This document shows, one piece after another, positions 1 to 64,000 of a DNA stretch of 64,000 bases. Made by a program: the position numbers and the translations under genes. Source of the stretch: a virus. The stretch is taken from positions 1-64,000 of IMG/VR virus record IMGVR_UViG_3300020477_001008. The stretch is one strand, 5' to 3'. Under the pieces are notes generated by a model. That model did no database searches. It had not been told where the DNA came from and saw only the letters and a program-made list of their open reading frames with translations. How positions within the stretch are numbered: position 1 is the first letter of the stretch; every line of letters begins with the position of its first letter.

Positions 1-2
1 TA

Positions 3-275
3 ATTAATATTGCAGTTGCTATGCAATCAATATGGATCGATGGATTAAAAATAAGTAAGACTTTACCTGATGAAGATTTTTTTCTTCATCAAGATTTAAG
101 ATTTGGTAATGTAGTTGTAATTAAAACAGACAACGGTTACGATTTTAAAATAATTGATCCTGACTCTTGTGGTATAGTACAAGGTTACTATGGTACTGTT
201 AAAATTGAAAAAACTTTATTAAGACTTTCTAGATTGTGGCACGAAATCAATCTTTATCAGCTTCAACAAAAATAG
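3..275 (+). CDS. C-terminal end of a kinase-like (APH/choline-kinase type) protein, 5' truncated
   Basis: The reading frame is open to the left edge; the first ATG at 21 is internal. The fragment contains HQDLRFGN followed about 20 residues later by IIDPDS. These resemble the catalytic loop (HxDxxxxN) and metal-binding Asp (IDxD) of the aminoglycoside phosphotransferase/choline kinase fold. That family phosphorylates small molecules or sugars. Only about 90 residues are visible, so the substrate is unknown and even the family rests on two motifs. It is followed by a 95-nt gap and the HAD gene on the same strand. Confidence 0.45.
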   Translation: MNIAVAMQSIWIDGLKISKTLPDEDFFLHQDLRFGNVVVIKTDNGYDFKIIDPDSCGIVQGYYGTVKIEKTLLRLSRLWHEINLYQLQQK

Positions 276-330
276 CTTCATTGCGTTCATAAGACTTATC
301 TTTTATAACAAATAGTATTAGTTTTCCTAG

Positions 331-343
331 AGGTATGATACCT
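331..343. promoter_or_regulatory. Perfect palindrome upstream of the HAD gene
   Basis: AGGTATGATACCT has 6-nt arms around one central base, 28 nt before the ATG of the HAD gene. A related AGGTATCAT lies directly before that ATG, overlapping the GAGAGG ribosome-binding site. It could be an operator or an mRNA hairpin. Confidence 0.3.
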
Positions 344-370
344 TAAATATTTACACGAGAGAGGTATCAT

Positions 371-991
371 ATGTTCGATAATAATAAAGTAATCTTATGT
401 GACATAGACGGCGTTGTTTTTGATTGGCACTCTGCATTTGTAAATTGGATGGAAATGCAAGGCTATACATCAACACAGATGAAACATCACGATGCTGATA
501 TACATTTAGAATTTGGAATTGATTATAACGAAGCTATAATTAAAAAAGAAGAATTCAATACGAATATGATAGCTTCTACACTACAGCCTTTTGCTGACGC
601 AGACATTTATATTAATAAATTATATAACGAAGGTTATAGATTTATTGGTGTTACAAGTTTTAGTGATAAGCCAATAGCCCAGTACTATAGGTATCTAAAT
701 TTAGAAGATTATTTTCCAACGGATTGCTTCGGTACAATGATATTTGTATCTGCAGGCGAACCTAAAAGAGAAATCCTAGAACAGTTCGAGGGAACTGGAA
801 TGATCTACGTAGATGATAGAATACTTAATATTAATAGCGGATTAGTCTTAGGACTTAAACCGATTCTAATGAGTCATTCATATAATTTACACTACGAGAG
901 AAACGATGTTTTACGAGCTAGGAATTGGAAACAGTTATACGACCACATCAAGAATTTAGAACAACCTAAAAAAATAGACGACAAAAAGTAA
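371..991 (+). CDS. HAD-superfamily hydrolase (5'-nucleotidase-like)
   Basis: This 206-aa protein has haloacid-dehalogenase motif I DIDGVV (nucleophile Asp11, acid/base Asp13), a motif II region with GVTSF near residue 92, a Lys in EPKREIL, and a motif III/IV acidic pair in IYVDDR. These are the residues of Mg-dependent phosphatases that use an aspartyl-phosphate intermediate. Phage members are often called 5'(3')-deoxyribonucleotidases or polynucleotide phosphatases, but the substrate is not readable here. The start has a good GAGAGG Shine-Dalgarno. A perfect hairpin follows the gene. Confidence 0.75.
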   Translation: MFDNNKVILCDIDGVVFDWHSAFVNWMEMQGYTSTQMKHHDADIHLEFGIDYNEAIIKKEEFNTNMIASTLQPFADADIYINKLYNEGYRFIGVTSFSDKPIAQYYRYLNLEDYFPTDCFGTMIFVSAGEPKREILEQFEGTGMIYVDDRILNINSGLVLGLKPILMSHSYNLHYERNDVLRARNWKQLYDHIKNLEQPKKIDDKK

Positions 992-1047
992 TCTCTCCCT
1001 TGTTAGTATAGCAAACAGTACTACAGGCAATTTCACTAAATTAGAAG

Positions 1048-1071
1048 CGGCTACTTCGAAAGTAGCCGTTT
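1048..1071 (+). terminator. Hairpin after the HAD gene
   Basis: A perfect 9-bp stem (CGGCTACTT / AAGTAGCCG) with a 3-nt loop at 1048-1068 is followed by TTTC. The T-run is weak, so it may be a terminator or an RNA-stabilising stem. Confidence 0.5.
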
Positions 1072-1104
1072 CACGTTCAAAAAGACTTGTTTTAAGCGTC
1101 ATAC

Positions 1105-1188
1105 AATGGGGTTAAAGCGACCGAGTGGGGTGTTAGTACCCCCGGATTTTTTGGTAATCCAATAATTAACAACTACGATAATAAATAA
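1105..1188 (+). CDS. Possible 27-aa micro-ORF
   Basis: ATG to TAA encodes 27 residues including RPSGVLVPPGFF. The GVLVPP segment is also encoded, in the same frame, by the matching DNA near 31.79 kb on the minus strand. No Shine-Dalgarno is visible. The DNA may instead be conserved as a hairpin. Confidence 0.2.
   Translation, partial: NGVKATEWGVSTPGFFGNPIINNYDNK
1125..1142 (+). repeat. 18-nt hairpin repeat, copy 1 (copy 2 at 31782-31799, minus)
   Basis: TGGGGTGTTAGTACCCCC contains a GGGGT/ACCCC stem with a 6-nt loop and is followed by a T-rich run (GGATTTTTT). The identical 18-mer occurs on the minus strand at 31782-31799, also followed by a T-rich run. It looks like a terminator-like hairpin used twice. 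Confidence 0.5.
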
Positions 1189-1270
1189 TATTATAATAAC
1201 AAAAGGAGGCCACTGCCTCTTATTATTATGGTTACCTCCTCAAACAAAGTGTGGCAAACTAACAGCATCT

Positions 1271-1278
1271 CATAAATA
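1271..1278 (+). promoter_or_regulatory. Candidate T4-like late promoter
   Basis: CATAAATA differs by one base from the T4 late octamer TATAAATA. It lies 53 nt upstream of the DUF4167-like gene. A second, weaker match (AATAAATA) is at 1180-1187. Confidence 0.4.
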
Positions 1279-1331
1279 CTTTTAGCAACGATCCAATACA
1301 AAAAAATAATTTAAACCAGGTCTACCATAAG

Positions 1332-1541
1332 ATGAGAAAAAATTATTATGGCAGGCGTAGATGGAATAGCAATACTAGAAATAATAAAAACCACTCAGTA
1401 ACTACGAACAGTAATAGTAAATCTGCGTTTGCGAAATACAAAGAATTATTAGATAGAGCCTCAAAGGCAAACGATCCTATCGAAAAGATAAACCTACAGC
1501 AATCTGCTGAACATTGGCTAAAGGTTAGCAAGGAGGCCTAG
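1332..1541 (+). CDS. DUF4167-like small basic protein
   Basis: This 69-aa protein has an Arg/Asn-rich basic head (RRRWNSNTRNN) followed by a helical tail, AFAKYKELLDRASKANDP...NLQQSAEHWLKVS. The arrangement matches my knowledge of DUF4167, a family widespread in Alphaproteobacteria, with a basic head and a 'YxKYxxLAxxAxxxGDxxxAExYxQHAEHYxR' tail. Function is unknown; the basic head suggests nucleic-acid binding. The stop codon overlaps the GTG start of the next gene, so the two are probably co-translated. It points to an alphaproteobacterial host. Confidence 0.6.
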   Translation: MRKNYYGRRRWNSNTRNNKNHSVTTNSNSKSAFAKYKELLDRASKANDPIEKINLQQSAEHWLKVSKEA

Positions 1542-2764
1542 TGAAACCTTATTGCATAGCACCATTTGTACATTTATATCAACATAGTCAAAGTCTAGAT
1601 GATAGAGTATGTTGCATTAGTAAAATAAACAAAGCTGATGATAATAGAGATAATGGTGTTGATAATAACTTACAAAGCAAATGGGAAAATGAATATTATC
1701 AAGACATTAGAAAAAGAATGTTAGAACCAGGTTCAGATTTACCTGAATGTGCAGAATGTATTAGGTTAGAAAAACAAGGACAAACTAGCGATAGATTAAA
1801 TTTTGAAAGTCGTTTTAAAAATCAATATATAGAATTTAATACTATAACTGGTAACCAATATAACCATCCATTAGATTATGATTTACGTCCAGGAAACTTA
1901 TGTAATTTAGGTTGTAGAATGTGTAGTCCAATGAGTAGTACACAATTAAGTAAAGAATATAAAAAACATAAAGATGATTTTAATGATCTTGTTCCTGAAA
2001 CTTTTTTTACAATGGAAGATGGTTGTGATTGGGACTATAAAGAAAACCTAGATTGGATTAAAGAAAATTTGTTATCAGGTAAAACAAATAGAATTAAATT
2101 CCTTGGCGGTGAACCTACAATAATGCCAGGTGTATTAGAATTACTTGACTTTATGATTGATAATAGTTTAACACGAACATCATTATCTTTTACTACAAAT
2201 TGTACAAATGAAAACAGACATTTTGTTAGTAAAGTATCAAGGTTTACTGATGTATATTTTCATTTTTCAATAGATGGTATTGGTAGAACATTAGAATACA
2301 TTAGACATCCTGCTAAATGGAACAAAATAAATGAAAATATTAGAAAATTATCTTCTAATAAGAGTTGGATAGCACCAATGTGTAATACAACTATTCAAGC
2401 ATATAATATTCATCATTTAAAAGATTATGTTTATTGGTTAAAAGCATTAAACAAAATCAGACACGTAGAACTCAATACAGTAATAATAGATTATCCAAGT
2501 CATATGAGTTATAAAGTACTTCCAGTAGAATATAGAAATTGCTATATTGTTGATTTAATTAATGATCCTATAATGCAATGGGACGTAATAAAACAATCTA
2601 ATTTAAGAGCAAACCTTAAAACTATATTAGAAGATAAAACTGTTGAAGGTACTGATAAGTTTATAGAGCATACTAAAGCATTTGATAAAGTTAGGAATCA
2701 AAATATAAAAAATTATATTCCACAACTAGCTAGTTATTTTGGTCTTTCAAATAGGTATCAGTAA
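1541..2764 (+). CDS. Radical SAM protein with N-terminal cysteine (twitch-like) region
   Basis: This 407-aa protein starts at GTG, preceded by AAGGAGG. The radical SAM CxxxCxxC motif is C121/C125/C128 (NLCNLGCRMCSP), and GGEP follows at 189-192. Before it lie extra cysteines C5, C24/C25, C70 and C73. These could hold an auxiliary iron-sulfur cluster, as in the N-terminal twitch radical SAM family. Such enzymes cleave S-adenosylmethionine to start radical chemistry, often on peptides or sugars. It is the first of five related proteins in the window and lies away from the other four. The substrate is unknown. Confidence 0.85.
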   Translation: MKPYCIAPFVHLYQHSQSLDDRVCCISKINKADDNRDNGVDNNLQSKWENEYYQDIRKRMLEPGSDLPECAECIRLEKQGQTSDRLNFESRFKNQYIEFNTITGNQYNHPLDYDLRPGNLCNLGCRMCSPMSSTQLSKEYKKHKDDFNDLVPETFFTMEDGCDWDYKENLDWIKENLLSGKTNRIKFLGGEPTIMPGVLELLDFMIDNSLTRTSLSFTTNCTNENRHFVSKVSRFTDVYFHFSIDGIGRTLEYIRHPAKWNKINENIRKLSSNKSWIAPMCNTTIQAYNIHHLKDYVYWLKALNKIRHVELNTVIIDYPSHMSYKVLPVEYRNCYIVDLINDPIMQWDVIKQSNLRANLKTILEDKTVEGTDKFIEHTKAFDKVRNQNIKNYIPQLASYFGLSNRYQ

Positions 2765-2766
2765 TA

Positions 2767-3018
2767 TTATTTCTTCTTAAATGAATCTGCTGTAAGTCCA
2801 GCTTTTGCAAATGCATCAGCTAATGAATTGTTTTGCATACTACCTGATGAAAAGTTTTTTGCAGGTCTTTCTTTCTTTTCAAATTTTCTTTTTGGCTTTC
2901 TTGTTGGTTTTATTTCAGCTTTAGGAATAGAGATAGAGGTAACTTTTTTAGGCTTTGGTGCTTTACGTTTTTTAGGAACGGCTTTTGGTATCATTATTGT
3001 TTGTTTTTTATTTGCCAT
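2767..3018 (-). CDS. Small lysine-rich basic protein
   Basis: This 83-aa protein has repeated K/R/P segments (PKKRKAPKPKK, TRKPKRKFEKKERP) and a short non-basic tail ending NSLADAFAKAGLTADSFKKK. It has no recognised domain. The composition suggests nucleic-acid binding. It converges with the radical SAM gene with a 2-nt gap and lies just downstream of the 90-aa gene. Confidence 0.6.
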   Translation of the reverse strand: MANKKQTIMIPKAVPKKRKAPKPKKVTSISIPKAEIKPTRKPKRKFEKKERPAKNFSSGSMQNNSLADAFAKAGLTADSFKKK

Positions 3019-3023
3019 ATACT

Positions 3024-3296
3024 TTATTTACTTCTTCTTATGTTTTTTCGTTCAGATTCGCCTTCAATTTGATATTTTTCATTTATTGGAATCCAAAATT
3101 TTGGTGGATCTACATAATCTTCAGTATCTATTTCACTCCACATATAGTCAAATAGTTCATCTTTATCAAGTAATTCGATATTGTAGCTTTCTTCAGCACT
3201 ATTAATTTCATCCCACATTACTTCTCTGTTATACTCTACCTTTCTTTGGTAGTCCCAGTAAGCTTTAAGTTCTTTATATTCCTTTTTTGAAATCAT
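3024..3296 (-). CDS. Hypothetical charged protein, 90 aa
   Basis: It begins MISKKEYKELKAYWDYQRKV and is rich in Glu, Lys, Tyr and Trp; it ends in a basic RKNIRRSK tail. No family is recognised. It is followed within 5 nt by the basic 83-aa gene, implying one transcript. Confidence 0.55.
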   Translation of the reverse strand: MISKKEYKELKAYWDYQRKVEYNREVMWDEINSAEESYNIELLDKDELFDYMWSEIDTEDYVDPPKFWIPINEKYQIEGESERKNIRRSK

Positions 3297-3315
3297 AGTA
3301 CCTTTTTTACTGCCA

Positions 3316-3344
3316 GCGAGTGCTTATGGAAGTTTAGCACTCGC
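3316..3344. terminator. Intergenic hairpin
   Basis: A perfect 9-bp stem (GCGAGTGCT / AGCACTCGC) with an 11-nt loop lies between the acidic-protein gene and the 90-aa gene. There is no T-run on either side, so it may be an mRNA-processing or attenuating stem rather than a true terminator. Confidence 0.4.
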
Positions 3345-3358
3345 AACAATAATTTGAT

Positions 3359-3823
3359 TTAGTGTTTTGTGTCTTCGTCTTCATCTTCGTAATCACCATC
3401 GATTACGTCGTCTTCGTCGTCGTAGTCAAAGTCATCACCTTCATCATCGAAGTCGTCGTGATCTTCGTCATCATCGCCGTCATCGTATTCAAAGTCGTCT
3501 TCATCATCTGAATCATCTTCGTCATCATCTGAATCATCGTCTTCGTAATCTTCATCATCAGAATCATCGTCTTCGTAATCTTCATCATCTGAATCATCTT
3601 CATCATTTGAATCGTCTTCAAAGTCGTAGTCTTCTGGTAAACAAGCACAAGGATCATCGTAACAATCGTCACAAACTTCATCATCGTTCTCGTCTTCAAA
3701 ATCATCGTCGTAGTCTTCATCGTGTATTGAAGTTAGATCTAAATGTTCGAAAAGCTCTTCTAATTTGCTTTCGATCAAATCTAATCTTTCTTCAATAGAA
3801 TCTAATCTATTCTCGTTGTCCAT
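3359..3823 (-). CDS. Extremely acidic Asp/Glu-repeat protein
   Basis: This 154-aa protein has a helical, coiled-coil-like head (residues 1-30, heptad Leu/Ile in LDSIEERLDLIESKLEELFEHL). A small cysteine patch follows (VCDDCYDDPCAC). From about residue 66 it is almost pure Asp/Glu/Ser/Tyr in imperfect DDSDDEDYED repeats. Such tails act in known proteins as DNA mimics, histone-like chaperones or calcium binders; none can be chosen here. The start has a good GAGAGG site. The opposite-strand ORFs in this repeat are composition artefacts. Confidence 0.8.
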   Translation of the reverse strand: MDNENRLDSIEERLDLIESKLEELFEHLDLTSIHDEDYDDDFEDENDDEVCDDCYDDPCACLPEDYDFEDDSNDEDDSDDEDYEDDDSDDEDYEDDDSDDDEDDSDDEDDFEYDDGDDDEDHDDFDDEGDDFDYDDEDDVIDGDYEDEDEDTKH

Positions 3824-3918
3824 ATGGTTACCTCTCTCAAATAGTAATTTAAATGTAAAGTATGCAGTATTACTTAATGAGTGGTAATTAGGAATTACCT
3901 ACTGATAGAATGGTTTAG

Positions 3919-4653
3919 TTAAGCTTTAATGAGAAATTTTCTTATGATCCAAGCTGGTAGATCTAGCTCGTACCAACGTTCTTTATTGTCCCAGCTATAG
4001 GGCTTTGCGTGGTGTGTATTGTGTAATCCACTACCTAGGGTAATAAGGTTCACAAATAAGTTGTTCGTGCTTTTATCCGGCGTATTAAACAATCTATAGC
4101 CCCATTTATGACATATACTATTAACAGCACCAGCACTATGGAATGTTACTACAGCAGGTATTGAAATTAAAAATACAGCTATACGCCAATCAATTAAAGC
4201 TAGTATAATGTAACTTGAAAACAATATTTTTAAGTAGTTTTGATGTACAAATTTAATAAAAGGATCTCGTATTAAATCAGCAACATATTTTCTTTCAACA
4301 CTAAATGGTTTCCAAAATGTAGTCCACACTCTCCATAATGATTGATCACCGTGTGGGTCTCCTTCAGCATCAGGTACTTGGTGATGTTTTCTATGTATAC
4401 CACACCATAATACAGGACTACCAAAACAATTAAAAATACTCATTGCAATTAAGAACTTTCTTCTTAATGGTCCTGTTTTGAAACTGTTATGAGCTAGATA
4501 TCTATGTAAAGCAATTTCGCCACCTACTTTACCAAACATAATCCAACCAACAAGTGATAATGCTAACCAACTAAGATCAGCATACACTAATCCTGTTACT
4601 AACATTATGTGATTGAATAATAATATTAATTTTAACTTATATTCGTAGCTCAT
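3919..4653 (-). CDS. Fatty acid (acyl-CoA delta-9 type) desaturase
   Basis: This 244-aa integral membrane di-iron enzyme has the three family histidine boxes: HRYLAH (50-55), HRKHH (87-91) and HNTHH (211-215). Hydrophobic segments lie at about 8-40, 65-85 and 140-175. Family members insert a double bond into acyl chains with O2 and an electron donor, changing membrane fluidity. I chose the ATG at 4653 (MSYEYKL) because AAGG precedes it; the longer frame would run deeper into the upstream gene. It overlaps that gene by 17 nt and is the last gene of the 4-8 kb operon. Confidence 0.88.
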   Translation of the reverse strand: MSYEYKLKLILLFNHIMLVTGLVYADLSWLALSLVGWIMFGKVGGEIALHRYLAHNSFKTGPLRRKFLIAMSIFNCFGSPVLWCGIHRKHHQVPDAEGDPHGDQSLWRVWTTFWKPFSVERKYVADLIRDPFIKFVHQNYLKILFSSYIILALIDWRIAVFLISIPAVVTFHSAGAVNSICHKWGYRLFNTPDKSTNNLFVNLITLGSGLHNTHHAKPYSWDNKERWYELDLPAWIIRKFLIKA

Positions 4654-5302
4654 TTTTGTATACCTTATTTGTAGCATATTTATTTGTACTAGCTTCAATA
4701 AGCTTCTGGTGTGCTGATTCTACTACTTTACCTGCTATAAATCCTACAATACGATCGTCATCAATTCCTTCTTTAACATCAACGCCGTGTGGCTGTGTAC
4801 AATTATTAATTAAAAATGCATCTGTATCTTCTGGTATATTACAAAAATGTTTAGGTTGTTTACTCATATCTTTGCTGTAATCATATTCATTACACATATA
4901 CAAAGTATCTCGTGAACCAGTTACAATAAATCTATATCCAATTGGCTCATTAGACATTTGATGATCTAACATCTCTTGAGTAATTGTCATATGATGTTTG
5001 TATGGTGCTTCGGTTTTATTTCCATCAACGTGAGGTGCAACGTTTCCAGTTGACCTAGCTAGTCTTACATAAAATTTATGTTCAAAAGGAAAGTATGTAT
5101 CTATCCATTCTAATAGCTCAGGATATTTTTGTTTTGCAAAATCGTTCCAAGGTTTCATATCACCTAATGGTTGACTAAAATCTTTTGTTCCTAATAGTGT
5201 TTCTTCTTTCCACCATACGTATTTTTCTGCACCAACAAAGTTATCAATAATCTTTTGTTTGTTAGGTATCGGTGGTATATCTAAGGGTGTGAATACTAGC
5301 AT
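4637..5302 (-). CDS. 2OG-Fe(II) oxygenase-like / Asp-hydroxylase-like protein
   Basis: This 221-aa protein has a candidate iron triad: H91 and D93 in APHVDGN, H172 in TQPHGVD, followed by R184 in DDDRIVGF, a likely 2-oxoglutarate-binding Arg. This order (HxD...H...R) fits the cupin-like dioxygenases, including aspartyl/asparaginyl beta-hydroxylases. The substrate is unknown. It sits between an SDR and a desaturase, so lipid or small-molecule oxidation is plausible. The assignment rests on motif spacing only. Confidence 0.55.
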   Translation of the reverse strand: MLVFTPLDIPPIPNKQKIIDNFVGAEKYVWWKEETLLGTKDFSQPLGDMKPWNDFAKQKYPELLEWIDTYFPFEHKFYVRLARSTGNVAPHVDGNKTEAPYKHHMTITQEMLDHQMSNEPIGYRFIVTGSRDTLYMCNEYDYSKDMSKQPKHFCNIPEDTDAFLINNCTQPHGVDVKEGIDDDRIVGFIAGKVVESAHQKLIEASTNKYATNKVYKNELRI

Positions 5303-5311
5303 TGTTCTCTC

Positions 5312-5854
5312 CTATTTCCAATCTGCTTTTGCACTTAATACTAATGATTTTATTTCTTGCTCTTGATCTATTATCCAATTAATTGTATCTATTACTGTTT
5401 TAAATGTTAGTTTAGGACCTTTGTAATCTTTATTAAATTCTGTTTCAACGTGACCCAATGCAAGGTTAGTTATTTTAACTCTTCTACCTTCAATGTCTTG
5501 TTGTAATATTTCTACTGCCGAATGTACAGCCGCTTTTTCTACAGGATACATTCTATGAACTACTTGCCAAGCAGTTTGAGGAACAGCATCAGTTCCAATG
5601 TTTATAATTAATTTTCCTTTGCTATATTGCCAATCTTGATATAGTTCGTTTAACATATTAACTTGAGAAAATCTATCGTGTGCATTATTAATGAACACAT
5701 CACAGTCTTGAACTTTTTTTATTATTTCCATTCTATGGAATATATCATTGATGTTATGTCCATTATCTCTACTAAAGCCAACTATCTCGTGACCTAAGCC
5801 ATCATAGATTGCTTTACCTATGCCTGATGTGTGTCCTGTAATGGCTACCTTCAT
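5312..5854 (-). CDS. Short-chain dehydrogenase/reductase (SDR)
   Basis: This 180-aa protein is shorter than the usual 250 aa. It has the nucleotide-binding TGHTSGIG (residues 6-13), the NNA motif (56-58) and a catalytic YxxxK (Y103, K107), so it should be a working NAD(P)-dependent oxidoreductase. A Ser of the catalytic triad is not obvious upstream of Tyr103; IGTD occupies that place. The gene overlaps the glutaredoxin gene by ATGA and precedes the oxygenase-like gene by 9 nt. Confidence 0.75.
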   Translation of the reverse strand: MKVAITGHTSGIGKAIYDGLGHEIVGFSRDNGHNINDIFHRMEIIKKVQDCDVFINNAHDRFSQVNMLNELYQDWQYSKGKLIINIGTDAVPQTAWQVVHRMYPVEKAAVHSAVEILQQDIEGRRVKITNLALGHVETEFNKDYKGPKLTFKTVIDTINWIIDQEQEIKSLVLSAKADWK

Positions 5855-6243
5855 TTTTTATTCTTATCTGGTAAGCCTCTTTGTTGAACTAAATGTTTAT
5901 CTAATGCATCTGCTGGAAAACCTGTTATGGGTTTTGGTTCTTCTAGCATTGAAGCTAAAGATCCATCTCCATACATTTCTCTAACAATATCAGCACCACC
6001 AACAAACTCTTTATTGATATAAAGTTGTGGTATAGTTGGCCAATCACTAAAAGTTTTTATTTCTTCCCTTAGATTACCATTAGTATCATCTAAAACATTT
6101 ACATCTTGAAAGTCTGTTTCAAGTTTACCTAATATTTTACAAACTAATCCAGAGAATCCACATTGTGGAAAGTCTTTAGTACCTTTCATAAAAAGTACTA
6201 CCTTGTTTTCGTCTATAATCTTTTGTATTTCTTCGTTTGTCAT
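5851..6243 (-). CDS. grxD: Monothiol glutaredoxin (Grx4/GrxD type, CGFS)
   Basis: This 130-aa protein has FMKGTKDFPQCGFS with the CGFS active site at residues 28-31, then WPTIPQLYI (cis-Pro) and FVGGADIV, all typical of monothiol glutaredoxins. These bind glutathione-coordinated [2Fe-2S] clusters and deliver them to iron-sulfur proteins. The ATG at 6243 is preceded by AAGGAA and overlaps the upstream stop (TAATG); the in-frame TTG at 6249 is less likely. A C-terminal extension of about 20 residues goes beyond the usual domain. A link to the many Fe-S radical SAM proteins in this phage is possible. Confidence 0.9.
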   Translation of the reverse strand: MTNEEIQKIIDENKVVLFMKGTKDFPQCGFSGLVCKILGKLETDFQDVNVLDDTNGNLREEIKTFSDWPTIPQLYINKEFVGGADIVREMYGDGSLASMLEEPKPITGFPADALDKHLVQQRGLPDKNKK

Positions 6244-6617
6244 TAGCAATTCCTTCCTGGAAATAACATATCCGGGTACATACCTGGTCCTGGGTATGGT
6301 CCTTTATCAGGATCTTCATTAACCCAATTATTCATATTGGGATATTTTAATTTAAAAATAACAGCTTGTTCCTTGTTGTCAAATACCAAAGCTAATTTTC
6401 CTTCTTCTAACCAGTGATCAATTATTGGTGCCTGATGCTTTTCAAGATAGTTCCAAACATCGTCCATAAAGTATCTGTCTGTTAGCACAGGCATTGGTCT
6501 ATCTTTGCCATCTGGTACAATAACAACTGGTGCATTAATTCTTACTACTCTATCTTTTAATTTTTTATATTTCTTTTGCTTGTATTTAACGTTTTTCATT
6601 GTGTGTATTAATTTCAT
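6243..6617 (-). CDS. Hypothetical protein, 124 aa
   Basis: It starts at the ATG overlapping the stop of the 54-aa gene (TAATG), giving MKLIHTMKNVKYKQKKYKK. A basic head is followed by a mixed domain with DRYFMDDVWNYLEKHQAPIIDHWLEEGKL split by turns, and a Pro/Gly-rich end (PYPGPGMYPDML). No family is recognised. A TTG start 24 nt upstream is also possible. It is translationally coupled to the glutaredoxin gene. Confidence 0.6.
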   Translation of the reverse strand: MKLIHTMKNVKYKQKKYKKLKDRVVRINAPVVIVPDGKDRPMPVLTDRYFMDDVWNYLEKHQAPIIDHWLEEGKLALVFDNKEQAVIFKLKYPNMNNWVNEDPDKGPYPGPGMYPDMLFPGRNC

Positions 6618-6781
6618 TAAGGGTGTAGCCAATCCTTCCAACTGAAGTTAGCAAATTTTTGTTTGTTTTCTTTTGTTATCTTTTTTAATTGTTCTAAAGG
6701 ACTTCCTTTTTTTCTTCCACCTTTGTTCCTATGTATTCTTCTAGGCTTTCTATTAGCTGACATATTCTTTTTACTTGTCAT
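6617..6781 (-). CDS. Micro-gene, 54-aa very basic protein
   Basis: ATG at 6781 overlaps the stop of the 39-aa gene (ATGA), and its stop overlaps the next ATG (TAATG). The product begins MTSKKNMSANRKPRRIHRNK and continues GGRKKGSPLEQLKKITKEN, a strongly basic, probably nucleic-acid-binding peptide. The perfect overlaps on both sides are the main evidence that it is real. Confidence 0.65.
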   Translation of the reverse strand: MTSKKNMSANRKPRRIHRNKGGRKKGSPLEQLKKITKENKQKFANFSWKDWLHP

Positions 6782-6897
6782 AATAACATTCCTATTATTA
6801 AACCTATTACAATTCCTTCACACCAAAATGCCCATCTATGAGAACCTTTTGCTGTATGTTTTTTAATAAACTCTGTTGTCCATTCTTTACTTGTCAT
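6778..6897 (-). CDS. Micro-gene, 39-aa single-pass membrane peptide
   Basis: ATG at 6897 follows AAGGA. The sequence starts MTSKEWTTEFIKKH and ends with a hydrophobic segment (GIVIGLIIGMLL) at the C-terminus, so it is a tail-anchored-like peptide. Both ends overlap neighbours by a few bases, as in the rest of the operon. Confidence 0.6.
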   Translation of the reverse strand: MTSKEWTTEFIKKHTAKGSHRWAFWCEGIVIGLIIGMLL

Positions 6898-7066
6898 TGT
6901 GTTCCTTTATCCATTGTTCTATTTTTCGTTGAGTTATATATAAATTACTTCCTGATAGTTTAGGAACATATCTTTTTACCCAATCATTAGATTGATATGC
7001 TTCTATCTTTTTAAAAAGATATCCTGCTAAACTTTTTGAGTAATTGTCATTTAAAAGACCGGCCAT
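6887..7066 (-). CDS. Micro-gene, 59-aa hypothetical protein
   Basis: Reads MAGLLNDNYSKSLAGYLFKK and ends YITQRKIEQWIKEHNDK. It starts inside the last codons of the PLP-enzyme-like gene (16-nt overlap) and ends inside the start of the 39-aa gene. It is helical and charged, with no recognised family. Operon position and uninterrupted frame support it. Confidence 0.55.
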   Translation of the reverse strand: MAGLLNDNYSKSLAGYLFKKIEAYQSNDWVKRYVPKLSGSNLYITQRKIEQWIKEHNDK

Positions 7067-7968
7067 TGAATTGTTTCCATTTCTTCGTTCATTGATTCAT
7101 ATGCTGGTGTAAGACAAACTCTATTAACACCACTTTCTCTTTTAAACCTATCCCAAGCTGAATCAAAAGTTGTACCTAATAGATAAGAGTCGCTAGGTAT
7201 TAAATTAAATTGTGAACAAATAGCTTCTTGTTTTTGTCTATACATTTCTTTTTTATCAAACACACTACTATTTAATGTTACAGCTTTGAACACATCAATT
7301 ATTGCGTGATTAAAATAACCAACACCTTGTAGTTCTCTTTGTATTAGTTCTTCTCTTCTACTAAATCTTATTCCAGCTCTTAATAAGCCAAGTCCATATG
7401 GTTTTGATACACTCCAAAATATTTGTTTTACTTTTTTGTTTACTGGAATTTTATGTGGACCTGTTGTACCTATAAATGCTAAATCAAGATATATGTCTAT
7501 ATCTAAATCACTATTAATTACTTCTTCGTATCTTTCATCAAAACATCCTGTTGCACTAAAAGGATTGCTCATATACAAAGGTACACCATCTATTAAATCT
7601 TCTGGAGTTGTAGCAATATGTTTAGGAGTCTTAACAAATGATGAGTATCTATATTCTCCTTTAAAGATTTGATATTCATCAACCCAATTACACATAGCAT
7701 CTATACTTTCGTGAATACCATTAGTTGGGTATGCCCATTTATATTCGCTAGTATCAATTACAGGACTTAAAAACTTTCTTACTTGTTCAGCACAAACGTT
7801 CCATTTATCCCTTCTTTTTTCAGAAGATGTCCCAGTATTTTCATTGGTGCTTTCAACATAAGAACCATATTGATAAGTTAAAGCTTTCTTAATATCTAAA
7901 TCTACAGGAGAATGGATTGCTTTACTTTTACCAAACGATTCATTAGTTAAGTGAAATGTTGATATCAT
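7051..7968 (-). CDS. PLP-dependent aminotransferase-like protein (divergent)
   Basis: This 305-aa protein has WSVSKPYGLGLLRAG (K189), which resembles the 'SxSKxxGLxGLRxG' pyridoxal-phosphate lysine motif of fold-type I aminotransferases. It is preceded by DLAF (D162), where the cofactor-nitrogen Asp is expected, and by YPTNGIHESI (80-89), like the phosphate-binding turn. At 305 aa it is shorter than the usual 380-400 aa. It is the first gene of the minus-strand operon ending at the desaturase. The substrate is unknown. Confidence 0.6.
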   Translation of the reverse strand: MISTFHLTNESFGKSKAIHSPVDLDIKKALTYQYGSYVESTNENTGTSSEKRRDKWNVCAEQVRKFLSPVIDTSEYKWAYPTNGIHESIDAMCNWVDEYQIFKGEYRYSSFVKTPKHIATTPEDLIDGVPLYMSNPFSATGCFDERYEEVINSDLDIDIYLDLAFIGTTGPHKIPVNKKVKQIFWSVSKPYGLGLLRAGIRFSRREELIQRELQGVGYFNHAIIDVFKAVTLNSSVFDKKEMYRQKQEAICSQFNLIPSDSYLLGTTFDSAWDRFKRESGVNRVCLTPAYESMNEEMETIQWPVF

Positions 7969-8017
7969 ACTATAATTGTAATATAAATTTGCCTAAATGT
8001 CTATGGCTATTTTCTTA

Positions 8018-8045
8018 TTGACTTTTAAAATTTATCTGTTATTAT
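8018..8045 (+). promoter_or_regulatory. Sigma70-like promoter, 16-nt spacer
   Basis: TTGACT (8018-8023), 16 nt, TATTAT (8040-8045), upstream of the plus-strand gene at 8067. It belongs to the same promoter series as those between 10 and 25 kb. Confidence 0.65.
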
Positions 8046-8066
8046 AGTATTAATAATAATGAATTA

Positions 8067-8402
8067 ATGGATTGGTCAAACTTATTACTCGCAGTTGGAT
8101 TGGTCTACGTGGCTTACGAGGCAGGTAGATGGGCTCAAAGAGAAGATTTTAAAAGAGATGCTGAAATTCACGTAATGATAATGAAAGCATTTGAAAAAGC
8201 ACAACAACAGAACCATTATCAAAGTATTGTGGACCATAATGAAGAGATGGAAAAAGCAAAAGAAGATTATGAAAAGGGTAATAAGGAACTGTGGGACGAA
8301 ATTGAACAAGATAGAGCTAAATGGGAAGCAGAAGAATTAGCCAATCAAATTGAAAAAACACTAGAAGACGACGATAAAAAAGATGACGATAGAACCAATT
8401 AA
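8067..8402 (+). CDS. Membrane-anchored coiled-coil protein, 111 aa
   Basis: An N-terminal hydrophobic segment (residues 3-18, WSNLLLAVGLVYVAYEAG) is followed by about 80 residues of Glu/Lys/Gln-rich helix (EKAKEDYEKGNKELWDEIEQ) and an acidic DDDKKDDD tail. It is probably anchored in the inner membrane with a cytoplasmic coiled coil, resembling small spanin- or holin-associated proteins only in outline. It overlaps the next gene by 20 nt. Confidence 0.65.
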   Translation: MDWSNLLLAVGLVYVAYEAGRWAQREDFKRDAEIHVMIMKAFEKAQQQNHYQSIVDHNEEMEKAKEDYEKGNKELWDEIEQDRAKWEAEELANQIEKTLEDDDKKDDDRTN

Positions 8403-8703
8403 AGAGAAACTAGACGAAAAGATTAAACGATTAAACTCATCAAGGGTAGTGAAGAAAGTGACACCTAAGGGCGATTTATCTTGGTATGTGAAATGGATAT
8501 CAGTATTTCTTATACTGTTCGCCACAGTGGCTAGAAGTGTAGGTAGTTTGCCACAATACGATATGTGGTTTGGATTGTTTGGTACATTAGGTTGGGCTTG
8601 GGTTGGATATCTATGGCACGACAGAGCATTATTGGTTTTAAATTCTATTTTGGTTACATTATTAATAATAGGACTTGCAAATTTCTATTTTGGAGTGATA
8701 TAG
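8383..8703 (+). CDS. Integral membrane protein, 106 aa, about three TM segments
   Basis: A basic cytoplasmic head (residues 1-30) is followed by hydrophobic segments near 36-52 (YVKWISVFLILFATVARSV), 60-78 and 83-104. The layout resembles small phage inner-membrane proteins; no family is recognised. It is translated from within the end of the preceding gene. Confidence 0.65.
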   Translation: MTIEPIKEKLDEKIKRLNSSRVVKKVTPKGDLSWYVKWISVFLILFATVARSVGSLPQYDMWFGLFGTLGWAWVGYLWHDRALLVLNSILVTLLIIGLANFYFGVI

Positions 8704-8707
8704 ATCT

Positions 8708-8866
8708 TTGTTTAAGCTATTTTACATCCTATTTCCAGCAATTTCCATAGTAATGATCTTTATTTTCCTATATTTCTATGCTGATGTTATGGCTTTGTAC
8801 TTTAATGATCTTTTTGCTAATTCTAGCAATAATGAGGTATGTATGGTAAGTAATCTTATATGCTAA
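8708..8866 (+). CDS. Micro-gene, 52-aa membrane peptide (TTG start)
   Basis: The frame from TTG at 8708 gives LFKLFYILFPAISIVMIFIF followed by a polar tail. GGAG lies 12 nt before the TTG; an internal ATG at 8753 is the alternative. Its stop overlaps the ATG of the lipoprotein gene (ATGCTAA), which favours its being translated. Confidence 0.45.
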   Translation: MFKLFYILFPAISIVMIFIFLYFYADVMALYFNDLFANSSNNEVCMVSNLIC

Positions 8867-8994
8867 ACAAGAAAATGATAACAATGATCTTTGCATTAAC
8901 ATTGATAATGGGTTGCGTAAAGAACAATATTCCAGAACAATTTCAAGATGATAAAAACCCTAAACCAGTTATGTACGAAAGAACACAAATTTAG
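8860..8994 (+). CDS. Micro-gene, 44-aa lipoprotein
   Basis: MLNKKMITMIFALTLIMGC is a short lipoprotein signal with lipobox LIMGC (Cys19), followed by 25 polar residues ending YERTQI. After lipidation the mature part would be a very short periplasmic peptide, like small phage o-spanins or entericidin-type peptides. It overlaps the preceding 52-aa gene. Confidence 0.65.
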   Translation: MLNKKMITMIFALTLIMGCVKNNIPEQFQDDKNPKPVMYERTQI

Positions 8995-9023
8995 GTCGTA
9001 ATTAACCCTATTTTATCATATAC

Positions 9024-9031
9024 TATAAATA
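9024..9031 (+). promoter_or_regulatory. T4-like late promoter, exact octamer
   Basis: TATAAATA lies exactly 5 nt before the ATG of the cysteine-rich gene. In T4 the octamer spans -13 to -6, so the predicted +1 is the A of that ATG. Confidence 0.6.
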
Positions 9032-9036
9032 ATAAT

Positions 9037-9180
9037 ATGCAACAGGAAGAAAACTTAATCGAATGTGTATGTAATTGCGGTTGCGAACATCATTGCGAAG
9101 AACCTTGTACAGAGTGTTTGAAATGCGATGATTGTGATTGTCAATGTGGATGCCAATGTGGCCCAGAGGAAGACGAATAG
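9037..9180 (+). CDS. Metallothionein-like cysteine-rich protein, 47 aa
   Basis: This 47-aa protein contains 13 cysteines and two adjacent histidines, in CxC, CxxC and CxxxC patterns (CVCNCGCEHHCEEPC, then CTECLKCDDCDCQCGCQC). The ends are acidic. The density and the CxC pattern are those of metallothioneins, which bind clusters of Zn, Cu or Cd through thiolates; the His pair recalls bacterial ones. No homology is claimed. There is no Shine-Dalgarno. The start lies 5 nt after a late-promoter octamer, so the mRNA may be leaderless. It precedes the cold-shock gene. Confidence 0.75.
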   Translation: MQQEENLIECVCNCGCEHHCEEPCTECLKCDDCDCQCGCQCGPEEDE

Positions 9181-9222
9181 TCAATTAATGCACAATAATC
9201 AAACTAAATTAATCGGGAAAAT

Positions 9223-9471
9223 ATGAGTACAGGTAAACTAAAATGGTTTAATGCCAAAAAAGGTTACGGCTTCATTACCACTAGCGAAGGTAAAGACGTT
9301 TTCTTACATATTTCTGACCTACAAGCTTCAGGTATTGAAAGCTTACAAGAAGGCGAAGATTTGTCTTTTGATATGGGTGAGAATAGAGGTAAAGAAAAAG
9401 CTATTAACATAAAACAAGTTGGTGGAGAAGCACCAGCTGAGGCACCAGAACCTACAGAAAAATCAGAATAA
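9223..9471 (+). CDS. cspA: Cold-shock protein (CspA family)
   Basis: This 82-aa protein has KWFNAKKGYGFI with RNP1 KGYGFI at residues 13-18 and RNP2 DVFLHI at 25-30, the single-stranded nucleic-acid-binding core of the cold-shock domain. The domain is complete (about 68 aa) and carries an extra acidic, Ala/Pro-rich tail (EAPAEAPEPTEKSE). Family members melt RNA structure and act as antiterminators. A phage copy probably aids translation or transcription of phage RNA. Confidence 0.95.
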   Translation: MSTGKLKWFNAKKGYGFITTSEGKDVFLHISDLQASGIESLQEGEDLSFDMGENRGKEKAINIKQVGGEAPAEAPEPTEKSE

Positions 9472-9564
9472 CATAACCGATTAATCTTCAGTAACTTAAT
9501 CTGTTAAAAGGCACGTTAAATCCTTGCGGCCTAGCTCTAAATAACTTATGAGCGAGGTAGAGCA

Positions 9565-9870
9565 ATGGCTAAAGCTAAAATCAATTTTAGGTCTTGGAAA
9601 GCAAGAGCACCAAAAATACCAGAATACACTTGTCCATTAATAGACGGTATATTGGACGACTTATCTGCAGACACAAACATAACAGCCAAGCAATACACAA
9701 AAGCAAAAAGAAAGCTGGAACGATTAAGAAAGCAAAATGATCGTTTAAGATCTAGTGGCATTTATTGGTACGAAAAATGCAAAAAGAACTTCAGCAGAAT
9801 AGATGAATCCGTTACAGAAGACGCAAAAAGCATATGGAATACGTTCTTTCCTTGGCTAAAAATAAAATAA
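9565..9870 (+). CDS. Hypothetical protein with a coiled-coil segment, 101 aa
   Basis: It starts MAKAKINFRSWKARAPKIPE; residues about 45-65 (AKQYTKAKRKLERLRKQNDR) form a basic coiled coil, and it ends in aromatic IWNTFFPWLKIK. GCGAGGTAGAGCA before the ATG supplies a Shine-Dalgarno. No family is recognised. Confidence 0.6.
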   Translation: MAKAKINFRSWKARAPKIPEYTCPLIDGILDDLSADTNITAKQYTKAKRKLERLRKQNDRLRSSGIYWYEKCKKNFSRIDESVTEDAKSIWNTFFPWLKIK

Positions 9871-10062
9871 AATAACGGCTTTTTATTCCTGTTCATTGGT
9901 GATAATTACATATACTCGAGTGCGAGAAGTAGCGGTGCTCAGCCACTTAAAAAGGCTACATTTGGTCCGAAAGTAAGCGACGGTAACAGTTTAAAAAGGC
10001 TTATAAAAATCTTTCATTTAGTGACCGTATATAAAAAACAGACTAAAACATAGTTTTTGTCT
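9871..10062 (+). other. 192-nt non-coding stretch ending in a terminator
   Basis: No convincing ORF on either strand. It contains imperfect stems (for example AAGTAGC / GCCACTT around 9932-9953) and leads straight into a strong terminator on the plus strand. It could encode a small RNA or be the 3' untranslated region of the 101-aa gene. Confidence 0.35.
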
Positions 10063-10063
10063 A

Positions 10064-10107
10064 CCCCGCCAGAGCTTGATGCTCTATAAAGTGCGGGGCT
10101 TTTTTTT
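10064..10107 (+). terminator. Strong intrinsic terminator
   Basis: An outer stem CCCCGC / GCGGGG (10064-10069 / 10093-10098) encloses an inner stem AGAGC / GCTCT and is followed by C and nine T residues. It ends plus-strand transcription from the cold-shock region and faces the end of the 67-aa minus-strand gene. Confidence 0.85.
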
Positions 10108-10109
10108 GA

Positions 10110-10313
10110 CTATTTTTTCAGAAGTTGTATTAGATAATCATCTCTAGAAATGTTGCTGTAAACAACATAGCCTCGGGCTCCATTGTAGGGATTTTGCATA
10201 TAGGTTTCATAGGTGTAGTAATGCTTGAACAAGATAAGCTCACCGGTATCTAATCGTTTGGGTAGCAGAGCAAAACGTCTGGTCCATCTGCTGTTCATAT
10301 TGTATAACCACAT
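10110..10313 (-). CDS. Hypothetical protein, 67 aa
   Basis: It contains MNSRWTRRFALLPKRLDTGE and LILFKHYYTYETYM, rich in Arg and Tyr. An alternative start at MNSRW (10298) exists. A TAAATAAT element 9 nt upstream weakly resembles the late-promoter octamer. It is a lone minus-strand gene between plus-strand blocks, with no recognised family. Confidence 0.5.
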   Translation of the reverse strand: MWLYNMNSRWTRRFALLPKRLDTGELILFKHYYTYETYMQNPYNGARGYVVYSNISRDDYLIQLLKK

Positions 10314-10352
10314 TGTAGTATTATTTACTGAAATTGCATAAGATCTTTATGG

Positions 10353-10380
10353 TTGACTTATAGGCAAACTCTGTTATAGT
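10353..10380 (+). promoter_or_regulatory. Sigma70-like promoter, 16-nt spacer
   Basis: TTGACT (10353-10358), 16 nt, TATAGT (10375-10380). Predicted +1 near 10387, 25 nt before the ATG at 10412. Confidence 0.7.
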
Positions 10381-10411
10381 AATGATGTTTAATTAACAAT
10401 AGGAGCAAAAG

Positions 10412-10645
10412 ATGTTTAAATCATTTATAAAACATTGGACAAAGTCGCTCTTATTTGTAGCATCATTATTGATGATAGCTTACGGATCAATACAGTTAGG
10501 CGAATATATCGCAGTAGCGACCGCGAGCGAAAACGCAGATAGAGTGACATTGGCAGTTAGTATGGCGATTATAGTATTAATAGGTACTATAGGTTGGGCA
10601 TACAATGGTGCTAAATTTGATACAGAAATAGCCAAAAGAAAATAA
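10412..10645 (+). CDS. Small membrane protein, 77 aa, two TM segments
   Basis: Hydrophobic segments lie at about residues 12-27 (SLLFVASLLMIAYGSI) and 45-65 (VTLAVSMAIIVLIGTIGWAY), and the tail is polar and basic. TAGGAG precedes the ATG. It is an early gene by promoter type; no family is recognised. Confidence 0.65.
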   Translation: MFKSFIKHWTKSLLFVASLLMIAYGSIQLGEYIAVATASENADRVTLAVSMAIIVLIGTIGWAYNGAKFDTEIAKRK

Positions 10646-10716
10646 ACAAGTGGGGGCGATTGCTGTAATATTCTGTAACAAAACCATTAAATAACTTTAC
10701 CAAAGAGGTAAAGCAT

Positions 10717-10812
10717 ATGGAATTGTTTAAAGGACTAGTAGCATTTTTTATATTAGCAATAGTGATCGCCCTGCTATTGGGTTGGTATCATAGTACACTG
10801 ATTTGGATGTAA
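10717..10812 (+). CDS. Micro-gene, 31-aa membrane peptide
   Basis: MELFKGLVAFFILAIVIALL is nearly all hydrophobic and is followed by LGWYHSTLIWM. GAGGT lies 8 nt before the ATG. It has one transmembrane helix and is probably co-transcribed with the 77-aa membrane protein. Confidence 0.6.
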   Translation: MELFKGLVAFFILAIVIALLLGWYHSTLIWM

Positions 10813-10893
10813 ATGTAAAACGTTCATCTGGTATAACAGACGGAAGTAAGCACTAGCTGAAGGAACGCACTTAACTGTAAAAAGGAGAGTGTT

Positions 10894-11067
10894 ATGAGAG
10901 ACACAAAAGGACTAGAAGCTTACACTGATAAGATCAATAAAGAAAAGAAGGCTAAGGCACTTAATAGAACACTACGTAAGAGTGTTGAAACGGGTGCAAA
11001 TGGCACACAGAACTATGTGGTCAAGAGTGGTAAGAACAAGGGTAAGATAGCTTCTAAAGGACAGTAG
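10894..11067 (+). CDS. Micro-gene, 57-aa basic protein
   Basis: MRDTKGLEAYTDKINKEKKA is followed by a Lys/Arg-rich stretch with TLRKSVETGANGTQNYVVKS and ends in KGQ. A strong AAAAGGAGAG site precedes the ATG. No family is recognised. The 80 nt before it hold no ORF and include GGAAGTAAGC...GAAGGAACGC, possibly a leader structure. Confidence 0.65.
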   Translation: MRDTKGLEAYTDKINKEKKAKALNRTLRKSVETGANGTQNYVVKSGKNKGKIASKGQ

Positions 11068-11563
11068 AACTGAACATAAACAGGCTGGTTAACACACTGA
11101 AATAATGGGTGGTCAAAAGGTTAAGGTACATCTCTCTTCACCCAGAAAAAAGGTCATAAAAGTATATTCTAAGATCATAAAACCTACCGTAAGATATCTA
11201 CAGACCCAAAAAGACCATTTTTCCCACCTTTCCCATCATACCCCAAGGTTCTGATATTGCCCCGCCTTTCAGGCTATGAGCCCATAACTGATAGGGGCCA
11301 AATATTCCCACCTTTCTCTATAATGATCTATATTGGTCAGAGAGCCGATCAGCACTACGTTGCTTTCAGCACTCGTGCTGTCTAGCTTGATGCCTGACCG
11401 TAATATGCTTCCTATGTTGGTTGACTCCGGGTACTCTACAATACCGTCAACCACAACATATAGTCACAGCAGTATCAGAGAGAAAACATTTTTTGAACAC
11501 ATTTCAAACACATTTGATCTAATGGTTACTAGATATAGTGCCGTTGCAGAATGAACACACCCC
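11068..11563. other. About 500 nt with no convincing gene
   Basis: Short frames here (for example 11333-11554 plus) lack a ribosome-binding site and have unphage-like composition. The stretch holds two CCCACCTTTC...CAT-type pyrimidine tracts and an inverted repeat GGTTGAC/GTCAACC at 11421-11453. A 17-nt match to the promoter region at 12.82 kb (GTCAACCACAACATATA, near 11447) is also present. Confidence 0.4.
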
Positions 11564-11607
11564 TCACGACAGCGTTTGACCTGGGATCTAGCGTAGGGCT
11601 CGCTATT
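11564..11607 (+). repeat. 44-nt element, copy 1
   Basis: TCACGAC, 25 variable nt, then GGGCTCGCTATT. The two flanks and the 25-nt interval are the same in copies 2 and 3. It lies directly upstream of the promoter and gene at 11.6-11.9 kb. Confidence 0.7.
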
Positions 11608-11634
11608 AGCTTTCGCTGGCTTGGCAAGAATTGG

Positions 11635-11662
11635 TTGACAAATCTGGATAATGTGTTAATAT
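11635..11662 (+). promoter_or_regulatory. Sigma70-like promoter, 16-nt spacer
   Basis: TTGACA (11635-11640), 16 nt, TAATAT (11657-11662), preceded by GG as in most members of the series. It drives the gene at 11698. Confidence 0.75.
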
Positions 11663-11697
11663 AGTATTAATTAACCAATATAGCCGAGGAGGGCAAT

Positions 11698-11919
11698 ATG
11701 GCAACTAAAGATACATTATACAAATTCCACGCAACAGTAACAATGCCAAGCGGAAAGCAAAGACATTTGTTTACTAACGACACAGTTAGCAGAACAAAAG
11801 TTCTTATTAAAGCTGGTGTTGATATGAGTGGTGTTAATTGGATTGCATTAGACACTCCAATGACTAAAGCTCAGGTGATAGCTTCTGGGGAACCAGCAGT
11901 TACTACTCAAGTAGCTTAA
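11698..11919 (+). CDS. Hypothetical early protein, 73 aa
   Basis: It reads MATKDTLYKFHATVTMPSGK and has a beta-rich look (YKFHATVTM...QRHLFTND), with a VNWIALDTPMT segment. CGAGGAGGG precedes the ATG. It is a single-gene transcription unit lying between 44-nt elements 1 and 2. No family is recognised. Confidence 0.65.
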   Translation: MATKDTLYKFHATVTMPSGKQRHLFTNDTVSRTKVLIKAGVDMSGVNWIALDTPMTKAQVIASGEPAVTTQVA

Positions 11920-11924
11920 CTCGT

Positions 11925-11968
11925 TCACGACGGTTTTGGCGGGCTCTTATCGCAGAGGGCTCGCTATT
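11925..11968 (+). repeat. 44-nt element, copy 2
   Basis: TCACGAC, 25 nt of different sequence, GGGCTCGCTATT. It sits immediately after the stop of the 73-aa gene and before the end of the minus-strand 78-aa gene. Confidence 0.7.
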
Positions 11969-11978
11969 AAAGATCTAA

Positions 11979-12215
11979 TTATTCTGAATAATCCGGAAGA
12001 GGGCCACCATACTTCTTACCTTTGACTGTTTTATGGCCCACAGTCTTTCTTTTACCATCTAGCTTGTGTTCACGATCCGAATCACGTCTACGCAATCCTT
12101 TTGATCTACAGCTTGATAACCAGCTGGCAGGTAGCTCTGAATCAGGCTTACCACTCTTACACACTTTGGTAGGGGCTGGTCCTATATTGTCTGTTATGAT
12201 GTCTGACACTTTCAT
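11979..12215 (-). CDS. Conserved-looking basic phage protein, 78 aa
   Basis: MKVSDIITDNIGPAPTKVC is followed by SELPASWLSSCRSKGLRRRD and a Lys/Gly-rich tail (GHKTVKGKKYGGPLPDYSE). The ELPASWLxSCRxxGxRxRDS pattern looks familiar from marine phage hypothetical proteins, but I cannot name a family. The ATG lies exactly 5 nt after a TATAAATA octamer, with no Shine-Dalgarno. The gene is enclosed by 44-nt elements 2 and 3. Confidence 0.65.
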   Translation of the reverse strand: MKVSDIITDNIGPAPTKVCKSGKPDSELPASWLSSCRSKGLRRRDSDREHKLDGKRKTVGHKTVKGKKYGGPLPDYSE

Positions 12216-12220
12216 ACAAG

Positions 12221-12228
12221 TATTTATA
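12221..12228 (-). promoter_or_regulatory. T4-like late promoter, exact octamer
   Basis: TATAAATA on the minus strand ends 5 nt before the ATG of the 78-aa gene, so the T4-type +1 would be the start codon itself. Confidence 0.6.
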
Positions 12229-12234
12229 AACGGT

Positions 12235-12278
12235 TCACGACAGTAATTAGAGTTGCAAAACCAAAAGGGCTCGCTATT
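12235..12278 (+). repeat. 44-nt element, copy 3
   Basis: TCACGAC, 25 nt, GGGCTCGCTATT, just upstream of the late promoter of the 78-aa minus-strand gene. It is followed by 130 nt of G-rich, structured, non-coding DNA (GGTTTAA / TTAAACC and GGGGCC / GGCCCC stems) up to the end of the 120-aa gene. Confidence 0.7.
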
Positions 12279-12408
12279 GCCTTTAAGGGGTGGGGTGGTT
12301 TAAATGTACTACCTTTGTACTTTTGAACTTAAACCATTGATTCTTGGTGGTTTGGGGCCTGTTTTGTTTGTTTCAGTCTGCGTAGTCCCGGCCCCTGAGA
12401 CGAAGTTT

Positions 12409-12771
12409 CTAGTTTAGATATAATGGTCCAGTCCACTTAACAATGTAGCCTGGCACAAACACATTACCTCTAGGCTGATTGAGTGCTGGTGCATTCCAAC
12501 CTGCCGCTTTAAGGATGTCTCCTCTTTTGAAGTGTTTGAAGTCGTGCTTATTAACGAAGCCCCAAACTGATCTGCTTCCACCTCTATCGTGTCTTATGAT
12601 TTTGATGAACTTCTGTCTTGAAGAATCTTTTACTTCCCAACCATCATCAAACTCTTTAATCATATTCTCGTTTACTTCAGGTATGTCACCGTTTGCTTTG
12701 GTGTTCCATTTACGATAGTCTGCTTTAGCTTGATCTATCATTGTGTCTATTGCTTTGTATATGTCGTCCAT
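12409..12771 (-). CDS. Hypothetical protein, 120 aa
   Basis: It has an N-terminal helix (MDDIYKAIDTMIDQAKADYR) followed by a domain with KFIKIIRHDRGGSRSVWGFV, GDILKAAGWNAPALNQPRGN and a closing YIVKWTGPLYLN. The Gly/Trp-rich beta pattern suggests a small compact fold; no family is named. It has its own minus-strand promoter with the 16-nt spacer and an AGAGAGG site. Confidence 0.65.
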   Translation of the reverse strand: MDDIYKAIDTMIDQAKADYRKWNTKANGDIPEVNENMIKEFDDGWEVKDSSRQKFIKIIRHDRGGSRSVWGFVNKHDFKHFKRGDILKAAGWNAPALNQPRGNVFVPGYIVKWTGPLYLN

Positions 12772-12794
12772 ATTATCCTCTCTGTTATATTATT

Positions 12795-12822
12795 AATATA
12801 CAGCAGATTGCATATTTGTCAA
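12795..12822 (-). promoter_or_regulatory. Sigma70-like promoter (minus strand), 16-nt spacer
   Basis: Minus strand TTGACA (12822-12817), 16 nt, TATATT (12800-12795), for the gene starting at 12771. The upstream GG context matches the plus-strand series. Confidence 0.7.
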
Positions 12823-12894
12823 CCACAACATATATGCCCTAACTATGGACCTCGATACTACATATAGTCTTTTATGTGCGTCAGCATAACACAC

Positions 12895-12923
12895 TTGCGT
12901 TTTTTAGCTTTGCTGGTATACTA
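12895..12923 (+). promoter_or_regulatory. Sigma70-like promoter, 17-nt spacer
   Basis: TTGCGT (12895-12900), 17 nt, TATACT (12918-12923), followed by AAAAAGGAG and ATG at 12943. It has a weaker -35 and is the only one of the series not at 16 nt. Confidence 0.55.
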
Positions 12924-12942
12924 ATAACAAAAAGGAGCAGTT

Positions 12943-13344
12943 ATGATATTATATACAAAACAATTTAGTAATGCAGTTAGACAAGTTATAAAGAAGCATA
13001 GAGCAAAAGTGCATACGAGATACACATTTGGCACGAGTGGGAGTTGCAGTATGTTTACTAGCGAAGGCAAAAGAAAGATTAGCTTTAACTGTATAGGAAC
13101 TAGAAAACAATTTAACTTAATAAGAAAAGATTTAGTTAAGTTGTTTGCAGGAACTTGGCAACAAAACTTTATGAAGTACAAATGGAACACGGACGGTTGG
13201 CACGATAAAAGAATGTTTAGGATAGAGGGAACTTGTTTGTTTGAGGACAAAACAAAGGAAGAGTTTGCAAAAATAATGAAACAAAGAACACACAACATAT
13301 TGTGGGGCAAGTTGGCAGGTGATACTACAGCTTGTGGAAATTAG
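12943..13344 (+). CDS. Hypothetical basic protein, 133 aa
   Basis: It begins MILYTKQFSNAVRQVIKKHR; a central region has YTFGTSGSCSMFTSEGKRKI, and it ends RTHNILWGKLAGDTTACGN. Basic (many Lys/Arg) with several Trp and Phe. The strong AAAAAGGAG site fixes the start. No family is recognised. Confidence 0.65.
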   Translation: MILYTKQFSNAVRQVIKKHRAKVHTRYTFGTSGSCSMFTSEGKRKISFNCIGTRKQFNLIRKDLVKLFAGTWQQNFMKYKWNTDGWHDKRMFRIEGTCLFEDKTKEEFAKIMKQRTHNILWGKLAGDTTACGN

Positions 13345-13348
13345 GGGG

Positions 13349-13376
13349 TTGACAAGTAGCAATACTATGTTAAATT
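13349..13376 (+). promoter_or_regulatory. Sigma70-like promoter placing +1 at an ATG
   Basis: TTGACA (13349-13354), 16 nt, TAAATT (13371-13376). The next ATG (13383) is exactly 7 nt after the -10, so the transcript is predicted to be leaderless. Confidence 0.6.
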
Positions 13377-13382
13377 AATATT

Positions 13383-13505
13383 ATGGTTAGCAAGTTAATA
13401 AAATTAATTACAAGTTATTACGCAAGTTATTATGCAAGTATTATTTTAATATTTGTAATACTAGCAATAATAGGTGCGTTGCTAACAGCTTGTACACTAA
13501 TATAG
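13383..13505 (+). CDS. Micro-gene, 40-aa membrane peptide
   Basis: MVSKLIKLITSYYASYYASI is followed by ILIFVILAIIGALLTACTLI, one hydrophobic helix. It has no Shine-Dalgarno and coincides with the predicted +1. The layout (Lys-rich start, SYYA, long hydrophobic run ending near Cys) is shared with the 38-aa peptide at 23940, so the two are probably paralogues. Confidence 0.55.
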   Translation: MVSKLIKLITSYYASYYASIILIFVILAIIGALLTACTLI

Positions 13506-13515
13506 AGAGGACTAT

Positions 13516-14139
13516 ATGCAAAAGCAAAAGTATACAAAAGAAGAGATAGAAGCAGGCGTTAAGTTTTTACAAAACGCAAATGTAAACTTTGACTATGACA
13601 AAGACGATATGCAAATTAACTTTAGTATAGACGTTGGTTGCAGAATATGGACGGACGGTAGTAGCATATGGAGTAGGGGAGTTGTTAAAGGAGTTAAAGT
13701 TAGTAGCTTGAGTTTAACAGCAACACACAGCAAAGATATGTACGACAAAAAGGATTGGGCAAGTTTAAAGGACGAGGACTTGTACTGGAGTGGTGGACTT
13801 ACGGGTTATGCTTTTTACGATGGTAGTGGCAAAGACGGAACGTGGTACGATGGCGTTGACGACGAAAGTGCATTAATTAATAGGAACACTAGTAAACATA
13901 GCGACGGCTTAATTTACACGGACGACGGCTTTGTTAAAAATTTAATAAAGTACTTAAGAGACGAGTGTAGCTTTGATACTAGCTTTACAGACTTAACAAA
14001 GTTTTTGGACTTTAGCTATAGCGAACAAGGGATGCAGGATATGGAAACTGTAAACTTTGACGTGGAAATGGACGGGGACTTTTGGATTAAGTGTAATGAC
14101 GAGCTAGTTAAGTTTTTACATAACAAAAAAGTAGCTTAA
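13516..14139 (+). CDS. Hypothetical acidic protein, 207 aa
   Basis: An N-terminal KYTKEEIEAGVKFLQNANV helix is followed by a beta-rich, Asp/Gly/Trp/Tyr-rich region (GCRIWTDGSSIWSRG, YAFYDGSGKDGTWYDG) and a C-terminal helical part. AGAGAGGA precedes the ATG. It overlaps the next gene by TAATG. No family is recognised. Confidence 0.65.
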   Translation: MQKQKYTKEEIEAGVKFLQNANVNFDYDKDDMQINFSIDVGCRIWTDGSSIWSRGVVKGVKVSSLSLTATHSKDMYDKKDWASLKDEDLYWSGGLTGYAFYDGSGKDGTWYDGVDDESALINRNTSKHSDGLIYTDDGFVKNLIKYLRDECSFDTSFTDLTKFLDFSYSEQGMQDMETVNFDVEMDGDFWIKCNDELVKFLHNKKVA

Positions 14140-14348
14140 TGAGTACACGTTACAGATACGACAAGGCAACGGACAATTACGTTGAGGACGAATGGCAAGG
14201 TACTATACTAGAACAATGCGAAGCACTTGTACTAGCATTAAAGGAAGAAAGTGCTACAGAAGACAATGTAGCACGAAAGGAAGAATTGGAAATGCTAGTA
14301 GGGGAAATAGAATATAGAATAGGAGCAGGAGGAAACTATTTAATTTAA
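14139..14348 (+). CDS. Hypothetical acidic protein, 69 aa
   Basis: MSTRYRYDKATDNYVEDEWQ is followed by a Glu-rich helix (LEQCEALVLALKEES...NVARKEELEMLVGEIEYRI). It is translationally coupled to the 207-aa gene. No family is recognised. Confidence 0.6.
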   Translation: MSTRYRYDKATDNYVEDEWQGTILEQCEALVLALKEESATEDNVARKEELEMLVGEIEYRIGAGGNYLI

Positions 14349-14409
14349 TATGATACTAGTTGTAGTGTTAGCTTTAATAGTTGGCACTACATATAGTGAA
14401 TTTAAGCGG

Positions 14410-14437
14410 TTGACAAATAATAGATGTGTGTTAATTT
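14410..14437 (+). promoter_or_regulatory. Sigma70-like promoter, 16-nt spacer
   Basis: TTGACA (14410-14415), 16 nt, TAATTT (14432-14437), for the gene at 14471. Confidence 0.65.
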
Positions 14438-14470
14438 AAAACAATAAACCAAACGAGAGGTAAAAACAAA

Positions 14471-14761
14471 ATGGTAAAACTAGCAAAAGAATCAATCATA
14501 GACAGTATATTAAAAATTACTGACACTAATGAATTGAGAGAAATCTCAAATGCTTTACACCAACATAGAACTTATATGAATGCTCAAGCAACAAGAAATT
14601 TTGTTGTAGGAGATAAAGTAGAGTTCGAAGGCAGAAGAGGTAGAACTGTACAAGGTGTAGTTAAGAGAGTTAAAATCAAAAACATTATAGTTGAAGAAAC
14701 TAATTCACCGTTTGGTGGAAGATGGAATGTTTCTGCTTCATTACTAAAGAAAGTAGCATAA
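14471..14761 (+). CDS. Small SH3/KOW-like protein, 96 aa
   Basis: A helical first half (ESIIDSILKITDTNELREIS) leads to a beta-barrel-like second half, GDKVEFEGRRGRTVQGVVKR followed by VKIKNIIVEE and WNVSASLLKKVA. GDxVxFxxRRGRxxxGxVxR is the kind of pattern found in KOW/SH3-like nucleic-acid-binding domains. That is an inference from pattern only. GAGAGG precedes the ATG. Confidence 0.65.
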   Translation: MVKLAKESIIDSILKITDTNELREISNALHQHRTYMNAQATRNFVVGDKVEFEGRRGRTVQGVVKRVKIKNIIVEETNSPFGGRWNVSASLLKKVA

Positions 14762-14955
14762 TGCCAAAAGGGATTTTAACTAACAAGCAAGTAGACAAAT
14801 TAATAGAACTTGGGCCGGACATAATCGCCGGCCTAGAGTGCAATTTAAATGGCTCAGGATTACCTTGTAGAACTGATAGATTATATGCGGTTGACAAAAT
14901 GATTGCTTATGTTAAACTACACGGATACAAAGTAATAGACAAGGATAAAAAATGA
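14761..14955 (+). CDS. Hypothetical protein, 64 aa
   Basis: It starts at the TAATG overlap (MPKGILTNKQVDKLIELGPD) and ends KLHGYKVIDKDKK. It contains one Cys pair (ECNLNGSGLPCRTDR). It overlaps the next gene by ATGA. No family is recognised. Confidence 0.6.
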   Translation: MPKGILTNKQVDKLIELGPDIIAGLECNLNGSGLPCRTDRLYAVDKMIAYVKLHGYKVIDKDKK

Positions 14956-15188
14956 GAGACTTGACTGAACAGCAAAAGGCTTTACTAGACTTACACAAAC
15001 ACATTGGGCGAGCAGAACAGCTTCCTAACAATGTGTGGGAGGAGTTAGTAGAACTAAATGATACAGAAGTTTTGTATCAAAATGTCAATTGTTATTTAGG
15101 AGACAATTACGACAGTGATGCTCCAGTTTATAATTGGAGTAAGAATCAATTAAACTTTAACTTTACAGAGGAGGATGCAAATGCCTAA
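14952..15188 (+). CDS. Hypothetical acidic protein, 78 aa
   Basis: MRDLTEQQKALLDLHKHIGR, then an acidic, Asn-rich part (NDTEVLYQNVNCYLGDNYDS). It is the middle member of a four-gene overlapping run (14471-15399). No family is recognised. Confidence 0.6.
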   Translation: MRDLTEQQKALLDLHKHIGRAEQLPNNVWEELVELNDTEVLYQNVNCYLGDNYDSDAPVYNWSKNQLNFNFTEEDANA

Positions 15189-15399
15189 ACCAAAAAAGCA
15201 AAAGTACGAGTATGAACCATTACCGGAAGATTACATCGACTTTGATGAAGACGGTACTTTACTAGATGAAGAGTCTAGTGATGTATTAGATCAAGATGTA
15301 GAAAGTCTTGATGAACTACAAGAAGACGAAGAGTATAAAGAAGAAGATGGCTACGGCGGAGGCGTCGAAGGCATTTACAATTGGGACGAATGGAATTAA
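15181..15399 (+). CDS. Highly acidic protein, 72 aa
   Basis: After a short basic head (MPKPKKQKYEYEPLPEDY) the protein is dominated by Asp/Glu (DFDEDGTLLDEESSDVLDQD, then LDELQEDEEYKEED) and closes with GGGVEGIYNWDEWN. I chose the ATG at 15181 with AGAGGA before it. It could be a nucleic-acid mimic or simply a disordered acidic protein. Confidence 0.6.
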   Translation: MPKPKKQKYEYEPLPEDYIDFDEDGTLLDEESSDVLDQDVESLDELQEDEEYKEEDGYGGGVEGIYNWDEWN

Positions 15400-15403
15400 C
15401 AGG

Positions 15404-15431
15404 TTGACAAAACGTTAACTTGTGTTACATT
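15404..15431 (+). promoter_or_regulatory. Sigma70-like promoter, 16-nt spacer
   Basis: TTGACA (15404-15409), 16 nt, TACATT (15426-15431), for the gene at 15465. Confidence 0.65.
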
Positions 15432-15464
15432 TAAATTATATTAACTTTTACAGAGAGAGAAAAT

Positions 15465-15893
15465 ATGTCTACAAGATCAAGAATAGCAGTACAGCAACCA
15501 GACGGTAGCTGGGATTCAGTTTATCATCATTACGACGGATATCCTGAAGGAGTAGGTGTTTGCCTAAAGCAACACATTCCAACTTACGACAAAGCAGTTA
15601 AACTAGTAGCAGGTGGCGACATCAGTTACATAGATTGGGACACAGCAGTTGTAAAATATTATGCAAAGCGAAGTAGCTGGGACGATCCTAGAGGCGGTAG
15701 CGACGAAGCTTGGGAAGATGTGGCACCCATTAACAGTAAAACTTTTGCAGATTTAATTGACGTAACTAACGGTAGTAACGGATGTTATCTATACGTATAC
15801 TACTTTCAAACAAACGGTGTGCGTTGTTACAATCCCGATACAAGGGAAGAAGTGCGTATACCAAAATCGAGGAAAGAAGAAGAGGTAGCTTAA
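15465..15893 (+). CDS. Conserved phage protein of the 'STRSRIAVQQPDGS' type, 142 aa
   Basis: MSTRSRIAVQQPDGSWDSVY is followed by HHYDGYPEGVGVCLKQHI. Proteins opening this way are common in phages and plasmids as hypothetical proteins; function unknown. A central YYAKRSSWDDPRGGSDEAWE segment and a basic/acidic tail complete it. AGAGAG precedes the ATG. Confidence 0.7.
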   Translation: MSTRSRIAVQQPDGSWDSVYHHYDGYPEGVGVCLKQHIPTYDKAVKLVAGGDISYIDWDTAVVKYYAKRSSWDDPRGGSDEAWEDVAPINSKTFADLIDVTNGSNGCYLYVYYFQTNGVRCYNPDTREEVRIPKSRKEEEVA

Positions 15894-16025
15894 TGTTTAC
15901 AACTTATATCTTTTTAGTGAAGTTAAGTTACTTAGGTCCTGTAGCTTTAATAATATAGAGCTACAGTACTACACGTACAAACAGTATAGCTATCAGATAG
16001 TATCTATAAGCTTAGAAACAACTGT

Positions 16026-16086
16026 TTGTACACAGTACAATTGTAACAGTATTGCTGAATGCATAATTGTACACAGTATAGTTGTA
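16026..16086 (+). repeat. Two 20-nt direct repeats upstream of a promoter
   Basis: TTGTACACAGTACAATTGTA (16026-16045) recurs as TTGTACACAGTATAGTTGTA (16067-16086), with 18 of 20 identical. Both contain the TGTACA palindrome and lie just upstream of the promoter at 16095. They may be operator sites. The rest of the 15.9-16.09 kb gap shows no gene. Confidence 0.5.
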
Positions 16087-16094
16087 GGTCGTGG

Positions 16095-16122
16095 TTGACA
16101 GAATTGAAAAGGATGCTATACT
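16095..16122 (+). promoter_or_regulatory. Sigma70-like promoter overlapping the next start codon
   Basis: TTGACA (16095-16100), 16 nt, TATACT (16117-16122). The ATG at 16123 would fall at about -6, upstream of the predicted +1. Confidence 0.65.
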
Positions 16123-16278
16123 ATGAGCAACAAAATTATTGGAGATAACGGAGAAATACAAGAAGTACCTTTAATCAAAAAAGGAATAACATTATTTCTT
16201 TGGTATCTCGTAGGTAGATACGGAGGTGTATTTTTAATATATTTCCTACTAGCTATAATAGGAGGCCTTGTGTCCTAG
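16123..16278 (+). CDS. Micro-gene, 51-aa membrane peptide
   Basis: MSNKIIGDNGEIQEVPLIKK is followed by GITLFLWYLVGRYGGVFLIY and FLLAIIGGLVS. It has one or two hydrophobic segments, in the style of the peptides at 13383 and 23940. The ATG overlaps the end of the promoter -10 box, so this promoter cannot supply that start. Either readthrough RNA is used or translation begins at an internal codon after GGAG. It may also be the leader of the structured region that follows. Confidence 0.45.
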   Translation: MSNKIIGDNGEIQEVPLIKKGITLFLWYLVGRYGGVFLIYFLLAIIGGLVS

Positions 16279-16290
16279 TAGCTATTACAG

Positions 16291-16490
16291 AATTCGTATC
16301 AGACGAAGTCTATATCGGTTTTGATGGAACTTCGTAGTCTTTGTTGTGATACAGAATGTAGTGGGGTTCTTCCCGGTGCGGGTGTTATTACCACTTAAAA
16401 TCCAAATAACAACGATGCGAGTCATTTCAGGGATAGAGACTCTTGCTAAATGAAATCCTTAGGGGTTTAGATTCATCACTAAACCCCACT
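16291..16490 (+). ncRNA. Candidate structured RNA, about 200 nt
   Basis: No ORF. Nested helices: GTATCA/TGATAC (16296-16301/16347-16352) enclosing ACGAAGT/ACTTCGT (16303-16309/16329-16335); AGTGG/CCACT (16360-16364/16391-16395); and a 9-bp stem GGGGTTTAG/CTAAACCCC (16462-16470/16479-16487). It lies downstream of the promoter at 16095 and upstream of the next promoter. I recognise no known RNA family. Confidence 0.45.
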
Positions 16491-16520
16491 AAACACTCCA
16501 TAAAATATAGAAAAAGTTGG

Positions 16521-16548
16521 TTGACAATTACCCGAAATATGCTATATT
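16521..16548 (+). promoter_or_regulatory. Sigma70-like promoter, 16-nt spacer
   Basis: TTGACA (16521-16526), 16 nt, TATATT (16543-16548), for the gene at 16574. Confidence 0.75.
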
Positions 16549-16573
16549 AGTTTATATAACAGAGGAGTTGAAA

Positions 16574-17131
16574 ATGCCAAATTGGTGCAATAACAATATA
16601 ACAATAAGAGCCCCTAAAAAGAAACTAGATAAGATAGTTAAAGCGGCTAAAAACGGCGAGTTGCTAAATCATTTTTTACCAATGCCTAAAGTATTAGACG
16701 GCACAACAGCCGATGGTTCTAAAGACAAAGCAATGATAAAGAAGACAGGCTACTCAGACTGGTATAGTTGGAGAGTTGATAATTGGGGAACTAAATGGGA
16801 CATAGATATCTATGAAGGTTCTATTAGTAGAGTAGATGACGAAACGGTGCAGTTTGGTTTTGACTCTGCTTGGGCTCCACCCATTGATGCCTACAAGGCA
16901 GTTCAAGATAAACATCAAGACATTTCAATCACGGCTTACTATTACGAACCAGGAATGGACTTTGCTGGAGAGTATGCAGACGGTGTGATAAGTGAAGTTA
17001 ATGTGTCAGATGAAAAGGATTCTTACTTTGAAGATACCGCACTAGGTAAAGAGTTAGATGCTTACTACGGTATATTAGAATCTAGAGCTGAATGGGAAGC
17101 ACAAAGAAATGCGGAGGTTCATAGTGCCTGA
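16574..17131 (+). CDS. Api92-like / DUF1281 ferredoxin-fold protein
   Basis: This 185-aa protein starts at MPNWCNNNITIRAPKK after GAGGAG; the longer frame would begin inside the promoter. The opening 'MPNWCxNxxxxxG/AP', the central WYSWRVDNWGTKWDI and FGFDSAWAPPIDA match the Api92-like family known from phages and plasmids (YubB and relatives). Its function is unknown. It heads a run of overlapping genes to 18.7 kb. Confidence 0.8.
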   Translation: MPNWCNNNITIRAPKKKLDKIVKAAKNGELLNHFLPMPKVLDGTTADGSKDKAMIKKTGYSDWYSWRVDNWGTKWDIDIYEGSISRVDDETVQFGFDSAWAPPIDAYKAVQDKHQDISITAYYYEPGMDFAGEYADGVISEVNVSDEKDSYFEDTALGKELDAYYGILESRAEWEAQRNAEVHSA

Positions 17132-17492
17132 TAATCTACCAACTGATAAAAAAGATTGTAGAGAACAAGAAGAAGTGATCGTTGATAAGGACGGTCACTT
17201 TTTAAGTCACTATGTTTTAGCAGAAAGATTACTACAAGTTGAGTATGCTCAAATTAGAGATGAGATACGCCACGAAGCAACAAGTGATACTTTAACATAT
17301 ATCCTTGAAGGTGGCTTTAGAGGTTTTCACAAATTTACTAAACAGCAACAAAGAGATGAATGGCTTGATGGTGCAGAAGAGAAATGGTTTCACTTGTACG
17401 AAACAGGAGAACTACCTTGGGAACCATATGAAGAAGATCCTATTGCTATTAGAGACCACGCAAAGCGAAAGGAGAACAATGCCACTATTTAA
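17124..17492 (+). CDS. Hypothetical protein, 122 aa
   Basis: I place the start at GTG 17124, 7 nt after GGAGG and overlapping the previous stop; an ATG at 17109 is also in frame. It contains DKKDCREQEEVIVDKDGHFL, a helical middle (QVEYAQIRDEIRHEATSDTL) and an acidic WEPYEEDP end. No family is recognised. Confidence 0.6.
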   Translation: MPDNLPTDKKDCREQEEVIVDKDGHFLSHYVLAERLLQVEYAQIRDEIRHEATSDTLTYILEGGFRGFHKFTKQQQRDEWLDGAEEKWFHLYETGELPWEPYEEDPIAIRDHAKRKENNATI

Positions 17493-17670
17493 ATTATTCG
17501 CAGATGTAGACTCAGTTGTTGAAGAAGCAGAACATCTTGAACAAATATTCAAAGATGGTATCGAAGCAGAAAACGATGATGAGGCTTATAAGATAGTTGA
17601 GAAGAAAGTAAAAGAGTTAAACTTTGGTGGACCTTACTACACTTTAAGTGATCAATGGGAGGACGACTAA
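17479..17670 (+). CDS. Hypothetical acidic protein, 63 aa
   Basis: MPLFKLFADVDSVVEEAEHL, then Glu/Asp-rich helix and GGPYYTLSDQWEDD. The start at 17479 follows AAAGGAG; the longer frame from 17305 is out of phase with the real upstream gene and has no site. No family is recognised. Confidence 0.6.
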   Translation: MPLFKLFADVDSVVEEAEHLEQIFKDGIEAENDDEAYKIVEKKVKELNFGGPYYTLSDQWEDD

Positions 17671-18218
17671 TGGAATTTTTACCTAGAGAAGAAGACAACA
17701 GATTAGATGATAGAACAGCAAGGTTCCACGCAAGAGTAATGAAAGAAGACCTTGCAACATTACCTTATGTTCCTACAACAGCAAACAGAGACATCAACAT
17801 AGCAAGAGCTCAAAACTATGTGACTTGGGACTATGATAAAGATATGTGGTGTTCGGTAGATCATTTAATGATGAACTTTTATATTAAAGCAACAACAGAT
17901 CAATCAAGAGAAGTATTAGAAGATATGATTAATAGAGATGTTGTTAGATTGATTAAAGGTCCTAGATATTATCAACAAGCAAAAGTATATTCTTTTATTG
18001 ATATGGATTATCCAGAAGATGAATCAATATATGATTTAGTCAAGAAGCCTAAGAAAGATAGAAAGGCACACAGCATTACTGGCGACGAAGGAGAGATTAC
18101 TTACTTTGTCACACTACACATTCAGGAATGTAATAACTTAGACCTTAGAGTTTATGATGAAGAAGGTCGTGGAGATTATTTTGACTTACACGGAACTAAC
18201 CTAGAGGAGGTAGCATAA
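17670..18218 (+). CDS. Hypothetical protein, 182 aa
   Basis: It starts at the TAATG overlap after GGAGG (MEFLPREEDNRLDDRTARFH). The middle contains NFYIKATTDQSREVLEDMIN, and the end is acidic (YDEEGRGDYFDLHGTNLEEVA split by a turn). No family is recognised. It is coupled to both neighbours. Confidence 0.65.
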   Translation: MEFLPREEDNRLDDRTARFHARVMKEDLATLPYVPTTANRDINIARAQNYVTWDYDKDMWCSVDHLMMNFYIKATTDQSREVLEDMINRDVVRLIKGPRYYQQAKVYSFIDMDYPEDESIYDLVKKPKKDRKAHSITGDEGEITYFVTLHIQECNNLDLRVYDEEGRGDYFDLHGTNLEEVA

Positions 18219-18466
18219 TGGCTTGGAGCCAAGAAGAAGAACACGAACATCTTAAATCACCTTACACGAAATATAGTATAGGTTTAGAATATACGGTATG
18301 GGTTGATGTAGATGCCAAAGATGAAAGCGAAGCAATAGATAAGGCCTGCAACGCAAATTATAGTTTGAATGTTTATATAGGTAAGAACCATCCTAGAGTA
18401 GCAGTTAGTACACACGCAGAACTAAATGAATATTCAGACCCAAAAGTATGGTGCGAAAATGACTAA
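18218..18466 (+). CDS. Small DpnD/PcfM-like alpha-beta protein, 82 aa
   Basis: LEYTVWVDVDAKDESEAIDK looks like the strand-helix start 'YxVxVxVxAxxExEAxxxA' of DpnD/PcfM-like proteins, a small fold of unknown role in phages and plasmids. The 127-aa protein at 18773 carries a similar segment, so the two may be related. This is inferred from pattern. Confidence 0.55.
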   Translation: MAWSQEEEHEHLKSPYTKYSIGLEYTVWVDVDAKDESEAIDKACNANYSLNVYIGKNHPRVAVSTHAELNEYSDPKVWCEND

Positions 18467-18701
18467 AAAGAAATTAGATATGAAAGCAGTAAAGAAGGAG
18501 TTAGATAAGATGTTTGATGATTATGATTTAAGCAAAAAAGGTAGCGGAGCACCTAAAGGATCTAGATATATTGAAGTTGTAGTAGGTTTGCACATAGATG
18601 AAAACGCAGACCCCAGCGAGATCATTGAGAATGTTGATTATGATTTCAAGCACAAACACATAAAGGATATGTCGATACAAGATGTATTAACAGAGTTCTA
18701 G
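18459..18701 (+). CDS. Hypothetical protein, 80 aa
   Basis: It starts at ATG 18459, overlapping the previous stop (MTKKKLDMKAVKKELDKMFD). A basic helix is followed by YIEVVVGLHIDENADPSEII and DMSIQDVLTEF, a strand-helix pattern. No family is recognised. Confidence 0.6.
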   Translation: MTKKKLDMKAVKKELDKMFDDYDLSKKGSGAPKGSRYIEVVVGLHIDENADPSEIIENVDYDFKHKHIKDMSIQDVLTEF

Positions 18702-18722
18702 TAAGGCACTAGATATAGTAGG

Positions 18723-18750
18723 TTGACAAATATTCAACTTATGTTAGTAT
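18723..18750 (+). promoter_or_regulatory. Sigma70-like promoter, 16-nt spacer
   Basis: TTGACA (18723-18728), 16 nt, TAGTAT (18745-18750), for the gene at 18773. Confidence 0.7.
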
Positions 18751-18772
18751 TAAGAATAAGGAGAAGTTGCAA

Positions 18773-19156
18773 ATGACAAAAGAAATATATAACAAAGACA
18801 ATCCACACCAGGATATAGGTAAATCAAAATACAGAGTTAGAAGACATTACACTTGTTGGGTAGAATACGATGTAGTTGCTAATTCAAAAGAAGAAGCGGA
18901 AGATGCCGTTTTAGAACAAGGTGGCATTAACAAGATCGATTGGGAAGAAGGTTATCATAAAGATGAACCTGTAGAAGTTTATGCTAACGATTACAATTGG
19001 TCAGATTGTGATGATAGAGATTACGAAAAATACAGAGGACCATTAACAAACAAAGTTGCTGAATGTATTCCATACGAAGATAGTGATAGTATAGACTATC
19101 AAGATCCAGATTGGTCTACAGACGATTATGAATGGAAGAAAGAAGAAATAGCATAA
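18773..19156 (+). CDS. Hypothetical acidic protein with a DpnD/PcfM-like segment, 127 aa
   Basis: The segment YRVRRHYTCWVEYDVVANSK followed by EEAEDAVLEQ repeats the strand-helix pattern of the 82-aa protein at 18218. The C-terminal half is very acidic and Tyr/Trp-rich (DYNWSDCDDRDYEKYRG, DPDWSTDDYEWKKEE). The start at 18773 is 9 nt after AAGGAG. Its stop overlaps the next ATG. Confidence 0.6.
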   Translation: MTKEIYNKDNPHQDIGKSKYRVRRHYTCWVEYDVVANSKEEAEDAVLEQGGINKIDWEEGYHKDEPVEVYANDYNWSDCDDRDYEKYRGPLTNKVAECIPYEDSDSIDYQDPDWSTDDYEWKKEEIA

Positions 19157-19281
19157 TGGCAAAACTTACTAAAAAAGAAAAGAAAGAATTATTAAAAGAG
19201 TTCTTACATTTCTGGCCACTATCAATAGTTGTCCCGGCTATGTTATTATTAATATTGTTTGGACCTTATATTGTAGGTTGA
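19156..19281 (+). CDS. Micro-gene, 41-aa membrane peptide
   Basis: MAKLTKKEKKELLKEFLHFW is followed by PLSIVVPAMLLLILFGPYIVG, a basic head and one transmembrane helix. It starts at a TAATG overlap. Its stop codon lies inside the -35 box of the next promoter. Confidence 0.55.
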   Translation: MAKLTKKEKKELLKEFLHFWPLSIVVPAMLLLILFGPYIVG

Positions 19282-19305
19282 CAGATCTAAGAACTATGTT
19301 AATAT
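19278..19305 (+). promoter_or_regulatory. Sigma70-like promoter, 16-nt spacer
   Basis: TTGACA (19278-19283), 16 nt, TAATAT (19300-19305), for the AAA+ gene. The -35 overlaps the stop of the 41-aa peptide. Confidence 0.75.
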
Positions 19306-19332
19306 AAAGAATAACAAAAAGAAGAGGTGCAA

Positions 19333-20370
19333 ATGCAAAAAAACGCAATCAAGATAAGAACAGGTATATTTGATAATCAACCTGTGCAAGATATCACTTT
19401 TAATTTAATAAAAGACTTCGAGCCTTATAAGACAGGCGGTGGCTTTTATTTGGTGGATGGGAAAACGGCAAGTGAAGGAGACTATCCTACTAGACCAATT
19501 AGAGTGAAAGTTAAAGATCCAGCTCACGCAGAGTACATAGCAGTAGAGCAACCTTTAACAAAAAAGAAAGTTGTTAAGAAGCCAACTGAAACTGATGAAC
19601 AAGCAATTGAAAGAATCAGAGAAAGGTTTGATATCTTAACTGAAATGGTAGAAGCAACACAAGAAGGAGTTGTCCGTGCAATGATAGTATCGGGACCTCC
19701 AGGTGTTGGTAAGTCATATGGTGTTGAAGCACAATTAAACAAGTCAGACATCTTTAATAAAATAGCAGACGAGAAGCCTAGGTTCGAAGTTGTTCGAGGG
19801 GCTATGTCCGCAATTGGTTTATACCAAAAACTATTCAAGTTCAGTAATGCAGGAAACATTCTTGTATTAGATGATTGTGATAGTATTTTATTTGATGATG
19901 TAGCACTTAACATCTTAAAGGCCGCACTAGACTCTAGTAAGAAAAGATATATCAGTTGGAATACTGAATCAAGAGTTCTTGCTAACGAAGGTGTTCCAGA
20001 TAGATTTGAATTTAGAGGATCAGTAATAATGATCACTAACATTAAATTTGATTATGTTAGATCTAAAAAATTACAAGATCACTTAAATGCAATTATGTCT
20101 AGATGTCACTACTTGGATCTTACAATGGATACAATTAGAGATAGAATGTTAAGATGTAAGCAGGTCCTTGCAGATGGAGAGATGTTAGCAGATTATATGT
20201 TCTCCAAAGAAAAGGAAAAAGAATTGATGGACTTTATGTGGGAATATAAAGAACATCTAAACGAGATTTCATTAAGGATGATCACTAAAATAGCCGACCT
20301 GGCAAAGATGTCAGATGATTGGAAGAAGTTAGCGAGAGTCACTTGTATGAAAAGGAGTTCCGCAGTATAG
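19333..20370 (+). CDS. AAA+ ATPase
   Basis: This 345-aa protein has Walker A GPPGVGKS at residues 121-128 and Walker B ILVLDDCD at 176-183, followed by a sensor-1-like VIMITNIKFD and an arginine-rich region (SRCHYLDLTMDTIRDRM). The first 110 residues form a separate N-terminal domain. Similar stand-alone AAA+ proteins occur in marine T4-like phages; their role is not settled and may be remodelling or replication-related. It has its own promoter and is followed by two hairpins. Confidence 0.85.
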   Translation: MQKNAIKIRTGIFDNQPVQDITFNLIKDFEPYKTGGGFYLVDGKTASEGDYPTRPIRVKVKDPAHAEYIAVEQPLTKKKVVKKPTETDEQAIERIRERFDILTEMVEATQEGVVRAMIVSGPPGVGKSYGVEAQLNKSDIFNKIADEKPRFEVVRGAMSAIGLYQKLFKFSNAGNILVLDDCDSILFDDVALNILKAALDSSKKRYISWNTESRVLANEGVPDRFEFRGSVIMITNIKFDYVRSKKLQDHLNAIMSRCHYLDLTMDTIRDRMLRCKQVLADGEMLADYMFSKEKEKELMDFMWEYKEHLNEISLRMITKIADLAKMSDDWKKLARVTCMKRSSAV

Positions 20371-20379
20371 CGGAATAGA

Positions 20380-20453
20380 GACTTAGGTTATTCACTTGCA
20401 ACCTCTCTTACCTAAGTCTTGACACGGGGGTGGGCGTAAAAACCCACCCTTTT
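20380..20453 (+). terminator. Double hairpin terminator after the AAA+ gene
   Basis: First a 9-bp stem GACTTAGGT/ACCTAAGTC (20380-20388/20410-20418) with a 21-nt loop, then GGGTGGG/CCCACCC (20428-20434/20443-20449) followed by TTTT. The second is a standard intrinsic terminator. Confidence 0.8.
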
Positions 20454-20470
20454 ACTACGAATATAAGAGG

Positions 20471-20498
20471 TTGACGTATTTCAAATCCAATGTATATT
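20471..20498 (+). promoter_or_regulatory. Sigma70-like promoter, 16-nt spacer
   Basis: TTGACG (20471-20476), 16 nt, TATATT (20493-20498), for the gene at 20522. Confidence 0.7.
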
Positions 20499-20521
20499 AG
20501 TACTATAAAGGGAGGCAAACT

Positions 20522-20890
20522 ATGTCAAAAGAAGTTAAACAATTTACAACAGCAAAGATGAATCCAGCAGAAATCTTTGGTAATGCGTGTCTAAAGGCGA
20601 GATATGCTGTAGATGAATTTACAGCTAAACACGGTGAACCAATGTACTGTGGATTTGCTAACATTTCAATTCATCCTGCAAGAGGACCTTTTGTTTCTTG
20701 GTGCAAGAAGATGAATATTGGTAGCAATGGTTATGGTGGCGGTTGGAGAATTTCATATTATGATTTTATGAATGATCACCAATACAAACATACACAATCA
20801 ATGGATATAAAAGAAGTGGCTATGAACGCCGTTTCTTCGTACTTTGAAAGCTTAGGAATTACTGCCTATGCAGAAAGTAGGGCAGATTAA
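20522..20890 (+). CDS. Hypothetical protein, 122 aa
   Basis: It contains FGNACLKARYAVDEFTAKHG, then MYCGFANISIHPARGPFVSW and GSNGYGGGWRISYYDFM. The Gly/aromatic-rich centre looks like a compact domain. GGGAGG precedes the ATG. A single-gene unit with its own promoter; no family is recognised. Confidence 0.65.
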   Translation: MSKEVKQFTTAKMNPAEIFGNACLKARYAVDEFTAKHGEPMYCGFANISIHPARGPFVSWCKKMNIGSNGYGGGWRISYYDFMNDHQYKHTQSMDIKEVAMNAVSSYFESLGITAYAESRAD

Positions 20891-20917
20891 TTAGTAAAAC
20901 TGGCATAAAATAGGGGG

Positions 20918-20945
20918 TTGACATAATCCCCTTTTATGTTATTAT
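20918..20945 (+). promoter_or_regulatory. Sigma70-like promoter, 16-nt spacer
   Basis: TTGACA (20918-20923), 16 nt, TATTAT (20940-20945), for the 70-aa membrane protein and the SleB-type hydrolase. Confidence 0.75.
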
Positions 20946-20970
20946 GATTATATAAAGAGAGAGAGGTTAT

Positions 20971-21183
20971 ATGAAAAAAATAAGTAGAAACTTTTTTAAC
21001 ACATTAGCAACAATATTGATTGCAGTTGGTATTATTATGATTGCAGGTAGCGGTAATGATTGTGATGGTAAGTGTGTTGAGACAGCAAACACAATTAGCG
21101 AAATGTTAATGTATGCAGGAATAGGTTTAAGTTTTTTTATTACTGGTGCATTAGTTTTAATTAGTAATAGAGACGAGGCGTAA
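20971..21183 (+). CDS. Small membrane protein, 70 aa, two TM segments
   Basis: Hydrophobic segments at about residues 9-27 (FNTLATILIAVGIIMIAGS) and 45-64, separated by a short loop with two cysteines (NDCDGKCVET) that could form a periplasmic disulfide. It is coupled by TAATG to the cell-wall hydrolase gene, suggesting a joint role at the envelope. Confidence 0.65.
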   Translation: MKKISRNFFNTLATILIAVGIIMIAGSGNDCDGKCVETANTISEMLMYAGIGLSFFITGALVLISNRDEA

Positions 21184-21833
21184 TGAAGAAACTTGTAATA
21201 TACTTTTTTTTAATTTATTTGTTCGCTTGGAAGTTAGTTGGTTATGCAGAAGCAAAAGACAAATACGATGAAGTTATTTTTACAGAACAAGCACAATTAA
21301 TTTTTGATACTACTTTACACGATTGGAAAGAGCACTATACAGATATCAATGAAGATCAAGTTAGATGTATGGCACAGAACATTTACTTTGAAGCAAGAGC
21401 AGAAAGTATGTTAGGTAAGACAGCAGTTGGCTTTGTGACTATTAATAGAGTTAATGATGATAGATGGCCTAACACCATTTGTAAAGTTGTTCATCAAGGA
21501 CCGCACAGAGAAAGTTGGAAAACTAAACAAGATGAGACACTAGCAGATGAAGATAGAATTTATTATCCTAGAAAGCACAGATGTCAATTCAGTTGGTATT
21601 GTGATGGTAAGAAAGATATTATTTGGGCAAACTATTCAGACGGTAGAACAATAGAACAGAATGCTAGAGCTTGGTTTGATAGTATAGTGATTGCACTAGC
21701 AGTTATGACTGGGCACGTCAACGATAACACAGACGGCAGTTTATACTATTACAATCATCACCTAGTATATCCTACTTGGGCTGATACACAAGAACTAAAA
21801 GTGATTATAGGTAATCACACATTTATGAGGTAA
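21183..21833 (+). CDS. SleB-type cell wall hydrolase
   Basis: This 216-aa protein has a signal peptide (MKKLVIYFFLIYLFAWKLVG then YAEA) and the Hydrolase_2/SleB signature MAQNIYFEARAE (catalytic Glu70). GKTAVGFVTINRVNDDRWP and CQFSWYCDGK follow. The family cleaves peptidoglycan glycan strands (lytic transglycosylase-like). With a signal peptide it would act in the periplasm. It is placed among early-type genes rather than lysis genes, so it may remodel the wall during infection. Confidence 0.9.
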   Translation: MKKLVIYFFLIYLFAWKLVGYAEAKDKYDEVIFTEQAQLIFDTTLHDWKEHYTDINEDQVRCMAQNIYFEARAESMLGKTAVGFVTINRVNDDRWPNTICKVVHQGPHRESWKTKQDETLADEDRIYYPRKHRCQFSWYCDGKKDIIWANYSDGRTIEQNARAWFDSIVIALAVMTGHVNDNTDGSLYYYNHHLVYPTWADTQELKVIIGNHTFMR

Positions 21834-21834
21834 T

Positions 21835-21999
21835 ATGGATAGCGATTTATTTCAATATATACAGAAACTACAAGCAGAAAACAAGGCTTTAAAACTACAG
21901 GTTGCAGAAGAAACCAAAGAAAAGTACCAATTATATAACAGAATTAAGCACTTGACAGAATCCAAAAATAGTGTACATTTAAACAATAAAGAGAGGTAA
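21835..21999 (+). CDS. Micro-gene, 54-aa coiled-coil protein
   Basis: MDSDLFQYIQKLQAENKALK is followed by LQVAEETKEKYQLYNRIKHL, an uninterrupted charged helix with heptad leucines. It starts 1 nt after the hydrolase stop. The promoter of the next gene lies inside its last third. No clear Shine-Dalgarno beyond ATGAGG. Confidence 0.5.
   Translation: MDSDLFQYIQKLQAENKALKLQVAEETKEKYQLYNRIKHLTESKNSVHLNNKER
21952..21979 (+). promoter_or_regulatory. Sigma70-like promoter, 16-nt spacer, intragenic
   Basis: TTGACA (21952-21957), 16 nt, TACATT (21974-21979), within the 54-aa gene and driving the gene at 22005. Confidence 0.65.
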
Positions 22000-22004
22000 A
22001 CTAT

Positions 22005-22985
22005 ATGGAGAAATTTACAACAAGACTTACAATAGCAATAATGGCGCTGATGGTTATGTTATCAATTTCAAATCAGGCTAAAGCAGGTTGGTATGATACC
22101 GCTAGTAAAGATCACAAGAAGTGGGCTAAAGAATTTTATCAAGTAAAAGACAAAGACAAATATACTAATGTTCACGAAACATTATTATCAGATGATATCA
22201 AACTAAAGTTTGGTTATATTAAATTTCCTGGAATCGAAATGAAGAGTTCTTTAAAGTCTGGTAAGAATAACTTTGCAGAAGTAATTGGTGCACAAGAGAT
22301 TGCTTACAATGGAGAAACATTTCATTCTATTATAGTTGACCATAGTAAATGCTACAAAGGTGAATGGGGTAATGACTGTGGTTCAAGTGGTGGTAGCAGT
22401 AGATCAGAATTAAAAGCAAAAGGTTATACATTTAACGAAGGCACAGAGAAATGGATTAACTATGCGGTACTGCCTGCAAACAATATTTTATTTGATGGTA
22501 GAAGCAGAACATTCACAGTTGGACAATGTCATCCACAAGATGATGACGGTGAAAGAATTACTTGGATGATCAAGTTCAGAGACAATACATTAGAATTAAA
22601 TCATAACTTCAAAAGCACACAACAAAATGATGGTACTTGGAAAAGAGGTTATGAAGTGTTTAGAACATTAAAGACATTTTCAGCTAATGAAAACAATGGT
22701 AGCTTTGATTGGACTAACATCAGAATCAACTTTAAGAATAGCAAGAAGGCAGATGGTAAATTACACATTTGGATAGATGGCAAACTGGCTTATGAATACA
22801 CAGGTCCTACTAACTGGAACGATGGTAAAAGAGACAAATGTCAGTTTAAATTTGGTTTATACACTAATGGTAATTTGACATCACCCTACAAAGAGCATAT
22901 GGAGAATATGACAGTATTTGTAGACTATATGGCTATTGCTAAAACAGAAGCAAAATTAGAGAAATTGCTTAAGAAAGACAAGTAA
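22005..22985 (+). CDS. Secreted polysaccharide-lyase-like protein (heparin lyase I / jelly-roll type)
   Basis: This 326-aa protein has a signal peptide (residues 1-27, ending SNQAKA). SSRSELKAKG (RSELK at 133-137) is typical of lyases that bind acidic sugars with Arg and Glu. Beta-strand-rich segments such as ITWMIKFRDNTLELNHNF and KLHIWIDGKLAYEYTGP follow, as in heparin lyase I-like jelly rolls. It probably cuts an acidic polysaccharide at the cell surface. The family is inferred from motif and strand pattern. Confidence 0.65.
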   Translation: MEKFTTRLTIAIMALMVMLSISNQAKAGWYDTASKDHKKWAKEFYQVKDKDKYTNVHETLLSDDIKLKFGYIKFPGIEMKSSLKSGKNNFAEVIGAQEIAYNGETFHSIIVDHSKCYKGEWGNDCGSSGGSSRSELKAKGYTFNEGTEKWINYAVLPANNILFDGRSRTFTVGQCHPQDDDGERITWMIKFRDNTLELNHNFKSTQQNDGTWKRGYEVFRTLKTFSANENNGSFDWTNIRINFKNSKKADGKLHIWIDGKLAYEYTGPTNWNDGKRDKCQFKFGLYTNGNLTSPYKEHMENMTVFVDYMAIAKTEAKLEKLLKKDK

Positions 22986-22994
22986 AATAGGGGA

Positions 22995-23022
22995 TTGACA
23001 AAATGGGTAAATGTGTTAATAT
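22995..23022 (+). promoter_or_regulatory. Sigma70-like promoter, 16-nt spacer
   Basis: TTGACA (22995-23000), 16 nt, TAATAT (23017-23022), for the 17-kDa-antigen-like gene. Confidence 0.75.
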
Positions 23023-23053
23023 TAATAATATGCAAACAACAACAGAGGAGAAA

Positions 23054-23563
23054 ATGAATATAAAAGACTATATTTCAATTTCGATTATTGCTTTGGCTTT
23101 TATGCTTATCACTGGGATAGCAAAAGCTGAAGAGTTCAAAACAATATCAGGTTCTGTTGTAGGCGTTGAGGCTATATACGAAACCAAAAACATCCACGAG
23201 CCGCACGAACATTGTACGATACAGGAAGTTCCTATATACGGACAAGACCAAGGTGCGAATATCGTAGGTGCTATTATCGGTGGCTACATAGGTAGCAAGA
23301 TCGGTGGTGGTAAAGGTAATGATATAGCAATAGGTACAGGTGCAGTTATTGGTTCACAAATAGGCAACAAAAAGATAGTTGGCTACAAACAGGTTAGAAC
23401 TTGTGAAACAACCTACACTACCAGCTTACAAAAGGTTTTGAACTATTACATAATATCGTGGAAATCAAACGATGGTATGTTTAGCGGTAAAGCGAAAAGC
23501 ACAAAGCATTGGACTACTGGAGATCACATCAAAGTTAGACTGATAGCTCAACCAGTATTATAG
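23054..23563 (+). CDS. 17-kDa surface antigen-like glycine-zipper protein
   Basis: This 169-aa protein starts at ATG 23054 after GAGGAG (an in-frame ATG at 23030 lies almost at the predicted +1). A signal peptide (ISIIALAFMLITGIAKA) precedes a mature domain with glycine-zipper repeats (GANIVGAIIGGYIGSKIGGG, then GTGAVIGSQIGNKK, residues 68-105). Conserved cysteines flank it (HEHCTIQEVP, VRTCETTY). It resembles the Rickettsia 17-kDa antigen/SlyB family of alphaproteobacterial outer-membrane proteins. It is probably host-derived. Confidence 0.8.
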   Translation: MNIKDYISISIIALAFMLITGIAKAEEFKTISGSVVGVEAIYETKNIHEPHEHCTIQEVPIYGQDQGANIVGAIIGGYIGSKIGGGKGNDIAIGTGAVIGSQIGNKKIVGYKQVRTCETTYTTSLQKVLNYYIISWKSNDGMFSGKAKSTKHWTTGDHIKVRLIAQPVL

Positions 23564-23585
23564 AACAACCATAACTTGCAACCAA

Positions 23586-23613
23586 GGGCGGGCCTTAAAA
23601 TCCGCCCTTTTTT
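23586..23613 (+). terminator. Intrinsic terminator
   Basis: GGGCGG/CCGCCC (23586-23591/23602-23607) with a 10-nt loop and six T residues, ending the 17-kDa-antigen-like transcript. Confidence 0.85.
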
Positions 23614-23618
23614 AATGG

Positions 23619-23646
23619 TTGACGGATAGCCAATTTCTGCTATTAT
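23619..23646 (+). promoter_or_regulatory. Sigma70-like promoter, 16-nt spacer
   Basis: TTGACG (23619-23624), 16 nt, TATTAT (23641-23646). An ATG at 23653 is exactly at the predicted +1, and a second start with GAGGAG follows at 23671. Confidence 0.7.
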
Positions 23647-23670
23647 AACACTATGAACAGAGGAGCAATT

Positions 23671-23943
23671 ATGCAAAAAGAAATGTTAAAAGGCCAAGGT
23701 GCTAATCCACTACCATTTGATTGTGTAGTATTGGATAGACCTGAAACGATCAAGAACCCATATAGCGGCGAGTCAGTAGAACTACAACCAGATGCAGTAG
23801 CAGTATATGATTGTATCAAAGGTGCTGAACTATTAGCACAAGGTATAGACGATGGCGGACATCCGTTATGGTGCAAGGTTAGAGAAGGCCTAGATTGGTT
23901 TAGACAATACTATGCCAAAGAGTATATGGTATTGTTAGATTGA
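23671..23943 (+). CDS. Hypothetical protein, 90 aa
   Basis: From ATG 23671 after GAGGAG it reads MQKEMLKGQGANPLPFDCVV, then DRPETIKNPYSGESVELQPD and a helical, aromatic end (LDWFRQYYAKEYMVLLD). A leaderless start at 23653 would add six residues. No family is recognised. Confidence 0.6.
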   Translation: MQKEMLKGQGANPLPFDCVVLDRPETIKNPYSGESVELQPDAVAVYDCIKGAELLAQGIDDGGHPLWCKVREGLDWFRQYYAKEYMVLLD

Positions 23944-24056
23944 TTAAAAAGATCATTAAACTGGTAGCCAGTTACTATGCAGGATACATAGGTGGCTGGT
24001 TGCTAGTGTTTACCCTACTAGCGATTGCAGGTGCAATAATCTGTATCACTTGCTAG
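23940..24056 (+). CDS. Micro-gene, 38-aa membrane peptide (TTG start)
   Basis: The frame from TTG 23940, overlapping the previous stop, gives LIKKIIKLVASYYAGYIGGW then LLVFTLLAIAGAIICITC. It parallels the 40-aa peptide at 13383 (K-I/L-K-L, SYYA, hydrophobic run, terminal Cys), which supports translation despite the weak start. Confidence 0.45.
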   Translation: MIKKIIKLVASYYAGYIGGWLLVFTLLAIAGAIICITC

Positions 24057-24977
24057 ACTTTTCAAAATAAAAAAAAGAAAAAAATATTTTTCGACCTCGA
24101 CCGTGTATATGCGTCTGGGGTCGGAAACCTGAGAATGGGGCTAACGATTGCTAATAAAAAAAGTGGGCTATTATATAGGCGGCGAGATAAAAAGGGCTAT
24201 ATGCAATAGAGGTAAAAGCGAATGCTTTTTAAACTAAAGCACTTGCTTTGGTTTAGACTAGGAAAACAAATGTGGTTGAGGAAACTTGGTTGCTAAAAAA
24301 ATTACGCAGTAAAATTTTATGGGCTAGTGTATAGGCGACGGACTTATATGCATAGCTGATATGGTTAGGTATGCAAAACTAACATAACGGACTTATATGC
24401 AGTTAAAACGTACTTTAATACATTAGAAGCACTTTGATACTACTGAATATGGTTATGACGCTTAAACAGAAGGATATGCACGTTTAAAGGCGGTATTTAC
24501 AACGTACCTACCATTAGATCCTGTGGATAGTAAAAAGAACCCTAGAGCATAAGAATACTGTGGATCTCTCGGGCTAGTCAACACTTGAGCGAAGCGAATG
24601 CTTATAAGGGTTATTCAATATAACCACTGTGTCTACTGTATACCACTAGTTGTGAAAAGTTCAGCCCACCCAATTCCAAGGATCACTATAACGTTCCAAT
24701 TCACTTTTATATGGCTTTGCACTCAAACGTAGTACTATTACAAAACCAATAATAAGGATATAAAGCGTCATATAAAGTATATATGATTAACCAGGGTTAG
24801 AACACCTTTAGCTACTGTCAGAACGGTGGATTGTTCCTAGAGCTGAAAGCGAAAGGCTGACCGTACTATTAAGTGGTAGTTAACTAGCTTGAAAAATCGT
24901 TCGTACACATAAAAATTAATACTAATACATCTCTATTAAAATATAACACATACACATATTAGTAAAAATATATCGCG
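24057..24977. other. Non-coding region with short direct repeats
   Basis: About 0.9 kb without an acceptable ORF, following a long A-rich tract at 24062-24092. It holds a 20-nt repeat GGGCTATTATATAGGCGGCG (24165-24184), present again as GGGCTAGTGTATAGGCGACG (24321-24340). CGGACTTATATGCA occurs twice (24339-24352, 24388-24401), and there are GCGAATGC/GAAGCGAATGC runs. It could be a replication origin, a packaging region or one or more RNAs; nothing decides between these. Confidence 0.5.
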
Positions 24978-25115
24978 GCATACACATACAGCAAATAATA
25001 AAAAACACATACGCCAAAATTTTTAAACGCATACACACCTCTAAAATAAAAAATCGCATACAAACCTATGTAAAAATACACATACACATACATAAAAAAA
25101 TAGGACGCATACACA
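24978..25115 (+). repeat. Iteron-like GCATACACA repeats in very AT-rich DNA
   Basis: GCATACACA occurs at 24978-24986, 25029-25037 and 25107-25115, with a one-mismatch copy (GCATACAAA) at 25056-25064 and related ACACATAC motifs near 25005 and 25078-25092. Copies are separated by A/T tracts and spaced about 27-51 nt. The array directly precedes the promoter at 25133. It resembles iterons of replication origins or a cluster of protein-binding sites. Confidence 0.55.
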
Positions 25116-25132
25116 ATTGGCTGTATAATAGC

Positions 25133-25160
25133 TTGACTTTTAAGCAATATATGTTATATT
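25133..25160 (+). promoter_or_regulatory. Sigma70-like promoter placing +1 at an ATG
   Basis: TTGACT (25133-25138), 16 nt, TATATT (25155-25160). The ATG at 25167 is exactly at the predicted +1, so the mRNA is expected to be leaderless. Confidence 0.65.
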
Positions 25161-25166
25161 ACTACT

Positions 25167-25406
25167 ATGGGAATTAACTTTGATCTTCCAGAAGAGCAAC
25201 CAATTGAAACAGTATGGATTACTTGTACAGATAAGAACAAGACTATGGAAGCCAATGTAGTTTCTAAAAGACAGCACGAAATTGTTATGGTTACTAAAGA
25301 AGGTAATATTAGATTAAGTTTTAAAAAAGCAAACAGCTTTGGTAAAATCAAAGAAGGAGTTTGGACATCTAATATGGCAGGATATGAATTTGTATATACA
25401 GAATAA
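25167..25406 (+). CDS. Hypothetical protein, 79 aa, predicted leaderless
   Basis: MGINFDLPEEQPIETVWITC is followed by alternating strands (MEANVVSKRQHEIVMVTKEG, NIRLSFKKANSFGKIK), like a small beta-barrel. There is no Shine-Dalgarno; the ATG coincides with the promoter's predicted +1. It is followed directly by the 159-aa gene. No family is recognised. Confidence 0.6.
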   Translation: MGINFDLPEEQPIETVWITCTDKNKTMEANVVSKRQHEIVMVTKEGNIRLSFKKANSFGKIKEGVWTSNMAGYEFVYTE

Positions 25407-25886
25407 ATGGCAACAGAAAAAACTAAAAAACTACTGGACAAGCTCAACGATATTACGAGCACTCATAAAGATCTTAACGTACCCAAACACATACCTACTA
25501 GCAATATTATGTGGGTATCAGTTCTAGATATGTACGATTTTCCTAAACACTATGACAAAGTCAAAAAGCACAAAGAAGTAGATGAGGATGGTGTAGAGGA
25601 TTCTTGGTTTTACTATGATAGAATATATGGAGCAAGTCATACGCAAAGATTGATACAAGCAGATGGTTCAGAATATCAAGGCAAAATTTACGATAGACGT
25701 AAAGTTATAAAAAGAGAAGATGGTACTAAATTTTATACTAGATGTCATCAGACAGCAGATGGAAGATGGTTTGATGGATCTGGAATGCCTATGACACCAC
25801 CCACAGAGATAGACAATGAACAAGATGAAAAACAAATACCTGAAGAAGCCCAGTCCGAAGAGAAGGAAACTGGCTCGCAAGAATAA
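25407..25886 (+). CDS. Hypothetical protein, 159 aa
   Basis: It starts at the codon after the previous stop. It has a helical head (MATEKTKKLLDKLNDITSTH), a central part with WFYYDRIYGASHTQRLIQAD and YDRRKVIKREDGTKFYTRCH, and a Pro/Glu-rich disordered tail. No family is recognised. Confidence 0.6.
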   Translation: MATEKTKKLLDKLNDITSTHKDLNVPKHIPTSNIMWVSVLDMYDFPKHYDKVKKHKEVDEDGVEDSWFYYDRIYGASHTQRLIQADGSEYQGKIYDRRKVIKREDGTKFYTRCHQTADGRWFDGSGMPMTPPTEIDNEQDEKQIPEEAQSEEKETGSQE

Positions 25887-26094
25887 GTTCTGGCTAAAGC
25901 TTAAAGGAACTTATCAAGAAGATACTACTATGTTAGATCACGACGAACTAGCAAAAGATGTAGAAAGATTGATTGCGGCTGTACAGCAAGATATGATGTG
26001 GGACGACAAAGATGTAAAAACCTGGGATATGATACAACAAGGAATTGTAGATTGGTCAGGAGAAGTAGCTAAAAAATATAGGAAGAAAAAATGA
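25816..26094 (+). CDS. Hypothetical protein, 92 aa (start uncertain)
   Basis: The first 40 residues are very basic (KNKYLKKPSPKRRKLARKNK) and overlap the end of the previous gene in another frame. The rest is an acidic helix (DHDELAKDVERLIAAVQQDM). A start at 25930 (MLDHDELAK) would remove the overlap, but neither start has a strong ribosome-binding site. Its stop overlaps the next ATG. Confidence 0.5.
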   Translation: MNKMKNKYLKKPSPKRRKLARKNKFWLKLKGTYQEDTTMLDHDELAKDVERLIAAVQQDMMWDDKDVKTWDMIQQGIVDWSGEVAKKYRKKK

Positions 26095-26216
26095 TTAGAT
26101 ATATAACAACTTTGATTTGGGAATTAATTAAAGACATTTTTACTGACTTAAAAATATGGTTATATGTAATGCTTATTATAGGAGTTAGTATTATTATTAA
26201 TTGGGCTTTGTTCTAA
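26091..26216 (+). CDS. Micro-gene, 41-aa membrane peptide
   Basis: MIRYITTLIWELIKDIFTDL is followed by KIWLYVMLIIGVSIIINWALF. It starts at an ATGA overlap and ends at a TAATG overlap. One C-terminal transmembrane helix, with a longer amphipathic head than the other peptides. Confidence 0.6.
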   Translation: MIRYITTLIWELIKDIFTDLKIWLYVMLIIGVSIIINWALF

Positions 26217-26404
26217 TGAGTGCCGTATATTATAAGGTTACAGTTACTAAAAATGATATGGAATGTACCTTATATTGGTGGGAAAAAACTTATTCTAAGT
26301 TATTGGAATCAGTTGACTTTTTGTACAAATATGCTAAAGTAGATGCAGTAGAACTTGAAATGATAACAAAAAAAGAATGGCATAAAGGAGAATATGGTTT
26401 CTAA
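26216..26404 (+). CDS. Hypothetical protein, 62 aa
   Basis: From the TAATG-overlapping ATG it reads MSAVYYKVTVTKNDMECTLY, a strand followed by a helix (SKLLESVDFLYKYAKVDAVE). It overlaps nadE and carries that gene's GGAG site near its end. No family is recognised. Confidence 0.55.
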   Translation: MSAVYYKVTVTKNDMECTLYWWEKTYSKLLESVDFLYKYAKVDAVELEMITKKEWHKGEYGF

Positions 26405-27149
26405 AGAAATATCAAGTTGGATTAAAAGTTATGCTGGAGAGCATAACAGAGAAAGTTTAGTTGTTGGTATATCCGGAGGCATTGATAGTTCAGTTGTTAG
26501 TACTTTGTGTGCTATGACAGAACTACCTGTATATGCTTTAACTATGCCTATAAGACAAATTGAAAGTCAAAACGATTTAAGTATGAAACAAGGCGAATGG
26601 CTTGTTAAAAAATTTAACAATGTATCTCATTGTATTATTCCTTTAGATTCAGTTTATAATAATTTTCAAGATAGTTTAGGCAGTCCTTTTGATAATGAAC
26701 TTGCTTATGCAAATACAAAATCAAGATTACGTATGGTAACACTACACCAAATATCTGGATCTAAAAAAGGTTTAGTTGTAGGTACAGGAAACAAAGTAGA
26801 AGATTTTGGAGTAGGCTTTTTTACAAAATATGGAGATGGTGGAGTTGACTTATCACCAATTGGCGACTTGTTTAAATCTGAAGTTTATGCACTAGCTAAA
26901 GAACTTGATATAATGCAAGAAATAATTGACGCACCACCAACAGATGGTTTGTGGGAAGACGGTAGAACTGATCAAGATCAACTAGGTGGATTAACTTACG
27001 ATCAAATGGAACGAGCTATGGACTTAGATCAAAAAGGTGCAATTACAATTGATGATGATAGTGTATTAATACAAAACTATAGAAATATTAGAAAACAAAA
27101 TTTACATAAAATGGAACCAATACCAATCTACAAAAAGGAGTATAAATGA
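26394..27149 (+). CDS. nadE: NH3-dependent NAD+ synthetase
   Basis: This 251-aa protein has the ATP-pyrophosphatase P-loop SGGIDSS (residues 27-33). GTGNKVEDFGVGFFTKYGDG, a DLSPIGDLFKSEVY segment and PTDGLWEDGRTDQDQLG follow, all characteristic of NadE. It makes NAD from nicotinic acid adenine dinucleotide, ATP and ammonia. Length fits the stand-alone bacterial enzyme without a glutaminase domain. A phage copy would raise NAD supply during infection. Confidence 0.92.
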   Translation: MVSKEISSWIKSYAGEHNRESLVVGISGGIDSSVVSTLCAMTELPVYALTMPIRQIESQNDLSMKQGEWLVKKFNNVSHCIIPLDSVYNNFQDSLGSPFDNELAYANTKSRLRMVTLHQISGSKKGLVVGTGNKVEDFGVGFFTKYGDGGVDLSPIGDLFKSEVYALAKELDIMQEIIDAPPTDGLWEDGRTDQDQLGGLTYDQMERAMDLDQKGAITIDDDSVLIQNYRNIRKQNLHKMEPIPIYKKEYK

Positions 27150-27667
27150 TAAAGCATATCTGCGCCACACTATTGCTGGCTTGTAATTTAATATCTCAAC
27201 CAGTAAGTTATGAAACAAAAGATCAGTTTGTTCATCTTATTAAAGAGTGTGCAGTTGAATATAATGCTTACTTTGCCGAACCAGATAAAAGAATTCCTGT
27301 GCCATTAGTTGTAGCAGTTGCAGGACACGAGAGTGGTTGGGGTACTAGTAGATTTGCAACAGAAGGCTATAACTTTTTTGGAATTTATGCAGGACCTAAT
27401 GCAGTAGATTATATGGTACCAAAAGATAACGATCAAATTAAATTAGTAAAATTTGAATCAATATGTGATGGTGTGTATGGCTTTATGGATCTGTTATCAA
27501 AAGATAAACGATATAAAGACTTTAGAGATCAATTAATACATCAATGGATATCTGATGATATTAATTATGATGCATTAGTTTATCTATTATCACCTATATA
27601 TGCTACTGACCCAGGCTGGGGTCCTAAAGTATTACAAACAATTAAGCAATTAGAATTAAAATATTAA
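27146..27667 (+). CDS. Bax/FlgJ-type N-acetylglucosaminidase
   Basis: This 173-aa protein has a short secretion-like N-terminus (MIKHICATLLLACNLISQPV). The glucosaminidase signature is AVAGHESGWGTSRF with the catalytic Glu62, then EGYNFFGIYAG. The family cleaves peptidoglycan glycan strands. It is a likely lysis or wall-remodelling enzyme. It is coupled to nadE (ATGA-like overlap), and its stop shares the palindrome TTAA with the converging amidinotransferase gene. Confidence 0.88.
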   Translation: MIKHICATLLLACNLISQPVSYETKDQFVHLIKECAVEYNAYFAEPDKRIPVPLVVAVAGHESGWGTSRFATEGYNFFGIYAGPNAVDYMVPKDNDQIKLVKFESICDGVYGFMDLLSKDKRYKDFRDQLIHQWISDDINYDALVYLLSPIYATDPGWGPKVLQTIKQLELKY

Positions 27668-28734
27668 CTAAAGTAATCTTCTTGATTACCTTCTCTTATA
27701 GTATCCATTGTTAAACAATGTATTCCACCATCCCAGAAATGTTTGTGTCGCCAATGCCACGGCCAAGCTTCTATTCCGTGAGCTTTAAATTTATCGTATG
27801 TTTCTTTATGGTAGCCGTTAGTAATTACTAAATTTTCATTTACACTAAAGCAGTTAACATCAAATACTGTTTCATCACAATAGCCAATCCATTCAGTTAA
27901 GTACTCTGAAACAAATTCTTGATACCATCTTTTTTTACGTGTTTTTGTAAAATAGTCAGGTACGTTCCACGCAGTCTTAGGCACTTCGATTACGTCCCAA
28001 CTTTTTAAAACTTCTGGAATATCTTCTTTATCCCAACAAGCAAGAAGTCCTGGTCTTAGTAATGCTAACTTACCATCAAGGTGTCCACCTACATTAACAA
28101 TATGATATCTAAACTTATCACCGAATGCTCTTTGTAACCATTCCATACCTAAGTTAGAACCTTTGCCTTTATGATGACCACGTGTTGGATGTACAGCAGA
28201 ATAAAAAATATCTTTGCCACATCTTAATATATTTGCTGAATGATACAATATTTTTTTATCATCGTGTTCTTCATATCCTTGTGTTGGACTATCAAAGTTA
28301 GGCATAGGCATTGAAATCCAATTATTACCTTGCTTATAATATTCTATAAAATGATTGTAAGTACCCCAGTTTTCAAAAAAACGACCATTGTTACCTGTGT
28401 AAAAATGAACTAACGTATCTCCATAAACACCAGCAGTATCTCTTGGTTGAAGTGGATGATTTGGAAATTGAAATTTAAATTTGCTTAAATCAATTTGGCC
28501 AAACTTCTTGTTTAAGTCAAATGTTATTTCTGGTCTTAATACATTAACACCAACACTTTCTAAAAAGTCTTTGACTTTTAAAACATCTTCTTCAGTCTCT
28601 TCGAATATTTGTTTTAGCCCAGCACGTAAATCATCTTCAGGAAATTGCTCTTTAGTTAACCAGTCTGTTGTATAACCTTTACCTAGTATAACTTCTTTTA
28701 ATGGTTGGAACTCTGTCCAAGAATTAGCTTTCAT
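27664..28734 (-). CDS. Amidinotransferase (glycine/inosamine amidinotransferase family)
   Basis: This 356-aa protein begins SWTEFQPLKEVILG like family members and contains VGGHLDGKLALLRPGLL (catalytic-His region). It ends with HFWDGGIHCLTMDT carrying the nucleophile Cys340. These enzymes move an amidino group from arginine to an amine, making guanidino compounds. Length is near that of full enzymes, and the His and Cys regions are intact. The product in this phage is unknown. A late-type octamer precedes the gene. Confidence 0.85.
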   Translation of the reverse strand: MKANSWTEFQPLKEVILGKGYTTDWLTKEQFPEDDLRAGLKQIFEETEEDVLKVKDFLESVGVNVLRPEITFDLNKKFGQIDLSKFKFQFPNHPLQPRDTAGVYGDTLVHFYTGNNGRFFENWGTYNHFIEYYKQGNNWISMPMPNFDSPTQGYEEHDDKKILYHSANILRCGKDIFYSAVHPTRGHHKGKGSNLGMEWLQRAFGDKFRYHIVNVGGHLDGKLALLRPGLLACWDKEDIPEVLKSWDVIEVPKTAWNVPDYFTKTRKKRWYQEFVSEYLTEWIGYCDETVFDVNCFSVNENLVITNGYHKETYDKFKAHGIEAWPWHWRHKHFWDGGIHCLTMDTIREGNQEDYFS

Positions 28735-28762
28735 TTGTACACCTTTTTTATTATTATATTAT

Positions 28763-28770
28763 TATTTATT
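28763..28770 (-). promoter_or_regulatory. Candidate T4-like late promoter
   Basis: AATAAATA on the minus strand, 28 nt upstream of the amidinotransferase ATG; AAAAAAGG then serves as the ribosome-binding site. Confidence 0.45.
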
Positions 28771-28845
28771 TTATTAAGATGTGTACTATCACACCGGTTG
28801 GATTGTTAAGATTGTAATGTTTTTAAAGTTTAAAAAATAGAAGAA

Positions 28846-28947
28846 TTATTTCCTCTTCCATCTTTTACTTCTAGCTCTTCTTTTTTTACTGCCTCTTTTA
28901 CGTCTGCCCTTGTGGGTCTTATCCTGCCTAGCCATAAAGCCTTTCAT
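28846..28947 (-). CDS. Micro-gene, 33-aa very basic peptide
   Basis: MKGFMARQDKTHKGRRKRGS is followed by KKRRARSKRWKRK, more than half Lys/Arg. A start at 28935 (MARQ) after AAAGG is also possible. It resembles a protamine-like or ribosomal-protein-tail-like nucleic-acid binder. Confidence 0.55.
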   Translation of the reverse strand: MKGFMARQDKTHKGRRKRGSKKRRARSKRWKRK

Positions 28948-28970
28948 TACTTCAATGAACTGCTATTTGC

Positions 28971-29045
28971 TTACATTAATGTGATACAACCGTAAATGAA
29001 AATTGACGTATAGACAATAAAAAGTGCCCACATCGTCTTACTCAT
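28971..29045 (-). CDS. Micro-gene, 24-aa membrane peptide
   Basis: MSKTMWALFIVYTSIFIYGC then ITLM. It starts at an ATGA overlap with the 50-aa gene. It is almost entirely one hydrophobic helix. Confidence 0.4.
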   Translation of the reverse strand: MSKTMWALFIVYTSIFIYGCITLM

Positions 29046-29194
29046 TCAACATCCTTTTGATGTGCTTTACCTGATTTTCTACCACGCATATAATATTTTG
29101 ATGGTTCATAATCCCATCTCATACCGTGATGTCCACGTATATCAGCATACCACATTCTAAGTCTAACTATCATCTTTCTAATTTGTCTTGCCAT
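29042..29194 (-). CDS. Micro-gene, 50-aa basic protein
   Basis: MARQIRKMIVRLRMWYADIR is followed by GHHGMRWDYEPSKYYMRGRK and SGKAHQKDVE. It is strongly basic and aromatic, with a His pair. An exact TATAAATA octamer lies about 135 nt upstream on the same strand. Its stop overlaps the next start, which supports translation. Confidence 0.55.
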   Translation of the reverse strand: MARQIRKMIVRLRMWYADIRGHHGMRWDYEPSKYYMRGRKSGKAHQKDVE

Positions 29195-29328
29195 TGGTGC
29201 TCAGTCTTTCGTTTTAACAAAGTTAACAAAATTTCAAAGTAGTCTTCTACAATATTTCTGTTAACGTTTTATCAAAACGACTGTGCCATTAGCCGAAATA
29301 ATAGGGTGTTCTACTTGAAGTTCATACC

Positions 29329-29336
29329 TATTTATA
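29329..29336 (-). promoter_or_regulatory. T4-like late promoter, exact octamer
   Basis: TATAAATA on the minus strand in the gap between the 34-aa and 50-aa genes; the rest of that gap (29195-29367) shows no ORF. Confidence 0.5.
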
Positions 29337-29367
29337 ATTCAAGTTAAAATTTAACTTCAAACGACAA

Positions 29368-29472
29368 TTATTTGTAAATGAAAGGATCTCGCTTTTTGAG
29401 TTCTTTAATTTTTTTCTTGTAAGCGAAATGCATTTTGATCTCAATCCAGATGTTTTTGATCCACTTAATCAT
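29368..29472 (-). CDS. Micro-gene, 34-aa basic helical protein
   Basis: MIKWIKNIWIEIKMHFAYKK is followed by KIKELKKRDPFIYK. An ATAGGAGCAAT site precedes the ATG, just after the radical SAM stop. The ending KKRDPFIY(K) looks familiar from small proteins of marine T4-like phages, but the function is unknown. Confidence 0.6.
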   Translation of the reverse strand: MIKWIKNIWIEIKMHFAYKKKIKELKKRDPFIYK

Positions 29473-29479
29473 ATTGCTC

Positions 29480-30661
29480 CTATCTGATTTTAATGATATT
29501 CATTAGCTCTGATAACTCAGGAAACGTTTTATCAAATGACTCTACTCTTACTAAATCCATTCTGTATATGTGCCTCTTAAACTCACCTATTTTATTACTA
29601 CTATCGCTGTTTTCCATAAATTGAATTACTTGGTTGAATCCTTTATAATTATAGTCTAAAAGCCTATCTTTTACAACCTCTTTTAAGAAGCTTGGTAATG
29701 TAGAGATGTTATAATGCTTGGGTTCGTGTAATGTATTTAGGTATACTTTCATACCAAAATTATCAGTCCAGTCTATGAATTCAGGCAAGTAAAAAGCATT
29801 AAAAATATTAACAGTATGACATATAGATAAATCTAGCTTATTTGATTCATATGTTTGCCACACTTCTAAATTCTTCAGTACTTGCTCCCATTTAGCTGGG
29901 TGTCTTTGGTATTCAAATTGTTTACCTATACCATCGATACTAAAATGCACATCAACATATTTGAAATGCGGAAATATATTATCAAGAGCATCTAATGGCA
30001 ATTGTGTTCCATTTGTGTTATAGTGTAAGCTGATTTTATGTGCGTGTCCTTGTTTTATAATCTTATGTAAAAGATCCAAATGTTCTTTTATCATAAACGG
30101 TTCACCACCTGTAAAATCCAAATGCTCTAGTACAGGAATTAGTGATTCAACATTTTTCCAAAACACTTCTGATTTTTCTGGCCAATCAAGTCTTTCATAA
30201 AACTTAATATCTTTATCAATTATATCATATTTTCTTTGTTCTGAAATCCATTTAGATGAGTATTGTGGAGAACAAATTCTGCATTTAAGATTACATATAT
30301 TTCCAAGTTTTAAATCCAAATATCTAGGAGCAGATTCTTCCCATATGATTTTATCATTAATTAAATGCTTGTATTTTGCATTATCTCTTACTCTTTTAGA
30401 TGCTTTACCCGACATTTCTTCCATCCAACATCTATGGCATCCACGTGGTTGTGTGCCAGATAAAAACCTTTTACGTATAGTAGCTAGTTCTTCACTATTC
30501 CATATTTCTTGGAATTCTTCACGTTGGATTTTATATTCTTGACCATTTTCCTTTTTTAGTGTATCTTTATACATACAGCACGGTTTTACTGTGCCGTTAG
30601 GTTGGACTTCTAAACCAGTCCAAGGAAGAATACAAAAATTTTGAGGTAATTTATTATCCAT
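29480..30661 (-). CDS. Radical SAM protein with N-terminal cysteine (twitch-like) region
   Basis: This 393-aa protein has the SAM-binding cluster motif C123/C127/C130 (GNICNLKCRICSP) and GGEP at 185-188. Auxiliary cysteines C10, C28/C29, C75 and C78 come first (NFCILPW, VKPCCMYKD, CHRCWM). It is of the same type as the proteins at 1541 and 31849. The start codon abuts that of the divergent SGNH gene (CATATG). It probably modifies a peptide or sugar; substrate unknown. Confidence 0.87.
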   Translation of the reverse strand: MDNKLPQNFCILPWTGLEVQPNGTVKPCCMYKDTLKKENGQEYKIQREEFQEIWNSEELATIRKRFLSGTQPRGCHRCWMEEMSGKASKRVRDNAKYKHLINDKIIWEESAPRYLDLKLGNICNLKCRICSPQYSSKWISEQRKYDIIDKDIKFYERLDWPEKSEVFWKNVESLIPVLEHLDFTGGEPFMIKEHLDLLHKIIKQGHAHKISLHYNTNGTQLPLDALDNIFPHFKYVDVHFSIDGIGKQFEYQRHPAKWEQVLKNLEVWQTYESNKLDLSICHTVNIFNAFYLPEFIDWTDNFGMKVYLNTLHEPKHYNISTLPSFLKEVVKDRLLDYNYKGFNQVIQFMENSDSSNKIGEFKRHIYRMDLVRVESFDKTFPELSELMNIIKIR

Positions 30662-31405
30662 ATGTTAAATGTCGCTTTTATCGGTTGTAGTTGGACGCAA
30701 GGTTACAATATTCCATATACTAGTACTTATCCGTATATTGTACACGAATTGTTAAACAAATACAAGGTTGAAAACAGAGTAGTTAATGCTGGAAGAAATG
30801 GTTCCAGTTGGGTTACATATCCAAGTACTATAAAATATATTAACGAAACGTATGATGCTGATATATTTGTAGTTCAGCATACAACACCGGACAGAGGTTT
30901 ATTGCAGTTTTCATCTAGCCAGTGGAAGTACCAAAAAATAGCTAGAGATCACGATGTGTATGAAAACTATTTGCAGTTATGGGATAACACACAAAGTTAT
31001 TATCATTTAACAATAGGAATGGCTGAACAAATAATTGCTGATGAAAAATCAGAATTAGTACAACATATTTTTCACGAAATACAACGCAAGAGTACATTAA
31101 CAAAACAACAAATAATTGATAGAGTTTCTTATTGGTATAATCAAGAAAGACATCATCCTCTTAACTTTGAAAAATATACAGAAGCAGTTGAGTATTGTAA
31201 TTATTATATTAAAGATAAAAACAAAAAAATTGTAAATTTATTTTGGTTAGATGATGAGTTTTGTAAATCATTTACAAATCTACCCAATAAAATAGTTGTA
31301 CAAAACGAAATAGATTTTAAACAATATGCAATTGATTCTGGATATCACTTTGATGATAAAGGAAATAAAATATTAGCTGAGGTACTAATACCCCAGCTTT
31401 TATAG
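30662..31405 (+). CDS. SGNH/GDSL hydrolase-like protein
   Basis: This 247-aa protein has FIGCSWTQG (residues 6-14) at the N-terminus, matching the GDSL/SGNH block I with nucleophile Ser. AGRNGSSW lies at about 43-50 (block II Gly/Asn), and the C-terminus has DSGYHFDDKGNKIL with the Asp-x-x-His pair. SGNH enzymes are esterases, often removing or adding acyl groups on sugars. It is the only plus-strand gene between 27.7 and 64 kb and has no usable Shine-Dalgarno. Confidence 0.75.
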   Translation: MLNVAFIGCSWTQGYNIPYTSTYPYIVHELLNKYKVENRVVNAGRNGSSWVTYPSTIKYINETYDADIFVVQHTTPDRGLLQFSSSQWKYQKIARDHDVYENYLQLWDNTQSYYHLTIGMAEQIIADEKSELVQHIFHEIQRKSTLTKQQIIDRVSYWYNQERHHPLNFEKYTEAVEYCNYYIKDKNKKIVNLFWLDDEFCKSFTNLPNKIVVQNEIDFKQYAIDSGYHFDDKGNKILAEVLIPQLL

Positions 31406-31407
31406 GA

Positions 31408-31521
31408 TTATTTTTTAGCTTTCTTTTTAGGTTTACTCTCAACTTTTTTTGGAGGTTTACCAACTAAAAATTCTGTTAGTGCTTCTAAGTCTTTTATAAC
31501 TTTGTCGATAAATTTGGCCAT
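31408..31521 (-). CDS. Micro-gene, 37-aa lysine-rich protein
   Basis: MAKFIDKVIKDLEALTEFLV is followed by GKPPKKVESKPKKKAKK. A clear AAGGAG site lies 6 nt before the ATG. A short helix plus a Lys/Pro tail suggests nucleic-acid or membrane-surface binding. It converges on the SGNH gene with a 2-nt gap. Confidence 0.65.
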   Translation of the reverse strand: MAKFIDKVIKDLEALTEFLVGKPPKKVESKPKKKAKK

Positions 31522-31558
31522 ATTAATCTCCTTGTTAATTGTTTAATAGTATATATGA

Positions 31559-31756
31559 TTATGATTTGTCTTTAGGAACTTTGACCCAACGGTCAACTTC
31601 TGTACCTTTTCTATTAGTATACTCTACTCTTAGAAACTGTGTACCTTTTGGTGCCGAGCCTGCCACAGATTTAAATATTTTTTTAAAGCCTAAGCCTTCT
31701 TTTTCTTGTGTAAACTCTTTATCATCGGTTATTTTAATTTTTATCTTTCTACCCAT
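31559..31756 (-). CDS. Hypothetical protein, 65 aa
   Basis: From ATG 31756 it reads MGRKIKIKITDDKEFTQEKE, then GLGFKKIFKSVAGSAPKGTQ and a strand-rich VEYTNRKGTEVDRWVKVPKD. A GTG 39 nt upstream, inside the hairpin repeat, would add 13 residues. Neither start has a strong ribosome-binding site. No family is recognised. Confidence 0.5.
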   Translation of the reverse strand: MGRKIKIKITDDKEFTQEKEGLGFKKIFKSVAGSAPKGTQFLRVEYTNRKGTEVDRWVKVPKDKS

Positions 31757-31781
31757 AACTTTACTTATCCACAAAAATTTC

Positions 31782-31799
31782 GGGGGTACTAACACCCCA
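31782..31799 (-). repeat. 18-nt hairpin repeat, copy 2
   Basis: Minus strand TGGGGTGTTAGTACCCCC, identical to 1125-1142 and again followed by a T-rich run (GAAATTTTTG). Here it lies between a radical SAM stop and the 65-aa gene, where a terminator would fit. A diverged partial copy (CTGGGGTATTAGTACC, minus strand) lies in the SGNH gene's 3' end near 31385-31400. Confidence 0.5.
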
Positions 31800-31848
31800 G
31801 GTGGTGGCGTTTCGGGTACTGTAGGGGTCTTAAAACAAATCTTTTTTT

Positions 31849-33072
31849 CTATGATTTAGCTATTTTTTCAAGATCTAGCAATTCTGGAAATATATCACGC
31901 CAATTTTCATTTCTTATATTATCTAAACGATTTGTGATTTCATACCAGTCTTTTATTAAGTGAGAGTAGTCAGCTTCATACAAATAACTTATTAGCGATT
32001 CATATCTTGTATGATTAGCATCTGTATTTTCTTTCATCCACGTTTGAGCATTAGTCCATTTCTCTGCAAGTTTATCTTTCATATCTTTTGGTAGTATTTG
32101 TATTCTCAAATGCTCAGGAGTTTGCAAAGGATTTAATAAACTATGTGGACCAACCCATTCCTTTTTAATCCAATCAATATGAAAATCTGAAACGTGAAAA
32201 CTATTAAACACGTCAACACACGACGCAACAAAAAAGAAAGCCCTAGGACATTTTTCAAAAACATTTTTTCTATTTTCTTCAACTTGCTCCCAGCTTTGCC
32301 CAGCACGAAGATATTCACCTCGCTTATGTGTTGCATCTAAACTAGCACCAATTTCTACATATTCAAACTTGTCCCATTCTTTGAATACGTCCATTCCTTT
32401 ATAAATTACTTGGCTAAAGTTTGTATTGTACTTTAGTCTTACGTGAAACATTTTCTTTTCTACTAATTTTTTTAATATTCTATAATGCTCTTCCATTATT
32501 AATGGTTCACCACCGGCAAAATATACTTCTTCTAAACCATCTACATATGGCTCAACTACTTCCCAAAATCTTTTTTCGTCTTTGTATGGTCTAATAACTT
32601 TAGAGTGATCTGGTTTACTGAATAATTTAGTTTGGTCTTCATACCAGCTTGATGATAAATCTGGACCACAAGTTCTACATTTAAAGTTACATAAGTTACT
32701 AAATCTAAAATCAATGTAAGGTAAATTAACTTTGTCAACAGTACCATCTTCTTTAGTTGATTCTACAACATCCCAATGATGATTTAATTTTTCATTAGAC
32801 CAAGTTCTAGTTGTATTAATACTATGTCTTTCTTGTTCGTAACAACGTGTACAGATCTTATTAGCTTTTCCATTTAGTAAGTCTTTACGTAATTGTTTTT
32901 GTTGCGGAGAATTCCAAGCTTGTTCTAATGTTATTTCTTTTAAGTTACCCATTATATCGTTACTATCACTCATACAACAAGTCAATACTCTACCATCTGG
33001 CCACGTGTGTAAATGTGTCCACGGTATCATACAAAAAGTTTTTGATTTAAGTAACTTATCTTTATCTAGCAT
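31849..33072 (-). CDS. Radical SAM protein with N-terminal cysteine (twitch-like) region
   Basis: This 407-aa protein starts at ATG 33072 (MLDKDKLLKSKTFC); the longer frame runs into the upstream gene. Auxiliary cysteines are C14, C32/C33, C74 and C77. The SAM motif is C128/C132/C135 (NLCNFKCRTCGP), followed by FAGGEPLIM. It lies directly downstream of a glycosyltransferase-like gene with an 11-nt overlap, so the two are co-translated, which links it to the sugar-modification genes. Confidence 0.87.
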   Translation of the reverse strand: MLDKDKLLKSKTFCMIPWTHLHTWPDGRVLTCCMSDSNDIMGNLKEITLEQAWNSPQQKQLRKDLLNGKANKICTRCYEQERHSINTTRTWSNEKLNHHWDVVESTKEDGTVDKVNLPYIDFRFSNLCNFKCRTCGPDLSSSWYEDQTKLFSKPDHSKVIRPYKDEKRFWEVVEPYVDGLEEVYFAGGEPLIMEEHYRILKKLVEKKMFHVRLKYNTNFSQVIYKGMDVFKEWDKFEYVEIGASLDATHKRGEYLRAGQSWEQVEENRKNVFEKCPRAFFFVASCVDVFNSFHVSDFHIDWIKKEWVGPHSLLNPLQTPEHLRIQILPKDMKDKLAEKWTNAQTWMKENTDANHTRYESLISYLYEADYSHLIKDWYEITNRLDNIRNENWRDIFPELLDLEKIAKS

Positions 33073-34072
33073 TGATTTCGCTTTTCCAACTTGGAATAAG
33101 CAGATTTTCAAACACACTTCTGTTATGAGAAAGTTTTGCTTTTATATCATCTTGTTGATATAATTCTGTCCATTCCTCAGGTGTTTTATGTACAAGAGTT
33201 TCTATCTCGTTCCACATAGCACTATATCTTTCATTGTAAGGTAAACTATCAAATGCTTCGTGGTTATATAATTCTGTGTAAGGTTCAAAGCCATTATCTA
33301 TTAAGAACTTCATTGTATCCTTACAACCGTGAACGATAAAAATTTTATTGTACAAAATTGGTTTCCAAGTTTTTTCTGTTATAAACAAACTAGTATCACT
33401 AACAATACTTTCATTTACTATTTCAAATCCCGCATAGTGATAATTTGGAGGTAATATTTCTTGATTTTGTCCTTCGTCAATTTCTTTACCTGTAAAATCT
33501 AATTTAAGATCATCTCCTTGAAATTTTGGATTAGTAAAATAATGATCAGGCACATTATTACCATATCTATTAATCCAAGATATCTCGCCAAATCCATCTA
33601 ATCCATTATCAAACAAATCAGTGACTAATTTTGCTCTATGTGTTTTTGCCGCTCCATTTAAACAAATAAATCTTCTAGTTTTTCTTTCATATGCTTTGGG
33701 TTGTTTAATACTTTTATTTTGTTTGTTTATTATTGTTCTGGATAGTAATTCAAAAGGTGCTGACACTATGTTTACAGGAAAATCTTTACGTTCAGTTCCT
33801 GCAAACCATTTATCTACATTTTCTTTTAGATTAACATCAGCCATTACTAAACTAGCATTATCTTCAGGCCAACCTTCTAAAGCTTCACGTACATACGGTA
33901 AAAAATTTTCTTTTGTTTGGAAATGTATTTCACCTTCCCACACTCTTTTAATTACAATATGATGTGTTTCTTTTTTATCTTGATTATTACGAATCCAATA
34001 ATTTAGGGCATTAAGTTGTCCTAAAATATCGTGTGTACAATCTAAATCAACTATGTGAAGTTCTTTATTCAT
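33062..34072 (-). CDS. Glycosyltransferase-like protein with TEK motif (1)
   Basis: This 336-aa protein has VNESIVSDTSLFITEKTWKP (Glu221, TEK at 232-234) and then a hydrophobic FIVHG strand. The acidic-residue plus 'F(I/F)TEK' arrangement resembles the donor-binding part of GT-B glycosyltransferases of the exostosin/fucosyltransferase (GT47/GT10-like) type. An upstream RFICLNGAAKTHRAKL motif is shared with two of the other four proteins. The identity of the sugar is unknown. It overlaps rpiB by ATGA. Confidence 0.55.
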   Translation of the reverse strand: MNKELHIVDLDCTHDILGQLNALNYWIRNNQDKKETHHIVIKRVWEGEIHFQTKENFLPYVREALEGWPEDNASLVMADVNLKENVDKWFAGTERKDFPVNIVSAPFELLSRTIINKQNKSIKQPKAYERKTRRFICLNGAAKTHRAKLVTDLFDNGLDGFGEISWINRYGNNVPDHYFTNPKFQGDDLKLDFTGKEIDEGQNQEILPPNYHYAGFEIVNESIVSDTSLFITEKTWKPILYNKIFIVHGCKDTMKFLIDNGFEPYTELYNHEAFDSLPYNERYSAMWNEIETLVHKTPEEWTELYQQDDIKAKLSHNRSVFENLLIPSWKSEINAR

Positions 34073-34539
34073 TTGTTTAATCTCTTTAACATATTTACTC
34101 TTTTTTGATGACGCCCACCTTCAAATTTAGTTTGGAAAAAATCTTCTATCATATATTGTGCTGTATCAGTATCTGTATAATCTGCACCTAAACACATAAC
34201 ATTCATATCGTTGTGTTCACGTGCTTGTTCAACATCATACCTATCTCTACAAACTACTGCTCTAATATTTTGAAATCTATTAGCCGCAATACAAACACCA
34301 AAACCAGATCCACATATTAAAATTCCGTGTGTATATATGTCAAATGTTTCACCAAACTTTTTAACATAATTAGGATAATCACATTTATCATTTGTATATG
34401 TTCCTACGTCTTGCATAACAGCAATTGGAAATGGTCCTTCATTATCGCTGTTAACAGGACACACCCAATCCATTAATTCATTTTTTAATTCAAGTCCTCT
34501 ATGGTCCGATCCCCACAATAAATCTATTGTTTTAGCCAT
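34069..34539 (-). CDS. rpiB: RpiB/LacAB-family sugar-phosphate isomerase
   Basis: This 156-aa protein has GSDHRG (10-15), DVGTYTN, ILICGSGFGVCIAANR (catalytic Cys76 region) and RDRYDVEQAREHNDMNVMCLGADYTD, the full RpiB pattern. RpiB interconverts ribose-5-phosphate and ribulose-5-phosphate; relatives isomerise other sugar phosphates. Its place between two transferase-like genes suggests it makes a sugar precursor for this cluster rather than serving only nucleotide supply. Confidence 0.9.
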   Translation of the reverse strand: MAKTIDLLWGSDHRGLELKNELMDWVCPVNSDNEGPFPIAVMQDVGTYTNDKCDYPNYVKKFGETFDIYTHGILICGSGFGVCIAANRFQNIRAVVCRDRYDVEQAREHNDMNVMCLGADYTDTDTAQYMIEDFFQTKFEGGRHQKRVNMLKRLNK

Positions 34540-35852
34540 TCTGTAAATCCTTCTAAATATTTTTCCTTGTTAAGTTTTAAAAACAGCTCTCTGTTATATA
34601 AAAGCTTGTCGTATATTTCAAAATACATACGATGTAAATCTTCATTCTTCATACCACACATTAAATTAATTTGTCTCCAGGCACTATCAATTCTTTCTGC
34701 TGAATTTTCTATCCAATCATAGTTACTATCAAACATTGGTTCAAATGTTTTGTAACCACAATCTTGTAGATGTGCTAGTGTACCACGTGAGCCAACTACA
34801 ATAAATGGATGTAGTTGTAATATTGGCTGATATACTTTTTCAGTTATAAACAACGGATCACCTGGTGCTGATTCGCAAACAGTCTCATTAATAATTGAAA
34901 AATAACTATTGGAATAGTGTTCAACTTTCATTCTTCTTTGATTTAATTGTTCACCTATATCATCAGCTGTGTTATCTAAAACAATCGGTATGCTTTCTTT
35001 TAAAAACTTTTGCATATCGTCAACTGCTTCTTTTGGATCACCTTTAGTAAACTGTTCAGCATCTTTTAAAGTAAAACTATCTACACTAGGTGTGAAATAA
35101 CGATTTAAGAAACTTGTATAACCATCTTTTAAATAGTTTCTTTTATACAATTGACTCATAATCCATATTCTATGTGGTCTAGGATTTGCATTACGACAAA
35201 CAAATTTCATTGTTCTAATTTCACTATCATCAACTGTATCTGGATGTACTAGTTCATCTGCAACTTTTATTTCACGCATTCTATCACGTGAAAAATACAT
35301 ACGATCAGTTTCTAAACGATAATTTAGTTCAAATATATTCAAGCCAAATGTTTTAATATTTGATTGCAGTCTACGTTTTTTAAGATATGTTTTAAAGTTT
35401 TCTTCCATACGCAAGTCACCAAACACAAGATTAATCTTGTCATCAGGTATACCCTTATCACCAAGAGTCCATAACAAGTCGTCCATAAATCTTGGCATAT
35501 TTAAATTGAAGCCTTCTGTAGGAAACCATATTAATATTTTAATTTGATCGTTGCATTTTATTTGATTTAATATATCTTCATCAATAAAATGAAACACGTT
35601 CTCGTAAAAGAAACTTAGATCAATCCATTCTGGTTGTATATGAAACCAAAATGTTTCTCCACTTGTTGCTAAAGCATCTGGGTTATTTTTTGTATATTCT
35701 ATGTTACAGTAATCTAATATCTCTTCAAGATATTCATATTTTACATTACCCCAATTGTTATGATGTTCATTGTTTCTTTTCCAGAAAGGAATGCAGTTAG
35801 GCAAAGGCCTACCATCTATCCACGTTTGATATAATAAATTAATTTTCTTCAT
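34524..35852 (-). CDS. Glycosyltransferase-like protein with TEK motif (2)
   Basis: This 442-aa protein, the longest of the five, has INETVCESAPGDPLFITEKV (TEK 337-339) followed by YQPILQLHPFIVVGSRG. Upstream is MKFVCRNANPRPHRIWIMSQ (215-234), like the RFICLNG...HR segment of protein 1. An extra N-terminal domain of about 200 residues precedes the shared part. It overlaps rpiB by 16 nt and the SGNH gene by 14 nt. Confidence 0.55.
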   Translation of the reverse strand: MKKINLLYQTWIDGRPLPNCIPFWKRNNEHHNNWGNVKYEYLEEILDYCNIEYTKNNPDALATSGETFWFHIQPEWIDLSFFYENVFHFIDEDILNQIKCNDQIKILIWFPTEGFNLNMPRFMDDLLWTLGDKGIPDDKINLVFGDLRMEENFKTYLKKRRLQSNIKTFGLNIFELNYRLETDRMYFSRDRMREIKVADELVHPDTVDDSEIRTMKFVCRNANPRPHRIWIMSQLYKRNYLKDGYTSFLNRYFTPSVDSFTLKDAEQFTKGDPKEAVDDMQKFLKESIPIVLDNTADDIGEQLNQRRMKVEHYSNSYFSIINETVCESAPGDPLFITEKVYQPILQLHPFIVVGSRGTLAHLQDCGYKTFEPMFDSNYDWIENSAERIDSAWRQINLMCGMKNEDLHRMYFEIYDKLLYNRELFLKLNKEKYLEGFTEWLKQ

Positions 35853-36597
35853 CTTGTATCCAATGTTCTACAACTTTATCAGCAAATGCTTTATGACATT
35901 CAGTTGACGGGTGACCAATCATAATTTTCTCGCCTTTTATTTCTGCCCAACCTTGTGGTTCTTTATTAATATGATCTTCTAACAAATTTCCAGTAAAGTC
36001 GTTTGCAATACCCCATTCAGCTAGTCCACCATCTTTACCGTGAAACCAAAACTGACTCCAATCAACTTGGTTATACCAAAATTCTAATTCGTCTCTTCCT
36101 TTAATTACACCTGCGTGATATTCATCTGTAAAAGTCTTTTGCCAGCAAAATAGTTTTAATCTTACGTTATGTACTTTACAATAATTTTGTAAAGCAACTA
36201 TTGAGCATAATGTTCTTAAAGCCTGTGTAACATTATGAAAATTATATTTCATATAATATTTTATAGGTTTTGATATTTTAGAATCTGCATCATTAATCCA
36301 GTCTAAATTACCTGCACTCTTTAGCCAAGTATAATTTTCTTTAGCTACAACGTGGTCACTTGTATGTTCTAACTTTCCTTTTGTAGTAACTTCAAATCTG
36401 TCTATTCCTGATATTTGCATTATAGCCATATCGGGTTTGAAATTAGAAATAGCTTTCATTAAATTTCTAATATTCATTTCATTACCACCACCACCTTCAG
36501 CAACATTGAACAATTCATATCTTTGTTCTAACCAATTTGCCCAGCTGTCTGGTGCGTGTGTAAAGGAACAACCTGATGTAACTAATCTTACTTGCAT
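35839..36597 (-). CDS. SGNH/GDSL hydrolase-like protein
   Basis: This 252-aa protein has TSGCSFTHAPDSWANWL at the N-terminus (block I, Ser at about 10), GGGGNEMNIRNL (block II), and a C-terminal GHPSTECHKAFADKVVEHW with the catalytic His. It is a probable acyl-hydrolase or acyltransferase acting on glycans. It lies directly upstream of transferase 2 with a 14-nt overlap. Confidence 0.7.
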   Translation of the reverse strand: MQVRLVTSGCSFTHAPDSWANWLEQRYELFNVAEGGGGNEMNIRNLMKAISNFKPDMAIMQISGIDRFEVTTKGKLEHTSDHVVAKENYTWLKSAGNLDWINDADSKISKPIKYYMKYNFHNVTQALRTLCSIVALQNYCKVHNVRLKLFCWQKTFTDEYHAGVIKGRDELEFWYNQVDWSQFWFHGKDGGLAEWGIANDFTGNLLEDHINKEPQGWAEIKGEKIMIGHPSTECHKAFADKVVEHWIQDEEN

Positions 36598-36609
36598 TGG
36601 ATATATTCT

Positions 36610-37557
36610 CTATTCTTTGTTATTATTTAAGCTACTATTAATGATTGATAGTGTGCTTTTAGCATTGTTCTTTAGTACTTGTACATTATAGTCAGTTATA
36701 CTGTTAAATGGGGTATAATCAAGTTTTAAGGCGGATTTTAAAGCGATTGTAAGCTGAAGTAGTCTCTTGCTATGCTCTTTTTCAAAGTCATAATTTTCAT
36801 CTATTAAATTGGAAAAAGTCTTATATCCTTTCCTTTTTAAGTTAGTTAAAAAGAAAGGTGTTGATGCTATAATAAAAGGGTGTTTATTAGCAATAGCCCT
36901 ATATGTTTTTTCAGTTGGATGAAACTCTTGATTTCCATCGTAGTGCGTTTCTGCTATTAAACTAAAATTAGTAACACGATATAATCGTTCATCATATGGG
37001 TAGCCAAGATAATGATTTCCTTCTACTTGAATATCATCTAATGTTTTTGTAATTCCAAATAAAGAGGAGTATCCTTCTCCTAATATTCCAGCACCCATTA
37101 ATAAATCATATAAATTTTTTCTGTTATATTTGTTTGCTTTACCACCTAGAAACAAATATCTAAGACTGCCTAAATGTTTGTTTGCAGTTTTACATTCTTT
37201 GTTAACAAATAATCTATGATATGCATCTAATTCAAATTGGTCTATAATTATATTTTTTCTTCCTGGTGCAAATTTTTCAAAAGAACTTAATGAAAAAATT
37301 ATTATATCCTGTGTTGGATTTAAACTAGCAAATTGTGTTTTTAAATGTTCGTCGTGTTCGTATGGATGCTCTCTTATATAAGAATATAAAATAGGAATTG
37401 TACTTCCTAATGTATCTTCAAATACTGGTTCATTGTGCGAACTAGCAATAGCAACAAAGTCTGCTTTGTTAATATTATCAACATATTCTACATCTATAAA
37501 TCTTGTTACAGATTCTAAATCATAAAAATATTTTGGATGTTTATATACCTTAACCAT
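36610..37557 (-). CDS. Glycosyltransferase-like protein with TEK motif (3)
   Basis: This 315-aa protein has SLIAETHYDGNQEFHPTEKT (TEK 215-217) and YRAIANKHPFIIASTPFFLT. The FSLIAET...TEKTYRAI layout is the same as in the others but the N-terminal half is different. The end, after LKSALKLDYTPFNSI, is an Asn-rich tail. A YLFLGGKANKYNRKNL segment replaces the FxCxN...HR motif. Confidence 0.5.
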   Translation of the reverse strand: MVKVYKHPKYFYDLESVTRFIDVEYVDNINKADFVAIASSHNEPVFEDTLGSTIPILYSYIREHPYEHDEHLKTQFASLNPTQDIIIFSLSSFEKFAPGRKNIIIDQFELDAYHRLFVNKECKTANKHLGSLRYLFLGGKANKYNRKNLYDLLMGAGILGEGYSSLFGITKTLDDIQVEGNHYLGYPYDERLYRVTNFSLIAETHYDGNQEFHPTEKTYRAIANKHPFIIASTPFFLTNLKRKGYKTFSNLIDENYDFEKEHSKRLLQLTIALKSALKLDYTPFNSITDYNVQVLKNNAKSTLSIINSSLNNNKE

Positions 37558-37741
37558 CTTTGCCAGACTCTTTAAAGTCTATGTCAATTCTCTTTTCAAC
37601 ATCTTTTTCATTAAAAATGCTAGTTGCAATAACTGTTGTAATTGCTAACATTGGCATAGTATATACCATAGCTTCTGTCCATATCGCAATACTATATGTT
37701 GGTATTGCTATAATTAATATTTTATAAATTAATTTAACCAT
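37550..37741 (-). CDS. Small membrane protein, 63 aa
   Basis: From ATG 37741 (MVKLIYKILIIAIPTYSIAI) it has two hydrophobic segments (about 5-20 and 25-45) and an acidic C-terminus (KDVEKRIDIDFKESGKDG). GGAGAG is about 20 nt upstream. An in-frame TTG farther up is less likely. It overlaps both neighbours by 8 nt. Confidence 0.6.
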   Translation of the reverse strand: MVKLIYKILIIAIPTYSIAIWTEAMVYTMPMLAITTVIATSIFNEKDVEKRIDIDFKESGKDG

Positions 37742-38651
37742 ATAATATTTTATTTTTAATCTCTCCACAATCAATTGATTCAGCTAATCTTCTATTATTC
37801 ATAAGCTTTGATGGAGATAATTTTTGTTGTATTTCTTCTATACTTAATTGTGTAAATTTTAACAGTTCATCTAAAGGATCATTATTATAATCAAGTAATT
37901 CGTCATACAATTGAAATCCCATTTTCTTTAATTCTTCGTAATATCTATCTGGATCACCTACACCATAATATAAAAATATTTGGAAGTTTAATATTGGCTT
38001 CCAAGTTTTTTCAGTAAAGAAAACGTGCTTGTCTTCGTGTGTTTCATTAATAACATTTAAGAAACTATCTTTCATAATATCTAATGGAACACTCTTGTCA
38101 TCTGCTTTTACTTCATCAACTGTTTTATCTAGAGTATAAAGATTTACTTTTTCTTCTGTTTTGAACCCGTGGTCGTATGTACCAATTAGGCTTACATAGT
38201 TATTTTTTATTAAGTTATGTTCTTCACAAAATTTAATAAACTTAATTCTTTTATGTTTAATTGCACCATTAAATGAACAAAAATGTTTTGACCTTGTAAA
38301 TGACATACCATTTAATCTATCTTCCTTCTGTTGAATATCTAAAAAATGATAAGGATAATGTAAAACTTTTCCAGCAAAAGGTACACCTTTACAATTTAAA
38401 TTTGGTGTAACAAATGTAATATCATAAGGATGTATATTTTCTAGTTGTCTAGTCATACAGTCAACAACTGTTTCACCAGACTTCATAACAGGGCCAGGAA
38501 TATCTGCTTCCCAAGGTTCAAAAATAATTAACTTTTTTTCTCCACTACCAATAAATTCATCTAGGTTTGGTAATGGATTATCGCAAAATAAGTCAGGCAT
38601 ATTTTGACTTGGTGTTGCTCTGTAATAAGGATTCTCAATAATAAAAGACAT
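37734..38651 (-). CDS. Glycosyltransferase-like protein with TEK motif (4)
   Basis: This 305-aa protein has LNVINETHEDKHVFFTEKTW (TEK 213-215), then KPILNFQIFLYYG, and an upstream KHFCSFNGAIKHKRIKF motif. It is the one most like protein 1 around the TEK motif (TEKTWKPIL in both). Its stop overlaps the start of the small membrane protein, and it abuts the GNAT-like gene. Confidence 0.55.
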   Translation of the reverse strand: MSFIIENPYYRATPSQNMPDLFCDNPLPNLDEFIGSGEKKLIIFEPWEADIPGPVMKSGETVVDCMTRQLENIHPYDITFVTPNLNCKGVPFAGKVLHYPYHFLDIQQKEDRLNGMSFTRSKHFCSFNGAIKHKRIKFIKFCEEHNLIKNNYVSLIGTYDHGFKTEEKVNLYTLDKTVDEVKADDKSVPLDIMKDSFLNVINETHEDKHVFFTEKTWKPILNFQIFLYYGVGDPDRYYEELKKMGFQLYDELLDYNNDPLDELLKFTQLSIEEIQQKLSPSKLMNNRRLAESIDCGEIKNKILYG

Positions 38652-39091
38652 TATTCGTATTCAAAGTTCTGGGTTTCACTATTCACTTGTAATTCTTTTG
38701 CACCATTGCGTAAATGAAATCTTCTTGCCATTTCTGTTAGTGGAGATAATGTTACATATCTTTTTATTTCTGGCATTTCTTCTTTCAACCACTTTTGTGC
38801 TTCAAAAACTATTTCTCTTCCAGAACCTTTTTTATAACTCCATAATGTATAAAACATAGCTATTGAACCTTCTTTTCCATCTTGTATTCGTTGCTTGGAA
38901 AAATCTAGCAACTCTTTATCTGTAATTGGTACTTCATTTGTAAACATCATACAAATTACGGCGTCAACCATTCCTTCGTTTTCTAGGACTAAAACTTTTC
39001 CACCGTCCATCTTTTCATCTATTGATATGCCAGGCCTAACTGGATCATCATCTAATAGTTGTAGCTCATCATCTTGGATTTCTCTTAACAT
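38651..39091 (-). CDS. GNAT-like acetyltransferase
   Basis: This 146-aa protein has MVDAVICMMF strands, then SIAMFYTLWSYKKGSGREIV (like the beta4-loop-alpha3 acetyl-CoA site, though without a clean Q/RxxGxG/A), and ends SPLTEMARRFHLRNGAKELQ, a typical GNAT C-terminal 'A..FYxKxGF' counterpart. Acetylation of an amino sugar would suit the neighbourhood. The family call is moderate. Confidence 0.5.
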   Translation of the reverse strand: MLREIQDDELQLLDDDPVRPGISIDEKMDGGKVLVLENEGMVDAVICMMFTNEVPITDKELLDFSKQRIQDGKEGSIAMFYTLWSYKKGSGREIVFEAQKWLKEEMPEIKRYVTLSPLTEMARRFHLRNGAKELQVNSETQNFEYE

Positions 39092-39106
39092 AATTGTTGT
39101 CCTGTT

Positions 39107-39871
39107 CTAATCGTCTAAATCAAATAACCACGGTTCAATGATTGATAGTGTAAAAAGATATTGGGCTTCTGTTGCCGGATGTCCTCCGGGCATATCATCA
39201 AAACCTTTATCAATACACCATTCTTTCATACCACACTTCTTATTATAGAACCACCAGGTGTCTTTGTCAATCAGCTTTTCAAGATGTTTTGTCATTGGAT
39301 ACTCTGTACGGAATAAATCAGTATCCCAAGCTTTAAAATTCAATAATTCAATCTCATTGGCTTTGCAATATTGTTGGACAAGTAGGATATTTTCCAATGT
39401 ACGCATCATTTGTTCTTCCCTAGTATGATAGTTTTTAATGTATTCTTTAACCAATTTATTAACTATATCACTTTTGGTTTTCCAAACATCGTAGCCCCCA
39501 CCTGGCTTGATAAAGCTACCTTTAGTAGAACAATGCCATTTACCAGTTAATATTTGGTTAGTAAACCCAGCTTCATCTTTCATTGTTTCATATATGTCCA
39601 TATAAAGTGGATGTTCTTGATTTACATATAAACTAAATCTATTAGGATCACTCCACCCAATTATAACGTGAGTAATATCGTCTTGATGTTTTTGTAATCC
39701 TTTAATAACATTTCTTGCTATTAAAACATTATCACTAGCCATTTCTGAAACGTTTATTACTTTAGATTCTTTCCAAGGGTCTTTGGCTTTATTAATATGA
39801 TTAGGCCAAGCAATATTATCTTTCATAATATGTGCTGTAAATGAATCTCCACCTGTTAATACTGTTGTCAT
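39107..39871 (-). CDS. SGNH/GDSL hydrolase-like protein
   Basis: This 254-aa protein has VLTGGDSFTAHIMKDN (canonical GDSF block I), SEMASDNVLIARNVI (block II region), and a C-terminal PGGHPATEAQYLFTLSIIEP with the catalytic His. Of the four copies this is the closest to a textbook GDSL motif. It overlaps transferase 5 by 4 nt. Confidence 0.75.
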   Translation of the reverse strand: MTTVLTGGDSFTAHIMKDNIAWPNHINKAKDPWKESKVINVSEMASDNVLIARNVIKGLQKHQDDITHVIIGWSDPNRFSLYVNQEHPLYMDIYETMKDEAGFTNQILTGKWHCSTKGSFIKPGGGYDVWKTKSDIVNKLVKEYIKNYHTREEQMMRTLENILLVQQYCKANEIELLNFKAWDTDLFRTEYPMTKHLEKLIDKDTWWFYNKKCGMKEWCIDKGFDDMPGGHPATEAQYLFTLSIIEPWLFDLDD

Positions 39872-41061
39872 TCTGCCTCTATTATTTGTGTTAATGCGTC
39901 AATAAATGCAAAGTATCTATTGATTAAATTATATTGATTCTGTATTGCTATCTCTAATGTTTTAACAGGTAATCCATCTTTGCATATTTTTTCTACTTGG
40001 TCCAAAGCTTTTACCATTCTTAATTCTGGATCTAGTTCTTCATCGTAGCTTTCGTTTATGTGCGGATTAAATGTTTCATATCCATAATTTTTTAATTGTT
40101 TCAAATAGTTTGGTGTTGCTAAAACAATAAAAGGATGACAATTACCAATTGCTTTAACAAGCTTCTCACTTAAAAAGAATTGTGGATTGCAAGTTCCATT
40201 GCCTTTATGTGGATATGGTTGACAATGTCCGCTATGTGTTTCACTAACTAAACTCATAAATGTATCCATAAACAATTGCTTATTATATGGATAACCTGGA
40301 TGGTGTTTACCAAAGAAAACTTTTTCACTAATATTTTCATCTGCATCGTGTGAATTTGGCCACCACTTCCAAAATTTTTCCCAGTCTTTTTCATTTATAA
40401 TATCACTAACTAATTCATAATATTTGTCTTTGTTCCAGTTCTCGTGATCACCAGATCCTCTTAATAAATTAATAATACCTTTATCAACTAATCTTTTATT
40501 CCATAAATGAACAACGTGTCTTAACCTCATATACTTGTGAGGCTTACCATTCATATCTAAAAATTGTCTTTGCGGATTTTTATAAGCCGCTTCGTGTGGT
40601 GTACATATTTGTATTTCCTTGTTTAAGTATCTATGTACAAAGTCTACTTCAAAGTAAGGAACCTCAACAACATTAACTCTTCTTTTATGTAAGCTTTCTA
40701 AATGCTCAGGATTGTTTCCATAAAAATAAAATATTTGTCCAGGATCTATTCCGTGATCGTTTGCCGCTTGTTCACCTATTCTACTTTGCATTTGAACCCA
40801 TTCATTATCTGCAAAAGGAAATTCTCTCATATAGCAAATAGCCAAACGTGCCTGTTTCAATTTTAAGTAAGGCAACATCTCTTTCATTTTTGGATAGCTC
40901 CAAAAGTTTTCTATATCACTTCCTACCATAGCAACTTCAAACCAAAATTTTGTATCGCCACCTAGTGCAGGTAACTCTTCGAGATACTCAACATCTCTCA
41001 CAAAACGAGATATAGTTTCTAATGGTTCATAATGTCCCACGTAAGCTTTTTTAACTAACAT
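39868..41061 (-). CDS. Glycosyltransferase-like protein with SEK motif (5)
   Basis: This 397-aa protein has MSLVSETHSGHCQPYPHKGN, then CNPQFFLSEKLVKAIGNCHP (SEK 298-300) and FIVLATPNYLKQLKNYGYET. The Glu, the hydroxyl-Glu-Lys triplet and the following 'PFIV' strand align with the other four, but the insertion before SEK is longer. It is flanked by two SGNH genes. Confidence 0.5.
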   Translation of the reverse strand: MLVKKAYVGHYEPLETISRFVRDVEYLEELPALGGDTKFWFEVAMVGSDIENFWSYPKMKEMLPYLKLKQARLAICYMREFPFADNEWVQMQSRIGEQAANDHGIDPGQIFYFYGNNPEHLESLHKRRVNVVEVPYFEVDFVHRYLNKEIQICTPHEAAYKNPQRQFLDMNGKPHKYMRLRHVVHLWNKRLVDKGIINLLRGSGDHENWNKDKYYELVSDIINEKDWEKFWKWWPNSHDADENISEKVFFGKHHPGYPYNKQLFMDTFMSLVSETHSGHCQPYPHKGNGTCNPQFFLSEKLVKAIGNCHPFIVLATPNYLKQLKNYGYETFNPHINESYDEELDPELRMVKALDQVEKICKDGLPVKTLEIAIQNQYNLINRYFAFIDALTQIIEAE

Positions 41062-41791
41062 TTGGTATTACTACTCTTTCAGCATATTGATCGTGTTGTT
41101 CTTTAGTTGGATGATTTCCTTGATCTAATTCTTCTTGAGTTAGGCTAGTATTTTCCACACACCATTCTCCAAGACTAGGTAACCATATTGTATGTTCATT
41201 TGTAATTTGTGAAGCTATTGGTCCACTAAATCTTCCTAGTTTATAATTTTCTATTTCAGGTTTCCACCAAAACATAATATTTTTTAATCCTTTACTTTTG
41301 CAATAATACTGTACTTTCAATATATTTTCAAGAGATTCTATGATTGCTTGTTCGTCTGAATAAAAGTGTTTTGCATAAGGTTCAACAAAATGTTTATGTA
41401 TAAGATCAGATGATCCTTTATGGTTAATATTGTTTCCACCTGTTTTAATCCAGAATTCAGGTTTTTTAACTGCATCTGAATTTATATCTGTATAGTCTCC
41501 AGCCCAGTCCGGCCATTCTGCTTTTTTAAATTCTGAGTGTAAAGGATGTGAGCTATCTATATAATAACTTTTTCTATGTATTCCAGACCACTGACAGATT
41601 ATTAATGGATTAGTATGCTTATCAGCTTCATTGATTACTGACCTAGCGATATAATCATTACCTGCCGCACAAGAACCTACATTAATAACATCGGTATGTT
41701 CAGCTAGTTTTCCTGCCCAAGTCATTTCATTATTATACGTAAATGAACAACCTGCAACAATAATTTTTTTATAATTAAATATTTTATTCAT
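41051..41791 (-). CDS. SGNH/GDSL hydrolase-like protein
   Basis: This 246-aa protein has IIVAGCSFTYNNEMTWAGKL (block I), GSCAAGNDYIARSVI (block II), and GNHPTKEQHDQYAERVV near the C-terminus with the catalytic His. It closely parallels the copies at 35839 and 39107 in length and motif order, so the three minus-strand copies are probable paralogues. Confidence 0.7.
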   Translation of the reverse strand: MNKIFNYKKIIVAGCSFTYNNEMTWAGKLAEHTDVINVGSCAAGNDYIARSVINEADKHTNPLIICQWSGIHRKSYYIDSSHPLHSEFKKAEWPDWAGDYTDINSDAVKKPEFWIKTGGNNINHKGSSDLIHKHFVEPYAKHFYSDEQAIIESLENILKVQYYCKSKGLKNIMFWWKPEIENYKLGRFSGPIASQITNEHTIWLPSLGEWCVENTSLTQEELDQGNHPTKEQHDQYAERVVIPNVS

Positions 41792-42140
41792 CCCAATACA
41801 TCTTATTCATTTTTTGATACTCATATTCTTTTTTTAAATTTCTCATTTCTTGTTCTGTTACTCTATGATGAAATGTCATACCATTAATTGTTATACTAAT
41901 TCTTACGTAAGGATTAGGTGCACGGTGTGGCCTAGGTCCTCGCTCTTTATATTGTACGTACCAGTGTGTACCATCTCTATCAATACCAACTCCGGGTTTC
42001 CAATGGTCTAATATATTTTCAAAATCTTCTACAAGCAATTTATATCCATTTGTTAATTCTTCGTTAACAAGGATTGATATGTCAACTGTTTGTGTATTTT
42101 TCAACAAATATATTTTTATTTTTTTACTAAATTTTGTCAT
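41784..42140 (-). CDS. Hypothetical protein, 118 aa
   Basis: It contains a strand-rich middle (GTHWYVQYKERGPRPHRAPN, PYVRISITINGMTFHHRVTE) and a helical, charged end with MRNLKKEYEYQKMNKMYW. No family is recognised. It is translationally coupled to radical SAM protein 4 (overlap 14 nt) and to the SGNH gene. Confidence 0.6.
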   Translation of the reverse strand: MTKFSKKIKIYLLKNTQTVDISILVNEELTNGYKLLVEDFENILDHWKPGVGIDRDGTHWYVQYKERGPRPHRAPNPYVRISITINGMTFHHRVTEQEMRNLKKEYEYQKMNKMYWDE

Positions 42141-43659
42141 TACTATCTACGTATTCTTGGCTTCCTGGATTAGCACCTTGTGGTTTTACTATCCAGCCTT
42201 CTTTTTTAGCTCTTTCTTCTAATTCTTTTTTATGCATTGATCCTTTTGTAGCATCGCCATCGAACAAACCAACTGGCTTGATAACAGTTTCAGGTATACT
42301 AACAAACCATTTTTGTAACTCTTTATGAGTAAATGTTTCAATAAAATTTTTATTTCTTCTAGTATCATATTGCGTATAAAAAGTTTTAAAGTCTCTATGT
42401 CTTGTTACTTCACTTGATGTATATGCGTGACCTGTTTTAATTACTCTTGTATACTCTATTAATCTTTTAATACCATCAATTTCCATATCGTGAACAAGTG
42501 GATTATCTTTGTTATCAGCTATCCATTTTTCTAATGCATCAGCTCTTTCATTTCTAATATGTGTTGGTAATGTTACAATACTTTGAAAACTTGGAAATCT
42601 TAATATATTAAAACTCATTGTAGGAAAATGTTTTCCATATTGTTCTTTTAAGTTAACCATCTCGTCCATAAACTCAGGTAATGAAAATAAACATAAAGCA
42701 TTAATAGTCATCATCATATGAAACTCACGTACATTACCTTCTTGTAAAAACTTGTGAATATTTCCTATCCACGTATCCCATAATAAACCATCTCTAATAT
42801 ATTCTGCTTGTTTTCCAAATGATTCATTGGATGTATACAAATCAAAATATTTAAAAGAGTGTGTTGCATCAACTAATCTTTGCATTAGCTCCGGTTTAGC
42901 TCCTAGGTTAGTATTAACAGCAAATCTAACATTACAATCTGGATTATTATTCCACCAATCAATTAATCTCCAAAAGTCTTGCGACATAGTTGCTTCACCG
43001 CCTGTTACTCTTAATTCTTCTAATGTATCTTTTAATTCATCTTCCCACCATTTAAAAAAAGCATCTATATAAGGATTGCCTTCATTTCTCTTTCCATATT
43101 TCATTGCCCACGAGCCGTCTTGCTGAAATGCTCTAGCACCATCACTAACTAAATTTTGATATGCTCCATTTTTCTTAATATCGTTTTGCCATTGTGTTGA
43201 AAAACTAGCATTACAATATGAACAAGAAAAATTACAGTTGGCATCAAAGGCAATTTCTAATGTTTTTAAAGGAACATCTTCTGTATAACTATATTTTGTT
43301 TTTGCTTCTTCTAATGCTTTTTCTTTATAGATAACTGATTTATATGTTCTATCTGATACATAATTTTTACCTAAGTCTTCAACTTTCCAACAGTATTCAC
43401 ACTCTTTAGGTCTTTCACCATCGAGCATTTGTTTACGCACCATCTTTTTATATTTGGTATTGTGAATAGCTTTAAAGTTTTTTTGTACTTCTTCTAAAGG
43501 AATTTTATGTGCTGGTGGGTGGTGGCAACTTGCAGTAGATCCTGAGTTCAACCATATAGTAGAGTTGTACCATTTAGCACCACAGAAGCTTGGGGATATT
43601 TTATCAATAACTCTATCCCGCCACTCTTGATAAGATTCGTTTGGCTTTTTATCTATCAT
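42127..43659 (-). CDS. Radical SAM protein, second subtype (SCHHP type)
   Basis: This 510-aa protein has the SAM motif C142/C146/C149 (NCNFSCSYCNA) and RVTGGEATMS. The N-terminal cysteines differ from the CCM type: C26 (SFCGAKW), C45 (SCHHPPAH) and C87/C90 (ECEYCWKVEDLG). It pairs with the protein at 46099, with shared SPSFC, SCHHP, HNTxYKK and CWxVEDLG blocks. The chemistry is presumably radical modification of a peptide or sugar; the substrate is unknown. Confidence 0.87.
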   Translation of the reverse strand: MIDKKPNESYQEWRDRVIDKISPSFCGAKWYNSTIWLNSGSTASCHHPPAHKIPLEEVQKNFKAIHNTKYKKMVRKQMLDGERPKECEYCWKVEDLGKNYVSDRTYKSVIYKEKALEEAKTKYSYTEDVPLKTLEIAFDANCNFSCSYCNASFSTQWQNDIKKNGAYQNLVSDGARAFQQDGSWAMKYGKRNEGNPYIDAFFKWWEDELKDTLEELRVTGGEATMSQDFWRLIDWWNNNPDCNVRFAVNTNLGAKPELMQRLVDATHSFKYFDLYTSNESFGKQAEYIRDGLLWDTWIGNIHKFLQEGNVREFHMMMTINALCLFSLPEFMDEMVNLKEQYGKHFPTMSFNILRFPSFQSIVTLPTHIRNERADALEKWIADNKDNPLVHDMEIDGIKRLIEYTRVIKTGHAYTSSEVTRHRDFKTFYTQYDTRRNKNFIETFTHKELQKWFVSIPETVIKPVGLFDGDATKGSMHKKELEERAKKEGWIVKPQGANPGSQEYVDSNDKI

Positions 43660-43662
43660 ATT

Positions 43663-43914
43663 TTAAGTCTTCAATATTACGTGATGTTTTTTTGGTTTAA
43701 CTCTAGGTTTGTATTTTTTAGTTAACAAATCTTTAGCTTTCTTTTCCAGCTTACTAAATCTACAATTGAATAATTTTCTTGAACCTTTACTAGTGACTAT
43801 AACTGGTTGATTGTGTTCATCTAATTCAATTGATTTAACTTTAGCCACAACGTTACGAAAGCGTCCCACCTCGATATAATCTCCAACTTTAATTTCTACT
43901 TTATAACTTTTCAT
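43663..43914 (-). CDS. Small SH3/KOW-like protein, 83 aa
   Basis: VGDYIEVGRFRNVVAKVKSI is followed by ELDEHNQPVIVTSKGSRKLF and a very basic tail (KKYKPRVKPKKHH). The GDYIEVGRFRN...GxRKLF pattern is familiar from short hypothetical proteins of marine T4-like phages and fits a small nucleic-acid-binding barrel. It overlaps the end of pepA. Confidence 0.6.
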   Translation of the reverse strand: MKSYKVEIKVGDYIEVGRFRNVVAKVKSIELDEHNQPVIVTSKGSRKLFNCRFSKLEKKAKDLLTKKYKPRVKPKKHHVILKT

Positions 43915-45409
43915 TATGTATCCATTTATTTAATAATTGTACACCCCAACCTGTAGCACCACCTGATGCTGTCATTGAACCTTTATCATTCCAAGTAACA
44001 CCTGCAATATCTAAATGAGCCCACGGTGTATCATTAACAAATCTTTGCAAAAATTGTGCCGCTGTTGTTGAACTTGCTTCACCACCTTTACCTACATTGT
44101 GCATATCTGCAATAGTTGAATCAACATATTTGTCGTATCTTTCACCTAGTGGATCACAAGGTAAACGCCAAAGTTTTTCATTAACTTCTTTTCCAGCTTT
44201 TAATAGTTGATCACTTAATTCATCATTGTTTGAAAATAATCCACCAAGTTGATCTCCTAACGCAATTGAAATAGCACCTGTGAGTGTTGCTAGATTAACC
44301 ATAGCTGATGGTTTATATTTGTCTTGTGTATACCATAAGCAATCAGCTAATACTACTCTACCTTCAGCATCTGTATTATCAATTTCAATAGTTTGTCCAC
44401 TTAATGATTTGATAACGTCACCTGGTTTATATGCATTACTTGATACCATATTTTCTACTAGTCCAATAACGCCTACAGCATTTACTTTTGATTTACGCAT
44501 AGCTAATGACATCATTGTACCAACAACTACTGCTGATCCACCCATATCATATTTCATATCTTTTAAACCTCTAGATGGTTTAATTGAATAGCCACCTGTA
44601 TCAAAACATACACCTTTACCAACTAACGCAATTGGTTTTGAATCTCCACCGTTCATCCATTCCATTACAACTACTTTGGATTCTCTAGCACTACCTTGTC
44701 CTACTGACAATAATGCTCTCATACCTATATCTTCTAATTCTTTTTCACCAAATACTTTTATGTTTAATCCTGTGTCTACTGCCATTGCTGTAACTCTATC
44801 TGCATATGATTGTGGATATAAAATATTAGATGGTTCTGAAATTAAATCTTTTGTAAAAAATATACTTTGAGCTATTGCTTTTTTATCTTGAAATAATTTA
44901 TTTGCAGACTCTTCATTGTCATCTTGAATAACTAAATCAAAATTTGTATATTTAGGAACTTTATCACCTGTATAATATTTGTTGAAGTTATATGTTTTTA
45001 GCATCATACCAAATGCAATATTAACTCCCATAGTATCAGCATAAATGGCTACCTTGCCTTTTGTTCCTCTGCTTTGTAATAAGCTATATATTTGTCCACC
45101 TAAGTCTTTACATTTATTTTCATCTCTTGATTCTGAAAAAGAATTAGGATTTAAAATTAATTTTTTTAAATCACCTAAACTAATAATCAATGCTTCATTG
45201 CTGTTTAATTTATTTGTAGTAACAAAAAATCCTGATCCAAAGTCTCCTTTGTAATCATTATTAGTAACAGTATTAGTAATTGCACCTTCTGTTAATTCGT
45301 CAACTCTTTTTGCTGACTCTGATAATATAAATTCTTTTTCTTTTTTAGATATGAAATGTATTTCACAACTTGTTTTTTCTTCTATTGTTTTTTTAAATTC
45401 TATATTCAT
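43901..45409 (-). CDS. pepA: Leucyl aminopeptidase (M17, PepA family)
   Basis: This 502-aa protein starts at ATG 45409 after GAAGGAAA. It keeps the two-metal centre and catalytic residues: K265, D270 (VGKGVCFDTGG), K277, D288 (KYDMGG), and D347/E349/R351 (NTDAEGR). Length equals that of cellular PepA. These enzymes remove N-terminal residues from peptides, and E. coli PepA also binds DNA as a regulator. A full-length copy in a phage is unusual. It follows the SET-domain gene by 1 nt. Confidence 0.93.
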   Translation of the reverse strand: MNIEFKKTIEEKTSCEIHFISKKEKEFILSESAKRVDELTEGAITNTVTNNDYKGDFGSGFFVTTNKLNSNEALIISLGDLKKLILNPNSFSESRDENKCKDLGGQIYSLLQSRGTKGKVAIYADTMGVNIAFGMMLKTYNFNKYYTGDKVPKYTNFDLVIQDDNEESANKLFQDKKAIAQSIFFTKDLISEPSNILYPQSYADRVTAMAVDTGLNIKVFGEKELEDIGMRALLSVGQGSARESKVVVMEWMNGGDSKPIALVGKGVCFDTGGYSIKPSRGLKDMKYDMGGSAVVVGTMMSLAMRKSKVNAVGVIGLVENMVSSNAYKPGDVIKSLSGQTIEIDNTDAEGRVVLADCLWYTQDKYKPSAMVNLATLTGAISIALGDQLGGLFSNNDELSDQLLKAGKEVNEKLWRLPCDPLGERYDKYVDSTIADMHNVGKGGEASSTTAAQFLQRFVNDTPWAHLDIAGVTWNDKGSMTASGGATGWGVQLLNKWIHNEKL

Positions 45410-45410
45410 A

Positions 45411-45731
45411 TTAATTTCCTTCTTTATCGAAATCAGCATACATTGTATACTTTGCTGTTAATTCTTCGCCTGCTTTAATTTTTTTAATAGTACACAAATA
45501 ACGAACAGGTAATTGATGCCAAAAGCCTTTTAAGTTTATACAATTAGGTGTATCTGAATGATTATAAAAAGCACCTAAGGCAGTTCTAATAGCACCGTGT
45601 GGAAAGTTTTTGTTTTCAATATGTACAATACCTAATACAACTTCTTTATCAAAATCTTTTGTAGCAAACAAGCCTAAGCCTTGCACTTTAGATTCTTTAA
45701 TTGTTAAGCCATCTGGTAAAGGTTTATACAT
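45411..45731 (-). CDS. SET-domain protein (lysine methyltransferase-like)
   Basis: This 106-aa protein has GLGLFATKDFDKEVVLG (18-34), FYNHSDTPNCINLK with NHSDTPNC (57-64), and GEELTAKYT (88-96), matching the SET blocks that bind S-adenosylmethionine and place the target lysine. At 106 aa it is a minimal SET domain without pre- or post-SET parts. Such short viral forms can methylate host or viral proteins. The target is unknown. It is tightly linked to pepA. Confidence 0.85.
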   Translation of the reverse strand: MYKPLPDGLTIKESKVQGLGLFATKDFDKEVVLGIVHIENKNFPHGAIRTALGAFYNHSDTPNCINLKGFWHQLPVRYLCTIKKIKAGEELTAKYTMYADFDKEGN

Positions 45732-46040
45732 TTATCTTTTTCCTATCGGTGGATGTGTTGTTATTTCTTTGCAAACAAATTCAATTTCTTTGTTTTTAAT
45801 TTTTCGTATTATATCACAATCTTTTCCAGTTACACTTGATATAATCATATCTGTTGTAGTTTTTTGTCCTGATAATGCTAGTCCTGTATCAATACCGGTC
45901 TTTGCCATAGTCACAGATTTGTATGTTGAATAACTACTACCTGCCGCCGCTGTGGTACTTGACCCAAGTATAGTAGTTTCAATAAAACCACAACCTGATA
46001 ATGTCACTAATAACACTAATAATCCAAAAATTCTTACCAT
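45732..46040 (-). CDS. Lipoprotein, 102 aa
   Basis: It starts at ATG 46040 after AGGA: MVRIFGLLVLLVTLSGC is a lipoprotein signal with Cys17. The mature part has SSYSTYKSVTMAKTGIDTGL and ends CKEITTHPPIGKR. It would be a periplasm-facing lipid-anchored protein. The longer frame upstream lies inside the radical SAM gene. Alphaproteobacteria carry similar short lipoproteins, but I cannot name a family. Confidence 0.65.
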   Translation of the reverse strand: MVRIFGLLVLLVTLSGCGFIETTILGSSTTAAAGSSYSTYKSVTMAKTGIDTGLALSGQKTTTDMIISSVTGKDCDIIRKIKNKEIEFVCKEITTHPPIGKR

Positions 46041-46102
46041 ACGTAAATTCCTAAATAAATTGCTATCCACAATACTATCGCCCAAAATATTATAGTTCTC
46101 AT
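46034..46102 (-). CDS. Micro-gene, 22-aa membrane peptide
   Basis: MRTIIFWAIVLWIAIYLGIY then VW, a single hydrophobic helix. It overlaps the stop of the radical SAM gene and the start of the lipoprotein gene. Ribosome-binding site weak. Confidence 0.35.
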   Translation of the reverse strand: MRTIIFWAIVLWIAIYLGIYVW

Positions 46103-47484
46103 AAGCAACTTTCATAAAATTCTTCCAATTCCGGAAAAACTTTTTTAAATGATTTGTTCCTTCTTTTATCATATTCATTAATATATCTTACAAAATCATT
46201 TCTAGTTATATTTAAGTTAATTTGCTCAGCTTCGTTTGGATCTGCTTCTGCATATGACTTAAAACGCATTAATTTAGCTAGTTCAAAATCAAAAAACCCT
46301 TTATATGGGTTGTTATGTGTTTCAGCATTATTCTCCATAACTGCCACAGCAGGATCTAATAATGATCCATATTTTTTAGGTAATATTGAAGCACTCAAAT
46401 AAGCAGGGTGCCTTAAAATTGCTGTGTCTATTGTTATTGGTACTTTTCTATCATTGCTATAAAATTCTGTTTTTAATGGATGTATTATATCAAGTAACTT
46501 ATGCAACCTTGGCATACTTAATAATCCAGTTGTACACATAATTGTAATTTTTGTTTTTGGTAATTCAGTTAGCACACGACACATATTATCATACCATTGA
46601 TTAAAGTCTAACCCATCTCTAATATACTCTGCTTGTTCGCCAAATGTATCAACTGATGTGTATAGTCTTGTTAAACCAATTTTATTATCTAATGTTATAC
46701 GTTTCATTTTTTCAATGTATTGATCAAACAGTTTATCTGGTACGCAACCATTTGAGTTAATGCTTAATTCTAATTCTGGTCTTGGATTGTTATTAACATA
46801 ATCTAATACTTTAAAAGTATCTTTTGCTAATAGAGGTTCCCCGCCTGTAATTCTAAAAACCTGGAGAGTTTTGTACAGGTCGGGAAACCATTTCCAAAAA
46901 GCGTCAACATAAGGATTATGTTCACGATGCGGAATCGGTAATTTGCCTTGTTGTTTTAGCCAAGACAAGTTATTAAATTTATCGCTTGTAGGATATGCAC
47001 CTTCAGATTGTATTTCTTCCATCCAGGAACTACTGAATGCAGGACTACAATATGCACATTTTAAATTACAAACATTTGAAAAACTAACTTCAACATAAGT
47101 TGGATTAACATTTTCTACGCCAACCATTTTAGCAGTTTCTTCTAAATATGGTTTAGCCCACGGCTCGTGTGATTTAGAACTTCTATCGCTATAATGTTCT
47201 GGACCTAGATCTTCTACGTTCCAACAGTATTGACATTCAGGAGGTCGTACTCCTTTTAACATTAATTCTCTTTGTGATTTTTTATATTCAGTATTGTGTA
47301 AAGCACTAGGATTAGTTTTTAATTCTTCTACAGGAACTTGGTGTGTTCTAGGGTGATGACAACTATGTGTATGACCATATTGTAAATGAATAGTTGACTG
47401 ATACCATTTCGCTAGACAGAATGATGGCGATACAGCATTAAGCTGATCTCTTGTCTGCTTGATTTTAATAACTTCATCTGTCAT
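46099..47484 (-). CDS. Radical SAM protein, second subtype (SCHHP type)
   Basis: This 461-aa protein has N-terminal C23 (SFCLAKW), C42 (SCHHPRTHQVP), C84/C87 (ECQYCWNVEDLG), the SAM motif C139/C143/C146 (NVCNLKCAYCSP) and FRITGGEPLLAK. It is the paralogue of the protein at 42127. It overlaps a 49-aa membrane-peptide gene upstream and is followed by the lipoprotein, SET and pepA genes, all minus. Confidence 0.87.
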   Translation of the reverse strand: MTDEVIKIKQTRDQLNAVSPSFCLAKWYQSTIHLQYGHTHSCHHPRTHQVPVEELKTNPSALHNTEYKKSQRELMLKGVRPPECQYCWNVEDLGPEHYSDRSSKSHEPWAKPYLEETAKMVGVENVNPTYVEVSFSNVCNLKCAYCSPAFSSSWMEEIQSEGAYPTSDKFNNLSWLKQQGKLPIPHREHNPYVDAFWKWFPDLYKTLQVFRITGGEPLLAKDTFKVLDYVNNNPRPELELSINSNGCVPDKLFDQYIEKMKRITLDNKIGLTRLYTSVDTFGEQAEYIRDGLDFNQWYDNMCRVLTELPKTKITIMCTTGLLSMPRLHKLLDIIHPLKTEFYSNDRKVPITIDTAILRHPAYLSASILPKKYGSLLDPAVAVMENNAETHNNPYKGFFDFELAKLMRFKSYAEADPNEAEQINLNITRNDFVRYINEYDKRRNKSFKKVFPELEEFYESCL

Positions 47485-47623
47485 TTTTTTTAAAAAAACT
47501 TTTGATATAATTCCATAGACATTGTGTATATGCAGTTATAACAACAGCAGTAATTAATATTATACAAATTGGTATCCATATAATCCAAAAAATAATATCA
47601 CCTATTGTATCTAATATTTTCAT
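47474..47623 (-). CDS. Micro-gene, 49-aa membrane peptide
   Basis: MKILDTIGDIIFWIIWIPIC is followed by IILITAVVITAYTQCLW and a basic end (NYIKSFFKKNDR). It starts at a perfect ATGA overlap with the 83-aa gene and ends 11 nt inside the radical SAM gene. Both overlaps support it. Confidence 0.6.
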   Translation of the reverse strand: MKILDTIGDIIFWIIWIPICIILITAVVITAYTQCLWNYIKSFFKKNDR

Positions 47624-47871
47624 TGTGCTTCTATTTGAAAGCCTTTCCACGGTTTAGGTTTGTATGTACCGTTATGTAGTGCTTCCATATTTTTTGCTAA
47701 TCGCTCTTCGTGTTCTGCTTTTAGTCTTGCTTTTTTTATCTCCATATCTTCATAAATTTTTTCAACGTTTTCTTCACCTGTTATAATCTGTGCTGTCTTT
47801 ATCATTGCACCCATTGGTAATCCAAACACAAATGTAAAAAATAATATTGCCATTGCTATTACTGTTTTCAT
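47620..47871 (-). CDS. Membrane-anchored helical protein, 83 aa
   Basis: An N-terminal hydrophobic segment (VIAMAILFFTFVFGLPMGAM) is followed by a long charged helix (ENVEKIYEDMEIKKARLKAE) and a Pro/Trp end (YKPKPWKGFQ). It may be a signal anchor with a coiled coil outside or inside. It is coupled to the transferase gene at 47868. Confidence 0.6.
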   Translation of the reverse strand: MKTVIAMAILFFTFVFGLPMGAMIKTAQIITGEENVEKIYEDMEIKKARLKAEHEERLAKNMEALHNGTYKPKPWKGFQIEAQ

Positions 47872-48863
47872 ATAGTTTTATAAGTTATCCTTCCTTCAGA
47901 ATCTTTTTCTGTAACTAAATTTCCTTGTCTAGGTGGATTCCAATAAACTTTTTTAAAGAACTTTGATCCAGCTTCGTCTATTTCTGAAACAGGCATATTT
48001 AATTTTTTACGTAATTGATCTCCAAGAAATCTTGTTTCTTTTTCAAGCTTTTCCATACTCCAATTGTATTTTGACTTAACACAATATTGATCTTCTCCTG
48101 CAAACTTTGGCATAATTTCTTCTGTGAAATATTTTGTGTGCCAATCAAAGTGTGCAACATTTACAAAGTCAAACGTTGGATCTAAATTTGTTAAGTAACA
48201 ACCTAATCTTGTTCCATACAAAGCCCATAAGCCGTTTTCCACATCTCTACCTATGTTACTCCATATGAGTAATCTCCAATAATTTTTATCGTGTAAACTT
48301 GCTTCAAAATTATCTGGATCAACTTTTACTCCTCTATCCAAAGACATCTTTACACCTTCTCTAAATCCTGCTCTATAAGCCTGATAAGGTGTTGCATTAT
48401 TCATTACATAACTAAATGCTTCATTGAATTGAATATAATTTAAGTCCCAACAAAAGTCTACTTTGGATCTTTCATCCTCTGCAATCTCGTGTGTTTTCAT
48501 ATCTAAAACATATTGTACAGGCCAACATTTAATTCCACCATTACCATATACTAGTCCATTAATACTATTAATACCACACCAACTAATAACAGAACTTTCT
48601 AGTTTAACATCAGCTTGTCTAAAATCAATTACTTGATCAAAAAACTTTGGATCAACAATATTATCACCGTCAACAGAAATAAATCTATCCGTTTCACTTG
48701 CTTCAGCACAGGCTTTGTGTGCCGCATCTGAGCCTAATACTCCGTGTGTTCTTTTAGCCCAAGGACATTTTGTTTTTAAGTCAGCCCAGTTTTCTTCCAT
48801 ATTAGGTTCGTCAAAACTAATATAAAAAATGTCAATGTCAGTTACATCAATTATTTTACTCAT
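47868..48863 (-). CDS. GT-A-like glycosyltransferase
   Basis: This 331-aa protein has RFISVDGDNIVDPKFF with DGD at residues 65-67, the metal-binding DxD of GT-A nucleotide-sugar transferases. It begins DVTDIDIFYISFDEPNMEEN, a typical first beta strand. Later FDWHTKYF and FVNVAHF lie where acceptor residues might be. Proteins of this look occur in large marine phages. Donor and acceptor unknown. Confidence 0.65.
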   Translation of the reverse strand: MSKIIDVTDIDIFYISFDEPNMEENWADLKTKCPWAKRTHGVLGSDAAHKACAEASETDRFISVDGDNIVDPKFFDQVIDFRQADVKLESSVISWCGINSINGLVYGNGGIKCWPVQYVLDMKTHEIAEDERSKVDFCWDLNYIQFNEAFSYVMNNATPYQAYRAGFREGVKMSLDRGVKVDPDNFEASLHDKNYWRLLIWSNIGRDVENGLWALYGTRLGCYLTNLDPTFDFVNVAHFDWHTKYFTEEIMPKFAGEDQYCVKSKYNWSMEKLEKETRFLGDQLRKKLNMPVSEIDEAGSKFFKKVYWNPPRQGNLVTEKDSEGRITYKTI

Positions 48864-49452
48864 CTTTTAATTCCTTATAACAATAATCGTCGTATATTCT
48901 TTTTGTATAAACACAATTATCTGTGTGTTTAGTATTATAAGAAACGACTGCTTCTTTATTTGTTAGCAAGTATAAAACCGGAATACGTGCATACTCAATT
49001 AAATTATGTGGATCACTATCGTAACATAAAATAAAATCTAAAAATTCTTGTCCTTCTATATTAATATTTTCAATTTTAGTATCATTTGTTATTTTGTATT
49101 TTTTCATCAAATAAGCTCTGAATGTTTCATCAAATTTAATAGTTAATTTTTGTTCTTTTATATTGTTTTCCACAATTACGTCCCCAGCTTCTAGTTTAGG
49201 TATTTTAAATAACCTATCATCTATAAGCTTTACAGCAATATCTGTTTTCTTCAACTTTATTGAATATTTACTCTGTTTTACATCCTTATCTATGTAATAA
49301 TGCACAGGATTTTTCTTGTTATTAATAAAGTCTTCTACGTCTTTATAATCAATTTCAAAGTATGTTTTAGACAAATCAGGTTGGTTACGATTAATACCTA
49401 ATATATTTCTAGTTTCTAAATCAAATAAAACGTATCTTTTTTCGTCTATCAT
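48856..49452 (-). CDS. Hypothetical protein, 198 aa
   Basis: It begins MIDEKRYVLFDLETRNILGI and has strand-rich middle segments (KYSIKLKKTDIAVKLIDDRL) and a Tyr-rich end (TKRIYDDYCYKELKDE). The opening FDLETRNI is not a DEDD nuclease motif in context. No family is recognised. It lies between two glycosyltransferase genes and overlaps both. Confidence 0.6.
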   Translation of the reverse strand: MIDEKRYVLFDLETRNILGINRNQPDLSKTYFEIDYKDVEDFINNKKNPVHYYIDKDVKQSKYSIKLKKTDIAVKLIDDRLFKIPKLEAGDVIVENNIKEQKLTIKFDETFRAYLMKKYKITNDTKIENINIEGQEFLDFILCYDSDPHNLIEYARIPVLYLLTNKEAVVSYNTKHTDNCVYTKRIYDDYCYKELKDE

Positions 49453-50300
49453 AATCCAATTTTCTTTTCTAATTTAACTATTATTTCATCTGTAAGAAAT
49501 TCTTTGTCTTGATAATGAAATGGTAAAGTTTGTTTATAATTTCCAATTTTTAAATCACAATCTTTTGAAAAATATGCACCAATATGTTTTGTCCAATTTT
49601 TAGAATAACCAGGACCCCAACCTTGTACATTTGATTTCATATGTACAAAAGTAGGATAGTTTAAATGTTTATTACATATTTCATTGCCTATGCCTAATAT
49701 TTTTCCAGCCAAAGCATAAACTACATCAGCACTTAAAAATGTTTGTCTTGGTGGTACTAAAAAGTCTTCTTTAAATGTATCATAGTTTCTAAAAATATGT
49801 TCAACTAATTTAAAATACTCTTCTGCTACATCGCTATTTTTATTAAAATGAAAAAATGCTGTATATATATTTGGTAAATTATTTGCTAAAAATGTTTGTC
49901 TATTTGAATTATTATTAGCTATTTCATTTCTATAAGTTTTAACTTGAGATGGTGATGTTAAATTTCTATTTGAAAAATAATCCCACCAATGTCCTATGTC
50001 ACTTAAAAATAACATATCAGTATCTAAAATAACTGTATGTTGATATGGAGTCATATAATAATATTTCCATTTGTTATTAATCTTCCAATCAGCCAATTGT
50101 GCGTCATCATTGAATGGCATTTCTATTACTTGATCAAATACAGTTTTATATTTGTCAGGAACAATTGTATCTTTGTCAACAGCAATACTAATACGTCTAA
50201 CAGATCTTTGTGTGTTGGTAATACTTAAAGCAAGAGCATAAGCCATACGAACATAATCATAATTACTATTTTGTGCTATTACTAGATATCCTTTACTCAT
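49449..50300 (-). CDS. GT-A/GT8-like glycosyltransferase
   Basis: This 283-aa protein has MTPYQHTVILDTDMLFLSDI with DTD at 93-95, the DxD of GT8-type and related nucleotide-sugar transferases. It starts KGYLVIAQNSNYDYVRMAYA, as in proteins that retain a first Rossmann strand. The C-terminal LPFHYQDKEF could hold the third metal ligand His. It is a paralogue-like partner of the protein at 50792. Confidence 0.7.
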   Translation of the reverse strand: MSKGYLVIAQNSNYDYVRMAYALALSITNTQRSVRRISIAVDKDTIVPDKYKTVFDQVIEMPFNDDAQLADWKINNKWKYYYMTPYQHTVILDTDMLFLSDIGHWWDYFSNRNLTSPSQVKTYRNEIANNNSNRQTFLANNLPNIYTAFFHFNKNSDVAEEYFKLVEHIFRNYDTFKEDFLVPPRQTFLSADVVYALAGKILGIGNEICNKHLNYPTFVHMKSNVQGWGPGYSKNWTKHIGAYFSKDCDLKIGNYKQTLPFHYQDKEFLTDEIIVKLEKKIGL

Positions 50301-50475
50301 TATCTAACTCTTCCCAACTGTTATCAGCTTCTTTATTTTTTTTGTATTTTTTTAAAACAGATGTATCACCACTGCCAATTGCTTTAAAAAAATCAGACAT
50401 CGCTGAACTTTTTTCTTTAATTGATTGACAACCAGTTAGCATTGTTATTGCAATTATTAATACAAATATTCTCAT
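50293..50475 (-). CDS. Small lipoprotein, 60 aa
   Basis: MRIFVLIIAITMLTGC is a lipoprotein signal with lipobox LTGC (Cys16), followed by 44 charged residues (SIKEKSSAMSDFFKAIGSGD). It may sit in the inner or outer membrane. It overlaps the transferase and mazG genes. Confidence 0.65.
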   Translation of the reverse strand: MRIFVLIIAITMLTGCQSIKEKSSAMSDFFKAIGSGDTSVLKKYKKNKEADNSWEELDNE

Positions 50476-50792
50476 TATCTATTATCGCCATCTCCGTGGA
50501 TTGTATTATTTTTTAATCTTTCTTCAAGCTTTGTCTTGTTTGTATCGGCAACTTCTTGTAATGTAATATTTAAATCACCAGCTAGTGCTGAAAGATACCA
50601 AAGCACATCTCCTAATTCTTTTGTAATAGTTTCTTTAAAGTTTTCTTTTGCACCATCTCTAATGTGCTTTTTTACTTTTTCAGCTACTTCGCCTGCTTCT
50701 CCACATAGCCCTAAAGTTGGATATAATGTTGTATATTCTTTTGGATATCGCTTCATAGATGCAACAAATTCTTGATACTCGTTAAATGTCAT
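50475..50792 (-). CDS. mazG: MazG-like nucleotide pyrophosphohydrolase
   Basis: This 105-aa protein has the helical MazG pattern: GLCGEAGEVAEKVKKH (EAGE at 32-35) and ITKELGDVLWYLSALAGDL (E59, D62). These acidic residues bind Mg and hydrolyse NTPs or related nucleotides to the monophosphate plus pyrophosphate. Marine phage MazG proteins have been proposed to adjust host nucleotide pools or alarmone levels. Length is that of single-domain phage MazG. Confidence 0.9.
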   Translation of the reverse strand: MTFNEYQEFVASMKRYPKEYTTLYPTLGLCGEAGEVAEKVKKHIRDGAKENFKETITKELGDVLWYLSALAGDLNITLQEVADTNKTKLEERLKNNTIHGDGDNR

Positions 50793-51670
50793 TAGCTGTT
50801 CTCCTTAATAATTTTATCTGATAATCTGTTTAACGCAAATTTATTCATTACGTGTATGTTTGTGTTTTCAGTTTGACATAATAGATAGTCGCCTGGGTTG
50901 TTTGGTTTTTCTAATAAAAATTTAAATTTAGTTCCTTCAACATCTATAAAATCATCAAAGCCGTGTGAGTGTTGTAAAAATGGAACTGGTAATGGCTTAA
51001 CAAAATTATTATTTGCCATTCCATTTAATAAATGTATAGCTATACTAAATGCAAAATCATTTCTAAATGTTGGTGCATCAAAATGATAAAGTAATTTATA
51101 ATATTCATAATTGCGTTGTACGTGATTAACCATATCAAATAACATTTCAGATTCTTTTGTTTTTCTAAAAAATACTGCGGTTGCCCAATAAAAGTTAATT
51201 GACTGTTCTCCTATTCTAGAAAACTCTTCAAATTTTCTAGTTGAAAATATATCTTTTGAATCTCTATTAATTTGTATATCATAATCTAATTCCCAACACA
51301 TATCAAATTGATTATTGCAAATCATATAATCAACATCTAATATTAATGTTTCATCATATGGAGAGTAATGGAAAGAGTTATGCCTATCAATATTATAAAA
51401 TGTTTCAATTTGTTTAGAATATCTAGTATCGTAAAATCTTTTTTTGTTTGGAGTGTTTCTTCGTCTTTCAATTAGAATATTATCTATTTTACTATCAACA
51501 AATTCTTTACTATATGCTTTGTATAGCCAATTAACTGTGCCTTCATCTGTAACAATAGTTACAGAATTATTTTTCATATGTTTTTTGATTAGACAGCTAT
51601 TTGCTAAAGCTATCTTTCCGTAATCGATATGACGATTATTATGTGCGTAAAATAGAATACCTCTAGACAT
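50792..51670 (-). CDS. GT-A-like glycosyltransferase
   Basis: This 292-aa protein has FHYSPYDETLILDVDYMICN with DVD at 112-114. It begins SRGILFYAHNNRHIDYGKIA, like the protein at 49449, and the DxD lies in the same context. It ends with FLQHSHGFDDFIDVEG and a conserved-looking HVMNKFALNRLSD. A nucleotide-sugar transferase of unknown specificity. Confidence 0.65.
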   Translation of the reverse strand: MSRGILFYAHNNRHIDYGKIALANSCLIKKHMKNNSVTIVTDEGTVNWLYKAYSKEFVDSKIDNILIERRRNTPNKKRFYDTRYSKQIETFYNIDRHNSFHYSPYDETLILDVDYMICNNQFDMCWELDYDIQINRDSKDIFSTRKFEEFSRIGEQSINFYWATAVFFRKTKESEMLFDMVNHVQRNYEYYKLLYHFDAPTFRNDFAFSIAIHLLNGMANNNFVKPLPVPFLQHSHGFDDFIDVEGTKFKFLLEKPNNPGDYLLCQTENTNIHVMNKFALNRLSDKIIKENS

Positions 51671-51675
51671 AGGAA

Positions 51676-52023
51676 TTACTCTACTAGTTTATGTACTTTT
51701 CTTTTATTTGCTAGTTCGCTATGTTGTCTATGATATTCGTTAACTGATTCAAACCACCTGGTTGTAATTTGATTATAAAAGTCTTGTAAATCTTCTATAT
51801 CAATTGGTGTTTTATTTGAATCTAACATTATCATTGATTTTTTGCCTTGCTTACAAAAAGAATCAATAAATGCTATTAATGTTTCATTAATATGAAATAT
51901 ACCACCATTGTAAGCATAATTCAATTGTGCTTCGCATCTATCTTTAAGCTTTTCTTTTTGGTTAGCCAATGTTGATCTATAGTTGGCAAATTCCAATGCT
52001 TTTTCAAGTCTTTGATCGGTCAT
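51676..52023 (-). CDS. Conserved marine T4-like phage protein, 115 aa
   Basis: MTDQRLEKALEFANYRSTLA is followed by NQKEKLKDRCEAQLNYAYNG, then GGIFHINETLIAFIDSFCKQ and MLDSNKTPIDIEDLQDFY. I recognise this arrangement (a helical head, 'YNGGxFxIxxxLIxF', 'DxNxxPIxIxDLxxF') from marine T4-like phages, where it lies beside tail-structure genes. The function is unknown. The terminator of the virion block immediately precedes its start. Confidence 0.65.
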   Translation of the reverse strand: MTDQRLEKALEFANYRSTLANQKEKLKDRCEAQLNYAYNGGIFHINETLIAFIDSFCKQGKKSMIMLDSNKTPIDIEDLQDFYNQITTRWFESVNEYHRQHSELANKRKVHKLVE

Positions 52024-52061
52024 AAAAAAACCCTCCAGTGTGTTTATAATACACTAGAGGG
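52024..52061 (-). terminator. Intrinsic terminator of the virion-protein block
   Basis: On the minus strand, CCCTC...GAGGG and AGTGT/ACACT form a 10-bp stem with one mismatch and an 8-nt loop, followed by seven T residues and the ATG at 52023. It ends transcription from the virion genes. Confidence 0.85.
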
Positions 52062-52098
52062 CTTTATAAGTCAACTAATTTATATAATATTATATCAA

Positions 52099-53028
52099 TT
52101 ATAACGTAGCTGTATTGGCAAAACTTGGAGAAGCCACTTGTACGTAAGAGGCATTATCCGCTTTGTCAAAAGTAACAGTACTTGATATTGTACCATCTAC
52201 TGAGTCAGTACCAGTCCAACCTGTACCTTCATTTGGTGCAGTACCTAAACCGCCACCAGTGTATGTACCAGTTTCTGCCGCGTGATCATCGTTCAAATCA
52301 ACCTGGAAAGTTAGTAATCCAGATCCATCTGTTTTAGCTTGGATATGTATATCGTTCGCTGTGTAATCACCTGAACCAATTGGTGCTGACATAATTGTTT
52401 GGTTAGAAGTTGTTAAATCTCTATAACCAACTGATGTGTTAGTACCATATGATCCGCCTGATTTTGTAGTGTCTGTTGCATTCATAGTCACAGTACCTAG
52501 ACCTGTACCTAAGTTAGTCCAAGCCGTGTTTTGGTCTGTTGAAGAACCGCCTGATCTTGCTACAACTATGTGGATTTTACCACCTGAGTTGAAAAAGTAT
52601 CTAGCCGCATTCTGCGAACCAAAGTTAACAGTGAAAGTATGTGTAATAGTACCACTCCAAGAATCAGTTCTTGAAGATGAAATACCAGCTTGTCCCGTTG
52701 ACAAGTTAGAGGCATCAGCCGTGTCTGCGTTAGTATCGATTAACGTGACGTCTGCCGCTAAATTTGACAAAGGTAAAATATTTCCACCTGTTGTTACTGT
52801 GTTAGATGCATTAGTTAGTGTTGTTCCTTGGTGATTGGCCGCTTTTTGTAGACCTGAAAGTAAAGAATTCCATTGAGCCGCTGTAATCGTAGCGCCTGCA
52901 CTCAAAGTTGTTATCTCTGATAAGCCGTATCCTTTTGCTCCCGAGCCGGTACCAATCACTGCATTTACGTTATTAGCAAACGTGTTATAGTCTGCCGCTG
53001 TAATTGTATCACCTTGTTGATAAGCCAT
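52099..53028 (-). CDS. Virion structural protein (tail fibre/baseplate-associated)
   Basis: This 309-aa protein starts MAYQQGDTITAADYNTFANN, a head seen in marine phage virion proteins. The rest is low in Lys and rich in Gly, Thr, Ser and Asn (TNASNTVTTGGNILPLSNLA). It has beta-prism-like composition and a C-terminal VTFDKADNASYVQVASPSFA. It is likely a trimeric fibre- or decoration-type protein. It is 2 nt from the 439-aa gene. Confidence 0.7.
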   Translation of the reverse strand: MAYQQGDTITAADYNTFANNVNAVIGTGSGAKGYGLSEITTLSAGATITAAQWNSLLSGLQKAANHQGTTLTNASNTVTTGGNILPLSNLAADVTLIDTNADTADASNLSTGQAGISSSRTDSWSGTITHTFTVNFGSQNAARYFFNSGGKIHIVVARSGGSSTDQNTAWTNLGTGLGTVTMNATDTTKSGGSYGTNTSVGYRDLTTSNQTIMSAPIGSGDYTANDIHIQAKTDGSGLLTFQVDLNDDHAAETGTYTGGGLGTAPNEGTGWTGTDSVDGTISSTVTFDKADNASYVQVASPSFANTATL

Positions 53029-53030
53029 TG

Positions 53031-54350
53031 TTATTTCACTCCTATTGCAATAGTTATTTTGTCAACCTCTTCGGTTGTTTTTGACACTAGAGCTCTACCA
53101 AAGGTAGCTTTCCAGTTGTCATTTGGATCGGCTTTTACAGCAACACCTGGAATATCACTGCTAACCAATCTATCACCTTTTGCAACTGGTCCCTTAACTT
53201 TGCAAGAAACCCTTCCAGAAAAAGCTACAAATGGGTGAGTAGTATCATCTCCCGCTCCGTCATTCATTCTAAATGCTGGAGTTTCAGAAATAACACCAAA
53301 TACGTTTTCATCTGCCCTGTCGGCAGTTTTTGTAATTTCTTCTACACCACCTAGTGCAACAATTGTACCTGGATCCATAGTAACGTCTGCCGCAAATCTT
53401 TCAGCGATATCGGCGTATTGGGCTGAAGTTGCCACACCGTATATGGTTGCATAACGTTTAGTATTTGATCCTAAATCAACTGAAGCATTCGCAGTAGGTT
53501 CTAACTTACCTGCGTGTGCCTGTGTAGTAGTTTTAGTTAAAATCATTATTTTAGCCGAGTCATAACTTACCGCGGCGTTACTAGCATCTTGTACTGCAAG
53601 AGCTTCGTCTGCCAACGGAGCTACTGCCGCCGGATCTAAATAACCATCTCTAATATTCAAACCAGCTTGTAGCGAACCTGTTGCCGCCGCACCTGATGTT
53701 GTTACTGAGAAGTTATTTCTAATATCATATTGTAAAGTTCCATTTGTCATAGCCGCTGTTTGACCAGTACTAATATCAAATGAAGCTGGAGCATATAAGG
53801 CAATTACTTGATCAGCACCTGCACCTGTTTTTCCAATTATTGCAGTTACTTCAACATCAGTATCACCAGATACGTTAGTACCTGCTGTGTAACCAGCTCT
53901 TCTAGCCGCTGTTGCCCAAGCATTTGGACCAACTTTAAGTGTTACTGAAGTTTGTCTAGCATTTGCAGTTGCCATAGCAGTCGCCTGCCAAGCCGCTCCA
54001 TCATAAATTTTTAAAATTTTATCTGAAGTAGTATCCATCCACAAAGTACCTGCTGTTGCAGAACTTGGCGCTGATGTTCCTACTGTTACGTTTAATCTAT
54101 CCCAAGCTGTACCGTCATATGCTTTTAATACAGATTCACCTGTATCATACCATAATTGTCCTGTTTGTGGACTTGATGGTGCAGAGCTGTTAGCTTGATT
54201 TTCTAGTAATTTTACAAAGTCCTCAGCGATTAACTCACCGTAACCTGTATAGTTTTTTCCAATCAGTGTTATGCCACCTACAACCTGAGTAGTACCCGGT
54301 GTAACTGTGGTAACAACTGTTCCTCTTGTATTATTAATTGTATAAGACAT
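53031..54350 (-). CDS. Virion structural protein, tail-fibre-like
   Basis: This 439-aa protein has two tandem 'LWxDTxxxxLKxYDGxAW' modules (LWYDTGESVLKAYDGTAW and LWMDTTSDKILKIYDGAAW, residues about 68-130). A C-terminal domain has SAQYADIAERFAADVTMDPG followed by TIVALGG...VFGVISETPAF. The end resembles C-terminal chaperone or peptidase-like domains of phage fibres, by inference. The late promoter at 54370 and AGGAG support the start. Confidence 0.72.
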   Translation of the reverse strand: MSYTINNTRGTVVTTVTPGTTQVVGGITLIGKNYTGYGELIAEDFVKLLENQANSSAPSSPQTGQLWYDTGESVLKAYDGTAWDRLNVTVGTSAPSSATAGTLWMDTTSDKILKIYDGAAWQATAMATANARQTSVTLKVGPNAWATAARRAGYTAGTNVSGDTDVEVTAIIGKTGAGADQVIALYAPASFDISTGQTAAMTNGTLQYDIRNNFSVTTSGAAATGSLQAGLNIRDGYLDPAAVAPLADEALAVQDASNAAVSYDSAKIMILTKTTTQAHAGKLEPTANASVDLGSNTKRYATIYGVATSAQYADIAERFAADVTMDPGTIVALGGVEEITKTADRADENVFGVISETPAFRMNDGAGDDTTHPFVAFSGRVSCKVKGPVAKGDRLVSSDIPGVAVKADPNDNWKATFGRALVSKTTEEVDKITIAIGVK

Positions 54351-54369
54351 TATTAGTTGCTCCTATTTC

Positions 54370-54377
54370 TATTTATG
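54370..54377 (-). promoter_or_regulatory. Candidate T4-like late promoter
   Basis: CATAAATA on the minus strand, 19 nt upstream of the ATG at 54350, with AGGAG between. Confidence 0.5.
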
Positions 54378-54436
54378 CGTAGTTTCATTAAAACCGGTGT
54401 TATATAGCATAAAATTAACTGTTTCCTTTTGTTGCA

Positions 54437-55087
54437 TTATTGCATTTGTACCCTTACGGTATACACTATTTCTATTTGTCTATTGGTACTTTTTTGTACT
54501 GGGTGGAAAATAACGTGCGATAGCATTAAAGCCTGCGTATTATCTAATGTTCCACTTGTAGTATCTTGATAATAACCAAATAAACCTAGCTCATCAAACA
54601 CATAATTTGAGTCTGTTGTAGCTGAATCACTTGCATCTTGCGTAGCTGGTTCACCAAAATCTAAAGTACATTTTACTTTTAGATCTGTATATGCGCCAGT
54701 TGATGGCAAAATTTCAATATTATTGTTTGGATCTGTAGTTGCTGTTGTGCTTGTACCTGATGGTTTAGCTACAGCTTTTGTATAAGTTCTGTTATACAAA
54801 TCTGATGAATTATCTTTTGTAGCAGTTGTGTTTGTACTTTTGTACTTAATACTACCTGTTGATAATATATCAGATCCACCGTTACCAAAGCCCATCCAAT
54901 AAATTCCTGAGTCATTTAACGTATGATAACTTAAAGCTGAAGCTATCACGTAAGCCATATTACCAAAATGGATTGCGTTTTTTTGGTCTACTAATACCTC
55001 TCCGGTATTTTTATCCTTAATTAAAATGTGACCTTCCATTTTAATTTTACCTTCTTCATCTGGCTTTTGTACGTTATTTTCTGACAT
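54437..55087 (-). CDS. Virion structural protein, 216 aa
   Basis: MSENNVQKPDEEGKIKMEGH is followed by ILIKDKNTGEVLVDQKNAIH and YWMGFGNGGSDILSTGSIKY. It is beta-rich with Thr/Ser/Asp loops. The HIxIxDxxTGExLxxxxNAIxxxN pattern is known to me from marine phage tail-region proteins; the exact role is unknown. It is placed between two fibre-like genes. Confidence 0.65.
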   Translation of the reverse strand: MSENNVQKPDEEGKIKMEGHILIKDKNTGEVLVDQKNAIHFGNMAYVIASALSYHTLNDSGIYWMGFGNGGSDILSTGSIKYKSTNTTATKDNSSDLYNRTYTKAVAKPSGTSTTATTDPNNNIEILPSTGAYTDLKVKCTLDFGEPATQDASDSATTDSNYVFDELGLFGYYQDTTSGTLDNTQALMLSHVIFHPVQKSTNRQIEIVYTVRVQMQ

Positions 55088-55115
55088 AATTTTTCCCTAT
55101 ATTATATTATAATGA

Positions 55116-55123
55116 TATTTATT
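55116..55123 (-). promoter_or_regulatory. Candidate T4-like late promoter
   Basis: AATAAATA on the minus strand, 28 nt upstream of the ATG at 55087; TAGGGA serves as the ribosome-binding site. Confidence 0.45.
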
Positions 55124-55160
55124 GTCAACATTATAATAGTATTTAATCTCCTTATATTCC

Positions 55161-57680
55161 TTATATTACAGTCGCATTCTGACGTGCTAATAACACCCAA
55201 CCAGTAGTCTGATAAAGTAGTGTTACTGTGTCCTCAACATTGTTGAATAATATACTTGTTCCATTTACAAAGTTAGTTGGAGTAACAGTACCGTTACCGC
55301 CGTTCACTTTCATTGAAATTATTTTAATCTGTCCTTCTACTCCATCTGCTAGTGAGTAAGCATCTGTACCAGTTGTTGTTAGTAATGTGACTGTTTCTGC
55401 TAAACTTATTGTTCCTGCTCCACTGATGTTTTGTACACCGTGAACAGTTTTATTAGCTTTTACTGTACCTGCAAAGTAAGCCGTATCATTAGTCTCTGGT
55501 GCGTAAACAGAATATCTGTTTGTGGCTGTACCATTATCAAGAGTTGTTTTAGCTAATACACCAATTAAATTTGTTGTTGATGAACTAGCATCATCCATAC
55601 CGGCTTTTGCCGCTAAACCTACAACATTCGTTGCTGTTAGGTTATGAGTACCTGTTGTAATATCTCCAACTATGTGTCTACCAACCACACCTGATACAGT
55701 AGTAGCCGCACCTGAGTTTTCAAGTGATGTCCAATCATAGTTACCTAACCATCTACCGTCATTGGTTGGATTATCTGCACCAAAACTGTAACCTGCTAAA
55801 TCAAATCTTGTGTCAGTTAATAAACCTTGTTTTCTATTTCCTGAATCAGTATTAGCACCTAAAGTAAGTTTGTTACCTATTGCTTGGTTGTAATGTCTTT
55901 GAGTATTATCTAAACCTGTTGTTGTAAAAAAGCTTTGAGCTTTTTGAATTCTTGCTTGAGTTGTTGCGTTCCAATGTCCTGGTGTTGAACCTATATCAAG
56001 TTTACCAGTTGGTTTTAATTTAAGTTCACCTGTAGCTGTAAGTGTTAGATCTTTTGCTTTGTATTCTGCGTTAATTGGACCATATGCTTCTGCATCAGTA
56101 ATAGGAGATCCAGAATCATATCTTCTTATGTTATCATATGCTCTGTTTTCGTGAACAATCTTACCTCTGGCATCACCAGAGAAAATTGTTACCCTTGCCT
56201 CTGCGTCAGCATTATCTGATCTATCAATAGTTTTAAATTGCCACATTGAACCATTCTTACTTGCATTAACATAAGACTCATACAATGGATGTGAATTATT
56301 GAATAATGAAATATTAAAGCCGGCGTTACCATTTTTATCATAATGGTATGCACTTAGATTGGCACCAGTGTCTACTGACACACCCGCGTTGTTAGTATTT
56401 TGTAAAAATGTTATACCTGATAGTAAATCACTCTTGATTCTAATATCACTAAGGTTAGTAGCACCTGCAATACTTGTTGTAGTATTCAAATAGTCTGCTT
56501 GTAAACTGTCACCAACTGCTGAAGCTGATCTAGTAGATAAACCACCTGATGCGTATGCTGTAAATCCAGTTGTATCTGTTCCACTTAACTCAAATGTATT
56601 TGTTGTTTTGTTTGCAACTTCATATGTGTTAGTGTTAAGTTGAGTCATTCCAACAACGCCAGTGATAGTAACTCTATCACCATTAATCCATTTATGTCCA
56701 TTAGCAGTAACCACACCTGGGTTAGCTTGAGTTACACCTGTTATAGCAATTGAATATGCTCCAGATGTAATACTTGCATTAGAAGTTAAATCTGTTGTAA
56801 TGTTTCTATCTGCATAAGTTGAAAGTTTAATATCACCTGTTGAACTTGTTAATGTGTTTGCTTTTAAGTCACCATCCCAATCGGTACTATCACTTGAGTT
56901 CACCCAAGCACTACCGTTGTATTTTAAAACTTGTCCATTACTAGGTCCTGATATTGTTGTATCAGTCATTCCTGATAATGTTGTTGTAGTTGAATCTGCA
57001 ACTACCCAATTGGTACCATTATATTGTAAAATTTTAGTTGATGCTATACCAGTTGTATCTACATCTGATAATGCATTAATACTTGATGCCGCTATTCTAA
57101 CATCTGCTCTTGCATCTGCTCTAGCATTTGTGAAATATAAATTAGAACCTTCTGTTAGATTTGCTGTTGTTTTAGTTCCTAATCTTGTATCCCATCTTGC
57201 GTCTGTATAGTAAAGGTTCGTACCTTCACTTAAATTTGTTGTTGACTTGGCCGCTAACCTAGTATCAAATCTTGCAGTTGTATAATATAAGTTTGTCGAA
57301 CCTTCTGGCAAATAATCTGTGTTACTAAAATTACCAAATTTAATACTTGTTGTACCGTGATCATAATACATATGATACTTGTCATCTGAGGCACCTGGCG
57401 TAGCTACATCTGATAAATCACCTATTTTTGCTGTTCCAGTTAAGTAGGCTCCTACTCTTGCGTTTGTGTAGTATAAGTTTGTACCTTCTGTTAAATCACT
57501 TGTAGTAAAATTTGTAATTTGATTAGCTTTTACAGAATGTCCTATTTCTAAAAAGTTTAAGTCAACTTCTTCGTGTGTTAGCGGTCTATTAACAATGTCA
57601 ATAGTCGCATCTACATTAGCCTTCAGATTAACTACTGAAGAGCTTGAAGTTGATCGTAATGTAATATTTCCTAGTGCCAT
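55161..57680 (-). CDS. Large tail-fibre-like virion protein with NLYYTxAR repeats
   Basis: This 839-aa protein has four repeats of the form L(T/S/P)EG(T/S)NLYYTNARV between about residues 60 and 185, a hallmark of tail-fibre shafts in marine phages. After a 'LSGMTDTTISGPSNGQVLKY' linker come beta-rich modules and a C-terminal tip (TSILFNNVEDTVTLLYQTTG...NATVI). It probably trimerises and contacts the host surface. An AATAAATA octamer ends 5 nt before the ATG. Confidence 0.78.
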   Translation of the reverse strand: MALGNITLRSTSSSSVVNLKANVDATIDIVNRPLTHEEVDLNFLEIGHSVKANQITNFTTSDLTEGTNLYYTNARVGAYLTGTAKIGDLSDVATPGASDDKYHMYYDHGTTSIKFGNFSNTDYLPEGSTNLYYTTARFDTRLAAKSTTNLSEGTNLYYTDARWDTRLGTKTTANLTEGSNLYFTNARADARADVRIAASSINALSDVDTTGIASTKILQYNGTNWVVADSTTTTLSGMTDTTISGPSNGQVLKYNGSAWVNSSDSTDWDGDLKANTLTSSTGDIKLSTYADRNITTDLTSNASITSGAYSIAITGVTQANPGVVTANGHKWINGDRVTITGVVGMTQLNTNTYEVANKTTNTFELSGTDTTGFTAYASGGLSTRSASAVGDSLQADYLNTTTSIAGATNLSDIRIKSDLLSGITFLQNTNNAGVSVDTGANLSAYHYDKNGNAGFNISLFNNSHPLYESYVNASKNGSMWQFKTIDRSDNADAEARVTIFSGDARGKIVHENRAYDNIRRYDSGSPITDAEAYGPINAEYKAKDLTLTATGELKLKPTGKLDIGSTPGHWNATTQARIQKAQSFFTTTGLDNTQRHYNQAIGNKLTLGANTDSGNRKQGLLTDTRFDLAGYSFGADNPTNDGRWLGNYDWTSLENSGAATTVSGVVGRHIVGDITTGTHNLTATNVVGLAAKAGMDDASSSTTNLIGVLAKTTLDNGTATNRYSVYAPETNDTAYFAGTVKANKTVHGVQNISGAGTISLAETVTLLTTTGTDAYSLADGVEGQIKIISMKVNGGNGTVTPTNFVNGTSILFNNVEDTVTLLYQTTGWVLLARQNATVI

Positions 57681-57685
57681 AACAA

Positions 57686-57693
57686 TATTTATT
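57686..57693 (-). promoter_or_regulatory. Candidate T4-like late promoter
   Basis: AATAAATA on the minus strand, ending exactly 5 nt before the ATG at 57680, and overlapping the stop of the giant virion gene. Confidence 0.5.
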
Positions 57694-60600
57694 CCTCATT
57701 AAAGTACCCAGTTTTATCACCTGATGGTGTAGTATATCCTGGCTGTACGTATGTTGTATTATGCAATTTAAAGTTACTTAGACCACCTTGTCTAATGAAT
57801 ATAGCTTGTTCTGATGGGTCAAGTTCTGCTTTATCCCACTCAACACTATCAAACATAACTGCGTCCCAGTTAGCTTGTATAGTTTTATCAACTAGTTTAG
57901 TACCAGCTGGATCAAAACCAGACCATCTAGCTGAAGTATCAGCATTTGGTATATCGTGCTGTGAACTTGATGAATATATAACTTCATCTGTAGTGTGATT
58001 TGTAATTGGAGTACCTAAAATACCTCTACGTATTTTTTTCAAAGTATTACCACTTACTTCACTAAATTCTATTAATTCGTCTCCAATCCAAACATAACCA
58101 GGATTGGTTGAGCTTACTGATCCTGTAATAATTGCAGGGATTGTTCCAATAGCCGCTGTTGTTGGATTACCACTTGAATCGTAATTTGTATCAGGATCTG
58201 GAACACTAACACTATCAAATAAAACACTAGCATTAGCAACTGTAATTTGATTAACAGTTAAATCAATGTTTGCACTCAAGCTTGTTTCACAAACTTTTGG
58301 TAATCTTTTAAATTGTGCTTTGTTATCATTACCATAAAAAATTCTAAATGCATATTGATCACCATAGCCCATAGTTTCTGTTGTATCCCCATCACTATCT
58401 AAATCTTTTTTATCTGCCGCAGTTTCTTGATAAGTTATAACTGTAATTTTTAAAGTTTCTTTCATTTGCATTAAGAAGTTTTCTTCTGGTCTATCTTCTT
58501 GTAATGGTCTTAAGAAACCTGCACCATCGAATTTAGTTACAACTAAATTCCATTTACCTGCCGCATAGTCAGTTGCAAAATTTGCCGTACTTGTATGATC
58601 TGAAGCCGCAAAATAAATGTATTCGTCAATTAAATCCCATCTAGAAAACTGCATACCAGATTCACCTGCAAGATTTTTATGTTGTACGTTACATCTATAA
58701 ATTTTGCCTTGGTATTCAACAACGTCTTTAACTTTGTATTCTGATACACTACTCCAAGCCGGGAAGTGACTAATATCATCATACTTCACAAAATTATTTG
58801 TTGTAATTTGATCATTATCATCAATAGTTATTTTTGTTGAATAACTTGTAGTTGGTTGCCATAACAATGAAGTTTGGAATAACGTATTAAAGAAATCTTG
58901 TACAGCATCTTCATCCCATTTTAATGAAGTATCAAAATCTGAAATATCAAAACCTAAGCTTTCAATTGCTTCATCGTCTGCATAACTTGTAAGATTAAAA
59001 TCTGTAGCAGTAGCAAAACCATCTGATATCATTGAGTTAAAATCAATATCTCTAAATGGAGATAATTTAACTCTTAGTTTTCTCATAAACTCAGTTATTT
59101 GATCTGTTGAGTTTATATCAAGTGCCGCTAACTCATTTGCAAAATGATATTTTGCAATTCTTTCAATTGCACTATTAGTTGAACCATAAGTTAAGTCACC
59201 TGCTCCACCTGTGCTTTGAATTTCTGTACTTGTTTTCTTTTTCTTTAATTCAACTAATTGAGTTTTATCATCACTAAACACTTGTACAGTTTTTGTTGTA
59301 TACGAACCAGAATTTTCATCCCAGCTAGAATATGTTAATCCATCTGGGTGGTTTTCAGTAACTAATTCAATTTGTTTACTAATTCTATCAAACACTAAAG
59401 TTTCTTTACTTGTTCTAGTTTCAGCAACATTAACATTTGCATTTTCAAGTGGTGTTTGTTTTTTACTAGTATAGTTAATTAATTTTGAGTGATATGGTTT
59501 AGCTTCATTAATATAATCTTTAACGTAACTAAATGTATCAGGTGCGTATGAAACTGATTGTTGTAAAGATAAATCTTTTTGTACAGCGTCAAAATATGTT
59601 GTTTTTATAATCCAATCAATATTGTTTTGTTCTTCAAACACAAAGTTAACTGATGCAAATAATAAATTATTTAGATAAGTTTTTTGTGATCCTAAGAATA
59701 GATATGTGTATAATAAATTCATCCATTCTCTTACACCAGTTGATATATCATCTGTTGTTGTCCAGAACTTATTATTCAATTGTGTTGTAGATGTCTTACT
59801 ACTAATTCTTACAAGCTCAGGATTATCTGCTTTACCTGTAAATGTACTCACAGTAGTTGTAGTACTTGCTATATTTGAATTAGAAGTTTCATTATAACTT
59901 CCTGTTGACGTTGTTGCCATTCCTGCCGTAAAGTCAAGATTTGCAGTAGCAACTGGAGCCTGTCCATTTAATACAACATCTCTATCACCATATACATAAA
60001 TTGCTGACTTACTGTTGTAATCATAATTTACTTTAATTACATCATAATCAGATAATGTAGATAAATCTATATTTGCTTTGTAGTCAACTGTTTTATTAAC
60101 AATTATACTATCATCATATCCATTTACATAATAATCTGATTTGTCATATAATGTTTTATCAGTTAATGTATTTTCCCATTCCGGATAATCTACATCAAGG
60201 TTTGTTACTTTTAATATATTGTTTAACGTATATGCAAATACTCTTCTTGCTTCTTTAATATTTTTAAACCAAGTTTGTCTAGGTCTTACACTATTACCGT
60301 ATTGTGAGTACTTACTTAATATTGACGTATCAGGTACTGCTTTTCCTGATGCATCTTTTCCAGATAATGAATCAGTAAGCTTGTTCCAAATCATTTTATC
60401 AACGACTGTATCAGGATCATTTTCTTTAATCATAATCCATTGTTTGTGTATTGGAACGTCTTTATCAATTTTCTTATAGTTCAATCTAAATACTGAATCG
60501 CTAGTAATATGTTTTGTTGCATTTGAAATAGTTAATGCAGTAGTTGATATTGGTGCATACCAATTAACACCATACGAAGTAGGATTTTTAATTAGTCTAC

Positions 60601-63600
60601 TTATTTGTGTTGTTGATAAAGATCTGTATTTTGAATCTGCAACTTTTGTTTTGTTTTTAGTCCAGAAATAATATTTTGTAGATGTAAATCCATCTTTACT
60701 TGTTTTAGTAATTGTGCAATAGTTTGTAGTATTTGCCACAGTACCGTCACCTGTATAATTTGCAGGTAACTCTGAACTTTCTGTCCATTCATAAATGTCA
60801 ACTGTTGATCCTGGGAATAATTTACCCCAATTGTTTTGTCTATATTCATCACTAAAGTTTTCGTATTCAAGATATCTAAGAGTAGATGTATCCCACCACG
60901 TTAAACCATTGTGATCAGCGTCCCACGGAGAGTTTATACTTACTCTGTTTGTACTAGAATGATTAGTATACACAGCCGGATCTGATTGTGTAATATAATT
61001 TATTTCTCTTTGAGCATTACCAGGTATTAAATTTTTAACTGGATCAATTACTTCAAATGGTACTTCACTAGTATAATCATTTGTATCAATTAATGTTAAT
61101 TTAGATTGAGAAAATAGTTTAGTATTAACTTGCGAATTCTTTTTATTAGTTCTTGCTGAACTATCAAAAATTGATTGTCTAATACTTGCATCTGGTTGAT
61201 CGTAATCAACATCAGAGTGTACAAGCCAATAATTAGAACCAATTTTAACACTACCAATTTCGTCACCAGTAGAACTAATAACTGCGGCTGTAATACTGAT
61301 TAATCCTGAATGCCTATCTGCAGGATTCAAATAACTTGAACCATCTGGATTATTTGGATCATCTGCGTGAGGTGTAACAGTTATAGTTGGTAGAGCTTGA
61401 TAATTATCACCTGGTGCTGATAAAGTTATACCATTTATTGCGGCAAGATTACCACGTGCATTTGTTAAGTAAGTTCCTAATCCACCACTAGTTGAACCAG
61501 TAAGATTATAATTATGAGCTTTGTTTAATGAAAATGCTGTTCCATTTAAGTCTTTAAGTGTTACAGATGTTGCACCAGTTACACCAGCAACTACTGTTCC
61601 TGATGCTCCTGTTGTAGCTTGAGTAATTGTTTCTCCTGTTACTACTGTTATTGCTGAATTAGTAGTTAATACTAAATCAATTTTTGCAGTTGCAGTTGCT
61701 CCAGCACCTGAGTCATCACCAGTTCGTGGTGTAATTGTAACATTTGGTGCTAGTAAATATCCTACACCAACATTGTCTACTGTTAAACTTGTTACCGGTC
61801 CTCTTGATGAAACACCTTTATTAAATGCTATATCATCGTGTCTTGTTTTAATAGTAGTATTAGCAGTCATTCTCATTGTGTACCAATAACTATCTCCGCC
61901 ATTGTCTAACCAAATTTTATCTCCTTCAGTAAACGTAACAGTTGAACAAACATTAGAAACAAAGTCTTTAACTGTTGCCGCCAAGTCTGCACCAATATTA
62001 GATGTGTCAATACCATTATTTCTAGTAGCAAGTCTTACATCTTTATATGTATAAAGAGGATGTTTATTTGAACCATTAAAGAAAGTACTTGAATATGCTG
62101 ATACAGTTGTTGCCGCAACAACATCATTTTCTGGTAAATCAAATACATTGTAAATTGCTTTTTTATAATTTACAGAAATTTTTGCAGTACCAGTTGTTGA
62201 TCCTGTAGTTGCAAATCTAATTCTTAATGTAGCATTTGCTCTATCTGTAATTGGCGTACCAAAAGATGTTGCAACTGCATTAGTAGATAAACTTTGATTT
62301 GAAAGTAAACTGTTTGGTGTTGCTGTTGTACCAATATCAAATTGTGGATTCGATCCATCAAATGCAGTATTGATTACAATTTGTACATTAGCAATTGAAT
62401 CTGGTTTAATTAATTGATCTGTAAAGTCTACATATTTGTTGTCACTATCTGTGATAGTATCTTTAACAACAATACCAATTGTTGGATTATCTGAAAATTC
62501 TTTTCTATAACCATAACTACCATTTTCAACATAAGCTTTATTAATTACACCCGATGATGCACTAACAACACCAGTTGCTGGTGATGTTCCTGAAATAGTC
62601 ATAGTAGGTGAAACATAATTTGAACCACCTTTGTTAATTGTTAAATTTAATATTGCACCAAATGTTGAATCCCCGTATGCTGATCCAGACCTTGCTGTAA
62701 CAGTATGTGATCCAGTTGTACTTGCACCTCCAGTACCACCTGTTATTTGATTTGTTGTATCAAATGTATTTGTGTGATCGTAAATGTGTAAAATTGTACT
62801 TGTACCATCTGTATATACATTAATTACTTTACCAGTTGCACCTGTATTTGCCTGTGTTATAGTTTCCCCATATTGGAATGGCGTACTTGCATTTGATAAT
62901 GTTGTATTAATTTGGTACGTTGGATTATTTCCTTTAAACCTAATAACAGCACTAGAACCAGCTGAATCTGATCCACCTGTTTTAATTGATACGTTACCTG
63001 GTTCACCGTAATATGCACCACCAGGATTTGTTAATGTTATTGATGTAATACCACCACTACCGTTGATTGTTGCAACTGTACCTGATGCAGATGTACCACC
63101 GTTTCCGTCAGCTTCAATTGTATCTCCAACTGAATAACCTGAACCAGCAGTTGTTACTACCATTGCTGATACCCCATCAGCAACATTGGCTACAGAAACA
63201 TTTGCATTAGCTCCACCAAAGTCTGTAAAGTTAATTGTTTTTTCAATTACTTGATCTGTTAGTGATAACTGAAATGTTTTTGTTCCATATGTAGTTGTTG
63301 TAATTGTACTTGCGTCTGCATTTTTATGATCTGGTAATACAGCTTCAAATGTAGCATTAGCAGTTGTTACTAATTTTCCAGCAGTCTCATTCATTGATAC
63401 TGTTAATGGATTAGTTGTAATAACACTTTCAATTCCGTGATTTGTATCTGTTAATCTGTATACGTTCCAGTCACCATTGTCATCTTTTGCTACCCAGGTA
63501 GTTGACCCTATAGCAACATCAGTGTTACTTGCTACGGTATTACCGTATTGTGTTTTTAAATTTGCTTTCTCTAATGCTTGGAAATTTGTATCATTAATAT

Positions 63601-64000
63601 GTACGTATCCAGCTGTTGGTAAATCAAATGATTCTGCTCTAGTTGGCCAAATAACATCTGATACTTTAGAGCCTGTTGGCTTTTTAGTCCAGTTTAAACT
63701 GTCATCAGCATCAATAGTAATAATATCATCAGTAATAATATCTGTAGTAACTACATTATCAATTCTTGGTAAAAATTTAACTACTTGAGGATTTGTTTTA
63801 ATTTTAGTTGGATCAAGTCTAAATTCCATAGATTGATTAATTTCTGTACCACCAAATTCACCAACTTTAAATGCATAATACTCATAAAGATTAATTTCTT
63901 GTCTTTCATTAATAATATCAGTTCTTAAAATTTTATCAACTGAGTTTCTAGAACCTTTTTGTCTTACAAATCCTTGATAGAATCTTGTTTGACTTTCATC
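57689..64000 (-). CDS. Giant virion structural protein, 5' end beyond the window
   Basis: The frame is open to the right edge, adding at least 57 residues before the first internal ATG (63829), including RFYQGFVRQKGSRNSVDKIL. At least 2,103 aa are visible. It has many Gly/Thr/Val-rich modules with the recurring 'V.xI..GG.GY..xP.VTI' pattern (for example VVTTAGSGYSVGDTIEADGN, TVDNVGVGYLLAPNVTITPR). Carbohydrate-binding-like YxxGDVVxYxGxIYRC (residues EYKVKDVVEYQGKIYRC) lies near the C-terminus. Such giant proteins in marine T4-like phages are tail or baseplate components. Confidence 0.75.
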   Translation of the reverse strand, partial: DESQTRFYQGFVRQKGSRNSVDKILRTDIINERQEINLYEYYAFKVGEFGGTEINQSMEFRLDPTKIKTNPQVVKFLPRIDNVVTTDIITDDIITIDADDSLNWTKKPTGSKVSDVIWPTRAESFDLPTAGYVHINDTNFQALEKANLKTQYGNTVASNTDVAIGSTTWVAKDDNGDWNVYRLTDTNHGIESVITTNPLTVSMNETAGKLVTTANATFEAVLPDHKNADASTITTTTYGTKTFQLSLTDQVIEKTINFTDFGGANANVSVANVADGVSAMVVTTAGSGYSVGDTIEADGNGGTSASGTVATINGSGGITSITLTNPGGAYYGEPGNVSIKTGGSDSAGSSAVIRFKGNNPTYQINTTLSNASTPFQYGETITQANTGATGKVINVYTDGTSTILHIYDHTNTFDTTNQITGGTGGASTTGSHTVTARSGSAYGDSTFGAILNLTINKGGSNYVSPTMTISGTSPATGVVSASSGVINKAYVENGSYGYRKEFSDNPTIGIVVKDTITDSDNKYVDFTDQLIKPDSIANVQIVINTAFDGSNPQFDIGTTATPNSLLSNQSLSTNAVATSFGTPITDRANATLRIRFATTGSTTGTAKISVNYKKAIYNVFDLPENDVVAATTVSAYSSTFFNGSNKHPLYTYKDVRLATRNNGIDTSNIGADLAATVKDFVSNVCSTVTFTEGDKIWLDNGGDSYWYTMRMTANTTIKTRHDDIAFNKGVSSRGPVTSLTVDNVGVGYLLAPNVTITPRTGDDSGAGATATAKIDLVLTTNSAITVVTGETITQATTGASGTVVAGVTGATSVTLKDLNGTAFSLNKAHNYNLTGSTSGGLGTYLTNARGNLAAINGITLSAPGDNYQALPTITVTPHADDPNNPDGSSYLNPADRHSGLISITAAVISSTGDEIGSVKIGSNYWLVHSDVDYDQPDASIRQSIFDSSARTNKKNSQVNTKLFSQSKLTLIDTNDYTSEVPFEVIDPVKNLIPGNAQREINYITQSDPAVYTNHSSTNRVSINSPWDADHNGLTWWDTSTLRYLEYENFSDEYRQNNWGKLFPGSTVDIYEWTESSELPANYTGDGTVANTTNYCTITKTSKDGFTSTKYYFWTKNKTKVADSKYRSLSTTQISRLIKNPTSYGVNWYAPISTTALTISNATKHITSDSVFRLNYKKIDKDVPIHKQWIMIKENDPDTVVDKMIWNKLTDSLSGKDASGKAVPDTSILSKYSQYGNSVRPRQTWFKNIKEARRVFAYTLNNILKVTNLDVDYPEWENTLTDKTLYDKSDYYVNGYDDSIIVNKTVDYKANIDLSTLSDYDVIKVNYDYNSKSAIYVYGDRDVVLNGQAPVATANLDFTAGMATTSTGSYNETSNSNIASTTTTVSTFTGKADNPELVRISSKTSTTQLNNKFWTTTDDISTGVREWMNLLYTYLFLGSQKTYLNNLLFASVNFVFEEQNNIDWIIKTTYFDAVQKDLSLQQSVSYAPDTFSYVKDYINEAKPYHSKLINYTSKKQTPLENANVNVAETRTSKETLVFDRISKQIELVTENHPDGLTYSSWDENSGSYTTKTVQVFSDDKTQLVELKKKKTSTEIQSTGGAGDLTYGSTNSAIERIAKYHFANELAALDINSTDQITEFMRKLRVKLSPFRDIDFNSMISDGFATATDFNLTSYADDEAIESLGFDISDFDTSLKWDEDAVQDFFNTLFQTSLLWQPTTSYSTKITIDDNDQITTNNFVKYDDISHFPAWSSVSEYKVKDVVEYQGKIYRCNVQHKNLAGESGMQFSRWDLIDEYIYFAASDHTSTANFATDYAAGKWNLVVTKFDGAGFLRPLQEDRPEENFLMQMKETLKITVITYQETAADKKDLDSDGDTTETMGYGDQYAFRIFYGNDNKAQFKRLPKVCETSLSANIDLTVNQITVANASVLFDSVSVPDPDTNYDSSGNPTTAAIGTIPAIITGSVSSTNPGYVWIGDELIEFSEVSGNTLKKIRRGILGTPITNHTTDEVIYSSSSQHDIPNADTSARWSGFDPAGTKLVDKTIQANWDAVMFDSVEWDKAELDPSEQAIFIRQGGLSNFKLHNTTYVQPGYTTPSGDKTGYFNEE

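Follow-up and report, generated by a model that had tools for sequence, protein, structure and literature searches.

A short cysteine-rich gene in a T4-type virus

The DNA considered here, the window, spans bases 1 to 64,000 of an IMG/VR virus record of 242,646 bases. This record encodes a T4-type gp23 (PF07068, E 3.2e-80), in keeping with the description of the ORF below as a phage gene in a sequence-only reading that singled it out. By DNA the closest cultured gp23 genes, at 68-70% identity (ten rows of 58 records), are those of large T4-type phages infecting Vibrio, Serratia, Erwinia and Pseudomonas. The features relevant to this ORF, P0001, are the following.

9037..9180, + strand: P0001, ORF from ATG to TAG, 47 amino acids with 13 Cys and 2 His
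9024..9031, + strand: TATAAATA, T4-type late-promoter box, 5 nt before the P0001 ATG
9024-9039: late-box site at P0001
12213-12228, - strand: late-box site
57678-57692, - strand: late-box site
9044..9049, + strand: AGGAAG, Shine-Dalgarno-like string within the P0001 ORF, a weak candidate from sequence and alignment
5851-6249, - strand: glutaredoxin gene (PF00462, E 1.4e-15), 3 kb from P0001 and on the opposite strand

The translation, MQQEENLIECVCNCGCEHHCEEPCTECLKCDDCDCQCGCQCGPEEDE, bears out the 13 cysteines in 47 residues, the pair of histidines and the acidic ends that had drawn attention to it. Its core is C-x-C-x-C-G-C-E-H-H-C-x3-C-x2-C-x2-C-x2-C-x-C, and the 5.3 kDa product, of pI 4.05, is 27.7% cysteine and free of Phe, Trp and Tyr. 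P0001 ranks first in both cysteine count and cysteine fraction among the 448 window ORFs of at least 30 amino acids, and the most cysteines reached by any ORF of 30-80 amino acids in 200 simulated second-order Markov windows was 10, as against its 13. The gene is single-copy in the whole record, and in the same register the antisense of 9037-9180 is interrupted by a stop codon.

Upstream lie a gene for a DUF6552 protein and a 44-amino-acid lipoprotein-like ORF, the ORF preceding P0001 has a weak Rz-like match (E 0.035), and downstream is a cold-shock protein gene (PF00313, E 3.6e-22). No metal-resistance or metal-handling gene was found among the neighbors scanned. The glutaredoxin is presumably of the CGFS type, and glutaredoxins of that type are linked to iron-sulfur carriers. 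Other genes of the window include those for a radical SAM protein (1541-2764, + strand, E 6.4e-8), a fatty acid desaturase (3919-4698, - strand, E 8.2e-14) and a phage-encoded M17 aminopeptidase (43901-45439, - strand, E 3.8e-117), with ORFs between 29 and 51 kb that by eye resemble radical SAM proteins and glycosyltransferases. A 154-amino-acid ORF (3359-3823, - strand) consists mainly of Asp and Glu and has a small patch, CDDCYDDPC, and several neighboring ORFs start with M[KR]..[ED][FLV]-like motifs which we take to recall the capsid-targeting sequence of T4.

A late-promoter box next to the ATG

The sequence TATAAATA is given as a T4 late-promoter sequence (PMC2984593). It is present three times in the window where 15 occurrences are expected by chance, and the copy ahead of P0001 supports the suggestion that this is a late-type phage gene. 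There is no Shine-Dalgarno sequence upstream of the P0001 ATG and, because box and ATG are separated by 5 nt, the predicted 5' end of its transcript is at the start codon or close to it. That the spacing is a general feature was apparent from a survey of 1,937 genes encoding 60 or more amino acids and having distinct upstream sequences, in 522 families, from the window and related loci (L050-L129, L134-L233 and L244-L273). TAAATA-N5-ATG precedes 114 of the genes, from 34 families, and forms the peak of the distribution, nearly all other spacings of TAAATA being represented by 0-6 families, with 16 at 6 nt and eight at 8 nt. Shine-Dalgarno-like strings accompany only four of these 114 genes, compared with 561 of the 1,823 others. 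Since transcription in T4 starts about 5 nt past the late box, transcripts from TAAATA-N5-ATG would be leaderless, and on these sequence grounds these marine T4-type phages seem to express their late genes without leaders. T4-type late promoters are themselves already known, as the parts of the literature available to us attest; no paper combining leaderless transcripts with myovirus late promoters was found there.

Upstream of the members of the family described below, TAAATA-N5-ATG is present in nine of 83 distinct sequences (read off the listing) and a Shine-Dalgarno-like string in 48. The start codon of the relatives aligns with a TTA (9055) inside P0001, and for this reason a non-canonical inner start downstream of AGGAAG was considered; the alignment hints at it faintly. 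Elsewhere in the window, a 78-amino-acid ORF (11979-12215, - strand) has, like P0001, a late box TAAATA, and at its start and at its end, GGPLPDYSE, it resembles ORFs directly preceding family members at two other loci (L149 and L238).

Relatives and their distribution

Neither P0001 nor eight of its relatives has a credible match in Pfam, NCBIfam or PHROGs, which fits the proposal that so short an ORF escapes filters: in Pfam P0001 is without a match at E 1, and the eight relatives at E 10 gave one chance-level match (E 8.5, to a family other than PF02069). Against cultured phages, blastn of P0001 found one chance-like 31-base match and tblastn none, while tblastn of two A-type relatives (defined below) returned none and two weak unrelated matches; these blanks carry little weight because the low-complexity filter may mask such sequences. 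Nor did a search for relatives by way of the cold-shock neighbor find anything.

The family came to light with the DNA pattern for CxCxCxCxHHC, run on 2.9 million viral contigs. The pattern matched 48 loci, of which the 13 with a plainly similar small ORF were retained as members, the remainder having a chance-like appearance. P0001 shares 52-64% identity with nine relatives in an alignment that has 16 invariant columns, so that lack of conservation of the frame, one of the findings that was to count against the gene, did not materialize. With this ten-sequence alignment as query 25 relative loci were found, and with a wider alignment relatives were present in 214 of 252 candidate viral-contig stretches, the best 80 of the 214 being retained. 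The relatives termed A-type have the core C-x(1,2)-C-x-C-E-x-H-C-x3-C-x2-C-x2-C-x2-C-x-C in a small ORF, as does P0001. When 84,980 species of bacteria and archaea were searched likewise, one of 29 candidate stretches contained a relative. It is on an 8-kb contig of a metagenome-assembled genome (L155, NHCU01000032.1; the contig contains an N and is counted among the 93 A-type loci), and since its neighbors are those of phage loci it is probably a virus contig binned with a bacterial genome. Within the reach of the viral-contig and the bacterial and archaeal searches the A-type family is viral.

Sixty-three of the 93 A-type loci have one neighborhood in common, and at L148 the member follows a virion structural gene. 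In a survey of neighbors at 122 loci, including 28 of the 30 loci of the sister family described below, phmmer revealed an Rz-like spanin gene within 6 kb of the member at six (L145, L264, L265, L271, L272 and L273), some with an endolysin gene also; because of this low number a role in lysis was rejected as a general rule.

In 36 of the 93 A-type loci there is a second, paralogous cysteine-rich domain just upstream, often in an overlapping frame; no second copy is close to P0001 within the window. At two loci the two domains are in one ORF.

L142, 2191-2442: two-domain ORF, 83 amino acids with 21 Cys
L163, 2181-2420: two-domain ORF, 79 amino acids with 22 Cys

Both retain TAAATA-N5-ATG ahead of the inner domain, and because the late box persists there a claim of gene fusion has to be softened: the domains may also be made as separate products.

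Selection on the cysteine and histidine array

For 54 distinct relatives whose 28-codon cores share one exact spacing (other spacings, that of P0001 included, are outside this set), pN/pS over all 28 codons is 0.058 from 424 close pairs. At the 16 codons left free by the search pattern it is 0.109 and for 23 disjoint pairs it is 0.112, while the two alternative reading frames give 4.6 and 0.9. As the 12 pattern codons of this set were fixed by the choice of rows, the invariance of the pattern's Cys and His codons is partly by construction, which does not apply to the free codons. A ratio near one had been named as what would undo the case for a gene; at 0.06-0.11 in relatives the ratio is far from it. 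A 48-row alignment has seven Cys columns and one His column invariant, and one Gly is conserved at 90% or more. Conservation at several non-cysteine positions (G, E, S, D and P-D) comes close to that of a structured domain. In a tree of the 48 rows P0001 is within the A-type clade with support of 0.84, the short rows carrying little signal. The Cys/His array of the relatives is under purifying selection, and P0001 is a genuine gene of a previously unlabelled family present in many marine viruses.

A sister family with fewer cysteines, and pelagiphages

No A-type or sister-type motif is near DUF6552 at any of 80 loci (the best 80 of 205 DUF6552 relatives), and a first profile (A2), run against the records for 50 of the loci, matched two. 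Following one of these two matches led to 30 further loci encoding proteins with 7-9 cysteines and the core CxNCGxxSHCG...IEVCKQCRCxxC, which includes a long loop. A profile of this sister family (A5; 18 of the 30 loci with L237, L242 and L243, duplicates and mis-extended ORFs being left out) matched 15 of the 50 DUF6552-locus records but nothing at E 10 in the window's own record, and P0001 lacks the sister-family pattern. A further alignment, A7, took 38 A-type rows out of 57 distinct. Compared by hhalign, the two families gave a probability of 94.6-95.0 and a score of 36.2, while the maximum with 200 column-shuffled controls was 21.3. The two families are thus homologous as judged by profile comparison, the level at which the relationship is discernible. 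Cysteine number is graded, from 7-9 in the sister family through 10-11 (counted between the two ends of the core) in most A-type relatives to 13 in P0001 and 21-22 in the two-domain ORFs.

Two cultured pelagiphages have members of the sister family, each annotated as a hypothetical protein: Mosig EXVC030M (Mosig_00110, QOI69074.1), with nine cysteines, and HTVC008M (AGE60383.1), with seven. Though their tblastn E-values are weak (0.7-5), both have C-x2-C-G-x3-[HC]-H?-C...C-x2-C-R-C as in the sister family and, unlike P0001, a long loop that separates the two halves. In both, a baseplate-wedge gene is three or four genes downstream.

Structure models and known metal-binding proteins

An AlphaFold2 model of P0001 has a mean pLDDT of 63, too low to use, so it yields no cluster geometry; it has no match in BFVD. 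The model of a sister form (L266) reaches pLDDT 81.5 and consists of a beta-hairpin and a C-terminal helix, a combination common in zinc-bound mini-domains. No match to it was found in the PDB (best E 1.0), but BFVD has two clear ones of 45 and 40 residues, with TM-scores by target of 0.75 and 0.77 and 45-50% identity, and as the lengths agree these are taken to be the Mosig and HTVC008M proteins. Among solved structures the best sequence match to an A4 profile is to the CCHC zinc knuckles of HIV-1 NCp7, over C-x2-C-G-x-E-x-H-x4-C; with 17 residues at E 0.28 or worse this motif resemblance is at chance level, and homology to the retroviral knuckles was rejected.

On a wide definition metallothioneins are proteins of less than 10 kDa that are very rich in cysteine, have CxC and CxxC arrays and few or no aromatic residues, and in size and composition P0001 falls within this chemical definition. 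Two further traits of such proteins are the binding of several d10 metal ions in thiolate clusters, which for P0001 is a prediction, and regulation in response to metal, as with smtB-smtA; upstream of P0001 a T4-type late box is the one control element seen. The bacterial metallothioneins BmtA, SmtA and PmtA are likewise small, about a quarter cysteine, with CxC and CxxC arrays and histidine ligands, but the spacing of Cys and His in P0001 is different and its family was virus-only in the present searches. No match to the bacterial family PF02069 (Metallothio_Pro) is present in the whole record at E 10, the control search being positive in four of 14 genomes, and by this sequence comparison P0001 is outside that family. 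The designation metallothionein-like therefore holds in part: the chemistry stands, in that the Cys/His array predicts zinc-thiolate binding, whereas for descent no match to a known metallothionein speaks in its favor. In the account available to us, SmtA binds four zinc ions and a Pseudomonas metallothionein forms Zn3Cys9His or Cd4Cys9His clusters (PMC7387436).

What the protein may do

Tentatively preferred, at a little under an even chance, is that P0001 is a late, phage-specific, metallothionein-like zinc buffer. The 13 thiolates, the conserved histidine, the lack of aromatic residues and the acidic make-up predict a zinc-thiolate cluster in which the thiolates and one or two imidazoles would wrap three to four zinc ions. 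Histidine ligands favor zinc over Cu(I), and it is because the His is conserved that zinc rather than copper is envisaged. In the infected cell the protein would probably take up zinc and hand it on, and shield thiol-reactive metal, and this would coincide with late remodelling of host and phage zinc proteins. Metal binding, the choice of zinc over copper, how many ions are bound, and the buffering role with its timing are all what we infer, and the metal store, metal-toxicity defence and zinc-binding regulator suggested in the sequence-only reading are likewise putative roles. Buffering is put first because tandem copies and rising cysteine number suit a capacity function; that no metal-handling gene adjoins P0001 counts against it.

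Ranked close behind, and quite possible though short of probable, is a structured zinc mini-domain, an adaptor, a regulator of phage or host machinery or an assembly factor, in which zinc merely holds the fold. The additional cysteines of P0001 would then add a zinc site, and late in infection P0001 would bind another protein or a nucleic acid. Its standing is due to the conserved non-cysteine residues and the ordered sister form; the homology to the 7-9-Cys family, well above the shuffled controls, and the location of members among virion and lysis genes (the 63 A-type loci with a common neighborhood, L148 and the pelagiphages) are also in its favor. To judge from the model, 7-9 cysteines and a fairly confident sister fold would be more in keeping with a domain for specific binding than with a store of metal. 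However, 10-13 cysteines in about 32 residues exceed the need of one or two zinc sites, tandem copies fit capacity or dose, and the sister model is without a similar solved structure.

It is improbable that the cysteines instead cycle between thiol and disulfide in a redox or scavenging protein, protecting late phage proteins or tuning disulfides. The CxC and CxxC arrays and the nearby glutaredoxin gene are compatible with this, but glutaredoxin is absent, by eye, from the recurrent neighbors, and metal ligation is indicated both by the invariant His and by the Gly-Cys-Glu-x-His-Cys core. Less probable still is an accessory factor for iron-sulfur assembly. At L149 (7935-9120) and L151 the member immediately precedes phage genes for IscU (NifU_N, E 4.7e-54) and IscA, but the members at these two loci are identical in sequence and, because isc genes adjoin members at just two of 122 loci, the linkage was rejected as general. 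A spurious or decaying ORF, which the very short length and the lack of a Shine-Dalgarno sequence and of an annotated family might suggest, is the least probable of all and is refuted by the family selection data, with the frame conserved and under strong purifying selection in relatives, a cysteine count beyond chance and a promoter box of its own.

Implications

A broader possibility, less likely than not, is of a virus-only metallothionein lineage. Marine T4-type phages would have evolved zinc-cluster proteins out of their own zinc mini-domain with 7 cysteines, graded up to 13 cysteines and to tandem pairs with 20 or more, and would make them late, from leaderless transcripts; by this means a phage would capture zinc, buffer it and redistribute it in hosts whose metal supply is very low. 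We found no report of a phage metallothionein in those parts of the open-access literature that were available. If P0001 does bind zinc in a cluster, it would represent a phage-encoded metallothionein family. Phage genes that are short and cysteine-rich can be widespread while absent from current family libraries and, if the zinc proposal is true, the control of trace metals in infected marine bacteria would be directly testable in the cultured pelagiphages that have the sister form.

Follow-up and report, generated by a model that had tools for sequence, protein, structure and literature searches.

A conserved operon of glycosyltransferases and radical SAM enzymes behind the tail-fibre genes of an uncultured aquatic phage, possibly a locus for virion decoration

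In the window analysed here, 64,000 nucleotides of the 242,646-base record IMGVR_UViG_3300020477_001008 from a large uncultured aquatic phage (a myovirus), a conserved operon of glycosyltransferase and radical SAM genes lies directly behind the tail-fibre genes and heads an island of related enzymes. We give about even chances to the proposal that this island is a virion-decoration locus, in which a cytosolic line of enzymes would glycosylate and radical-modify the phage's own Ser/Thr-rich fibres. A sequence-only reading of the window had suggested one coordinated pathway that builds or edits a glycan, or glycosylates and radically modifies a protein, on virion or host. Such a pathway is supported by the conserved gene order on many viral contigs, the modelled fold of one transferase (TEK2) and the gene fusions of its family. 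Regarding the substrate, the position of the core behind the fibre genes and its own promoter favour the virion without proving it.

The conserved core has the order hyp115-DxD3-DxD2-hyp198-DxD1-rSAM4. Its first gene, hyp115 (51676..52023; this and all other features given here lie on the minus strand, with the exception of SGNH0), precedes DxD1 in all 24 of its non-redundant loci and has no match among 50,697 phage records. The unit starts with this gene at 52023 and not at 51670, where the island had been thought to end. A sigma-70-type promoter, TTGACT-N17-TATTAT (52046..52074, 10/12 match), precedes hyp115, and the motif TTGAC[AT]-N17-TATNNT at a match of at least 10/12 was present in 48/51 relatives versus 11% of control upstreams. 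T4-type late promoters (TATAAATA) were also considered and rejected, with 3 found versus 15 expected.

DxD3 (50792..51670, DVD motif) and DxD2 (49449..50300, DTD motif, with orthologs of 68-86% in relatives) are predicted to be glycogenin-like, GT8-like glycosyltransferases. When tested for GT8, their joint profile found glycogenin-1 at an E value of 0.0014, with the DxD motif present. Glycogenin is a self-glycosylating protein. Between the two genes lie a MazG-like pyrophosphatase (50475..50792, phrog_229 3e-34) and a small putative lipoprotein or membrane protein with an N-terminal hydrophobic stretch (50293..50475). The partner gene hyp198 (48856..49452) is conserved in relatives and matches neither Pfam nor PHROG. 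The AlphaFold2 model of DxD1 (47868..48863, pLDDT 83.9) indicates a GT-A glycosyltransferase fold: Foldseek returned RmlT, SunS and the PBCV-1 capsid glycosyltransferase (2p6w/2p72), and the probabilities for the best nine GT-A enzymes were 0.92-1.00 at low TM. The PBCV-1 enzyme takes part in glycosylating the virus's own capsid; however, it comes from an algal virus, and its TM-score to target is 0.40 at about 13% identity to DxD1. DxD1 is followed by a small protein (47620..47871) that has a single hydrophobic segment near its N terminus.

All four radical SAM proteins of the island belong to the N-terminal-twitch family N_Twi_rSAM (NF033640, curated cut-off 170 bits) with 311-399 bits: rSAM1 (29480..30661, 381 bits), rSAM2 (31849..33117, 399 bits, 60-76% in relatives), rSAM3 (42127..43659, 311 bits) and rSAM4 (46099..47484, 348 bits, with CNLKCAYC). 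Each carries CxxxCxxC and the N-terminal twitch cysteines. Radical SAMs are the most numerous enzymes, and they extend beyond the island, the whole record holding 23 such genes, of which roughly a dozen lie at 198.8-220 kb. Their abundance in marine phages has been reported repeatedly, with an unclear role (PMC5332604, PMC7150976). One T4-like marine genome of 183 kb, TARA_ERS488813_N000010, resembles the present phage in having many radical SAM genes (12), which were read as serving Fe-S metabolism (PMC5332604). The available text of that report describes no glycosyltransferase or fibre linkage, however, and no A-type Fe-S carrier was found in the present record. Vibrio phage K566 has six matches of the N_Twi_rSAM type, two of them over the cut-off and several adjacent, but K566/K567 share only 22% identity with rSAM2 and have no TEK1 or DxD1 match.

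Further in, the island encodes five transferase-like proteins, TEK1 (33062..34072), TEK2 (34524..35852), TEK3 (36610..37557), TEK4 (37734..38651) and TEK5 (39868..41061), in whose alignment R, E, EK and G are invariant. The AlphaFold2 model of TEK2 (pLDDT 94.4, pTM 0.93) has the predicted fold of a GT-B glycosyltransferase, its leading Foldseek matches in the PDB being GT-B enzymes (VldE, SdgB, BshA, QsFucT) with a TM of about 0.4. The earlier assignment of these proteins to the glycosyltransferases thus agrees with the one modelled member. TEK1, TEK3, TEK4 and TEK5, each with its own ortholog clade, are probably GT-B-like as judged from the family alignment; no Pfam glycosyltransferase model matched TEK1-5 at E<=0.1. 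GT10 fucosyltransferases had been considered because of the TEK motif, and were rejected: there was no family match, and the plant and giant-virus fucosyltransferases are weak fold matches only. In relatives, TEK domains occur in SGNH-TEK, TEK-TEK, B12-rSAM-TEK and TEK-UDP-sugar dehydrogenase fusions (a similar TEK-dehydrogenase protein is present in BFVD), and rSAM-rSAM fusions exist as well. A pattern-limited scan of cellular genomes, which distant members could escape, gave a single match, on a 3-kb contig. TEK appears to be a nearly virus-only family.

The four SGNH proteins share GxS[FW]T and a C-terminal His: SGNH0 (30662..31405, plus strand, divergent from rSAM1 and opposite to the other island genes; GCSWT, weak GDSL lipase match at 0.0088), SGNH1 (35839..36597, GCSFT...GHP), SGNH2 (39107..39871, GDSFT...GHP) and the hydrolase/acyltransferase-like SGNH3 (41051..41791, GCSFT...NHP). 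In the family alignment of 67 sequences the block I S10 and the catalytic H231 are invariant, and the family profile finds GDSL structures at 2e-6. The SGNH/GDSL placement was made by motif and profile and not by the Pfam gathering cut-off, below which the single proteins stay (best 16.6 bits versus 23.6).

The alternation of SGNH and TEK genes had looked like the repeated duplication of a two-gene module. This idea was not supported. The TEK tree groups TEK3 with TEK5 and, separately, TEK1 with TEK4; the SGNH tree gives no firm order for SGNH1/2/3; and the two trees do not match. Relatives, distant ones included, hold 1:1 orthologs for each TEK and SGNH. The repeats are thus of old origin, and we reject a recent origin by tandem duplication of SGNH-TEK pairs, the paralogs predating the clade.

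The other gene types named by the sequence-only reading were likewise found where it had placed them, giving 4 radical SAM, 5 TEK, 3 DxD and 4 SGNH proteins together with RpiB (sugar-phosphate isomerase, 34069..34539, PF02502 1.2e-41) and a StrB1/SxtG-like amidinotransferase with GGIHC (27664..28734; 1bwd 4.9e-22, 6u1r 2.4e-17). The GNAT-superfamily-like acetyltransferase (38651..39091) has a weak match to the MCD C-terminal domain (PF05292, 1.7e-5) and is retained in some relatives only, so that its support is indirect. Like MazG, an M17 leucyl aminopeptidase (43901..45439, NF002075 590 bits, over cut-off) and a SET-domain-like protein identified by sequence motifs (45411..45731) had been missed. 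The latter two are ruled out as pathway members, as relatives do not keep them. Packing is tight, with most intergenic gaps between -16 and +15, although only four of the overlaps, earlier described as many, are exact 4-base ATGA overlaps. Gaps of 745 and 443 bases set apart the amidinotransferase, rSAM1/SGNH0 and rSAM2.

Upstream of the core lie fib309 (52099..53028), the fibre or baseplate protein fib439 (53031..54350) and fib216 (54437..55087), which show 27% identity to gp360, 48% to gp359 and 40% to gp357, respectively, of the Pseudomonas phage PA5oct (Arenbergviridae), all three detected by MS. The two phages are related through tail sheath and fibre genes, and the large virion protein, gp357, gp358/359 and gp360 of PA5oct are collinear with big2046, fib216, fib439 and fib309. 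PA5oct has no glycosyltransferase/radical SAM operon behind gp360, however, and thus the fibres do not require the operon. Fibre genes lie just upstream in 23/24 non-redundant DxD1 loci. When viral contigs were queried with fib216 only, DxD2/3 was found downstream in 52/63 loci and hyp115 in 51/63; among non-redundant loci DxD2/3 co-occurred with fib309 in 30/33 as compared with 0/6 (Fisher 2.6e-5), and all these counts overstate independence because the contigs share ancestry. Some contigs carry TEK and SGNH clusters with no fibre gene within about 10 kb. In relatives the genes are not scattered singly; the layout is common to many uncultured phages and was not found in sequenced isolates, among which none had DxD1, rSAM4, TEK1 or hyp115. 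Expression of the operon could be independent of the fibres, given its own promoter and, in this window, a terminator-like hairpin between it and fib309. Its position may also reflect a hotspot, because fibre regions are known to gather variable genes (PMC7029224).

The main competing explanation, which we regard as unlikely though not negligible, is that the enzymes rebuild or cap the host lipopolysaccharide or capsule during infection and thereby exclude competitors or release progeny. SGNH and GNAT enzymes are frequent in O-antigen decoration, and the host-type sigma-70 promoter permits early expression. Editing of host lipopolysaccharide is also the published reading of the hypervariable host recognition cluster of pelagimyophages, marine myoviruses in which a single region likewise houses glycosyltransferases and radical SAM cassettes beside the tail-fibre genes (PMC7029224). 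In contrast to that cluster, the present locus has a fixed core order, its own promoter and TEK and SGNH families with orthologs, and the core stays with the fibre genes while the flanks vary among relatives. Also against host-surface editing, the island enzymes have no hydrophobic segments in their sequences and look soluble, and a search of the record, which is possibly incomplete, for GtrA (PF04138) and GT2 (PF00535) as the only membrane-linked families gave no match.

It is improbable that the island makes a soluble small molecule or glycoconjugate, such as an aminocyclitol- or nucleotide-sugar-like metabolite, instead of modifying a macromolecule. The StrB1-like amidinotransferase, RpiB, the VldE-type fold match and the twitch-type radical SAMs would suit such a product, but the VldE match reflects a GT-B fold in common, with identity of about 11%, and the number of transferases, the glycogenin-like proteins and the fibre linkage better fit a protein acceptor. 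Hypermodification of phage bases against restriction by the glycosyltransferases and radical SAMs appears quite improbable. Modification of DNA by phage glycosyltransferases is well established (cited in PMC12619734), yet the linkage is to fibre genes, and no thymidylate-synthase-type hydroxymethylase scored over the cut-off, the sole weak match lying inside an SMC-like ATPase; a search for TET/JBP oxygenases gave no match, but its control was equally silent. That the fibre boundary has only collected unrelated cargo without a common pathway would fit the interspersed, unconserved M17 aminopeptidase and SET-like genes, but is very improbable given a core of near-identical order and content in 23/24 loci, a single promoter at its head and the gene fusions.

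For the preferred reading, decoration of the phage's own fibres, we infer the following steps. The sigma-70-type promoter behind the last tail-fibre gene would drive hyp115, the three DxD transferases and then N-terminal-twitch radical SAMs, followed further in by an accessory section of TEK transferases, SGNH acyl-group enzymes, RpiB, GNAT and the amidinotransferase. The DxD transferases could put the first sugars on fibre Ser/Thr in the host cytosol. The leading candidate acceptor is fib309, which is itself 27% Ser/Thr; its orthologs average 27% Ser+Thr versus 17% for proteins of the same loci. The glycan would then be lengthened by the TEK transferases, RpiB and the amidinotransferase could supply or modify unusual sugars, the SGNH and GNAT proteins could act in acetylation or deacetylation, and C-H chemistry on the glycan or on neighbouring residues might fall to the radical SAMs. 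Glycans on phage virion proteins have a precedent in mycobacteriophages, although the acceptors there are capsid and tail-tube (Freeman et al. 2023, cited in PMC12619734) and the available text of PMC12619734 does not mention radical SAM enzymes.

Tentatively, and with less confidence than for this locus alone, we suggest that uncultured aquatic myoviruses have a widespread line dedicated to both glycosylation and radical SAM modification of their own tail fibres, in which each of the GT-B and SGNH paralogs holds a fixed role. If so, we know of no earlier viral system whose virion glycoproteins are tailored by radical chemistry. N-terminal-twitch radical SAMs are here linked to a glycosyltransferase operon that is conserved behind virion fibre genes; therefore the adjoining fibre protein offers a testable substrate. 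If the hypothesis is true, it would give a role to N_Twi_rSAM and define TEK as a nearly virus-only GT-B family. In many uncultured aquatic phages, the specificity of adsorption would then depend on post-translational fibre chemistry, to which genome-based host-range prediction would be blind.

The virus record comprises 242,646 bases, the first 64,000 of which form the window, and its tail sheath protein is nearest (41%) to those of PA5oct-like Pseudomonas jumbo phages. Gene calls and family searches recovered every gene type which the sequence-only reading had named in the island (27664-52023, mostly minus strand). Gene calling was mechanical, the contigs are fragments and part of the searches was pattern-limited.

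The core operon consists of hyp115 (51676-52023, minus strand), the putative glycosyltransferase genes DxD3 and DxD2, hyp198, DxD1 and the radical SAM gene rSAM4. A scan with DxD1 yielded 87 relatives, and neighbourhoods were counted in the 24 non-redundant loci with sufficient flank. All 24 carried hyp115 upstream and a radical SAM gene downstream; two DxD2/3 genes, the fibre genes and a downstream gene of the rSAM4 type were each present in 23. TEK genes (GT-B-like transferases) occurred in 9/24 and SGNH genes (hydrolase/acyltransferase-like) in 11/24 loci, thus both are accessory. The reverse test started from the virion gene fib216 and was blind to the operon. Among 63 loci with 6 kb downstream, DxD2/3 was found in 52, hyp115 in 51, DxD1 in 41 and a radical SAM gene in 36, the flank limit cutting off several. 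In 39 non-redundant loci the fibre gene fib309 and DxD2/3 occurred together in 30, fib309 alone in three, DxD alone in none and neither in six (Fisher 2.6e-5, which is optimistic as the loci share ancestry). The fibre genes are collinear with PA5oct gp355, gp357, gp358/359 and gp360, and mass-spectrometry notes are on record for gp355, 357, 358, 359 and 360. In PA5oct, gp360 is not followed by such an operon, and no relatives of DxD1, rSAM4, TEK1 or hyp115 were found among 50,697 phage records.

Ahead of hyp115, 48 of 51 distinct loci carry a promoter-like site, TTGAC[AT]-N17-TATNNT, at >=10/12 matches and with the spacer fixed at 17 bases (control: 223/2000 random upstreams). The upstreams of other island genes were mostly at or under control level, the exceptions being DxD1 (34%) and, in small samples, TEK4, RpiB and SGNH3. 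In this window, a terminator-like hairpin with a T-run (52020-52075, minus strand) overlaps the -10 region of this promoter, its end coinciding with the hyp115 start codon; thus the operon looks like a unit separate from the fibre genes. Relatives often have a dyad in the corresponding position, covering the ribosome-binding site, and the hairpin is a possible attenuator. Across the window, TATAAATA, the octamer of T4-type late promoters, is rarer than expected (3 found vs 15 expected), and a glutamine riboswitch (RF01739, 61.4 bits, gathering 35) lies at 10819-10871 on the plus strand.

Structure models were made for TEK2 and DxD1 only. The TEK2 model (pLDDT 94.4, built with 101 viral homologs) had GT-B glycosyltransferases as leading PDB matches, namely VldE (1.9e-5), SdgB, BshA and a fucosyltransferase (TM ~0.4), in line with the transferase-like character first proposed for the TEK proteins. 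Their assignment to GT10, despite the TEK motif, was set aside since TEK1-5 gave no match to a Pfam glycosyltransferase family. Other viral contigs carry single-ORF fusions of SGNH with TEK, TEK with TEK, B12-type radical SAM with TEK, TEK with UDP-glucose/GDP-mannose dehydrogenase and radical SAM with radical SAM; in BFVD another TEK-like protein is annotated as UDP-glucose/GDP-mannose dehydrogenase. Joint action of the enzyme types, and the use of nucleotide sugars by TEK proteins, are best supported by these fusions.

DxD1 has a GT-A fold by fold search of its model, with matches including RmlT, the PBCV-1 capsid glycosyltransferase, WrtF and SunS; DxD2 and DxD3 weakly resemble glycogenin. 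In five viral contigs (L060, L024, L077, L065, L039) the DxD1-type domain is the C-terminal part of proteins of 545-1326 aa, some with weak repeated N-terminal copies. The SGNH proteins retain Ser and His in 67/67 relatives. With the first profiles, the five TEK and four SGNH proteins of the record were confined to the island; a wider SGNH profile adds one gene at 216.5 kb. The amidinotransferase (27664-28734) is closest to StrB1. With its relative in viral contig L094 it shares 95.5% identity, vs 63-88% for neighbour genes, which reflects either unusual constraint or recent exchange. In L027, L055, L060 and L077, too, TEK genes have amidinotransferase-like genes nearby.

Relatives at 40-90% identity retain the order rSAM4-rSAM3-SGNH3-TEK5-SGNH2-TEK4-TEK3-SGNH1-TEK2-(RpiB)-TEK1-rSAM2, with rSAM1/SGNH0 farther out, so that the island holds together in related phages; two genes are swapped in one relative and some are absent from the most distant ones. 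By this comparison, the genes for the aminopeptidase and the SET-like protein were added locally. The alternation of SGNH and transferase genes had been read as repeated duplication of a two-gene module, of which the gene trees give no sign: TEK3/TEK5 and TEK1/TEK4 pair, SGNH0 is set apart and SGNH1-3 branch without clear order. Rather, the alternation is old, because each TEK protein forms one clade of 1:1 orthologs and the order is retained.

NF033640 (N_Twi_rSAM) takes in all four radical SAM proteins of the island, and in each of them auxiliary-cluster (twitch) cysteines precede the CxxxCxxC core. Counted over the whole record, radical SAM matches number 23, with 17 above the Pfam cut-off, and matches to NF033640 number 22; beside these, four large relatives (246-343 kb) have 15-21 and a fifth (266 kb) only 7. 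About a dozen adjoining radical SAM genes, with few others between, occupy 198,815-215,619 of the record and include a tandem pair (206077-207477 and 207467-209038, 71% identical). A further cluster (88,161-97,770) holds two 2OG-Fe(II) oxygenases, an ABC ATPase, a KedN5-like B12 radical SAM protein, another radical SAM protein and a fatty acid desaturase. Adjoining N_Twi_rSAM-like genes are also present in an isolate, Vibrio phage K566 (161,548-168,284), a possible cultured model for the family.

Of the published systems, the pelagimyophage host recognition cluster comes closest: in it, glycosyltransferases and radical SAM cassettes lie by the fibres, an arrangement interpreted as editing host lipopolysaccharide (PMC7029224). 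PMC5332604 describes a marine T4-like genome that carries 12 radical SAM genes, and radical SAM and glycosyltransferase genes are enriched in Tasman Sea viral communities (PMC7150976). The new elements here are a core of fixed gene order, the promoter of that core, a virion linkage tested both ways, and the TEK family with its fusions.

Judged by sequence, all enzymes look soluble. No GtrA or GT2 was found in the record, and searches of it gave no sign of DNA-base hydroxymethylation (the TET search, with a silent control, being uninformative). A cytosolic acceptor fits these observations. Any assignment of tasks to individual enzymes is inferred. The simplest acceptor would be the neighbouring fibre proteins, which the same cell produces and which are rich in Ser/Thr, and we give about even chances to the fibres being the substrate of the pathway.
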